Assembly (NCBI GenBank): GCA_022784065.1
Contig: JALFUO010000030.1
Location: 1 to 35,380 of the forward strand
Direction: 5' to 3'
Length of the DNA stretch: 35,380 nt
Source: Bacteroidales bacterium
GTDB taxonomy: Bacteria > Bacteroidota > Bacteroidia > Bacteroidales > Bacteroidaceae
The translations under genes were made by a program, and so were the position numbers. The stretch's first letter is position 1. Each line of letters opens with the position of its first letter. The notes under the pieces are model-generated. The model was not told where the DNA came from and ran no database searches. It saw nothing but the letters and a program-made list of their open reading frames with translations. Below are positions 1 through 35,380 of the stretch, piece after piece.

Positions 1-47
1 GCCCGCCTTACACAACCTTTTTCGGGCGTTTTGCAAAACGCCCCTAC
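1..47 (-). repeat. Family A palindromic repeat, copy 1, with part of a second copy
   Basis: The palindrome GGGCGTTTTGCAAAACGCCC lies at 24-43 and is followed by CTAC, so it is the reverse orientation of copies reading GTAGGGGCG...CGCCCGCC. The window opens with GCCCGCC, which is exactly how a plus-oriented copy ends. This is therefore probably the right half of an inverted pair, like those at 5.7 and 26.0 kb. It lies just upstream of gldK. It resembles a REP element; no transposase is visible nearby. Confidence 0.85.
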
Positions 48-87
48 TCGTGAGCAACTACGAATAAAAAACTATACAATATAAATA

Positions 88-1554
88 ATGAGACATTCTT
101 TAAGCATTCATACATTGAAGCTGCTCCTGCCGGCAGCCTGCTGCCTGCTGCTCGCTGCCTGCATGGGCAACAGCCGGGCGATGCAGAACGGCGGCGAGGT
201 GACGGGCAGCAGGGCGGCATCGTTTACAGAGCCCGCCCCCTACGGTATGGTGGAAATAAAGCGCGGTTTCCTCAAAGTGGGCCTCGAAGAGCCCGATACG
301 CTTTGGGGCACGGCAACGCCGTCGAAGGAAATCTCCGTAGATGGTTTCTGGATGGACCAGTCGGAAGTGACCAACTCCATGTACCGCCAGTTTGTGGAGT
401 GGGTGCGCGACAGCATCATCCGCGAACGCCTCGCCGACCCCTCTTACGGCGGCGACGAAACCTACAAAATTGAGGTTGACCGCTACGGCGAGCCGGTGAA
501 GCCCCACCTCAACTGGACGAAGCCCATTCCCTGGCGCAAGCCTACGGAAGACCAGGAGCGTGCCATCAACAGCGTCTATATCACCCACCCCATCGACGGC
601 ACGAAGATGCTCGACGCCAAGCAGATGATTTATCGCTACGAGGTGTTCGACTATGAAAAGGCGGCTCTGCGCAAGTACCGCCTCGACCCTAAGGAGCGCA
701 GCCTCAACACCGACCGCCCCGCCGACCCCGACGAGGTGGTGATGATTTCCAAAGACACGGCCTACGTGGACGAGAACGGCGAGATTGTGCGCCAAACCAT
801 CGAGCGTCCGCTCACCTCGCTCTACGATTTCCTCAACACCTATATCGTGCGCGTCTATCCCGACACCACATGCTGGGTAAACGATTTCCCCAACGCCAAC
901 AACGAACCTTACATGAAGCTTTACTTCTCTTCGGCCGTCTACAACGACTATCCCGTAGTGGGCGTTACGTGGGAGCAGGCGCAGGCTTTCTGCGCATGGC
1001 GCACGGAATACTTGCTGAAAGGCATGGGGCCGCAGGCGCGCTTCATTCAGCGCTATCGTCTGCCGACCGAGATAGAGTGGGAATATGCCGCACGCGGCAA
1101 GGAGGGCAACCCCTTCCCGTGGCAGGGCAACGAAACTAAGAGCGAGCAGGGCTGCTACTTTGCCAACTTCAAGCCCGACAAGGGCAACTACACGGAGGAC
1201 GGCAACCTCATCACCTCGCGCACGGGCATCTACGGGGCTAACTCCAACGGCCTTTACGACATGGCGGGCAACGTGGCTGAATGGACCAGCACGGTCTACA
1301 CGGAAGCGGGCGTGCAGGCCATGGCCGACCTCAACCCCGAGCTGCGCTACAACGCAGCGAAGGAAGACCCCTATCTGCTGAAGCGCAAATCCGTGCGCGG
1401 CGGCTCGTGGAAAGACCCCTTCTCAGTTATCCGCTCGGCTTGGCGCACGGCGGAATACCAAAACCAGCCGCGCTCTTACATCGGTTTCCGCTGCGTGCGC
1501 TCCAAAGCCACTACCACCAGCACCGTCAACAGCGGGCGAAAGAAGAATAAATAA
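88..1554 (+). CDS. gldK: GldK/PorK, type IX secretion ring lipoprotein with an FGE-sulfatase fold
   Basis: This is the outer-membrane-associated lipoprotein that forms the periplasmic ring of the type IX secretion system with GldN. The N-terminus is a lipoprotein signal with lipobox LAAC and Cys25 as the lipidated residue. The rest has the formylglycine-generating-enzyme (FGE-sulfatase) fold: a substrate-like start around FWMDQSEVTN, then LPTEIEWEYAARG, GLYDMAGNVAEWT, VRGGSW and a terminal GFRCVR. The stretch between VRGGSW and GFRC, where active FGEs carry catalytic cysteines, reads SAWRTAEYQN, so the domain looks structural rather than enzymatic. The 488-aa length fits the family. The ATG at 88 follows an AT-rich leader. 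gldL, gldM and gldN follow in order, which makes the call secure. Sequence upstream of 1 is not visible, so its promoter cannot be placed. Confidence 0.95.
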   Translation: MRHSLSIHTLKLLLPAACCLLLAACMGNSRAMQNGGEVTGSRAASFTEPAPYGMVEIKRGFLKVGLEEPDTLWGTATPSKEISVDGFWMDQSEVTNSMYRQFVEWVRDSIIRERLADPSYGGDETYKIEVDRYGEPVKPHLNWTKPIPWRKPTEDQERAINSVYITHPIDGTKMLDAKQMIYRYEVFDYEKAALRKYRLDPKERSLNTDRPADPDEVVMISKDTAYVDENGEIVRQTIERPLTSLYDFLNTYIVRVYPDTTCWVNDFPNANNEPYMKLYFSSAVYNDYPVVGVTWEQAQAFCAWRTEYLLKGMGPQARFIQRYRLPTEIEWEYAARGKEGNPFPWQGNETKSEQGCYFANFKPDKGNYTEDGNLITSRTGIYGANSNGLYDMAGNVAEWTSTVYTEAGVQAMADLNPELRYNAAKEDPYLLKRKSVRGGSWKDPFSVIRSAWRTAEYQNQPRSYIGFRCVRSKATTTSTVNSGRKKNK

Positions 1555-1560
1555 GGCATT

Positions 1561-1670
1561 AGTAAACAAGTAAACGAGTATACAAGTAAACAAGACATGT
1601 TACTCATAATAATATAATTAGCAAGACTTCTCTGTCTCGTCTACTCGTTTACTTGTACACTCGTCTACTA
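1561..1670 (+). repeat. Family C composite repeat C1 (8-bp arms around a core)
   Basis: The left arm (1561-1596) is built of 8-bp units: GTAAACAA, GTAAACGA, GTATACAA, GTAAACAA, then GAC. The core (about 1594-1640) starts GACATGTTACTC and ends GTCTCG. The right arm (1634-1670) reads as the reverse complement of the left-arm units and ends GTCTACTAAAA. By hand alignment, 28 of 36 arm positions can pair, so the transcript could fold into a long hairpin with the core as its loop. It fills the gldK-gldL spacer, oriented with transcription. Confidence 0.85.
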
Positions 1671-1690
1671 AAAATAATTCTCAACCCATT

Positions 1691-2644
1691 ATGTCCAAGA
1701 AAATAAACATCGTGGTACGCCTGCAACACTGGATGGACAGCGTGCCGGGACAGACCTTCCTTAACTACGCATACAGCTGGGGCGCATCGATCGTTATCCT
1801 CGGCGCACTCTTCAAACTCACGCACCTGCCGGGCGGCAACTTCATGCTCTTCATCGGTATGGGCACGGAGGTCGTGGTGTTCTTCCTCGCAGCCTTCGAC
1901 CGCCCGTTCGACAAGAACGAGGTGGGCAAGGAACTCCCGCCCGACTATGAGACGGACGAAGAAATTGCCGACCGCATGGGCATCAGCGATGATGATGAAA
2001 CCAATGAACCCGACAGCGAAGGTGACACCTACCGCGCCGAAGGTCAGCCCATCGGAGGCGGCGGCGTAGTGATCGGCGGCGGCACGGGCGGCGGCACTAT
2101 CATTGTGGCAGGCGGCACAGGCTCGCAGCAGACTGGTTCGCCCGCAGAAGCAACGCCGCAGCAGCCCGACATCGTGCAGGCTGCCCGCGAGGCCATCGCG
2201 CTCAACACGCCGCAGGGCGACGAACCCTTCGAAAACGAGGCACAACGCCTGGCCGCCATTATCCGCGCAGCCAACGACGAACTGCTGCGCCGCGCACAGG
2301 CCGCCCTCTCGCCCGAAATGGAGGAAGCCACGCAGACCTATATCGACAAACTGCGCCTGCTCTCCGAAACCTTCGCGAAAGTGGACGAACAGAGCGCGAA
2401 ACTCACGCGCGACAGCGAGGAAATGGAAAACCTCAGCCGCACGCTCACGGGCATCAACAAGGTGTACGAACTCCACCTCAAAGGCATCAGCCTGCAAGTG
2501 GGCACCATCGAGCAAATCAACGAGCAGACCAACCGCCTCGCACAGCAAATCGAAGAACTCAACGGCGTTTACGGCCGCATGATAGAGGCACTCACGGTGA
2601 ACATGCGCGGCGCACAGCCTGCAAAAGATTTAGCAGATAAGTAA
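1691..2644 (+). CDS. gldL: GldL/PorL, inner-membrane motor subunit of type IX secretion
   Basis: GldL is the inner-membrane protein that, with GldM, forms the proton-driven motor of type IX secretion and gliding. The protein is 317 aa. Two hydrophobic segments sit near the N-terminus (about residues 24-42 and 48-64), separated by the short LTHLPGGN turn; the first holds SWGASIVILGALFKLTH, typical of the family. A low-complexity Gly-rich and acidic linker follows (about residues 80-160, with GGGGVVIGGG). The C-terminal half is a long predicted helical, probably coiled-coil, cytoplasmic region. The ATG at 1691 comes just after repeat C1. The gene lies between gldK and gldM in the canonical order. 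The Gly-rich linker is the part most likely to vary between species. Confidence 0.95.
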   Translation: MSKKINIVVRLQHWMDSVPGQTFLNYAYSWGASIVILGALFKLTHLPGGNFMLFIGMGTEVVVFFLAAFDRPFDKNEVGKELPPDYETDEEIADRMGISDDDETNEPDSEGDTYRAEGQPIGGGGVVIGGGTGGGTIIVAGGTGSQQTGSPAEATPQQPDIVQAAREAIALNTPQGDEPFENEAQRLAAIIRAANDELLRRAQAALSPEMEEATQTYIDKLRLLSETFAKVDEQSAKLTRDSEEMENLSRTLTGINKVYELHLKGISLQVGTIEQINEQTNRLAQQIEELNGVYGRMIEALTVNMRGAQPAKDLADK

Positions 2645-2664
2645 AGGGTTACGCGCCGCAAGGA

Positions 2665-2692
2665 GTAGGGGCGTTTTGCAAAACGCCCGCCC
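2665..2692 (+). repeat. Family A palindromic repeat, copy 2
   Basis: The palindrome GGGCGTTTTGCAAAACGCCC is at 2669-2688, preceded by GTAG and followed by GCC, the plus orientation. It sits in the 79-bp gldL-gldM spacer. The reading frame of gldM stays open back into it through a TTG at 2676, but the ATG at 2724 is a better start. Confidence 0.85.
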
Positions 2693-2723
2693 CATACTCA
2701 TAACCAAAAATAACACAACCATA

Positions 2724-4277
2724 ATGGCAGTAAAGAAAAGACCGGTATCTCCGCGCCAAAAGATGATCAACCTCATGTACATCGTCCTTTTGGCCATGCT
2801 GGCGCTCAACGTGTCGAACGATGTGCTCAAAGGCTTTTCGCTCATCAGCGACAGCCTGCTGCGCACCACCGACAACGCCATGAAGGAGAACCTTGCCCTA
2901 TACGAAGACATCAAGCAGCAACTGGCAGCCAATCCTGAAAAGGTGAAGCCGTGGTTCGACAAGGCGCACATCGTGAAAACCTCCGCCGACTCGCTCTACA
3001 ACCTCGCCGAACGCCTGCGCATCGCCATTGCCCGCGAGGCCGACGGCAAGCACGGCAACCCCGACAATCTGGAAAACAAGGAAGACCTCGAGGCTTCCAG
3101 CCGCATCATGCTCGCCCCCGTGAAAGGTTACGGGCGCAGACTCTATGACGAAATCGGGAAATTCCGCACCACCGTGCTGCAATACGTCACCGACCCGCGC
3201 CAGCGCGCCATCCTCGCCTCCAACCTTTCCACCGACGTGCCGGGCGGCGAAGACAACATCGGCAAGAACTGGGAGCAATACATGTTTGAGCAGATGCCGG
3301 CCATTGCCGCCGTCACGATGCTCGCCAAGCTTCAAAGCGACGTGCGCAAGGCCGAGAACGAGGTGCTCCACACGCTCGTATCCAACATCGACATCAAGGA
3401 TATCCGCGTGAACGAGCTCAACGCCTACTGCCTGCCCGAAGCCACCACGCTCTTCCCCGGCGAAACGTTCCGCTCGCACATCTTCATGGCGGCGGTCGAC
3501 ACCACGCAGCGACCCGAAATCTACGTGAACGGCAAGCGAATCGCCGAAGACGGCTCTTACAACTTCACCGTCGGCTCGCCCGGCGAATATTCCTTCAACG
3601 GCTACATCATGATGCCCAACGCCGCCGGCGAAATCATACGCCGCGACTTCGTGCAGAAATACAACGTCATCGCGCCGCCGATGGGCGCCACCGTCGCCGC
3701 CGACCTCATGAACGTGCTTTACGCCGGCTTTGAGAACCCCGTGAGCGTAAGTGCCAGCGGCGTATCGCCCGACAAGATCAGCCTCGCCATGGCAGGCGGC
3801 ACGCTCACCCCGAAGGGCGATGGCAAATACATCGCCAAGCCCGCCGCCGTGGGGCAGAACGTTACGTTCACCGTGACGGGCGTGGTCAACGGCAAGCAGC
3901 AAACCATGGGCGTGTTCACCTTCAAGGTGCGCAAACTGCCCGACCCCACGGCCTTTATTCGCGTGGGCGACGACATCTTCAAGGGCGGCAAGCTCGCCAA
4001 GGGCACGCTGCTCGGCGCACCGGGCATCGGCGCGGCCATCGACGACGGCCTGCTCAACATTCCTTTCAAGGTGCAGAGGTTCGAGACCGTGTTCTTCGAC
4101 CGCATGGGCAATGCCCGCCCCGAAACGTCCAACGGCGCAGCGTTCAGCGACAACCAGCGCTCCCTCATGCGCGAAACGCGCCGCGGCTCTCGCTTCTACA
4201 TCACCAACGTCCACGTCATCGGCCCCGACGGCATAGCCCGCACCTTGCCGCAAGCCTTGGAAGTAATCGTGAATTGA
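2724..4277 (+). CDS. gldM: GldM/PorM, inner-membrane motor subunit with a long periplasmic shaft
   Basis: GldM pairs with GldL as the type IX motor; its single membrane helix anchors a dimeric periplasmic shaft that reaches the GldK-GldN ring. I chose the ATG at 2724 (517 aa) because it gives the conserved MAVKKRPVSPRQKMINLMYI start. An in-frame TTG at 2676 lies inside a repeat and would add 16 unconserved residues. The membrane helix is about residues 14-32 (MINLMYIVLLAMLAL). The periplasmic part begins as a helical domain and continues into beta-rich domains; one segment reads FPGETFRSHIFMAAVDT and another carries a pattern like VRKLPDPTAFI that I associate with GldM C-terminal domains. gldL lies upstream and gldN downstream across repeat C2. 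Confidence 0.95.
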   Translation: MAVKKRPVSPRQKMINLMYIVLLAMLALNVSNDVLKGFSLISDSLLRTTDNAMKENLALYEDIKQQLAANPEKVKPWFDKAHIVKTSADSLYNLAERLRIAIAREADGKHGNPDNLENKEDLEASSRIMLAPVKGYGRRLYDEIGKFRTTVLQYVTDPRQRAILASNLSTDVPGGEDNIGKNWEQYMFEQMPAIAAVTMLAKLQSDVRKAENEVLHTLVSNIDIKDIRVNELNAYCLPEATTLFPGETFRSHIFMAAVDTTQRPEIYVNGKRIAEDGSYNFTVGSPGEYSFNGYIMMPNAAGEIIRRDFVQKYNVIAPPMGATVAADLMNVLYAGFENPVSVSASGVSPDKISLAMAGGTLTPKGDGKYIAKPAAVGQNVTFTVTGVVNGKQQTMGVFTFKVRKLPDPTAFIRVGDDIFKGGKLAKGTLLGAPGIGAAIDDGLLNIPFKVQRFETVFFDRMGNARPETSNGAAFSDNQRSLMRETRRGSRFYITNVHVIGPDGIARTLPQALEVIVN

Positions 4278-4287
4278 TTTAGTTGAC

Positions 4288-4395
4288 GCGTTTACTAAAA
4301 ACTTGTCTACTCGTTTACTAAAAAACTTGTCTACTCGTCTACTCGTTTACTCGTCTACTCGTTTACTCGTTTACTAAAAAACTTGTCTACTAAAA
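4288..4395 (+). repeat. Family C repeat C2, arm units only
   Basis: This 142-bp spacer between gldM and gldN is filled with right-arm type units (ACTCGTCT/ACTCGTTT, period 8), interrupted three times by junctions of the type TTTACTAAAAAACTTG or GTCTACTAAAAG. No left arm or core is present. The several TACTAAAAA junctions suggest repeated partial copies of the right end, or tandem growth and loss. Confidence 0.8.
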
Positions 4396-4419
4396 GAATA
4401 TCTCAAATATATATATAAT

Positions 4420-5562
4420 ATGTATTCCCTTTTATCCCATAACAGCCGCACGCTCTTCGCGTTAGCCCTTGCCCTCGCCTGCACCCTTGCAGCCGTGGCA
4501 CAGCCGCCTGCACGCCGCAAGGCGGCCGAAAACAAGGAACAGACGGCCGCGCAATCCGCACCCAAAGGTTCTGCCTATCGCGACTTCCCCACAGCGGCGG
4601 CCATGCCCGAAGACGTGTCGTGGCGGCGCGACATCTACCGCTCCCTCGACCTCACGAAGGACGCCAACGCCCCGCTCTACTATCCTACAACGCCCACCAA
4701 CGGCCGCGAAAACCTCTTCACCTACCTCTTCAAGCTCCTTCTGCGCGGACAGGTGAAGGCATACGACTACAAGCTCGACGGCAACGAGGATTTTTCGGAG
4801 AAAAACATCGTCAAGGCCAAGGAGCTCATGGACCGCTACCACATCTTCTATGAGCAGAAGGACGGCAAAATCCGCGTCACCGACAGCGACCTGCCCTCCG
4901 ACGAGGTAAAGGTATATTTCATTAAGGAAAGCACCTACTTCGACCAGCACACCGCCACGATCCGCAAGAAGGTCACAGCCCTCTGCCCCGTGCTCAAGCG
5001 CGGCGACGATTTCGGCGGTGCAGACTCGCAGTACCCCATGTTTTGGGTTAAGATGGACGACGTAGCCCCCTATCTCGGCAAACTCATGCTCATGGGCAGC
5101 AACCTCAACAACGCCGCCATGATGTCTGCCGACGACTTCTTCACGCTCAACCGCTACGAGGGCGACATCTACAAGACCGTAAACCTGCAAGACCGCATCC
5201 TCGCCAACTATTGTACCGAGGACTCGGCCATGAAGAAGGAGCAGGCAAGGATTGAGAAAGAACTCGACGATTTCGACCGCCACGTTTGGGGCAAAGACTC
5301 CGTGGCACCCGACACCATCAGGGTGACCCTCGTGCGCGACACGACGGCGACCGTCACAAAAGCGCCCTCACGCCGCCGCACCTCCTCCACCTCGCGCCGC
5401 TCAAGCGTCAGCAGCAAATCGTCCTCTTCTTCGAAATCATCTTCTAAATCCTCAAGCAGCAAATCGACCTCCACAAAGAAAGCCAAGACGCCCAAAACGC
5501 GCAAACCTTCTACCTCCTCGCGCTCCGGCGGCGGATATAGCGTGCGCCGAGAAAGGCATTGA
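4420..5562 (+). CDS. gldN: GldN/PorN, periplasmic ring protein of type IX secretion
   Basis: GldN binds GldK to form the large periplasmic ring of the type IX system. The 380-aa product starts with a signal peptide (hydrophobic FALALALACTLAAVA, probable cleavage after AVA-Q near residue 28). The family core follows, with the conserved patterns WRRDIYRSLDLTKDANAPLYYP and, later, YPMFWVKMDDVAPYL. The ATG at 4420 follows a TA-rich leader. The last 65 or so residues are unusually rich in Ser, Lys and Arg (RRRTSSTSRRSS, then SSK repeats), a disordered, strongly basic tail that I do not associate with the core fold. It is last in the gldKLMN run and is followed by a good terminator. Confidence 0.93.
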   Translation: MYSLLSHNSRTLFALALALACTLAAVAQPPARRKAAENKEQTAAQSAPKGSAYRDFPTAAAMPEDVSWRRDIYRSLDLTKDANAPLYYPTTPTNGRENLFTYLFKLLLRGQVKAYDYKLDGNEDFSEKNIVKAKELMDRYHIFYEQKDGKIRVTDSDLPSDEVKVYFIKESTYFDQHTATIRKKVTALCPVLKRGDDFGGADSQYPMFWVKMDDVAPYLGKLMLMGSNLNNAAMMSADDFFTLNRYEGDIYKTVNLQDRILANYCTEDSAMKKEQARIEKELDDFDRHVWGKDSVAPDTIRVTLVRDTTATVTKAPSRRRTSSTSRRSSVSSKSSSSSKSSSKSSSSKSTSTKKAKTPKTRKPSTSSRSGGGYSVRRERH

Positions 5563-5624
5563 CAGTAGAGGGCAATGAATAACCGTTCTGGTAGTATCAA
5601 AGCACTATTAGGAAAAAGAAAAAT

Positions 5625-5662
5625 ATCAGGCAGGGAGCAAAGACTCTCTGCCTGATGTTTTT
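5625..5662 (+). terminator. Rho-independent terminator after gldKLMN
   Basis: A 13-bp stem with one G-U pair (5625-5637 with 5644-5656, loop CAAAGA) is followed by five T at 5658-5662. It lies 62 bp after the gldN stop and would end the gldKLMN transcript. Confidence 0.85.
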
Positions 5663-5690
5663 GTCCAAAGGTGATATAAGTGAACTGAAA

Positions 5691-5824
5691 GTAGGGGCGT
5701 TCTGCAGAACGCCCGCCCCGAGCCCAAAACGGTAAAGTGCTCGCCTGAACGCCATCAGCAAACGACGACCAAGCAAACATCAATCAGTCAACCATTCTCC
5801 GGGCGTTCTGCAGAACGCCCCTAC
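5691..5824. repeat. Family A inverted pair (copies 3 and 4), BIME-like
   Basis: Two copies of the variant palindrome GGGCGTTCTGCAGAACGCCC lie at 5695-5714 (GTAG side left) and 5801-5820 (CTAC side right), facing each other 86 bp apart. Both carry the same TTC/GAA variant, so the pair appears to have moved, or been converted, as a unit. The spacer has no gene I can recognise. Confidence 0.85.
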
Positions 5825-5830
5825 TCGTGA

Positions 5831-5999
5831 GACCTTATGTCTTGACTTATTCTACAACGCGCATTTCAAAGGTCGTGGCGCCGGAAATTAAATAAAAAAT
5901 CGATTATCCCATAAGAAATACTTCAAGGATTGACAAACAGACATACTATTCGCACGTTTTTGCCCATTCCTAATTATTTCGGACAACGGGGCGGCTTAT
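5831..5999. other. Intergenic stretch with no recognised feature
   Basis: This is the rest of the gap between the converging gldN and upp genes. It is AT-rich compared with the coding DNA, has no supported reading frame, and shows no clear TAnnTTTG promoter on either strand. A plus-strand open frame starting at 6007 reads across the upp terminator and antisense to upp, and is not a gene. Confidence 0.6.
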
Positions 6000-6041
6000 A
6001 AAAAAAGTGCAAGCGAGGCTTTGTTCTGCCCTCGCTTGCAC
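6000..6041 (-). terminator. Rho-independent terminator after upp (minus strand)
   Basis: A perfect 12-bp stem (GTGCAAGCGAGG at 6007-6018 with its complement at 6030-6041) is preceded on the plus strand by seven A (6000-6006), which is a T-run for minus-strand transcription. It lies 25 bp past the upp stop. Its arm shares GTGCAAGCGAG plus GCAGA with repeat family B. Confidence 0.88.
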
Positions 6042-6066
6042 AAATATCAATAATAAAAACCCTTTG

Positions 6067-6720
6067 TTAAATCTTCTCCCCGAACGACAGGTCGCCCGCA
6101 TCGCCGAGACCGGGCACTATGTAGGCGCGGTCGTTGAGTTCGGGGTCAATCGCCGCCGCCCAGAGCGTCACGTCGTCGCTCGGGAAGGCGCGCTGCAAAC
6201 GCTCGATGCCCTGCCGCGAGGCTATGGCGCAGCAGATGTGGAGCTTGGCGGGCGTGCCCTTCGAGAGGAAGGCGCGGTAAGCCAGTTCGAGGCTGCCGCC
6301 CGTGGCGAGCATGGGGTCGACGAGCAGGAAGGTGCTGCCGTCGAGGCGCGGCGCGGCTATATATTCAATGTGTATCTTGATGTCCTCCGCCTTGCCCTCA
6401 TCGCGATAGGCCGAGAGGAAGGCTGCGTCCGCCCCGTCGAACACGTCGAGGAAACCCTCGTGGAACGCCAAACCGGCACGCAACACCGTGCCCACCACGA
6501 TGCGGTCGTCGTAAGTCAGCACCGAGGCCTGCGCCAGCGGCGTCTGAACAGCCTTGGGCGAATACGCGAGCGTGCGGCTCAGCTCGTAAGCCATGGCGTG
6601 GGCGATGCGCTTCAAGTTGTTGCGAAACAGCGTGCGGTTGCCCTGCACGTTCACATCGCGCAGCTGCGCCATGAAGCAGTTTATCACGGAGCTGCTTGCT
6701 CCCAAATCTATGATTTTCAT
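6067..6720 (-). CDS. upp: Uracil phosphoribosyltransferase
   Basis: This enzyme makes UMP from uracil and PRPP in pyrimidine salvage, in the cytoplasm. The start is the ATG at 6720 (217 aa, MKIIDLG...); an upstream in-frame start at 6777 would add 19 unlikely residues. The type-I PRPP-binding loop is clear as LLVDPMLATGGS (near residues 131-142). The uracil-binding end carries the YIVPGLGDAGD pattern near the C-terminus, and VGTVLRAGLAF matches the conserved central region. The length agrees with the family (about 210 aa). It is the last gene of a minus-strand run after the FKBP lipoprotein (75-bp gap) and is closed by a strong terminator. Confidence 0.95.
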   Translation of the reverse strand: MKIIDLGASSSVINCFMAQLRDVNVQGNRTLFRNNLKRIAHAMAYELSRTLAYSPKAVQTPLAQASVLTYDDRIVVGTVLRAGLAFHEGFLDVFDGADAAFLSAYRDEGKAEDIKIHIEYIAAPRLDGSTFLLVDPMLATGGSLELAYRAFLSKGTPAKLHICCAIASRQGIERLQRAFPSDDVTLWAAAIDPELNDRAYIVPGLGDAGDLSFGEKI

Positions 6721-6795
6721 AATAAGGTTAATGCGATTACGCCTTAAAAGCACTGGCAATAAGCAACGCAATATCAATCATGCAGCACCTCTCGC

Positions 6796-7467
6796 TTATT
6801 TCGTGGCATATCCTGCGCGGGCGAAGCCTTTGAGCTGCAAGTCGAACACGAGCGTTGAATAGGCGGGAATTGAGTTCTTCTCCGTTGCGCCATAACCGAG
6901 CTGCCAAGGGATAAACACTTTCCAGCGGTCGCCTATACGCATATGCTGCACGGCCGTGGCGAACCCGTCTACCGTGGAACTTACAAGCAAACGCGCGGGC
7001 GTGGAGAGGTCGGGATTGAACACGTAGTCGTCGGTGGCATAAAGCCCGGAGTGGTCAAACACATAGCCATTGGCGTACGAGGCCGAAGGCATCAGCCTGC
7101 CCACGTAGTTCACGCGCACCGAGTCGGTGCTGAAAGGGAAACCCGTGCCCGTGCCCCTGTCGATGACCTTGCAGCAAATAGAGTCGGTCACGGCTGCCGG
7201 GGCTGCGGGGTCGGTGGCTTTTGCCGCGCTGCGAAACGTGCGCCAGTCGCAATGCGCTTCCCAGTCATCGCCATACGCCGCCTTGGCCTGCGCCACGGCG
7301 GCTCGGGCTTCTGCCATACGCTCCGCGAAGTAAGCGTTGTTGCGATTGCACCAATCGTCGTACTCCGTATTGGTTTGTTCCGTTTCTTCGCACGAAGCGA
7401 GCGCGGCGGCGAGCAGCGCAAGGCAAGCATACATGATGGGCCGCAGCAGTGTGGCGGTAAGTTTCAT
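6796..7467 (-). CDS. FKBP-type peptidyl-prolyl isomerase lipoprotein
   Basis: The product is a probable cell-envelope prolyl isomerase that helps fold exported proteins. With the ATG at 7467 it is 223 aa and begins with a lipoprotein signal whose lipobox is LASC (Cys26). The frame stays open upstream to 7536, but that region is repeat C3. A linker of about 80 residues, rich in Ala and charged residues, precedes the FKBP domain (residues ~105-220): STDSVRVNYVGRL, FDHSGLY, then GDRWKVFIPWQLGYG and IPAYSTLVFDLQL, the usual FKBP ending. It resembles the gliding-associated isomerase GldI group, but membership cannot be decided by eye. It sits between glyS and upp on the same strand. Confidence 0.88.
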   Translation of the reverse strand: MKLTATLLRPIMYACLALLAAALASCEETEQTNTEYDDWCNRNNAYFAERMAEARAAVAQAKAAYGDDWEAHCDWRTFRSAAKATDPAAPAAVTDSICCKVIDRGTGTGFPFSTDSVRVNYVGRLMPSASYANGYVFDHSGLYATDDYVFNPDLSTPARLLVSSTVDGFATAVQHMRIGDRWKVFIPWQLGYGATEKNSIPAYSTLVFDLQLKGFARAGYATK

Positions 7468-7485
7468 TGGGTCGGGAAGTGATTT

Positions 7486-7580
7486 AGTAAACGAGTTTAC
7501 AAGTAAACGAGTAGACGAGACAGATTTGTCTTGCAAACTATATTTATATGAGTAACTTGTCTTGTTTACTTGTCTACTAA
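7486..7580 (-). repeat. Family C composite repeat C3
   Basis: Read on the minus strand it begins TTAGTAGACAAGTAAACAAGAC, passes through a core starting GACAAGTTACTCATAT and ending GTCTCG, and ends with arm units to TTTACTAAAT. Read on the plus strand, the units GTAAACGA, GTTTACAA, GTAAACGA and GTAGACGA are visible at 7487-7518. It occupies the glyS-FKBP spacer and points with transcription (minus). Confidence 0.85.
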
Positions 7581-7600
7581 TTATTTCAAAGTTCGAAAAA

Positions 7601-9139
<1,539 letters not shown>

Positions 9140-9216
9140 GTATATATATAATATTGTGTATGCTTCCTGTGCCGCGCTCCCGCTTTGCGCCAGGGCTTTC
9201 TGCGGCATAATCGGCG

Positions 9217-9224
9217 CAAAGTTA
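9217..9224 (-). promoter_or_regulatory. glyS: Probable -7 element for glyS
   Basis: On the minus strand the sequence reads TAACTTTG, matching the Bacteroidetes -7 consensus TAnnTTTG. It lies 78 bp upstream of the glyS ATG. No convincing -33 TTG is seen at the usual 19-21 bp distance. Confidence 0.55.
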
Positions 9225-9258
9225 CGAATTTAGGCGCGTTATCCGCTATTTTCTTACT

Positions 9259-9278
9259 AAAAAACCGCCGAAAGGCGG
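9259..9278 (-). terminator. Small GNRA-type hairpin, possible minus-strand terminator
   Basis: CCGCC-GAAA-GGCGG (9265-9278) is preceded by six A on the plus strand, which gives a T-run on the minus strand. It could stop minus-strand transcription just before the glyS promoter. The stem is short (5 bp), so this is tentative, but no recognised minus-strand gene lies immediately to the right. Confidence 0.4.
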
Positions 9279-9430
9279 AATTTTGCCGCCGCCGGCGAGA
9301 ACACGACTACTTAAAACGGACGATTATAAGCGCAGAAGCGCGCGGCTTTCTATAAGACATTTTTTATTTGCTTGGAGAAAATTTTTCCTAAGTCCGTGAT
9401 ATTTTTCATTATCTACGCAGAAAAAGTTTG
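9279..9430. other. Left part of the glyS / export-lipoprotein intergenic region
   Basis: This stretch between the small hairpin and the palindromic array has no supported gene or promoter. Short open frames crossing it on both strands mainly reflect the low stop-codon content of the adjacent 21-bp repeat. Confidence 0.5.
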
Positions 9431-9508
9431 TTACAAACTTGCTAACACATATTACAAACTTTGTAACACGTATTACAAAGTTTGTAACAAGCATTACAAG
9501 CTTTGTAA
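9431..9508. repeat. Four-unit 21-bp tandem array of a 15-bp palindrome (candidate operator array)
   Basis: Four palindromes start at exactly 21-bp spacing: 9431 (TTACAAACTTGCTAA), 9452 (TTACAAACTTTGTAA), 9473 (TTACAAAGTTTGTAA) and 9494 (TTACAAGCTTTGTAA). The consensus TTACAAA-N-TTTGTAA is a near-perfect dyad, and 21 bp is two helical turns, so all sites face the same side of the DNA. Spacers are 6 bp. It lies between glyS (minus) and the Wza-like gene (plus), about 220 bp upstream of the latter's promoter. This geometry is what cooperative dimer-binding regulators use; no regulator gene is visible here. Confidence 0.75.
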
Positions 9509-9729
9509 CAAAAACTTTCAAGGAAGAAGGAAAAAATTTCAGCAAGCGAATAAAAACTATCTGCACATTCCGTAAAAAAAACAAGGGGATAATGTGGATT
9601 GCCAGCGCACTTGGTTGCCACGGCCTCGGAGTCGGCTATTCTGCATCGCCACTATGAAAATCGTGGCAGATATGACAAAGAAAAATTAATAAATCTTCAA
9701 ACAAACTTTTACGCTTCAATTATTTATAC
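9509..9729. other. Non-coding stretch upstream of the export lipoprotein
   Basis: No supported gene. The frame of the downstream lipoprotein is open back to about 9599, but the extra 60 residues have no secretion-signal character and run through the promoter, so they are not considered coding. Confidence 0.5.
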
Positions 9730-9737
9730 TACTTTTG
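9730..9737 (+). promoter_or_regulatory. Probable -7 element for the Wza-like gene
   Basis: TACTTTTG matches TAnnTTTG. A T-rich TTTT lies about 19 bp upstream at the -33 position. The ATG is 42 bp downstream, so the 5' leader would be about 35 nt. Confidence 0.6.
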
Positions 9738-9778
9738 CAAAAACATCCAATAAGATAATCATTGCACAGCAAATACAC

Positions 9779-10570
9779 ATGAAAAAAATTGCATTCCTGC
9801 TTCTAATCGCCGCGCTCTGCCTCACGAGCTGCCGCACGAAGGAAAAAGTCCTTTATTTCCAAGACCTTGCCAACGGCGAGGCCGTACCCACGAAACTTCT
9901 TGAGACCATTAAATTCCAACCGGGCGACAAGGTGTCGATCATTGTCAGCTCAGCCGCCACGCCCGAGCACGTGTCTCGCTACAACCTGCCCGTAGTCACG
10001 CAGCAGGTAGGCGGGGCGGGCCTCCGCAGCAGCGCAAACCAAGTGGCACTTTATACCATCGACGAGAACGGAGATGTGGAGATTCCCTCTATCGGCAAGC
10101 AGAAAATCGGCGGACTGACGCGCTCGGAAGCCCAAGCGCGCATCCAGGCGCTCTTCCGCAACGGCATCCTCAACGACGCCATCGTGACCGTTACGCCTTA
10201 CAGCCAATACGTTACGGTGATGGGTGAGGTGAAAAACCCCGGACGCTACGAATTTTCGCGCGACCAAATGACGATTACCGAACTCCTCGGCCTGGCAGGC
10301 GACCTCACCATTCAGGGCCGCCGCGACCGCATCCTCGTGCTGCGCCAAGAGGGCGGCGAAACGAAGTCGTACTACCTCGATATCCGCTCGAAGAACATCA
10401 TGACCTCGCCCGTGTATTATCTGAAACAGAACGATATTGTCTACGTAGAGCCGAACCGTATGCGCGTGGGACAGTCAACCAACAACGACAACAGTATCCG
10501 ACAGATAAGCATGTGGATCAGCATCGCCTCGTTCCTCACCACCATCGGCGTGCTTATTTTCAAAGACTAA
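9779..10570 (+). CDS. Wza-like polysaccharide export lipoprotein (SLBB domain)
   Basis: The product is a 263-aa outer-membrane polysaccharide export protein of the Wza/GfcE type, which carries capsule or exopolysaccharide across the outer membrane with a Wzc-type kinase/copolymerase. The ATG at 9779 gives a lipoprotein signal with lipobox LTSC (Cys18). The poly-export domain covers about residues 45-150 (FQPGDKVSIIV, ENGDVEIPSIGKQKIGGLTRSEAQARIQ), followed by an SLBB segment (TVMGEVKNPGRYEF). A hydrophobic C-terminal helix (MWISIASFLTTIGVLIF) ends in KD, as expected for the membrane-spanning helix of Wza proteins. No Wzc or glycosyltransferase gene adjoins it: a terminator follows, so it is transcribed alone. 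Confidence 0.88.
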   Translation: MKKIAFLLLIAALCLTSCRTKEKVLYFQDLANGEAVPTKLLETIKFQPGDKVSIIVSSAATPEHVSRYNLPVVTQQVGGAGLRSSANQVALYTIDENGDVEIPSIGKQKIGGLTRSEAQARIQALFRNGILNDAIVTVTPYSQYVTVMGEVKNPGRYEFSRDQMTITELLGLAGDLTIQGRRDRILVLRQEGGETKSYYLDIRSKNIMTSPVYYLKQNDIVYVEPNRMRVGQSTNNDNSIRQISMWISIASFLTTIGVLIFKD

Positions 10571-10608
10571 TCGACTTTGGCAACCAGCCAAACGACACGT
10601 ATAAAAAA

Positions 10609-10639
10609 GGAAGCCCCCGCCAGCGGGGCTTCCTTTTTT
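10609..10639 (+). terminator. Rho-independent terminator after the Wza-like gene
   Basis: A perfect 9-bp stem GGAAGCCCC / GGGGCTTCC (10609-10617 with 10625-10633) with a 7-nt loop is followed by six T (10634-10639). It lies 38 bp beyond the stop codon. The A-run before the stem could also let it work on the minus strand. Confidence 0.92.
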
Positions 10640-10751
10640 CGCCCGCACGGGAAAAAGCACAGCCAAAAGCACGATTTTGCAAAGCATACGTGACACTTTG
10701 CGCGTAATATATTAAAAATACTTACAGAAATGCATTTTCCTTGGAAAAGGC

Positions 10752-10782
10752 TTGCAGGCTATGCGAAAAGCCCCTATCTTTG
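10752..10782 (+). promoter_or_regulatory. Strong Bacteroidetes promoter of a short transcription unit
   Basis: TTG at 10752-10754, then 20 bp, then TATCTTTG at 10775-10782: a textbook match to the -33/-7 pattern of the Bacteroidetes primary sigma factor. The next open frame of any credibility (secDF) starts 260 bp further and has its own promoter-like site, so this promoter appears to serve the short unit that follows. Confidence 0.75.
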
Positions 10783-10788
10783 CATCGT

Positions 10789-10849
10789 GTTTTTCATAGT
10801 ATTAGATTTAAGGTTAACAAGGTTGGGATACAGAGGTATCCCTTTTTTT
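10789..10849 (+). ncRNA. Candidate small RNA of about 60 nt
   Basis: Between the promoter above and an intrinsic terminator (stem GGGATA at 10825-10830 with TATCCC at 10837-10842, then seven T) lies a transcript of about 60 nt with no reading frame. Its body includes ATTAGATTTAAGGTTAACAA, which I remember as a recurrent sequence in Bacteroidales genomes between a promoter and a hairpin of variable sequence; that memory needs a search. It may belong to a described family such as Bacteroidales-1, but I cannot confirm this. The alternative is a leader or attenuator ahead of secDF. Confidence 0.6.
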
Positions 10850-10957
10850 ATGCCCGGAAGCAAGCAAAACAGCCTTTCCTTACTCCTCCGAACCACTAAA
10901 AAAGCCATTATCTGCCCAAAAACAAGGGGAAAAGCCACGTATTCAGAAAAAATGCCG

Positions 10958-10965
10958 TATATTTG
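10958..10965 (+). promoter_or_regulatory. secDF: Probable -7 element for secDF
   Basis: TATATTTG matches TAnnTTTG and lies 80 bp upstream of the secDF ATG, followed by an AT-rich leader (TATACAATATTAATAATAAC). No clean -33 TTG is visible at the usual distance. Confidence 0.6.
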
Positions 10966-11045
10966 CACGTCAAAATGCCTTGTTAGCATCTAAGAGGTAT
11001 ACAATATTAATAATAACATCATAAAAACAACCCCAATCACACACA

Positions 11046-13994
11046 ATGCAAAACAAAGGATTTGTTAAAGTAATTGCAGTGTTGCTGACTTTGATTTGCC
11101 TTTTCTACCTCTCGTTCTCGGCCGTAACAAGCCACTACGAGAAGAAAGCAGCCGAACTCACGGCGCAAGGCAAAGACGGCGGCGCATACCTCGACTCCAT
11201 GCGGAACGAGAAAGTGTACCTTAACTGGAAAACACTCAAAGAATGCGAAGAACTGCAAATCGGTCTCGGCCTCGACCTTAAAGGCGGCATGAACGTTATC
11301 CTCGAAGTGAGCGTGCCCGATGTGGTGAAGAGCCTCGCCGGCGAAAGCGCCAACGACCCGGCCTTTGCCAAGGCTCTCGCCGATGCACGCGAGCAAGCCA
11401 AGACGGAAAGCACCGACTTCGTGGACATCTTCGTTTCCGTCTATCAGAAGCAGAACGGCGAAAACCGCCTCGGCGGCATCTTCGCCTCTAAGCTCAAAGA
11501 AAAGAATATTTCCTACAACTCCACCGACGCTGAAGTGAAGAAGGTGCTCGCCGAAGAGGTGGTAGCAGCCGTTGAAAACTCCAACAAGGTGGTGCGCTCG
11601 CGTATCGACCGCTTCGGTGTGGCTCAGCCCAATATCCAAGTGCTGCGCGGCAAAGGCCAGATCGGTCAGATCATGGTGGAAATGCCGGGTATCAAGGAAC
11701 CGGAGCGCGTGCGCAAACTGCTTCAGGGAAGCGCCAACCTCGAGTTCTGGGAAACCTATACGCTCAACGAGCTTCAGCCGGCTCTGGTTGAGGTAGACAA
11801 CCGCCTCGCCAAGGGCACCGCTCCCGCCGACACAACCGCTGCCGACTCTGCCGCAGCCAAGAGCGTAGAGGAAAAGGCTGCTGCCGATGCAGCCGCACGC
11901 CACCCGCTCTTCGCCAAGCTGATGCAGAGCGCAGGCAGTCAGCCCATCGTGTCGCCGCAAGGCTGCATCGTGGGTATGGCACTCGCTGCCGACACGGCCG
12001 AAGTTAACGCTATGCTCAACAGCGAAGCCGCACAGGGCACGCTGCCCGCCGACGTGCATTTCGCCTGGAGCGTGAAGCCCTCCGAAAGTTTCAAGGCGCC
12101 TATCTTTGAACTCTACGCCCTGAAAGCCGAAAACGGCAAGCCCTCTATGGCCGGCGACGTGATTGCAGATGCAAAGGACGACTTCGACCAGCACCATAAC
12201 CCCATCGTCTCGATGACGATGACCACCAACGGCGCACGCGACTGGGCTGCGCTCACGAAGAAGAACCTCAAAAAGTGCGTGGCTATCGTGCTCGACGACG
12301 TAGTGTACAGCGCACCCGTGGTGCAGACGGAAATCACCGGCGGACAGTCGCAGATTTCGGGCCACTTCACCACCGACGACACGCGCGACCTCGCCAACGT
12401 GCTCAAGAGCGGTAAGATGCCCGCACCCACCAAGATCGTGCAGGAAGAAACCGTAGGCCCGAGCCTTGGCGCAGCTTCTATCAACGCCGGTTTCACGGCT
12501 TGCGTAGTGGCATTCGTGCTCCTGATGATCTTCATGTGCGCTTTCTACGGCCTTATCCCCGGCATGGTGGCCAACTGCGCCCTCTTGCTCAACTTCTTCT
12601 TCACCTTCGGCGTGCTGATTTCCTTCCAGGCAGCCCTCACGATGAGCGGCATCGCCGGTATGGTGCTCTCGCTCGGTATGGCAGTCGATGCCAACGTGCT
12701 GATTTATGAGCGCACGAAGGAAGAACTTGCAGCCGGCAAGAACATCAAGACGGCACTCGCCGACGGTTACGGCAATGCCTTCTCCGCAATCTTCGACTCC
12801 AACCTCACGTCAATCATCACCGCCATCATCCTCTATAACTTCGGCACTGGCCCCATCCGAGGCTTCGCGCTCACGCTCGGCATCGGTATCTGCGCCTCGT
12901 TCTTCACCGCAGTTTGGATGACGCGTATGGTTTACGAACACTTCCACAACCGCGACAAGTGGCTCGGCATCACCTTCACCACCGCCCTCAGCCGCAACTT
13001 CATGAAGAACGCCAGCGTGCGCTTCATGGAAAAGGCAAAAGGCTCTATCACCATCTTCCTCGTGGCAGCAGCCGTTTGCATTGCCTTCCTCGGCATTCGC
13101 GGACTTTCGAAGGGTATCGACTTCACCGGCGGCCGCAACTACGTGATTGAGTTCGAGCAGAAAGGCGTAACGCCCGAGCAGGTGCGTGAAGCCGTGGCCG
13201 CAAAGGTACAGGCCAAGGACGCAGAGGCAACCGTAAGCGCCATTGCCATCACCACGACCAACAACGACGCCGTGCGCCTCACCACGAACTATCGCATCGA
13301 CGACGACTCCGAGAATATCGACCAGGAAGTAGAAAAGTTCATCTACGATGCCCTGCACGAGCAGAACCTCATCAAGGCCGACTACGCTACGTTCATCGAC
13401 CGCGACAACCACGCCGGCGGCTCGATCATATCGGCACAGAAGGTAGGTCCCTCCGTTGCAGCCGACATGGCCAAGAGCGCCGTTATCGCCGTGCTGCTCT
13501 CACTCGTGGCTATCTTCCTCTACATTCTTGTGCGCTTCCGCAACGTGGCATTCTCCGTGGGCAGCGTCGTAGCCCTCTGCTTCGACACGCTGCTTATCCT
13601 CGGCACGTACTCCATCTGCTGGGGCTGGGTTCCCTTCTCGCTCGAAGTAGACCAGACGTTTATCGGCGCCGTGCTTACAGCTATCGGTTACTCGATTAAC
13701 GATAAGGTGGTGGTATTCGACCGTATCCGCGAAAACCTCGGCCTCTATCCGAAGCGCGGCACGATGCGCCTCTTCAACGAGTCGCTGAACAGCACCTTGG
13801 CACGTACGCTCGTGACCTCCGCCACGACGCTCCTCGTGTTGCTCTGCATCTTCTTCCTCGGCGGCGACAGCATCCGCTCGTTCTCCTTCGCCATGATTCT
13901 CGGCGTTGTGTACGGCACGCTCTCGTCTATCTTCCTTGCCGCTCCTATCGCCTACCGCACCCTCGGCAAGAAAAGAGTGATTGAAGAAAAATAA
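11046..13994 (+). CDS. secDF: SecDF, fused protein-export membrane protein
   Basis: SecDF helps the Sec translocon release exported proteins using the proton gradient. The 982-aa protein joins SecD (about residues 1-640) and SecF (about 660-982) in one chain, as is usual in Bacteroidetes. The SecD part has one N-terminal membrane helix (FVKVIAVLLTLICLFYL), the signature LGLDLKGGM, a large periplasmic region with an Ala-rich insert (around residues 255-290), and then a cluster of membrane helices containing GMVLSLGMAVDANVLIYERTKEE. The SecF part begins after KGSITIFLV with GIDFTGGRNYVIEF and has the matching AIGYSINDKVVVFDRIREN motif. Start ATG at 11046. It is flanked by a promoter-like site and a very strong hairpin, so it is probably monocistronic. 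Confidence 0.97.
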   Translation: MQNKGFVKVIAVLLTLICLFYLSFSAVTSHYEKKAAELTAQGKDGGAYLDSMRNEKVYLNWKTLKECEELQIGLGLDLKGGMNVILEVSVPDVVKSLAGESANDPAFAKALADAREQAKTESTDFVDIFVSVYQKQNGENRLGGIFASKLKEKNISYNSTDAEVKKVLAEEVVAAVENSNKVVRSRIDRFGVAQPNIQVLRGKGQIGQIMVEMPGIKEPERVRKLLQGSANLEFWETYTLNELQPALVEVDNRLAKGTAPADTTAADSAAAKSVEEKAAADAAARHPLFAKLMQSAGSQPIVSPQGCIVGMALAADTAEVNAMLNSEAAQGTLPADVHFAWSVKPSESFKAPIFELYALKAENGKPSMAGDVIADAKDDFDQHHNPIVSMTMTTNGARDWAALTKKNLKKCVAIVLDDVVYSAPVVQTEITGGQSQISGHFTTDDTRDLANVLKSGKMPAPTKIVQEETVGPSLGAASINAGFTACVVAFVLLMIFMCAFYGLIPGMVANCALLLNFFFTFGVLISFQAALTMSGIAGMVLSLGMAVDANVLIYERTKEELAAGKNIKTALADGYGNAFSAIFDSNLTSIITAIILYNFGTGPIRGFALTLGIGICASFFTAVWMTRMVYEHFHNRDKWLGITFTTALSRNFMKNASVRFMEKAKGSITIFLVAAAVCIAFLGIRGLSKGIDFTGGRNYVIEFEQKGVTPEQVREAVAAKVQAKDAEATVSAIAITTTNNDAVRLTTNYRIDDDSENIDQEVEKFIYDALHEQNLIKADYATFIDRDNHAGGSIISAQKVGPSVAADMAKSAVIAVLLSLVAIFLYILVRFRNVAFSVGSVVALCFDTLLILGTYSICWGWVPFSLEVDQTFIGAVLTAIGYSINDKVVVFDRIRENLGLYPKRGTMRLFNESLNSTLARTLVTSATTLLVLLCIFFLGGDSIRSFSFAMILGVVYGTLSSIFLAAPIAYRTLGKKRVIEEK

Positions 13995-14015
13995 ATAACG
14001 CCACTTATAGACATT

Positions 14016-14071
14016 AACGAATAGACCTCCGGCGCACCGCTTTCGGTGCGCCGGAGGTCTATTCGTTGTTT
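14016..14071 (+). terminator. Very long perfect hairpin after secDF
   Basis: A perfect 24-bp stem (14016-14039 with 14044-14067) with a 4-nt CTTT loop begins 22 bp after the secDF stop and is followed by GTTTT. It is much longer than a usual intrinsic terminator. Termination of secDF is the simplest role; protection of the mRNA 3' end is another. Confidence 0.8.
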
Positions 14072-14180
14072 TATGCGTTCACCTTGCACAAACCTATTTT
14101 TATAGAAGTACATGTCTACAAAAACACAGACAAAGACTTACAGCAACGACGACTAAAAGATGTCCAAACCCAGTAGCCAC

Positions 14181-14226
14181 AAAAAAGAGGCTGCGCCGTA
14201 AACCTAAATTTACGACACAGCCTCTT
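14181..14226 (-). terminator. Terminator of tRNA-Leu (minus strand)
   Basis: On the minus strand AAGAGGCTG pairs with CAGCCTCTT, the stem continues into CGTAAA/TTTACG, and it ends in a T-run (plus-strand AAAAAA at 14181-14186). It begins a few bases after the tRNA 3' end, so the tRNA is a monocistronic unit. Confidence 0.85.
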
Positions 14227-14232
14227 AGTTAG

Positions 14233-14317
14233 TGCCCGGAGCGGGACTCGAACCCGCACAGCCGGTAATGGCCAAGGGATTTTAAGTCCCTCGTGTCTAC
14301 CATTCCACCATCCGGGC
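14233..14317 (-). tRNA. tRNA-Leu, anticodon UAA
   Basis: The minus strand gives an 85-nt tRNA. The acceptor stem GCCCGGA pairs with TCCGGGC, with discriminator A. The D-arm contains TGGTAGAC. The anticodon stem GGGA/TCCC encloses loop CTTAAAA, so the anticodon is TAA. A long variable arm (TGGCCATTACCGGCTG) marks a class II tRNA such as leucine. The T-arm is GCGGGTTCGAGTCCCGC. The 3' CCA is not encoded. Confidence 0.97.
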
Positions 14318-14379
14318 ATCCTCTTTTGGAGAAGCCACCCTGCCGCAAGGCAAAAGGGGGAAAGGCGTGCTTTCGGCGG

Positions 14380-14410
14380 CAAAATTAGGGAAAAAACGCC
14401 ATTATGGCAA
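14380..14410 (-). promoter_or_regulatory. Promoter of tRNA-Leu
   Basis: On the minus strand TTG (14408-14410) and TAATTTTG (14380-14387) are separated by 20 bp, matching the Bacteroidetes -33/-7 pattern. The tRNA 5' end is about 63 bp downstream. Confidence 0.75.
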
Positions 14411-14526
14411 GGATTCAAGAGCGTTTGTACGGTATTTATTACTGAAAAAGGCGTTTTTCACGGCATTCAGTGCGCGAATTATGGATTTTTTAATAACTTA
14501 GGCGGCAATATTACGCGCGATAAAAG

Positions 14527-14724
14527 ATGAATTTCTTCAAAATGTATATCAATGGCATTCGCCGCATGACATGGGGGCGGCAACTTTGGCTGCTGGTCAT
14601 CATAAAGCTGATAATCATCTTCGCCGTGCTGCGCCTCTGCTTCTTCCGCCCCGCCCTCGCCGGGCTTTCTGACAGCGAGCGGAGCGACACGGTGGGCGGC
14701 ACGCTGACGGAAAGGGCGAAATAG
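14527..14724 (+). CDS. DUF4492 small membrane protein, probable accessory subunit of cytochrome bd
   Basis: This 65-aa protein has one membrane helix (about residues 20-40, LWLLVIIKLIIIFAVLRLCFF) after a short basic amphipathic start (FKMYINGIRRMTWG) and ends in a short polar tail (SDTVGGTLTERAK). The arrangement and sequence match the DUF4492 family, which I know as small genes directly upstream of cydA in Bacteroidetes. It lies 111 bp before cydA on the same strand with repeat A in between. The position and single-helix form suggest a role like the CydX/CydS small subunits of other bd oxidases, but that is inference. The ATG at 14527 is the only plausible start. Confidence 0.88.
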   Translation: MNFFKMYINGIRRMTWGRQLWLLVIIKLIIIFAVLRLCFFRPALAGLSDSERSDTVGGTLTERAK

Positions 14725-14742
14725 AGCGACACCGGTGAACAA

Positions 14743-14792
14743 GTAGGGGCGTTCTGCAGAACGCCCGCCAAACGCCCGCCAAACGCCCGCCA
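14743..14792 (+). repeat. Family A copy 5 with a tandem tail
   Basis: Palindrome GGGCGTTCTGCAGAACGCCC at 14747-14766, preceded by GTAG. Its right flank has been duplicated so that the 11-bp unit AACGCCCGCCA appears three times in a row (14760-14792). It lies between the DUF4492 gene and cydA. Confidence 0.85.
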
Positions 14793-14835
14793 AGCAAACA
14801 AGCCACAATAACCTTTTAACCTTATATATATAAAT

Positions 14836-16341
14836 ATGTATCTCTTGGAAAGCATCGGCACTGCGCTCATCGACTGGTCGCGCGCGCAGTTTGCCCTGAC
14901 GGCCTGCTATCACTGGCTGTTCGTGCCGCTCACGCTCGGGCTGGCACTGATTATGGCGTTGATGGAAACGCAGTATGTACGCACGGGCGAGGCGTTTTGG
15001 AAAGACACCGCCCGCTTCTGGCAAAAACTCTTCGGCATCAACTTCGCCGTCGGCGTGGCCACGGGGCTTATTCTTGAATTCGAGTTCGGCACGAACTGGA
15101 GCAACTACTCGTGGTTTGTGGGCGACATCTTCGGCGCGCCGCTAGCCATCGAGGGCATCGTGGCGTTTTTCATGGAAAGCACCTTTATCGGCGTGATGTT
15201 TTTCGGTTGGGACAAGGTTGGGCGGAAGTTCCACCTCGCCTCCACGTGGCTCACGGGCATCGGCGCAACGCTCTCTGCCTGGTGGATTCTCGTGGCGAAC
15301 AGCTGGATGCAGCATCCCGTGGGCATGGAACTTAACCCGCTCACGGTGCGCAGCGAGATGACCGACTTCTTCGCCGTGGCGTTTGCCCCCGAGGCAGCCA
15401 TGAAATTCCTGCACACGGTGAGCAGCGGCTGGCTCACGGGCGCGGTGTTCGTAGTAGCCGTGAGCAGCTGGTTCTTGCTGCGCGGGCGCAACGTGCGCAC
15501 GGCGATGGCAAGCATGCGCATCGCTGCCGTGACGGGCTTGGCAAGCGGCCTCATCGTGATGGGTACGGGCGACCAGTCGGGCGTCAATATTGCCAAAGGG
15601 CAACCTATGAAACTCGCCGCCGCCGAGGGCTTGCGCCAGGGCGGCCCGCAGGCACCGTTCTCCATCGTGCCAGGCGTGGAAGTGCCGGGCATGCTCTCCA
15701 TGCTCGCCACGCACGACTTCAACGGCTACGTGCCGGGCATCGACAACCTGCTCGACGGCTACACCGCCCCCGACGGCACGGAGCATCTCTCTGCCGAAGA
15801 GAAAATGCAGCGCGGCAAACTGGCAGTGCAAGCCTTCTCAAAACTGCGCGCCATACAGGGCGACACGCTCGCCACGCCCGAGGAGCAGCTGGAAGCCAAT
15901 AAAGAGTTCAAGGAGAATCTGCCCTATTTCGGTTACGGCTTTATCAGCGACAAGGAGCAACTCGTGCCGCCCGTATGGCTGGTTTACTGGTCGTTCCGCA
16001 TCATGGTGGGCACGGGCATGGCGCTGATGCTGCTCTTCGTGCTCGTGGCATGGTTCTCGCGCAAGAAAGGCAACCTCGCCGAGCACCGCTGGCTGCTCCA
16101 TGCGGGCATGTGGTGCCTGCCGCTGGCCTATCTCGGCGGTCAGGCGGGCTGGATTGTGGCAGAAGTGGGACGTCAGCCGTGGGCCATTCAAGACCTGCTG
16201 CCCGTGAACGCGGCTGTTTCGAGCCTCAGCCCGCAGGCGGTGCAGACCACCTTCTTCATCTTCCTCGCGCTCTTCACGGCACTGCTTTTCGTGGAACTGC
16301 GCATTATGTTCAAAGCCATACGCGAGCATAAAGCGGAATAA
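14836..16341 (+). CDS. cydA: Cytochrome bd quinol oxidase subunit I
   Basis: CydA carries the three hemes and the quinol site of cytochrome bd, a high-affinity oxidase that lets gut or oral anaerobes consume low oxygen. The 501-aa protein has the expected landmarks: the N-terminal heme b595 ligand His26 in CYHWLFVPLTLG; the conserved acidic helix GAPLAIEGIVAFFMESTF with the proton-path glutamates; the heme b558 ligand in KFLHTVSSGWLTGA; the second b558 ligand methionine in SFRIMVGTGM; and the late GWIVAEVGRQPW motif. The quinol loop between them is short. Start ATG at 14836 after a TA-rich leader. DUF4492 precedes it and cydB follows across repeat C4. Confidence 0.97.
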   Translation: MYLLESIGTALIDWSRAQFALTACYHWLFVPLTLGLALIMALMETQYVRTGEAFWKDTARFWQKLFGINFAVGVATGLILEFEFGTNWSNYSWFVGDIFGAPLAIEGIVAFFMESTFIGVMFFGWDKVGRKFHLASTWLTGIGATLSAWWILVANSWMQHPVGMELNPLTVRSEMTDFFAVAFAPEAAMKFLHTVSSGWLTGAVFVVAVSSWFLLRGRNVRTAMASMRIAAVTGLASGLIVMGTGDQSGVNIAKGQPMKLAAAEGLRQGGPQAPFSIVPGVEVPGMLSMLATHDFNGYVPGIDNLLDGYTAPDGTEHLSAEEKMQRGKLAVQAFSKLRAIQGDTLATPEEQLEANKEFKENLPYFGYGFISDKEQLVPPVWLVYWSFRIMVGTGMALMLLFVLVAWFSRKKGNLAEHRWLLHAGMWCLPLAYLGGQAGWIVAEVGRQPWAIQDLLPVNAAVSSLSPQAVQTTFFIFLALFTALLFVELRIMFKAIREHKAE

Positions 16342-16346
16342 ATATT

Positions 16347-16500
16347 TTAGTAAACAAGTTTTTGAGTAAACGAGTAAACAAGTTTTTGAGTAAACAAGTA
16401 AACGAGTGAACAAGTAAACGAGACAAGTTACTCATATAAAATATAATTAGCGCGGCATTCATGTCTCGTCTACTCGTCTACTTGTTTACTCGTCTACTAA
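16347..16500 (+). repeat. Family C composite repeat C4, the longest simple copy
   Basis: It starts TTTAGTAAACAA and has nine left-arm 8-bp units in perfect register, including two of the variant GTTTTTGA. The core starts GACAAGTTACTCATAT and ends GTCTCG, and the right arm ends GTCTACTAAAA at 16500. It fills nearly all of the cydA-cydB spacer, oriented with transcription. Confidence 0.87.
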
Positions 16501-16516
16501 AAAATTAATAACGATT

Positions 16517-17653
16517 ATGTCACAGCTTTTTTTGCAACAATATTGGTGGTTTCTTGTCAGCCTGCTGGGCGGGCTGCTCGTGTTCCTGCTGTTCGTTCAA
16601 GGCGGCGGCAGCCTAATCTTCTGCGTGGGGCATACGCCCGAAGAGCGCAGCCGGCTCGTAGGCGCCACGGGGCGCAAGTGGGAAATCACGTTTACGACGC
16701 TCGTCACCTTCGGCGGCGCATTCTTCGCCTCCTTCCCCCTGTTTTACAGCACGAGCTTCGGCGGTGCGTACTGGGTGTGGATGCTTATCCTCTGCTGTTT
16801 CGTGCTGCAAGCCGTGAGCTATGAGTTCCAGGCCAAGCAAGGCGCTTGGCTGAGCCAAAAGTCATGGCGGCGCGTGCTGGCAGTGAGCGGCCTGCTCGCT
16901 CCGCTGCTCATCGGTATGGCGGTAGGCACGTTCTTCAACGGCGCGGCGTTCACGGTAGACAAAAGCGCTATCGGCACACTGCCCGGCACAGACTGCTTGC
17001 CCGTCATCAGCCGTTGGGCGAACTGCTGGCACGGCCTGGACGCACTGGCCAACCCTTGGAACTGGGTGCTGGGCTTGGCAGTAATGTTCCTCGCCCGCGT
17101 GCTGGGTGCCATGTATATGGTGAATAATCTCGACGGCGAGGAAACCCTGCGCGCGCGGCTGCGCCGCAGAATGCTCATAGACGGCGTGCCATTCGCCCTG
17201 CTCTTCGTGGCGTTCTTGGCGCACGTGCTCACGATGGACGGCCTCGCCAGCAATCCTGAAACGGGCATCATCGCCGCCGAACCTTTCAAGTATCTGCACA
17301 ACGCCCTCGCCCTGCCAGCAGTGACCGCCACTTTGCTGATAGGCGCGGTGCTGGTGCTCGCGGGCATGGCCTTGACCTGGTTGCGCCCTGGCTTCGTGCG
17401 CGGCATCTGGCTTTCCGGCACGGGCACGGTGCTCGCCGTACTCGGCCTGCTGCTCCTCGCCGGACTCAACAACACTGCCTATTATCCCTCGACCGCCAAC
17501 CCCGCCTGCTCGCTCACCATCGCGAACAGTTCCTCGGGACTGTTCACGCTGCAAGTGATGTCGGCAGTTTCGCTACTCATTCCCTTCGTGCTGGCATATA
17601 TATTCTATGCGTGGCGCGCGATTGACAAGGGCGGGAAACAAACAAATTATTGA
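16517..17653 (+). CDS. cydB: Cytochrome bd quinol oxidase subunit II
   Basis: CydB is the structural partner of CydA. The 378-aa product is strongly hydrophobic with about eight to nine membrane helices. It opens with LQQYWWFLVSLLGGLLVFLLFVQGG, typical of CydB, and carries conserved WEITFTTLVTFGGAFFASFPLFYSTSFGGAYW in the second helix region and NNTAYYPS near the C-terminus. The C-terminal tail is short and basic (RAIDKGGKQTNY). Start ATG at 16517, 16 bp after repeat C4. The next plus-strand gene, mutS, is 407 bp away and has its own promoters, so cydB ends this operon. Confidence 0.96.
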   Translation: MSQLFLQQYWWFLVSLLGGLLVFLLFVQGGGSLIFCVGHTPEERSRLVGATGRKWEITFTTLVTFGGAFFASFPLFYSTSFGGAYWVWMLILCCFVLQAVSYEFQAKQGAWLSQKSWRRVLAVSGLLAPLLIGMAVGTFFNGAAFTVDKSAIGTLPGTDCLPVISRWANCWHGLDALANPWNWVLGLAVMFLARVLGAMYMVNNLDGEETLRARLRRRMLIDGVPFALLFVAFLAHVLTMDGLASNPETGIIAAEPFKYLHNALALPAVTATLLIGAVLVLAGMALTWLRPGFVRGIWLSGTGTVLAVLGLLLLAGLNNTAYYPSTANPACSLTIANSSSGLFTLQVMSAVSLLIPFVLAYIFYAWRAIDKGGKQTNY

Positions 17654-17683
17654 TATTGTTGGTTGAATAAATTGCAACATTTG

Positions 17684-17743
17684 TGCAAGGCGAGTGCAGA
17701 GGCCAAGTTTACTTAGGCTCTGCCGGGCGCAGCCAAAAATCTC
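17684..17743 (-). repeat. Family B repeat, copy B3 (diverged, reverse orientation)
   Basis: Read on the minus strand it begins GAGATTTTTGGCTGCGCC and ends CTCTGCACTCGCCTTGCAC, recognisably related to the copies at 20.7 and 23.6 kb. It folds into a hairpin with a different inner stem from the other two copies (see findings). It lies 30 bp after the cydB stop. Confidence 0.65.
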
Positions 17744-17784
17744 AAAGCAAAATGTCGAGAAAAGGAGCATGAATACGAAAACGT

Positions 17785-17822
17785 TTTTGTCCACGAATTG
17801 CCATTGCAGTTCGTGGACAAAA
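17785..17822. other. Perfect 13-bp inverted repeat in the cydB-mutS gap
   Basis: TTTTGTCCACGAA at 17785-17797 pairs perfectly with 17810-17822 around a 12-nt loop. No T-run follows outside the stem, so it is not a standard terminator, although the stem itself ends in T and A tracts. The rest of the 407-bp gap (17654-18060) holds repeat B3 and two promoter-like sites. I see no gene in it. Confidence 0.6.
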
Positions 17823-17932
17823 TGATTACAAATGTATCCCTCATTCGCGAGACGCCGTTTGCATTTTGTCTAAGATATAAAGTTGAAGAGTTCGCGTAAT
17901 AAGGGAGGTTCGTGTGAGTGCCAGAATCTCCT

Positions 17933-18001
17933 TATATTTGCCGTTTTATTCAAAAAACCAATAGTAAAAGAGCACTTTCAAGCGGGAAAAGCGTATTTTT
18001 G
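17933..18001 (+). promoter_or_regulatory. mutS: Tandem promoter-like sites for mutS
   Basis: TATATTTG (17933-17940) and TATTTTTG (17994-18001) both match the -7 consensus. The second is 59 bp upstream of the mutS ATG, with a TTTC about 19 bp before it at the -33 position. Confidence 0.55.
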
Positions 18002-18060
18002 CAAAAAGAAGGCGCTTGTTCGTTTTTTTGGCGTCTACCCGTCTACCCAATAATAAAAAT

Positions 18061-20679
18061 ATGCCAGAGGAAACACTCACGCCGATGATGAAGCAGTTTT
18101 ATGACCTCAAGGCCAAAAACCCTGATGCCATTCTGCTGTTCCGCTGCGGCGACTTTTACGAAACATATGCTTCCGACGCCGTGACGGCGGCGGGCGTGCT
18201 GGGCATCACGCTCACGCGCCGCAGCAACAAAGGCAGCGGGCCTGCAACAGAGATGGCGGGCTTTCCCTTCCACGCGCTCGACACTTATCTGCCGCGCCTT
18301 ATCCGCGCAGGTTTCCGCGTGGCCATCTGCGACCAGTTGGAAGACCCGAAGCTCACGAAGAAACTCGTGAAGCGCGGCATCACGGAGCTCGTGACGCCGG
18401 GCGTGGCAATGGCGGACAACGTGCTCAACGCGAAAGAAAACAATTTCCTCTGTGCCATTCACTTCGGCGCGGCGGCCGTGGGCTTGTCGCTGCTCGACAT
18501 CTCAACGGGCGAGTTTCTCGTGGCAGAGGGGCGGGCGGAATATATCGACAAGCTCTTGAGCGGCTTTGCGCCGAAAGAGGTGCTGGTGCAGCGCGGCAGC
18601 AAGGCCCGCTTCACGCAGATGTTCGGCACGCGCTTCTTTATCTTTGAGGTAGACGACTGGGCCTTCACGGGCAACACGCCGCGCGAGAAGCTGCTGAAGC
18701 ATTTCGAGGTGAAAAACCTCAAAGGCTTCGGCGTGGAACACTTGAAAGATGCCACGGTGGCGGCAGGCGTTATCCTCTGCTACCTCGACATGACGCAGCA
18801 CACGCACATCGGCCACATCACCTCCCTGCGCCGCATTGAGGAAGACCGCTACGTGCGCCTCGACAAGTTCACCGTCCGCAATCTCGAATTGGTAGAACCG
18901 ATGTGCGAGGGCGGCGCTTCTCTCTTCTCCGTCATCGACCGCACGCTCACGCCGATGGGCGCAAGGCTGCTGCATCGCTGGGTGCTCTTTCCCTTGCGGG
19001 CGGTGGGCGACATCGTGCAGCGGCAAAACGGCGTGGAGCATTTCTTCCGCGAGCCGGAGTTTCGCGACCTCTGCGAAATGGAACTGCCGAAGGTGGGCGA
19101 TATGGAGCGCATCGTGTCGAAAGTGGCCACGGGGCGCGTCAATCCGCGCGAGTTGCAGCAGCTGCGAGGTGCGCTCGAAAGCACGGCGCTGCTGAAATAT
19201 GCCTGCACGCATTCCGACGACCCCTCTATCAAGAAAATCGGCGAGCGGCTCAACCCGCTGCCAGAGTTGCGCGAGCGCATCGGCAAGACCCTCACCACCG
19301 ACCCGCCCATACTCGTGGCGAAGGGCGGCGTGATTACTTCCGGCGTGAGCGAAGAGCTGGACGAGCTGCGCAACATTTCTTCCTCCGGCAAGGACTATCT
19401 TCTGAAAATACAGCAGCGCGAAAGCGACGCTACGGGCATTCCGAGCCTGAAAATCGGATTTAACAACGTGTTCGGTTATTACATCGAGGTGCGCAATAAC
19501 TATAAGGCGCAAGTGCCCGCCGACTGGGTGCGCAAGCAGACGCTCGCGCAGGCCGAACGCTACATCACGCAGGAACTGAAAGAATACGAGGAGAAGATAT
19601 TAGGGGCTGAGGACAAAATTCTTGCGCTCGAAACGGAACTCTATGCACAATTGCTGAATTACGTAGGCAGCTACATCGCTCCCTTGCAGGAAGATGCCGC
19701 CGCGCTTTCCACGCTCGACTGCCTGCAATCGCTCGCGGCCGTGGCCCGCGAACGGCGTTACGTGCGCCCGGCGGTGGACGAAAGCCTCGCCATCGACATT
19801 CGGCAGGGACGGCACCCCGTGATTGAAACGTTGATGCCGATCGGCGAGGAATATGTGGCAAACGACGTGATGCTCAACACCACGACGCAGCAAATCATCA
19901 TCGTGACCGGCCCGAACATGGCAGGTAAGAGTGCCCTGCTCCGCCAAACGGCACTCATCACGCTCTTGGCGCAAATGGGCTCGTTCGTGCCTGCCGACAG
20001 CGCAACTATCGGCGTGGTAGACAAAATATTCACCCGCGTGGGGGCGAGCGACAATATCTCGCTCGGCGAGAGCACCTTTATGGTGGAGATGAACGAGGCG
20101 GCAAATATCATGAACAACCTGAGCGAGCGCAGCCTCGTGCTCTTCGACGAACTCGGGCGCGGCACGTCGACCTACGACGGCATCTCCATAGCATGGGCCA
20201 TTGTGGAATATATCCACGAGAACCCGAGGGCGCACGCCCGTACGCTTTTCGCCACGCACTATCACGAGCTCAACGAAATGGAGCGCCTCTTCCCGCGCGT
20301 CAAGAACTGGAACGTCTCGGTGCGCGAGGTGAACAACCGCGTGGTGTTTCTGCGCAAATTGCAGCCGGGCGGTTCGGAGCACTCTTTCGGCATACATGTG
20401 GCCCGCCTCGCGGGTATGCCCGCCTCAATCGTGAAGCGTGCCAACCAAATCCTGCACGACCTCGAAAGCGCGGGGGCGAAGGCGGGAAGCAACCTGCCCA
20501 AGGGAGAAAGCATCTCGCAGGTTGATACCACCACGGGCACGCAACTGAGTTTCTTCCAACTCGACGACCCCGTGCTCAAACAGATACGCGACGAGCTGCT
20601 GCACATCGACGTGAACAACCTCACGCCGCTCGAAGCCCTCAATAAGCTCAACGACATCAAGCGCATCCTTAAAGGATAA
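18061..20679 (+). CDS. mutS: DNA mismatch repair protein MutS
   Basis: MutS recognises base mismatches and starts mismatch repair. I chose the ATG at 18061 (872 aa); the frame is open to a TTG at 18016, but that lies in the promoter leader. The mismatch-reading motif is at residues 32-34 (Phe-Tyr-Glu in RCGDFYETY). The Walker A motif GPNMAGKS is at 617-624, the Walker B and signature are [16 protein letters not shown], and the ATPase histidine region is [11 protein letters not shown]. The C-terminus has the short helical tail of MutS1 proteins. The Asp in place of the usual Met/Lys before FYE is within family variation. nadA follows 136 bp downstream on the same strand. Confidence 0.97.
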
Positions 20680-20680
20680 A

Positions 20681-20792
20681 GTTTACTCGTCTACTTCGTG
20701 ATTTTCGGCTGCGCTCGGCATAGCCCGAACAAGTTCGGCTCTGCGCTCGCTTGCACGAAAATCTCCTCGTTTACTAAAAAACTCGTCTACTA
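20681..20792 (+). repeat. Family C arm units (C5) split by a family B copy (B1)
   Basis: GTTTACTCGTCTACT starts at 20681. Family B copy B1 (20700-20766, GATTTTCGGCTGC...GAAAATCTCC) then interrupts it, and CTCGTTTACTAAAAAACTCGTCTACT resumes. B1 has the imperfect dyad around CCGAACAAGTTCGG. B1 and B2 (23611-23677) differ at only four of 67 positions. The site lies between mutS and nadA. Confidence 0.8.
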
Positions 20793-20815
20793 TATATATA
20801 ATATTGTATATCCCT

Positions 20816-21814
20816 ATGACCGCAATTAAAGAAACTTGGAAAACGCTCGGCTATATCGACGAGCCTGTGCCCGAAGGCATAGACCTCAAAGCCGAAATCC
20901 GCAAATTGTGCCAAGAAAAAAATGCCATAATCCTGGCACACTATTATACCGAAGGCGTTATTCAGGACATCGCCGACTTTATCGGCGACAGCCTCGCCCT
21001 GGCACGCAAGGCTGCCAAGACTGACGCGGACATCATCGTGATGTGCGGCGTGCACTTCATGGGCGAAACCAACAAAATTCTCTGTCCCGAAAAGAAAGTT
21101 CTCATTCCCGACCTCAACGCCACCTGCTCGCTGGCGGAAAGCTGTCCGGCAAAGGAGTTCGCCGAATTTGTGCACGGCCACCCCGACCATACGGTGATTT
21201 CCTACGTCAATACCTCCGCTGCCACCAAGGCTGTGACGGACGTTGTGGTCACCTCCGGCAACGCCAAGCAGATTGTGGAGAGTTTTCCGAAGGACGAGAA
21301 GATTATCTTCGGCCCCGACCGCAACCTCGGCGCATACATCAACAGCATCACGGGGCGCAACATGCTCCTCTGGGACGGCGCGTGCCACGTGCACGCACGC
21401 TTTTCGGTGGAAAAGCTCGTTGCGCTCAAGCAGCAATATCCCGAAGCCAAGGTGCTGGTACACCCCGAGTGCAGGGGCCCGATTGTGAAACTGGCAGACG
21501 TGGTGGGGTCTACCGCCGCCTTGCTCAAATATGCCGTAAACGCCGACACGAAGACCTTCCTCGTGGTGACGGAAAGCGGCATCTTGCACGAAATGCAGAA
21601 GCAATGCCCCGACAAGCAGTTCATACCCGTGCCGCCCGACGACAGCACCTGCGGCTGCAACGAATGTAACTTCATGAAGCTCGTGACGCTCAAGAAGGTC
21701 TACAACACCCTGCGCTACGAATGGCCCACAGTGGAAGTGCCTGCCGACATCGCCAAGGCAGCCGTGCGCCCCATCAACCGTATGCTGCAACTCTCGGAGC
21801 AGCTCGGGCTGTAA
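20816..21814 (+). CDS. nadA: Quinolinate synthase NadA
   Basis: NadA condenses iminoaspartate with dihydroxyacetone phosphate to quinolinate in NAD synthesis, using an oxygen-sensitive [4Fe-4S] cluster. The ATG at 20816 gives 332 aa; an in-frame TTG at 20804 is less likely. Cys77 in VMCGVHFMGE matches the first cluster ligand. Other conserved cysteines are in VHPECRGP (Cys219) and in the C-terminal STCGCNECNFMKL. The N-terminal ILAHYYTEGVIQDIADFIGDSL holds the conserved His and Tyr of the active site, and VGSTAALLKYA is the usual last repeat motif. The partners nadB and nadC are not adjacent. Confidence 0.96.
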   Translation: MTAIKETWKTLGYIDEPVPEGIDLKAEIRKLCQEKNAIILAHYYTEGVIQDIADFIGDSLALARKAAKTDADIIVMCGVHFMGETNKILCPEKKVLIPDLNATCSLAESCPAKEFAEFVHGHPDHTVISYVNTSAATKAVTDVVVTSGNAKQIVESFPKDEKIIFGPDRNLGAYINSITGRNMLLWDGACHVHARFSVEKLVALKQQYPEAKVLVHPECRGPIVKLADVVGSTAALLKYAVNADTKTFLVVTESGILHEMQKQCPDKQFIPVPPDDSTCGCNECNFMKLVTLKKVYNTLRYEWPTVEVPADIAKAAVRPINRMLQLSEQLGL

Positions 21815-21817
21815 GAG

Positions 21818-21838
21818 TTTTAGTAAACCCGTCTACAA
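21818..21838 (+). repeat. Family C remnant C8 (two ends only)
   Basis: TTTAGTAAAC is followed after two bases by GTCTAC. These are the left and right ends of family C with everything between deleted. It lies 4 bp after the nadA stop, in the nadA-GH20 spacer. Confidence 0.6.
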
Positions 21839-21875
21839 AATAATATCAATAGAAATCTATCCCTTATCCTTTACC

Positions 21876-23519
21876 ATGAAGACACGCTTTTTCCTTTTGG
21901 CGACCCTGCTTTATATCTGCCAGGCCGCGAGTGCGGCCGTTCCCTCGCTTTCGCTCATTCCGCTGCCCGAGCATATGGAGCAGTGCGACGGCACGAGCAG
22001 TTTCGCGAAGAAATTTACCATACGCCTGGACTCGAAAGCTTCGGCAGAGGTTGAGGCTGTGGTGAGCCGTTTCTCCCATGAGTTTTGCACCGCCACGGCC
22101 ATGGACGTGCAGCGCACGAAGAAGAGTTCCGCCACGATGACGCTCTCGCTCGATGCAGCCTTGGCAAGCGAGGCATATACGCTCGAAGTGGCGGGCGGCA
22201 AGGTGCGCATCTCGGCTGCACAGCCTGCCGGTTTCTTCTATGCCCTTCAAACTTTCAAGCAGCTGTTTCCCCGCTCCGTCATGGCAGGGCAGCCCTGCAC
22301 GGACATCAAAACGGTTTGGACCGTCCCCGACGTGCGCATCAGCGATGCCCCGCGCTTTGCCTGGCGCGGCTTCATGCTCGATGAGGGCCGCCATTTCTAT
22401 GGAAAAGAAGCCATAAAGCGCGTGCTCGACTTGATGTCGGTTTATAAAATGAACCGCTTCCACTGGCATCTGACCGAAGACCAAGGCTGGCGCGTAGAAA
22501 TAAAGAAATATCCGCGCCTCACGGAAGTGGGCGCATGGCGCAACAGCAAGGTGCTCGGCTGGGGCGACGTTAAGCCCGACGGGCAGCGTTACGGCGGCTT
22601 TTATACGCACGAAGATGTCAAGGAGATAGTGGCTTATGCCGCCGCGCGTTTCATTGAGATTGTTCCCGAAGTGGACATTCCGGGCCATTCGCAGGCCGCC
22701 GTTGCGGCTTATCCCGAGTTTCTTGCCTGCGACCCCGAGCAGCCGCACGAGGTGTGGCTGTGGCAGGGCGTTTCGGCCGACGTGATCAATGTGGCGGAGC
22801 CGCGCGCCGTGCAGTTTGCCTGCGACGTGATTGACGAGCTCGCCGCGCTTTTCCCCTTCGGCTACATTCATCTCGGCGGCGACGAATGTCCCACGGACAA
22901 GTGGGAGCGCAACGCGCTGTGCCAGGCGCGTCTGAAAGAGATAGGCTCTGAAAAGTATCGCGACCTGCAAATCGACTTTTATCATAAATTGCAGCAGCAC
23001 ATCGCCCGGCAGCCGCTGGAAAAGCAGCGCAAGCTGATTTTCTGGAACGAAGTGTTGCACGGCAACACGCAGCCGCTTGGCAAGGACATCGCCATAATGG
23101 CTTGGATTGGCGCGGACGGCGCGGCACGCGATGCCGCAGGCCGCGGGTTCAACACAATCCTTTCGCCGCAAATTCCCTATTACATCAATCGCCGCCAGTC
23201 GCCGCTCGCCACGGAGCCGCGCTCGCAGGGCCACGGCACGGAGACCGTAGAGGCAGTATATAATTATGTGCCCGCCAAAGATGTGCCTGCCGATTTGCAA
23301 GCAAAATATCTCGGCGTGCAGGCCAATTTCTGGACGGAATGGGTAGAGGATGCGGCAACGGTGGAGTATCTGATGATGCCGCGCCTCGCCGCCGTGGCCG
23401 AAGCGGGCTGGACGCCGCAGCCGCGCCGCTCCTATCCCGATTTCCTCAATCGCCTGCAAGGCGAAGCAGAGCTTTACGAACTGATGGGCGTAAGCTATGG
23501 CAAGCATGTTTTTGAGTAA
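21876..23519 (+). CDS. GH20 beta-N-acetylhexosaminidase, exported
   Basis: This enzyme removes terminal beta-linked GlcNAc or GalNAc from glycans by substrate-assisted catalysis. The 547-aa product starts with a signal peptide (FFLLATLLYICQAASA, cleavage likely after ASA), so it acts in the periplasm or beyond. The N-terminal GH20b-type domain runs to about residue 150. The catalytic barrel begins at FAWRGFMLDEGRHF and carries NRFHWHLTEDQGWRVEIKKYP. The catalytic pair is Asp336-Glu337 in HLGGDECPTDKW, and the late Trp motif is QANFWTEWV. The final residues VFE and the stop are encoded by repeat C6, so the 3' end was shaped by the repeat. An MFS transporter and GH130 follow. Confidence 0.95.
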   Translation: MKTRFFLLATLLYICQAASAAVPSLSLIPLPEHMEQCDGTSSFAKKFTIRLDSKASAEVEAVVSRFSHEFCTATAMDVQRTKKSSATMTLSLDAALASEAYTLEVAGGKVRISAAQPAGFFYALQTFKQLFPRSVMAGQPCTDIKTVWTVPDVRISDAPRFAWRGFMLDEGRHFYGKEAIKRVLDLMSVYKMNRFHWHLTEDQGWRVEIKKYPRLTEVGAWRNSKVLGWGDVKPDGQRYGGFYTHEDVKEIVAYAAARFIEIVPEVDIPGHSQAAVAAYPEFLACDPEQPHEVWLWQGVSADVINVAEPRAVQFACDVIDELAALFPFGYIHLGGDECPTDKWERNALCQARLKEIGSEKYRDLQIDFYHKLQQHIARQPLEKQRKLIFWNEVLHGNTQPLGKDIAIMAWIGADGAARDAAGRGFNTILSPQIPYYINRRQSPLATEPRSQGHGTETVEAVYNYVPAKDVPADLQAKYLGVQANFWTEWVEDAATVEYLMMPRLAAVAEAGWTPQPRRSYPDFLNRLQGEAELYELMGVSYGKHVFE

Positions 23520-23697
23520 ACAAGTAAACGAGTAAACAAGTAAACGAGACAAGTTTCTCGTATAGAACAATTACCAAGACATTTCTATCTCGTCTACTCG
23601 TTTTCTTTGAGATTTTCGGCTGCACTCGGCATAGCCCGAACAAGTTCGGCTCTGCTCTCGATTGCACGAAAATTTCCTTGTAAACTCGTCTACTAAA
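23509..23697 (+). repeat. Family C composite repeat C6 with a nested family B copy (B2)
   Basis: The first unit GTTTTTGA (23509-23516) lies inside the GH20 coding end. It is followed in register by GTAAACAA, GTAAACGA, GTAAACAA and GTAAACGA, then a core starting GACAAGTTTCTC and ending ATCTCG. The right arm CGTCTACTCG is interrupted by family B copy B2 (23611-23677) and resumes as CTTGTAAACTCGTCTACTAAAA. It lies between GH20 and the MFS gene, oriented with transcription. Confidence 0.87.
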
Positions 23698-23721
23698 AAT
23701 GAAATCCTTAAATCCCATACG

Positions 23722-25056
23722 ATGCAAAAAGACGTAGTTTTAGAAAAGAAGAAGCAAAGCCGCAGCCCTATTACGTGGGTGCCGACGGCGTATTTTGCTA
23801 TGGGGCTGCCTTTCGTGGTGCTCAATATGGTGACCGTCCTGATGTTTGAAGGCTTGGGCGTGGACAAGACGCTCATCACGTTCTGGACATCGCTTATCCT
23901 CCTGCCCTACACGCTCAAACCGCTATGGAGCCCGTTCCTCGAATTGTTCAAGACCAAGAAGTTTTGGGTGGTGCTCACGCAAATGGTCTCGGGCGTCACC
24001 TTCGGGCTGGTGGCGTTCTCCCTGGGCTTGCCCAATTTCTTCACCATTGCCATCGCCCTCCTCGCCGTCATCGGTTTCAGCGGCGCCACGCACGACATCG
24101 CCTGCGACGGCGTGTATATGAGCGAGCTGGACGAAGGGCAGCAGGCGGCCTACATCGGTTGGCAGGGCGCATTCTATAATATTGCCAAAATCGTGGCGAC
24201 GGGCGGTTTGGTGTTCTGTGCGGGCAAACTCATCAAGCATTTCGTGGCGGGCGGACAGAGCGAGTTCACCGCCAACCAGTACGCCTGGACCATCATCATC
24301 GCCACGCTCGGCGCCATCATGGTGCTGCTCAGCCTGTACCACTCCCTCATGCTGCCCGGCTCCGCGCCGAGGCGTTGCGTCACGTCGGTGCGCCAAACGG
24401 CCATAGAGTCGTGGGACATGCTGGCAGACTTTTTCAGAAAGAAACACATCGTCTACTACATCTTCTTCATCATTCTCTACCGCTTTGCCGAAGGCTTCGT
24501 GATGAAAATCGTGCCGCTCTTCCTCAAAGCCTCGCGTGCAGAAGGCGGCTTGGGCTTAGATGTCGACACCATCGGACTTTTCTACGGCACTTATGGCGCG
24601 GCAGCCTTTGTGGGCGGTTCTATCCTGGCGGGCTATTTCATCAAGGCCATCGGCCTGCGCCGCGCCTTGTTCATTCTTTGCTGCGCCTTCAATATTCCTT
24701 TCGTCATCTATACAATATTCTCCATCACCCAGCCCACCAACGAGTGGCTAATCTGTTCGGGCATCGTCTTCGAATATTTCGGCTACGGCTTCGGCTTTGT
24801 GGGACTCACGCTCTATATGATGCAGCAGGTGGCTCCGGGCAAGAGCCAAATGGCGCACTACGCCTTTGCCTCGGGCATAATGAACTTGGGCGTGATGCTG
24901 CCGGGCATGATGAGCGGCTGGCTGTGCGAGCAGCTGGGCGTGTGGTTCGACAAGCCCGGAGGCTACGAGCCCTTCTTCATCTTCGTGCTCTTCGCCACCA
25001 TTCCCTCCTTTCTCATCACATATTTCGCACCGTTCAAAGAAACCAACAACCAATAA
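23722..25056 (+). CDS. MFS sugar transporter, probably for mannosyl-GlcNAc
   Basis: This is a 444-aa integral membrane protein of about 12 helices, related in style to AmpG-type major facilitators (PTAYFAMGLPFVVLNMVTVLMFEGLGV near the N-terminus, then SATHDIACDGVYM-like sequence reading GATHDIACDGVYMSELD). I chose the ATG at 23722 (MQKDVVLEKKK); the frame is open upstream through repeat B2, which is not coding. The GH130 gene starts 12 bp after its stop, so the two are translationally close. In Bacteroides a transporter of this kind adjoins the GH130 mannosyl-GlcNAc phosphorylase. On that basis import of Man-beta-1,4-GlcNAc across the inner membrane is the likely job, but the substrate is inferred from context only. 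Confidence 0.85.
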   Translation: MQKDVVLEKKKQSRSPITWVPTAYFAMGLPFVVLNMVTVLMFEGLGVDKTLITFWTSLILLPYTLKPLWSPFLELFKTKKFWVVLTQMVSGVTFGLVAFSLGLPNFFTIAIALLAVIGFSGATHDIACDGVYMSELDEGQQAAYIGWQGAFYNIAKIVATGGLVFCAGKLIKHFVAGGQSEFTANQYAWTIIIATLGAIMVLLSLYHSLMLPGSAPRRCVTSVRQTAIESWDMLADFFRKKHIVYYIFFIILYRFAEGFVMKIVPLFLKASRAEGGLGLDVDTIGLFYGTYGAAAFVGGSILAGYFIKAIGLRRALFILCCAFNIPFVIYTIFSITQPTNEWLICSGIVFEYFGYGFGFVGLTLYMMQQVAPGKSQMAHYAFASGIMNLGVMLPGMMSGWLCEQLGVWFDKPGGYEPFFIFVLFATIPSFLITYFAPFKETNNQ

Positions 25057-25068
25057 ATATCTAATATC

Positions 25069-26025
25069 ATGCTTACCCCCATACCTTGGCAGGAACGTCC
25101 TGCCGGTTCCAAAGACATCATGTGGCGTTACACCGAAAACCCCGTTATCGGCCGCTACGACATTCCCTCTTCCAACAGCATCTTCAACAGCGCCGTGGTG
25201 CGCTTCGGCGATGGCTTTGCCGGCGTGTTCCGCTGCGACAACAAGCGCGTGCAGATGAACATCTTTGCCGGCTTCTCCAAGGACGGCATCCACTGGGACA
25301 TCAACCACGAGCCGATAAAGTTCGTGCCCGGCAATACGGAGATGATCGACAGCGACTACAAATACGACCCGCGCGTGGCTTGGATTGAAGACCGCTACTG
25401 GGTGACCTGGTGCAACGGCTACCACGGCCCCACCATCGGCATTGCCTATACGTTCGACTTCCAGACGTTCTATCAATGCGAAAATGCCTTTCTCCCCTTC
25501 AACCGCAACGGCGTGCTGTTTCCCGAAAAGATTAATGGCAAATACGCCATGCTTTCGCGTCCGAGCGACAGCGGGCACACGCCCTTCGGCGACATTTACA
25601 TCAGTTTCAGTCCCGACATGAAATATTGGGGCGAACACCGCAGCGTGATGAAGACCGTACCCTTTGAGCAGAGCGCATGGCAGTGCCTCAAAATCGGCGC
25701 GGGCACCGTGCCTATCCGCACTGACGAGGGTTGGCTGATGTTCTACCACGGCGTAATCCAGACGTGCAATGGCTTCCGCTACTCTATGGGTGCCGTCCTG
25801 CTCGACCTTGCCGACCCCACGAAGGTGCTGCACCGCTCCATGGAATACCTTCTCGCGCCCGCAGCTCCCTATGAACTTTGCGGCGATGTGCCCAACGTGG
25901 TGTTCCCCTGCGCCGCCCTGCACGAGGGCGACCGCGTGGCCGTTTACTATGGTGCGGCAGATACCTGCGTAGGCATGGCGTTTGGCCATATCTCCGAAAT
26001 CATCGAGTTTTTGAAAAAGCAGTAA
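25069..26025 (+). CDS. GH130 phosphorylase, likely beta-1,4-mannosyl-N-acetylglucosamine phosphorylase
   Basis: GH130 enzymes split beta-mannosides with phosphate. The 318-aa protein has no signal peptide, so it is cytoplasmic, where phosphate and the imported disaccharide meet. It closely resembles what I remember of B. thetaiotaomicron BT1033, which converts Man-beta-1,4-GlcNAc to mannose 1-phosphate and GlcNAc in N-glycan use: [57 protein letters not shown], and a C-terminal [14 protein letters not shown]. These contain the five-bladed propeller motifs. The position between an MFS carrier and a GH92 mannosidase supports this specificity over mannosylglucose or mannan phosphorolysis. Confidence 0.93.
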
Positions 26026-26031
26026 TTAAAA

Positions 26032-26110
26032 GTAGGGGCGTTTTGCAAAACGCCCGCCCTTTGCGCCGAAAGGCAATCAATAAAAGGGTGTTTTGCAAAA
26101 CGCCCCTACT
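26032..26110. repeat. Family A inverted pair (copies 6 and 7), BIME-like
   Basis: GGGCGTTTTGCAAAACGCCC at 26036-26055 (plus orientation) faces a copy at 26086-26105 with one change (GGGTG start), 30 bp apart. The pair fills the GH130-GH92 spacer and ends about 14 bp before the GH92 start codon. Confidence 0.87.
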
Positions 26111-26123
26111 AGATTCTTATTTT

Positions 26124-28388
26124 ATGAGAAAAATCAGCCTTTCCCTTTTTGCAGCCTTACTTTCCCTGTCGTGCTGCTTTGCCGAGAAGAGGCCGGTGGA
26201 CTATGTCAACCCCTTCATCGGCACCACCAACTTCGGCACCTGCAACCCTGGCGCGGTATGCCCCAGCGGCATGATGAGCGTCGTGCCGTTCAACGTGATG
26301 GGCTCCGACCAAAACAAATACGACAAGGACAGCCGCTGGTGGAGCACGCCTTACGAATTCCACAACGTGTTCTTCACGGGCTATTCCCACGTGAACCTCA
26401 GCGGCGTGGGCTGCCCCGACCTCGGTTCGCTGCTCGTGATGCCCACAGTGGCCGATATGCTCTGCGTGGATTTCCGCCAATACGGTTCAGCCTACACTGC
26501 CGAGCAGGCACGCCCGGGCTATTACGCCAATACCCTCACGCGCTACGGCGTGAAAACGGAGGTCACCGCCACGCCGCGCTGCGCCGTCCACCGCTACACC
26601 TTCCCCGGCGGACGTTCGCACATCTTGCTCAACCTCGGCGAGGGACTTACCAACGAAACGGGCGCCACGCTGCGCCGCACCGCGCCGAACGAGGTGGTCG
26701 GCACCAAACTCCTTGGCACGTTCTGCTACGATGCGCGCCAAGCGGTCTTTCCCATTTACTTCGTGATGCGCGTGGAGCGCAAAGGGCTCGCTGCGGGTTA
26801 TTGGAAATTCCAGCGTCCCAAGAAAGGTGTAGAAGCAGAATGGGACCCCGACGACAATAAATATAAACTCTACACGCGCTACGCCAAAGAACTCTCGGGC
26901 GACGACATCGGCGCATGGTTCAGTTTCGATGCCGCAGCGGGCGAACAGGTTGAGGTGCGCCTGGGCGTGTCGTTCGTCAGCATCGAAGGAGCGCGGCGCA
27001 ACCTCGAAGCCGAACTTTCGGGCAAGACCTTCGACCAAGTGCGTGCCGAGGCTGAGGGTAAATGGAACGAAGACCTTTCGCGCATACTCGTAGAGGGCGG
27101 CACGGAGGAAGAAAAAACCGTGTTCTACACCGCGCTCTATCATCTGCTCCTCCACCCCAACATCTTGCAGGACACCGACGGTCGTTATCCCATGATGGAA
27201 GGCGACGGCATCGGCACGGTGCCTGCCGGGCGCAACCGCTACACCGTGTTCTCCCTGTGGGACACCTATCGCAACGTCCACCAGTTGCTCTCGCTCGTCT
27301 ACCCCGAACGGCAGGCCGACATGCTGCGCTCCATGACGGGCATGGCAAGCGAATGGGGCTGGCTGCCCAAATGGGAACTCTACGGCCGCGAAACGTTCAC
27401 GATGGAAGGCGACCCCGCCATTCCCGTCTTGGCTGACAGTTATCTCAAAGGCCTGCGTGATTTCGACGTTGAGGCTGCCTACGCCGCCGCCCGCCGCAGC
27501 GCCCTCACGCCGGGCAAGGAAAATCCCATGCGCCCCGACAACGACGACTACATGCGTCTCGGCTACGTGCCCCTCAGGAGCGAGTTCGACAATTCCGTGA
27601 GCCACGCCCTCGAATACTACGTGGCCGACAATGCCCTCGCCCTTTGGGCTAATGCTTTGGGCAAGGCCGATGATGCCCGGCTCTTCCGCCAACGTGCCCT
27701 CGGCTGGCGCAAATATTTCAGTGCCGAGTACGGCACACTGCGCCCCCTGCTGCCCGACGGCACGTTCCTCACGCCCTTCAATCCCCGACAGGGTGAGAAC
27801 TTCGAGCCAAGTCCCGGTTTCCACGAGGGCAATGCCTGGAATTACACGTTCTATGTGCCGCACGACATTGACGGACTTATAAAACTTATGGGCGGCGCAA
27901 AGAAATTTACCGCCAATCTGAAAGCCATTTTTGACAAGGGGCTTTACGACCCCGCCAATGAGCCAGACATCGCCTATCCCTACCTCTTCTCGCGCATCAA
28001 GGGCGAGGCATGGCGCACGCAAGACCTCACGCGCAGCCTGCTCCGCAAGCATTTCACCACCCAGCCCGACGGTATTCCAGGCAACGACGACACGGGCACC
28101 ATGTCGGCTTGGGCCATCTTCTCGATGATAGGTTTCTATCCCGACGTGCCGGGCGACCCGTCCTACACGCTCACCGCCCCCGTGTTCTCCCGCGTCACCC
28201 TGCACCTCGACCCCGCGCTTTGCGGCGGCAGGGAGCAACTCGTCATCACCGCTCCGGGCGCTTCTTGGACCGACACGCGCCACATCTCCTCCGTGCGCCT
28301 CGGCGGCAAGCCTTGCAAGGGTTTCCGCCTCACCCATAAGCAACTCACGGAGGCAGGCACGCTGGAGTATGAACTGTCGGACAAATGA
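26124..28388 (+). CDS. GH92 alpha-mannosidase, exported
   Basis: GH92 enzymes are calcium-dependent exo-alpha-mannosidases that trim high-mannose N-glycans or yeast mannan. I chose the ATG at 26124 (754 aa), which gives a clear signal peptide (ISLSLFAALLSLSCCFA). The frame is open back to 25878, but that part overlaps GH130 and the repeat pair. Family landmarks are VDYVNPFIGT at the mature N-terminus, GYSHVNLSGVGCPDLG, FSLWDTYRNVHQL, EWGWLPKWELYGRE, YPYLFSRIKGEAWRTQ, and GNDDTGTMSAWAIFSMIGFYP with the catalytic-base aspartates. Linkage preference cannot be read by eye. It would expose Man-GlcNAc for the neighbouring carrier and GH130 enzyme. Confidence 0.95.
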   Translation: MRKISLSLFAALLSLSCCFAEKRPVDYVNPFIGTTNFGTCNPGAVCPSGMMSVVPFNVMGSDQNKYDKDSRWWSTPYEFHNVFFTGYSHVNLSGVGCPDLGSLLVMPTVADMLCVDFRQYGSAYTAEQARPGYYANTLTRYGVKTEVTATPRCAVHRYTFPGGRSHILLNLGEGLTNETGATLRRTAPNEVVGTKLLGTFCYDARQAVFPIYFVMRVERKGLAAGYWKFQRPKKGVEAEWDPDDNKYKLYTRYAKELSGDDIGAWFSFDAAAGEQVEVRLGVSFVSIEGARRNLEAELSGKTFDQVRAEAEGKWNEDLSRILVEGGTEEEKTVFYTALYHLLLHPNILQDTDGRYPMMEGDGIGTVPAGRNRYTVFSLWDTYRNVHQLLSLVYPERQADMLRSMTGMASEWGWLPKWELYGRETFTMEGDPAIPVLADSYLKGLRDFDVEAAYAAARRSALTPGKENPMRPDNDDYMRLGYVPLRSEFDNSVSHALEYYVADNALALWANALGKADDARLFRQRALGWRKYFSAEYGTLRPLLPDGTFLTPFNPRQGENFEPSPGFHEGNAWNYTFYVPHDIDGLIKLMGGAKKFTANLKAIFDKGLYDPANEPDIAYPYLFSRIKGEAWRTQDLTRSLLRKHFTTQPDGIPGNDDTGTMSAWAIFSMIGFYPDVPGDPSYTLTAPVFSRVTLHLDPALCGGREQLVITAPGASWTDTRHISSVRLGGKPCKGFRLTHKQLTEAGTLEYELSDK

Positions 28389-28449
28389 ATGTTGCAGCGT
28401 GCGCATTTCCCCCGATACATATATATTATTTATAAAAACCTAAGACGCT

Positions 28450-30195
28450 ATGAACAAAAAACTATCTCTCCTCCTCCTGTTCCTGCTAACGGCCGCGCTT
28501 TCGATGCAGGCGCAGATTTCTTCCCTTGACGAACTTTCCGACGACAAGGCCTACACGCTTTATAACCCGTATTTCACAACCTACGCCGTTTATAATGCAG
28601 AAGCCAACCCCGACCTCGTGTGGGCGGCAGGCATGACCAATCCCAACGGCAGCGTTTCTAAAGACTCCTATGCGCTGCCCGTTGACCTCACCGACCCTTC
28701 CAGCAGTTGGATGATAGTAAACTTCCGGGGCAAATGGTACGTTTACAACATAGGGGCTGAGAAGTTCCTTGCCGTGGGCCATACCCCCAACAACCCCTCT
28801 ACGGCCTCTGCAAAGATGCAGGCCAAGCCCGTTGCCGTGGAGTTTGCCAAAAACGGCGAAGGCTTCACCCTCTGCTCCTATCCCGGTAACCTCCACTACC
28901 TTTGCGCCGCGCCGCAGCTGCCCTATCCCGTCAGCATTTGGAACGCCGCCGACAATGGCTCTACATGGGTCATCTCCGAGAATGAAAACGTACAGCCCGA
29001 CAGCGCCGCCTGCTTCGCCAAACTCGAAGAGGCTTTCCCCGAGCAGGTTGCCCTCAGTATCGACACCCGCCACGGCTACATTTGGAGCAGCGCAGAAGGC
29101 GGTGCCATGCCCAATAGCACTGACAAGGGGCGCGACTTCACTTTCTATGCCACCTCGCAGGCGGGTTGGCTCTGCCCCGAGGGCATTGCGGTTAGCTGCG
29201 GCGGCAATCGGTGGGAAAAGGAAATTGCTCCCGGGACCGCTGTTACCGAAATCACTATCCCCGGCGCAGACATCGCCGACTCCGTATTCATTACCGGCGT
29301 ATGGCAGCGCGACAGCCTCGATGCCGCAGCCCGCGTGCTATCGTTCAGCGATGAGTTCGACGGCACGGGCGAACCTTCTGCAGAATGGTGGAAGCGCACC
29401 GAGCGTCAGGGCGCTACCTGGAACCGCTGGTGCTCCGACTCTCCCCTCGTGGCCTACTTAGCCGACGGCGCATTGCATTGCCTTGCTATCCCCAACCCTG
29501 ACAAGGAGACCGACCCCGCCGAAATGCTCACGGGCGGCATCAAGACGCAGGGCAAGTTCGACTTCAAGTGGGGCAGGGCAGAGGCGCGCATCAAGACCAC
29601 CCAGCACATTGGCAACTTCCCCGCCTTCTGGATGATGCCCACCGACAACAGCCTCGGCTGGCCCAACAATGGCGAAATAGACATCTGGGAAACTATCGAT
29701 ACGGAAGACCGCGCCTATGGCACTGTCCACACCAACTGGACCTATAATCTGAAAAAAGGAGGCAATAGCCGCTATATGGAAGGCTTGGACTACGATTATT
29801 GGCACATCTTTGCCGTGGAATGGGACCCCACGTCCATCACTTGGTATGTTGACGGCAAGAAGATGTGGAGTTATCTCAAGAGCACCAATCAGAGCGAACT
29901 CGAAGATGGGCAGTGGCCCTTCGATGCCCCCTTCTATCTCATTCTCAATCAGAGCGTGGGCAGCGGCGCGTGGGCCAAGCCAGCCGACACGAGTTTCACT
30001 TACGAGACGCAGTTTGACTGGGTGCGCGTTTACCAAAAGCAGGAAGACATCGACACAGGCATCCATGAAATCCATCATGCCGGCGCGTCGGCCGCTTCAG
30101 CCGCTTCCGCTTGCTACGACCTCAGCGGCAGACTTTTGCCCCGCGCTCCCAAGCAAGGCGTATTCATTCAGAACGGCAAACTGATCATGCGATAA
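28450..30195 (+). CDS. GH16 glucanase-like enzyme with N-terminal accessory domains and a type IX-like tail
   Basis: The 581-aa product has a signal peptide (LSLLLLFLLTAALSMQA). Residues ~25-175 form a domain (YTLYNPYFTTYAVYNAE, WYVYNIGAEKFLAVG) that looks like a ricin-type beta-trefoil; this is tentative. A small beta-rich domain follows to about 290. The GH16 domain begins at LSFSDEFDG and has the catalytic signature EIDIWE at 409-414 (Glu409 nucleophile, Glu414 acid/base). Family members cut beta-1,3, beta-1,3-1,4 or galactan backbones, and the substrate here is unknown. The C-terminus YDLSGRLLP...GVFIQNGKLIMR resembles short type IX sorting signals (YDLxGR ... GxYIxNGK). It is the last gene of the glycan run, followed by a terminator. 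Confidence 0.9.
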   Translation: MNKKLSLLLLFLLTAALSMQAQISSLDELSDDKAYTLYNPYFTTYAVYNAEANPDLVWAAGMTNPNGSVSKDSYALPVDLTDPSSSWMIVNFRGKWYVYNIGAEKFLAVGHTPNNPSTASAKMQAKPVAVEFAKNGEGFTLCSYPGNLHYLCAAPQLPYPVSIWNAADNGSTWVISENENVQPDSAACFAKLEEAFPEQVALSIDTRHGYIWSSAEGGAMPNSTDKGRDFTFYATSQAGWLCPEGIAVSCGGNRWEKEIAPGTAVTEITIPGADIADSVFITGVWQRDSLDAAARVLSFSDEFDGTGEPSAEWWKRTERQGATWNRWCSDSPLVAYLADGALHCLAIPNPDKETDPAEMLTGGIKTQGKFDFKWGRAEARIKTTQHIGNFPAFWMMPTDNSLGWPNNGEIDIWETIDTEDRAYGTVHTNWTYNLKKGGNSRYMEGLDYDYWHIFAVEWDPTSITWYVDGKKMWSYLKSTNQSELEDGQWPFDAPFYLILNQSVGSGAWAKPADTSFTYETQFDWVRVYQKQEDIDTGIHEIHHAGASAASAASACYDLSGRLLPRAPKQGVFIQNGKLIMR

Positions 30196-30215
30196 GCACA
30201 TCAGGAAAATAACAA

Positions 30216-30260
30216 AATCCCTGCCAAGCGGTGCATTCCGTTTTGGCAGGGATTAGTTTT
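30216..30260 (+). terminator. Terminator of the glycan-locus transcript
   Basis: AATCCCTGCCAA (30216-30227) pairs perfectly with 30243-30254, followed by AGTTTTG. It lies 20 bp after the GH16 stop. Confidence 0.75.
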
Positions 30261-30270
30261 GACCCATAGG

Positions 30271-30301
30271 CCAAAAAAAACGGATTTCAAAGAATCCGTT
30301 T
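30271..30301 (-). terminator. Terminator of the fuc-operon end (minus strand)
   Basis: AAACGGATT (30278-30286) pairs with AATCCGTTT (30293-30301) around a 6-nt loop. On the minus strand the hairpin is followed by a run of eight T (plus-strand A at 30273-30280, overlapping the stem). It lies 20 bp after the lipoprotein stop at 30322. Confidence 0.85.
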
Positions 30302-30321
30302 CTTTTATGCAGCCTTTTTCA

Positions 30322-30873
30322 TCAGTTCTGAATCACTACGGCGTCTTGCGCGGGGGTATAGGTTATGGTGTAGTTTTCGAGGTTGTCGCCCCGATTGCCC
30401 TCAATGATGATGCCCTTGTTGGAGAGGTCGTAAAGGCGGTTGCAGTGCGGGCATCGGGCATGGGGCAGGGTGAGGTGGAGCGTCAGTCGCTTGGTGAGCG
30501 CGGAGGCGTTGTAGCACGTGGGGCAAGCGAGGTCGTAGGCCACAAGCCGCATCTGACCGTTCATATCCACACCGGGCGGCATACCGACGATGAAGCCGGC
30601 TATGAACTGCGGCTGGCCGTAGGCATCGAGCGCGGTGCGCGGATAGGAGGTGCTCTTGCCGTCGGGCGCGGTGAATATATAATATTGCGCCGAGAACGTG
30701 ACGGTGCAGAACATGCCAGGGCTGGTGAGGGCTGCCAGCAGCTGCGGCGCGCCAGTGACGGGCGAGAAGCGCATGAAGGCGCGATAGCTGGAGCGTTCGC
30801 TCTCGGCCTTGTCGCACGAGGCGCACAGCAACAGGGCGGCGAGCAACGAGGGGAGGATAAGCGGTTTTTTCAA
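30322..30873 (-). CDS. Lipoprotein with two CxxC pairs, Rieske-like or zinc-ribbon-like; function unknown
   Basis: The best start is a TTG at 30873 (183 aa), which gives a compact lipoprotein signal with lipobox CASC (Cys20); a GTG at 30918 would add 15 residues before it. Two cysteine pairs, CPTC and CPHC, are about 30 residues apart in the second half (YDLACPTCYN and HARCPHCNRLYDL). The spacing and the following YDLSNKGIIIEG recall a Rieske-like fold, but the usual histidine ligands are absent (CxxC in place of CxH and CxxH), so a zinc or disulfide site is as likely. The N-terminal half (FMRFSPVTGAPQL, PGMFCTVTF) is unknown to me. It is last in the minus-strand run, 47 bp after the SRPBCC gene. 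Confidence 0.75.
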   Translation of the reverse strand: MKKPLILPSLLAALLLCASCDKAESERSSYRAFMRFSPVTGAPQLLAALTSPGMFCTVTFSAQYYIFTAPDGKSTSYPRTALDAYGQPQFIAGFIVGMPPGVDMNGQMRLVAYDLACPTCYNASALTKRLTLHLTLPHARCPHCNRLYDLSNKGIIIEGNRGDNLENYTITYTPAQDAVVIQN

Positions 30874-30920
30874 TATCTTATTATTTATGTGTGTGAAATG
30901 CGGGCAATGCCTCCGCACCC

Positions 30921-31385
30921 TTATTGGGCGGCGGCAAGCAGGTCGGCAAGTCCGTTGGCGGCCTGTTGCAGCGGCTTCGACACCATGCCTTTCATAAAGA
31001 AATTCACCTCTGCGCCAATCGTGACGCGCAGTTTTGCCTCACCCTCGCCATGCGGCAGGAGCTGTATCCACACATTGACGGGAATGGGCGTACCCTCGCC
31101 GGCAAACTTGATGCACTTGGGTTCGTCGCGCTCGATGATGCGCAGCGTGATTTTCCCAAGTGGCGAGCCGATGGAGAGCGTGTCGCGGTCGAAGGTCATG
31201 GTTTGCAACTGCTCTTTTGCCTGCGCTATCTGCTCGGGCGTGAGTTGTGCCGCCATTTTCTCCTGCACGGCGGGGTCTTCGAGTTTCTCGCGCAAAGTTT
31301 CAAGGTTACGCAGGTCGGAATAGCGCGCATAAAGCGCATCAACGGGTTGGCTTACGTATTTAACGTCGCTTTCAAATTTTGTCAT
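30921..31385 (-). CDS. SRPBCC (START-like) family protein
   Basis: This 154-aa soluble protein without a signal peptide starts MTKFESDVKYVSQPVDALYARYSDLRNL, the typical opening of SRPBCC/polyketide-cyclase-like domains, which form a helix-grip fold around a hydrophobic cavity. The last helix (FFMKGMVSKPLQQAANGLADLLAAA) fits the fold's long C-terminal helix. A charged helical insert (about residues 30-62) is specific to this type of Bacteroidetes protein as far as I can tell. Its ligand is unknown. It begins 3 bp after the fucP stop, so it is almost certainly co-transcribed with the fuc genes, although no role in fucose use is established. Confidence 0.85.
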   Translation of the reverse strand: MTKFESDVKYVSQPVDALYARYSDLRNLETLREKLEDPAVQEKMAAQLTPEQIAQAKEQLQTMTFDRDTLSIGSPLGKITLRIIERDEPKCIKFAGEGTPIPVNVWIQLLPHGEGEAKLRVTIGAEVNFFMKGMVSKPLQQAANGLADLLAAAQ

Positions 31386-31388
31386 GGG

Positions 31389-32687
31389 TTAATTGCGTTT
31401 TGTTTTCAATGAAATATATCCGTAGCGGGTCACTATGAGGAAGCAAATAAGCGGCAGAGCAAACGACACGTTTACTGCCGGGTGGTTGAGGATTGTGCCG
31501 AGGTCAATCACAGCGCCTTGCAGCGGCGGCATGAGTGCGCCGCCCACGATGGCCATTACCAAAAAGGCTGCACCGAGGGCCGTGTCTTGGGCATCAACAT
31601 CTTCGAGGGCTATGCCGTAGATGGTGGGGAACATCAACGACATGAACGCGCTGATGGCCACGAGACAATACAGGCCGGCGATGCCGTCGATCAATATGGT
31701 GCCGAGCGTGCACAGCGATGCGCCGATGCCGAATATCATGAGCAGGCGGCGCGGATTGACGCGGCGCATCAATCCCGTGGCCACAAAGCGGCCGCAGAGG
31801 GCGAGGCTCATGGCGAAGATGTTGTAGTTTTGCGCCGTGGCCTTGTTGATGCCGAGGCGGTCGGCGTATTGGATAATAAACGTCCACACCATGATTTGTG
31901 CCGCTACATAAAACATCTGCGCCAGCACGCCCTCGCGGTAGTGGCGGTTGTGCCAGAGGCGGCGCAGCGAATGAGAGGCGGGTGCAGACGCTCCTTGCTC
32001 ACCCGTGCCGGCGATGGCGGGCATCTTCTTGAGCGCAACGATGAGGAAGACTATCAGCACCACGATGCCGAGTGCCACGTAAGGGTCGCGGATTACGGCG
32101 AGGTCGTGGAGGCGAATGCCGGCCTTTTCGCTTTCGGAGAGCGTGCCGAAGATAATTTCCCCGGCAGCGTTGCGGCGGTCAGACCACAGCGCGGGCAGCA
32201 CGATGAGCGAGGCGACGGCCATGCCCGAAAGCGAGCCTACGGGATTGAAAGCCTGGGCAAGATTGAGGCGGCGCGTGGAGGTTTCTTTGCTGCCGAGCGA
32301 AAGGATAAAGGGGTTGGCGGTCGTTTCGAGGAATGCAAGGCCGAAGGTGAGGATATAGAGCGAGAAGCAGAAGAACGTGAAGTTCTGATACTCAGCAGCA
32401 GGAATGAAGAGGAACGCCCCCGTGGCGTAAAGTCCGAGCCCCAGCAGTATGCCGCTCTTGTAGCTGTAACGCCTGATGAAGAGTGCGGCGGGTATGGCCA
32501 TGGTGGCGTAGCCGCCGTAGAAGGCAAACTGTATCATCGAGGCCTTTGCGGCCGAAAGTTCCATGACTGTCTGGAACGCAGCCACCATAGGATTGGTGAT
32601 GTCGTTGGCAAAGCCCCAAAGGGCAAAGAGCGTGGTGACGATGACGAATGTGGCGAGGTACTTTTTCTCGACAAGTTTCTGTTTCAT
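31389..32687 (-). CDS. fucP: L-fucose:proton symporter FucP
   Basis: FucP is a 12-helix MFS carrier that brings L-fucose into the cell with protons. The 432-aa protein has the two acidic residues known to matter in the E. coli protein: Asp29 in FALWGFANDITNPM and Glu121 in AFLETTANPFI. Other family marks are the FYGGYATMAIPAAL helix and LNLAQAFNPVGS. Start ATG at 32687, 24 bp after the mutarotase stop. The gene order fucA, fucK, mutarotase, fucP is the same as in the B. thetaiotaomicron fucose operon, which supports fucose over other sugars carried by this family. Confidence 0.92.
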   Translation of the reverse strand: MKQKLVEKKYLATFVIVTTLFALWGFANDITNPMVAAFQTVMELSAAKASMIQFAFYGGYATMAIPAALFIRRYSYKSGILLGLGLYATGAFLFIPAAEYQNFTFFCFSLYILTFGLAFLETTANPFILSLGSKETSTRRLNLAQAFNPVGSLSGMAVASLIVLPALWSDRRNAAGEIIFGTLSESEKAGIRLHDLAVIRDPYVALGIVVLIVFLIVALKKMPAIAGTGEQGASAPASHSLRRLWHNRHYREGVLAQMFYVAAQIMVWTFIIQYADRLGINKATAQNYNIFAMSLALCGRFVATGLMRRVNPRRLLMIFGIGASLCTLGTILIDGIAGLYCLVAISAFMSLMFPTIYGIALEDVDAQDTALGAAFLVMAIVGGALMPPLQGAVIDLGTILNHPAVNVSFALPLICFLIVTRYGYISLKTKRN

Positions 32688-32711
32688 GGGCGATGCGGTT
32701 TTTGTATCTGT

Positions 32712-33104
32712 TTACTCATATAAATAAAACATGCGTTCCATCAACTGCCATTTCTCTGCCGAAGAAAGGCCCTGCTTCACGAGTTGAAACTCTGCCATAT
32801 AGTCTTCCCACTCGGCTTGGCGCGGCAGTGTGGCGAGGCGTGCCATTGCCGTGTCCCAATCGAAGTCAAGGGGCGTATCCACAATCATGAAGAGGCGCGT
32901 GCCGAGGATGTAGAGCTCCATTTCGAGGATTCCCACTTGGCGTATGCCGTCGAGGATTTCGCGCCAAGCGTGCTCGCGGCTGTGGCGACGGCGATACTCT
33001 TTGATGAGTTCGGGGTTGTCGCGCAGTTCGAGCGTTTGGCAATAGCGTTTCACGGGCTGGCGATATTCTTTGACGCGATAGCCCGTCTGAGGTGTTTCGT
33101 GCAT
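32712..33104 (-). CDS. RhaM-family (DUF718) sugar mutarotase, probably acting on L-fucose
   Basis: This 130-aa protein of the L-rhamnose mutarotase family interconverts sugar anomers so that the isomerase receives the right form. The fold signature is YCQTLELRDNPELIKEYRRRHS, with His41 matching the catalytic His22 of E. coli RhaM, followed by MELYILGTRLFMIVD and WEDYMAEFQ. The first 18 residues are a short extension. By sequence it is in the rhamnose family, but its place between fucK and fucP suggests it replaces FucU and works on L-fucose; this is inferred from context. It is separated from fucK by repeat C7. Confidence 0.88.
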   Translation of the reverse strand: MHETPQTGYRVKEYRQPVKRYCQTLELRDNPELIKEYRRRHSREHAWREILDGIRQVGILEMELYILGTRLFMIVDTPLDFDWDTAMARLATLPRQAEWEDYMAEFQLVKQGLSSAEKWQLMERMFYLYE

Positions 33105-33120
33105 GATTATTGTTTCTTAT

Positions 33121-33238
33121 ATAAGTAGACGAGTAGACAAGTAAACGAGTAAACGAGACAGAAATGTCTCGCAAATTATATTTATATGAGTGACTTGTCT
33201 TGTTTACTCGTTTACTTGTTTACTCGTTTACTAAAATA
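33121..33238 (-). repeat. Family C composite repeat C7
   Basis: Read on the minus strand it starts TTTTAGTAAACGA, which includes the fucK stop codon TAG (33231-33233). It has left-arm units, a core starting GACAAGTCACTCATAT and ending GTCTCG, and a right arm ending CTCGTCTACT. The 3' part of the core forms a 7-bp hairpin (CGAGACA ... TGTCTCG). It fills the fucK-mutarotase spacer and points with transcription (minus). Confidence 0.87.
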
Positions 33239-34655
33239 TTGGTACAAACGTGCGCAGTTCTACGCTATTGCGCACCACATCGCGCACGGCTTCAAGATTG
33301 TCGAGTCTGCCGTCTGCCATAGCCTGCACAAGGATATTGCCCATTGCCGTGGCTTCCACAGGACCGGCAATGACGGGTATGCCGAGGGCGTTGGCGGTGA
33401 GTTGGTTGAGCAAATCGTTTTGCGAGCCGCCGCCAATGACGTGCAGCACTTCAATGGGGGCAGGCAGGCACTGGTTGAGCGTAACGACCGCTTCGGCGTA
33501 GGTGCGGGCCAGCGATTGCAGCACGCAGCGCGCGAGGCCGGCTTTCGTGTCGGGCACGGCCATGCCCCGCTCGGCGAGGTGGCTGCGCACGGCGCGTTCC
33601 ATGCTGTGGGGGTTCATAAACTCGGGTGCATCGGGATTGATGCGGGCTTCCGTCTGCACTTCGGCGGCTGCCGCCAGCAGAGTGGCGTATTGCTGAGGTT
33701 CGCCCTGTTGCGCCCATTCTGCCATGAGGCGTTGCAATATCCACAGCCCCGTGATGTTTTTCAGGAAACGTATGCGGCCGCCCACGCCGCCCTCGTTGGT
33801 GAAGCCGCCTTGGCGTGCCTCCTCCGTGAGAATAGGTTCGTCCACCTCCGCGCCGAGCAGCGACCATGTGCCGGAACTAAGGAACGCGGCGTTCGTATCA
33901 GGACAGAACGGCGTGGCGGCTACGGCCGAGGCCGTGTCGTGGGAGCCTACGCTCACCACCTCCACGCCGTGGAGCCCCGTCTCGCGGGCGATATCTTCGA
34001 GCAGCTGCCCGCGCCTTGTGCCAGGCATCACTGGCGCAGCGGGGAAGAGCCGCGTCAGTCCCAAGCGTTCCAATAGCGGATAGTTCCACGTGCGCTGCTT
34101 TGCATCGAGCAGTTCGGAGGTTGAGGCGATGCAATATTCTTGCGCCTTGCGGCCTGTGAGGTAGAAAGCGAAGAGGTCGGGCATGAAGAGCAGCGTGTCC
34201 GCGCCGGCGAGCCACGGAGAACCTTTGCGCTGCATGCTCATCAGTTGGAACAGCGTGTTGATTTCCATCACCTGAATGCCGCTTTCGGCATAATGCTGCT
34301 CGGGCGTGCAGGTTTGGAAAAACAGTTCCGGCATGCCCTTCGTCCGGCTGTCGCGGTAGCACACGGGGTTGCCCATAAGGTTGCCCTGCCTGTCGATCAG
34401 CCCGAAGTCCACGCCCCACGTGTCTATGCCGATGCTCCTGACGGGCAGGTCCTCGGCGGCAGCGCGGCGCAGGCCGTCCATCAAGTCTTGGAACAGCGCG
34501 GGGAAATCCCAAAAGACGTGATTGCCCAAGCGCACTTGGCGATTTGGGAAACGGTGTATTTCCTTTGTCTCCAAGCGTCCGCCGCTTATCCAGCCGGCAA
34601 TGACGCGTCCGCTGCCGCCGCCGAAATCGGCTGCCAAATATACGGGGGCTGTCAT
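33231..34655 (-). CDS. fucK: L-fuculokinase of the rhamnulokinase (FGGY) type
   Basis: This is a sugar kinase that phosphorylates L-fuculose at C1. The 474-aa protein has the FGGY N-terminal phosphate-binding loop ADFGGGSGRVIAG, the sugar-binding segment GIDTWGVDFGLID, and the C-terminal nucleotide-binding motif VIGGGSQNDLLNQ. By sequence it belongs with rhamnulokinases, as do the Bacteroides fuculokinases. The fucA-type aldolase and FucP carrier beside it favour fuculose. The ATG overlaps the fucA stop by 4 bp (ATGA), so the two are translationally coupled. The TAG stop is provided by the end sequence of repeat C7. Confidence 0.9.
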   Translation of the reverse strand: MTAPVYLAADFGGGSGRVIAGWISGGRLETKEIHRFPNRQVRLGNHVFWDFPALFQDLMDGLRRAAAEDLPVRSIGIDTWGVDFGLIDRQGNLMGNPVCYRDSRTKGMPELFFQTCTPEQHYAESGIQVMEINTLFQLMSMQRKGSPWLAGADTLLFMPDLFAFYLTGRKAQEYCIASTSELLDAKQRTWNYPLLERLGLTRLFPAAPVMPGTRRGQLLEDIARETGLHGVEVVSVGSHDTASAVAATPFCPDTNAAFLSSGTWSLLGAEVDEPILTEEARQGGFTNEGGVGGRIRFLKNITGLWILQRLMAEWAQQGEPQQYATLLAAAAEVQTEARINPDAPEFMNPHSMERAVRSHLAERGMAVPDTKAGLARCVLQSLARTYAEAVVTLNQCLPAPIEVLHVIGGGSQNDLLNQLTANALGIPVIAGPVEATAMGNILVQAMADGRLDNLEAVRDVVRNSVELRTFVPIF

Positions 34656-35290
34656 GGTTGCTTTTTCCCTAAAACGTAGGTTTCGAGGTCGTCAATTTCT
34701 GCGTCGGTGAGCACGTTGTGCCTGCCGCCGTTTTGCTTGATGATGCGGCAAGCCATCTCGAAGAACATGGCGCGTTCAAACACTTCGTCGAAATCCTTGC
34801 CGCACACCACTTGCCCGTGCTTGAGCATCAGGGCGGAGTTGTGGCCTTTGAGGGCGGCGATAACAGCTTGCGCCAGTTCGGGCGAGCCGGGACGGAAGTA
34901 GGGGATAATGGGTATTTCGCGCCCCACGTGGCAAGGCACTTCTGCCGTGACGTTGAAGTTGTCGGGAATTTCGTCGGAGCAGGCAATGGCTGTGGCAAAG
35001 GGCGACTGGAAATGGAGCACCACGTCGCAATCGGGACGCTCGCGCAGCACGCCGAGGTGGAACACGCTCTCCATCGAGGGCTTCACGCCGTTGAGCATCT
35101 CGCCCGTGGCAAGATTAAGCCGCGCCACGCGGTCGGCCGTCAACTCTGGCACCCAGGAGCCTGTGCCCGATACGAGCACTTCCTCGCCGATGCGCCACGA
35201 CAGGTTGCCGCTGCTGCATATCGTAAGCCCGGCACTGCCCACGCGGCGTGCCTGGCGCACAAATTCTTCAAAATGATGTTTGGAAATCAT
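34652..35290 (-). CDS. fucA: L-fuculose-1-phosphate aldolase (class II)
   Basis: FucA splits L-fuculose 1-phosphate into dihydroxyacetone phosphate and L-lactaldehyde with a zinc ion. The 212-aa length matches E. coli FucA (about 215 aa) and is shorter than rhamnulose-1-phosphate aldolase (about 270 aa). Visible motifs are TICSSGNLSWRIGEEVLVSGTG near the start (phosphate site), PSMESVFHLGVL with the catalytic glutamate, HFQSPFATAIA with a zinc-ligand histidine, and ALMLKHGQVVCG with another. It is the first fuc gene in the window. In Bacteroides fucI would lie upstream, which here is beyond 35380. Confidence 0.92.
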   Translation of the reverse strand: MISKHHFEEFVRQARRVGSAGLTICSSGNLSWRIGEEVLVSGTGSWVPELTADRVARLNLATGEMLNGVKPSMESVFHLGVLRERPDCDVVLHFQSPFATAIACSDEIPDNFNVTAEVPCHVGREIPIIPYFRPGSPELAQAVIAALKGHNSALMLKHGQVVCGKDFDEVFERAMFFEMACRIIKQNGGRHNVLTDAEIDDLETYVLGKKQP

Positions 35291-35310
35291 GGAATATAGA
35301 TTTTAGTCGA

Positions 35311-35337
35311 GTAGGGGCGTTTTGCAAACCGCCCGCC
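35311..35337 (+). repeat. Family A palindromic repeat, copy 8 (imperfect)
   Basis: GGGCGTTTTGCAAACCGCCC at 35315-35334 has a single A-to-C change in the right arm that breaks one pair. It is preceded by GTAG and followed by GCC. It lies 24 bp upstream of fucA, so it probably separates fucA from an upstream fuc gene. Confidence 0.8.
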
Positions 35338-35380
35338 CATTGTGCCGCATGGTCACTACCAACGGGGCACTCATCAACCG

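Follow-up and report, generated by a model that had tools for sequence, protein, structure and literature searches.

The BrickBuilt MITE of Porphyromonas gingivalis (PMC4596501) is the nearest system in kind to the element described here. BrickBuilt is always intergenic and contains a short tandem repeat in variable number; 23-nt direct repeats lie inside its leader and tail, its inverted ends are small, and the paper reports promoter activity as well as target duplications of 4 nt (PMC4596501). Our element resembles it in its occurrence in the Bacteroidales, its intergenic position, its short tandem repeat of variable number and its copies within one species. The two are set apart by build: in our element, arrays of 8-bp units on either side of a core make up the inverted arms themselves. 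In addition, we saw no target duplication in our element, and it hardly ever contains the host promoter word. We analyzed the element in a window of 35,380 nucleotides from a Bacteroidales bacterium (contig JALFUO010000030.1), in the whole host genome and in related genomes.

RUP and NEMIS (Correia) elements are, like ours, about 100-150 bp long, have a TA target and have an IS630-type partner. The TA at both ends of our element is compatible with such a target. To our knowledge, REP/REPIN elements and BIMEs contain no 8-bp arrays, and we know of no bacterial mini-transposon that lacks a unique terminal repeat or shows strict regard for gene direction. The foldback transposons of eukaryotes have long terminal inverted repeats of short tandem subrepeats and a variable middle, and are far larger; the likeness is in build only and no relationship is claimed. 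RUP, NEMIS (Correia) and similar bacterial MITEs are named in PMC3733652. Our element shares with RUP and NEMIS its non-coding nature, inverted ends, frequent position beside genes and predicted transcription into hairpins. Their ends are unique sequence, whereas here the ends are unit arrays, and no DDE_3 match was found in the host. REP/REPIN elements and BIMEs (PMC3733652) are likewise dispersed intergenic palindromes of inverted modules with possible effects on mRNA. Unlike REP/REPIN, our element has no sound RAYT association and avoids convergent gaps. Among the matches listed in open-access full text, there was no description of this element, and its arm words appeared only in an unrelated context.

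Build of the element and its copies in the window

The canonical element is 117-119 bp long and consists of TTTTA, four units GTNNACRA, a core, four inverted units and TAAAA. The core is about 45 nt long and has the borders GACA/TGTC. The pattern GTAAACRAGTAAACRA with up to three mismatches gave 37 matches in the window, compared with a shuffled mean of 0.54; without mismatch, it gave 190 matches in the host genome and the reversed control pattern gave 0. The element and its fragments occupy the following positions:

1559..1674, plus strand: site 1, full element with 4+4 units, core in the region 1595-1635; neighbors are the gene at 115-1554 and a GldL-type gene at 1691
4289..4398, plus strand: arm-only array with its pyrimidine strand in the sense direction and TACTAAAAAACTTG junctions; precedes the gene at 4420
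7483..7579, core on the minus strand: site 2, 2 left and 4 right units; neighbors are a class II tRNA synthetase gene (7601-9139, minus) and an FKBP gene (6796-7467, minus)
16345..16502, plus strand: site 3, left arm lengthened by additional units, among them GTTTTTGA, right arm of 4 units; lies between cydA and cydB
20679..20791, plus strand: arm and end fragments, without core, around the repeat that is also inserted in site 4
21806..21838, plus strand: short end-like stretch TTTTAGTAAACCCGTCTAC, without array
23509..23697, plus strand: site 4, right arm interrupted by another repeat family (about 23606-23676); neighbors are a GH20 gene and an MFS gene
33118..33238, core on the minus strand: site 5, full element with 4+4 units; neighbors are an FGGY kinase gene (33231-34655, minus) and rhaM (32712-33104, minus)

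The sequence-only reading had described five sites with a left array, a core and an inverted right array. When the five copies were aligned in core direction, all of them showed the common left units GTNNACRA, the GACA...TGTC core and inverted right units, confirming this plan at the coordinates given. The first unit of site 4 contains the stop codon of the GH20 gene, and the end of site 5 overlaps the 3' end of the FGGY kinase gene. Three further sites had been read as arms or ends only; this holds for 4289-4398 and 20679-20791, but 21806-21838 is merely a short end-like stretch. By eye, nothing evident marked the FopS sRNA at 10787-10852 as a partner of the element.

A repeat family in the host genome

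The host draft genome (2.23 Mb, 103 contigs, 85% complete) was searched with a covariance model built from the five window copies at E up to 0.01. The search returned 131 rows, often listing both strands of one place. With the better strand kept per place, we counted at least 85 distinct core places, a lower bound obtained with 150 of 1044 first-look candidates scored. The sequence-only reading would have been refuted by a lack of further copies in the host genome; core and arrays do recur well beyond the window.

Exactly four units on each side were found in 36 of the 85 copies, and many others are shortened, extended or interrupted. Unit number therefore differs between sites as had been claimed (two left units at site 2, extra left units at site 3), but less than claimed, given the share of exact 4+4 copies. 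The core had been presented as conserved and under other pressures than the arms. Its borders are near-invariant, as are the GT..AC letters of the units, but both the letters and the length of its AT-rich middle vary. The core is thus not the best conserved part throughout, and the claim of different pressures holds only in part: conservation extends to the unit letters as well as the core borders, and the core middle is variable.

Conservation ends at TTTTA on the left and at TAAAA or TAATAAA on the right, as counted on 56 copies with usable ends after the end filter removed the remainder. The 41-nt arms are about 80% pairable between the two ends and form terminal inverted repeats. In these respects the element resembles a MITE, being small and non-coding and having many dispersed copies with defined ends and inverted termini.

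Movement and target sites

One pair of copies, located on different contigs, shows no difference over 119 columns, which indicates recent movement. Several other copy pairs share 98-99% identity, and the median pair identity of the 36 canonical copies is 77%. The cydA-cydB spacer of the host is 178 bp long and filled by the element. The same spacer lacks the element (no two tandem units) in 15/15 congeners examined, whose divergence is too great to define an empty site to the base. These results show that the element multiplied in the host lineage, with at least 85 copies, two of them identical and unlinked, and no copy in the cydA-cydB spacers of the congeners.

Flanking direct repeats of length 2-10 were counted at a series of offsets, in 1,764 combinations, and the 15 largest excesses were all of 2-3 bp. 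A few of these exceeded all 100 permutations, as can happen with so many tests. There was no signal of a target duplication of 4 bp or more among the 56 copies, and the constant TA at both ends is either a duplicated target or an element part, the two being indistinguishable. The partner search covered the Y1_Tnp and DDE_3 families. DDE_3 (IS630-type) gave 0 matches in the host, which speaks against an IS630-type partner. A non-autonomous mobile element, as proposed from the sequence alone, is supported by the dispersed copies, the identical unlinked copies, the absence from cydA-cydB of all 15 congeners and the inverted ends; a target duplication beyond the possible TA and a partner transposase from the two families searched were not found.

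Placement between genes

Genes were called with a purpose-written hexamer script in place of a standard annotator. None of the 85 copies (0/85) lies inside a predicted gene. After leaving out 2 contig-edge copies, we classified the gaps of 83 copies and found 77 co-directional, 6 divergent and 0 convergent ones. The background set comprised 151 gaps of 60-700 bp (106 co-directional, 23 divergent, 22 convergent; ten with solo arrays) from 371 kb of the host genome free of core copies. The deficit in convergent gaps, 0/83 vs 22/151, is significant (p = 7e-5) and is stronger when element-free gaps near copies, 15/77 of them convergent, are pooled with the background (p = 6e-6).

Orientation is also biased. 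Of the 77 co-directional copies, 60 have their core in gene direction (p = 9e-7), and of the 68 typed copies, 58 have arm polarity that follows the genes (p = 2e-9). Once the element is subtracted, the gaps of 32 intact co-directional copies have a median of 42 bp, compared with background medians of 84 bp (co-directional), 117 bp (convergent) and 349 bp (divergent). Thus, copies are found almost only in short co-directional junctions, and the end that faces the following start codon is mostly the same one. Window examples are the junctions cydA/cydB, a gene followed by the GldL-type gene, and the FGGY kinase gene with rhaM. The gene layout points to putative operon-internal junctions.

We compared this pattern with solo arrays and with arrays in other genomes. 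In sampled host DNA, 4 of 43 classifiable solo arrays lie in convergent gaps, and the pyrimidine strand runs in the sense direction in 25/34 co-directional ones. The composites of G180 (n=11) occupy 6 co-directional, 4 convergent and 1 divergent gaps. All three composites of G003 are co-directional, and its solo arrays showed no orientation bias (12 to 8). The 4/11 convergent copies in G180 and the 12 to 8 split in G003 show that this placement does not belong to the arms in general. With the solo-array counts, they therefore limit the strict rule to the core-bearing family of the host.

Two forms of the element

Typed copies fall into two forms, A and B. In all canonical type B copies (9/9), the arms equal type A arms in the opposite orientation and the core is reversed; the arm consensus agrees at 41/41 letters on the right and 38/41 on the left. 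Type B is a young subfamily with the core inverted inside fixed arms. For 16 B copies, the nearest copy is another B in 12, a tie in one and an A copy in three, which are divergent B copies. One flip followed by spread would explain most B copies, and further flips are possible.

In co-directional gaps, arm polarity follows the genes in 49/54 type A copies. The corresponding count for type B is 9/14, with the core forward in 5/14. Gene direction is tracked better by arm polarity than by the core, but taken alone, type B shows no significant arm-polarity bias (p = 0.42).

Fold and unit letters

Every copy can fold into a long hairpin. The sequence-only reading had offered a structured RNA module as one possibility, and the substitution pattern argues against a conserved fold. 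In an alignment of 65 rows (including one reverse strand of an included place and one place in two loci), which was fitted to the model and is hence biased toward structure, 84.5% of cells are paired vs 85.3% in shuffles, with 499/500 shuffles as high or higher. There are 9 compensatory cells compared with 21.2 in shuffles. The 26 canonical type-A copies gave 856 paired cells vs a shuffled mean of 873. RNAalifold pairs on the alignment were kept via changes on both sides in 0/10 cases, and no Rfam family matched at the window sites. We reject a conserved RNA fold on the covariation deficit. The deficit could stem from arm flips between forms or from avoidance of perfect palindromes, given their instability in bacteria.

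Within each unit, five letters (G, T, A, C and A) stay constant. Constant letters with unmaintained pairing suggest that the units are probably recognized letter by letter as sequence. In 24/26 type A copies, the strand that runs in core direction has the weaker fold (mean -35.8 vs -46.0 kcal/mol); in the usual orientation, the mRNA would therefore carry the weaker hairpin.

Promoter and terminator readings

The word TAnnTTTG was the most frequent among the promoter words tested in the host. It occurs in 38/84 element-free upstream regions in sense and 11/84 in antisense, and in type-A forward regions in 1/49 in sense and 6/49 in antisense. Given the near absence of the host promoter motif from the segment, we reject a promoter role, and a promoter inverton is not supported. 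An intrinsic terminator was ruled out by reading, there being no T-run after the hairpin on either strand.

Possible explanations

We consider that the repeat is probably non-autonomous and MITE-like, that its fold-back arms are iteron-like and that it was filtered into operon junctions. A putative recombinase acting in trans would read the arm units letter by letter, in the manner of iterons. Insertions in genes, promoters and terminator regions would be avoided or lost, and the orientation with the weaker hairpin in the mRNA would be preferentially kept. Once transcribed, the element would be able to form an intercistronic hairpin, which may affect operon expression. Selection on mRNA does not account for the full absence from convergent gaps, which speaks against this explanation.

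An alternative is a functional intercistronic RNA element, such as a processing site, a stability hairpin or a translational spacer, that was spread and selected at operon junctions and whose mRNA form is what matters. The absence from convergent gaps (0/83), the sense direction of the cores (60/77), the position of copies a few bases past a stop codon and a few before a start codon, and the rarity of the promoter word in type-A forward regions (1/49 sense, 6/49 antisense) agree with it. However, shuffles retain pairing better than the copies do and contain more compensatory changes, none of 10 RNAalifold pairs is kept through two-sided changes, strong core copies were found in one species only and an Rfam match is absent, making this alternative rather unlikely in our view. 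That the repeat is REP/REPIN-like and owes its movement to a RAYT (Y1 tyrosine transposase) appears improbable. This reading would fit the paired inverted modules with a spacer, the intergenic position, the size of about 100 bp, the lack of a visible target duplication, the right ends that start GTAG on the other strand and the one Y1_Tnp match in the host. This match, however, covers positions 2-110 of 121, its 3' part looks damaged, and it sits among another repeat family with no element ends beside it. Unit arrays were found at 1 of 13 transposase loci, namely about 1 kb from the host Y1 gene, the other 12 being without arrays, and Y1 matches occur in 12/16 genomes, with and without arrays. 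A RAYT partner is thus unsupported, as REP/REPIN copies are expected to flank or be linked to a RAYT gene.

The relation between the two forms bears on an inverton, in which the core would be a switchable segment flipped between the arms. Arm identity under reversal (41/41, 38/41) in 9/9 canonical B copies with a reversed core favors it, and the three divergent B copies with cores nearest A copies allow more than one flip. Yet the nearest neighbor of 12/16 B copies is another B, with one tie, which fits one old flip and subsequent spread; the promoter word is nearly absent; and each site has one assembled state. We regard an inverton as very improbable.

The MITE-like reading can be extended to a wider picture, which we offer as speculation that is unlikely to hold as a whole. 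The element would be a mobile intercistronic one with fold-back 8-bp protein-read units, placed or kept one way at operon junctions, with arm polarity, not the core, setting its direction and a core that is invertible inside fixed arms. The arms would be a module common to Bacteroidales families and the core lineage-specific, and dozens of host operons would acquire a uniform hairpin spacer. In the element described here, the ends consist of arrays of one 8-bp word, convergent gaps contain no copy, and most copies have the same orientation inside putative operons. If targeting is responsible, the insertion mechanism would sense operon junctions. If selection is responsible, some 75 junctions would provide a natural experiment on the effect of a hairpin on downstream expression.

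Distribution beyond the host

The 22-base core pattern had no match in the genome_contigs and viral_contigs collections, which may leave out the host's own records. In 61 genomes (host and 60 relatives), the covariance model matched in 4: strongly in the host and weakly in G003, G030 and G055. Among 12 chosen genomes without the host, weak matches occurred in 4, the best at 37.9 bits vs 104.1 in the host, and most match rows were in G180. The search for phage carriage gave no phage match, and that for plasmid carriage gave one 35-base match, in a staphylococcal plasmid.

Exact 16-base unit pairs were present in 8/58 genomes of the genus and in 25/393 genomes of the order, the host included in both; in the order search, single matches carry little weight, as about 34 genomes also gave one or two matches to the reversed control. 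G180, which belongs to another family, had 82 unit-pair matches and 0 control matches. At the loci of G003 and G180, inverted arms surround other cores than that of the host. Thus, strong core copies were found in the host only, and arm-type arrays also elsewhere in the order. Arms common to another family with different cores suggest that the element is part of a broader class of Bacteroidales repeats, for which a search for the DNA-binding partner is feasible.

None of 80 named cydA loci (494 kb) contained three tandem units. Separately, the best-matching cydA relatives were from Bacteroidales, at 65-68% identity.

Nested and rearranged copies of the family C element

In the host, we found copies of the family C element (fold-back repeat with arms of 8-bp units) within the cores of other copies, one complete and one shortened, and therefore family C copies insert into each other. 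We also identified head-to-tail repeats of right halves on two contigs. On C73, there are three such repeats, with the unit GACATCTCTGTCTCG...CTACTAAAA, and on C26, the right half is present once more, after TACTAAA. Aberrant movement or slippage is possibly responsible for these head-to-tail arrangements.

Rearranged family C copies (host contig:positions)
C27:1880-2200, full copy inside another copy's core
C4:46180-46460, shortened copy inside another copy's core
C73:7080-7520, head-to-tail right halves
C26:12220-12560, head-to-tail right halves

In the genome of one relative (G055), a different tandem repeat of ~145 bp bears two-unit arms of the family C kind (loci L033, L035, and L156).

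A second palindromic repeat

A second palindromic repeat, with the motif GGCTGCRCTCGGC...GCTTGCACG, was found inserted within family C arms, and a cousin of it within some cores. In sampled host DNA, 23/32 places of this motif are located ≤150 bp from a family C core copy.

Second palindromic repeat or its cousin
Window 23606-23676 and 20694-20760
Host C3:3149, C86:19187, C33:9825, and C76:3580

The host gene for a Y1 transposase domain (Y1_Tnp, L206) is surrounded by a similar motif, and therefore this gene may belong to the second repeat's family.

Other features of the window

A third dispersed palindrome, GTAGGGGCGTTYTGCARAACGCCC, occurs at 16 places in sampled host DNA. The 21-bp array, of TTACAAACTTTGTAACA type, is palindromic in itself.

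Other repeats and sRNA match (window positions)
18-54, 2657-2709, 5683-5831, 14735-14793, 26024-26116, 35303-35355, third palindrome
9431-9510, 21-bp array, nearly four units long
10787-10852, FopS paralogous sRNA family of Bacteroidetes (Rfam match, 77.1 bits)
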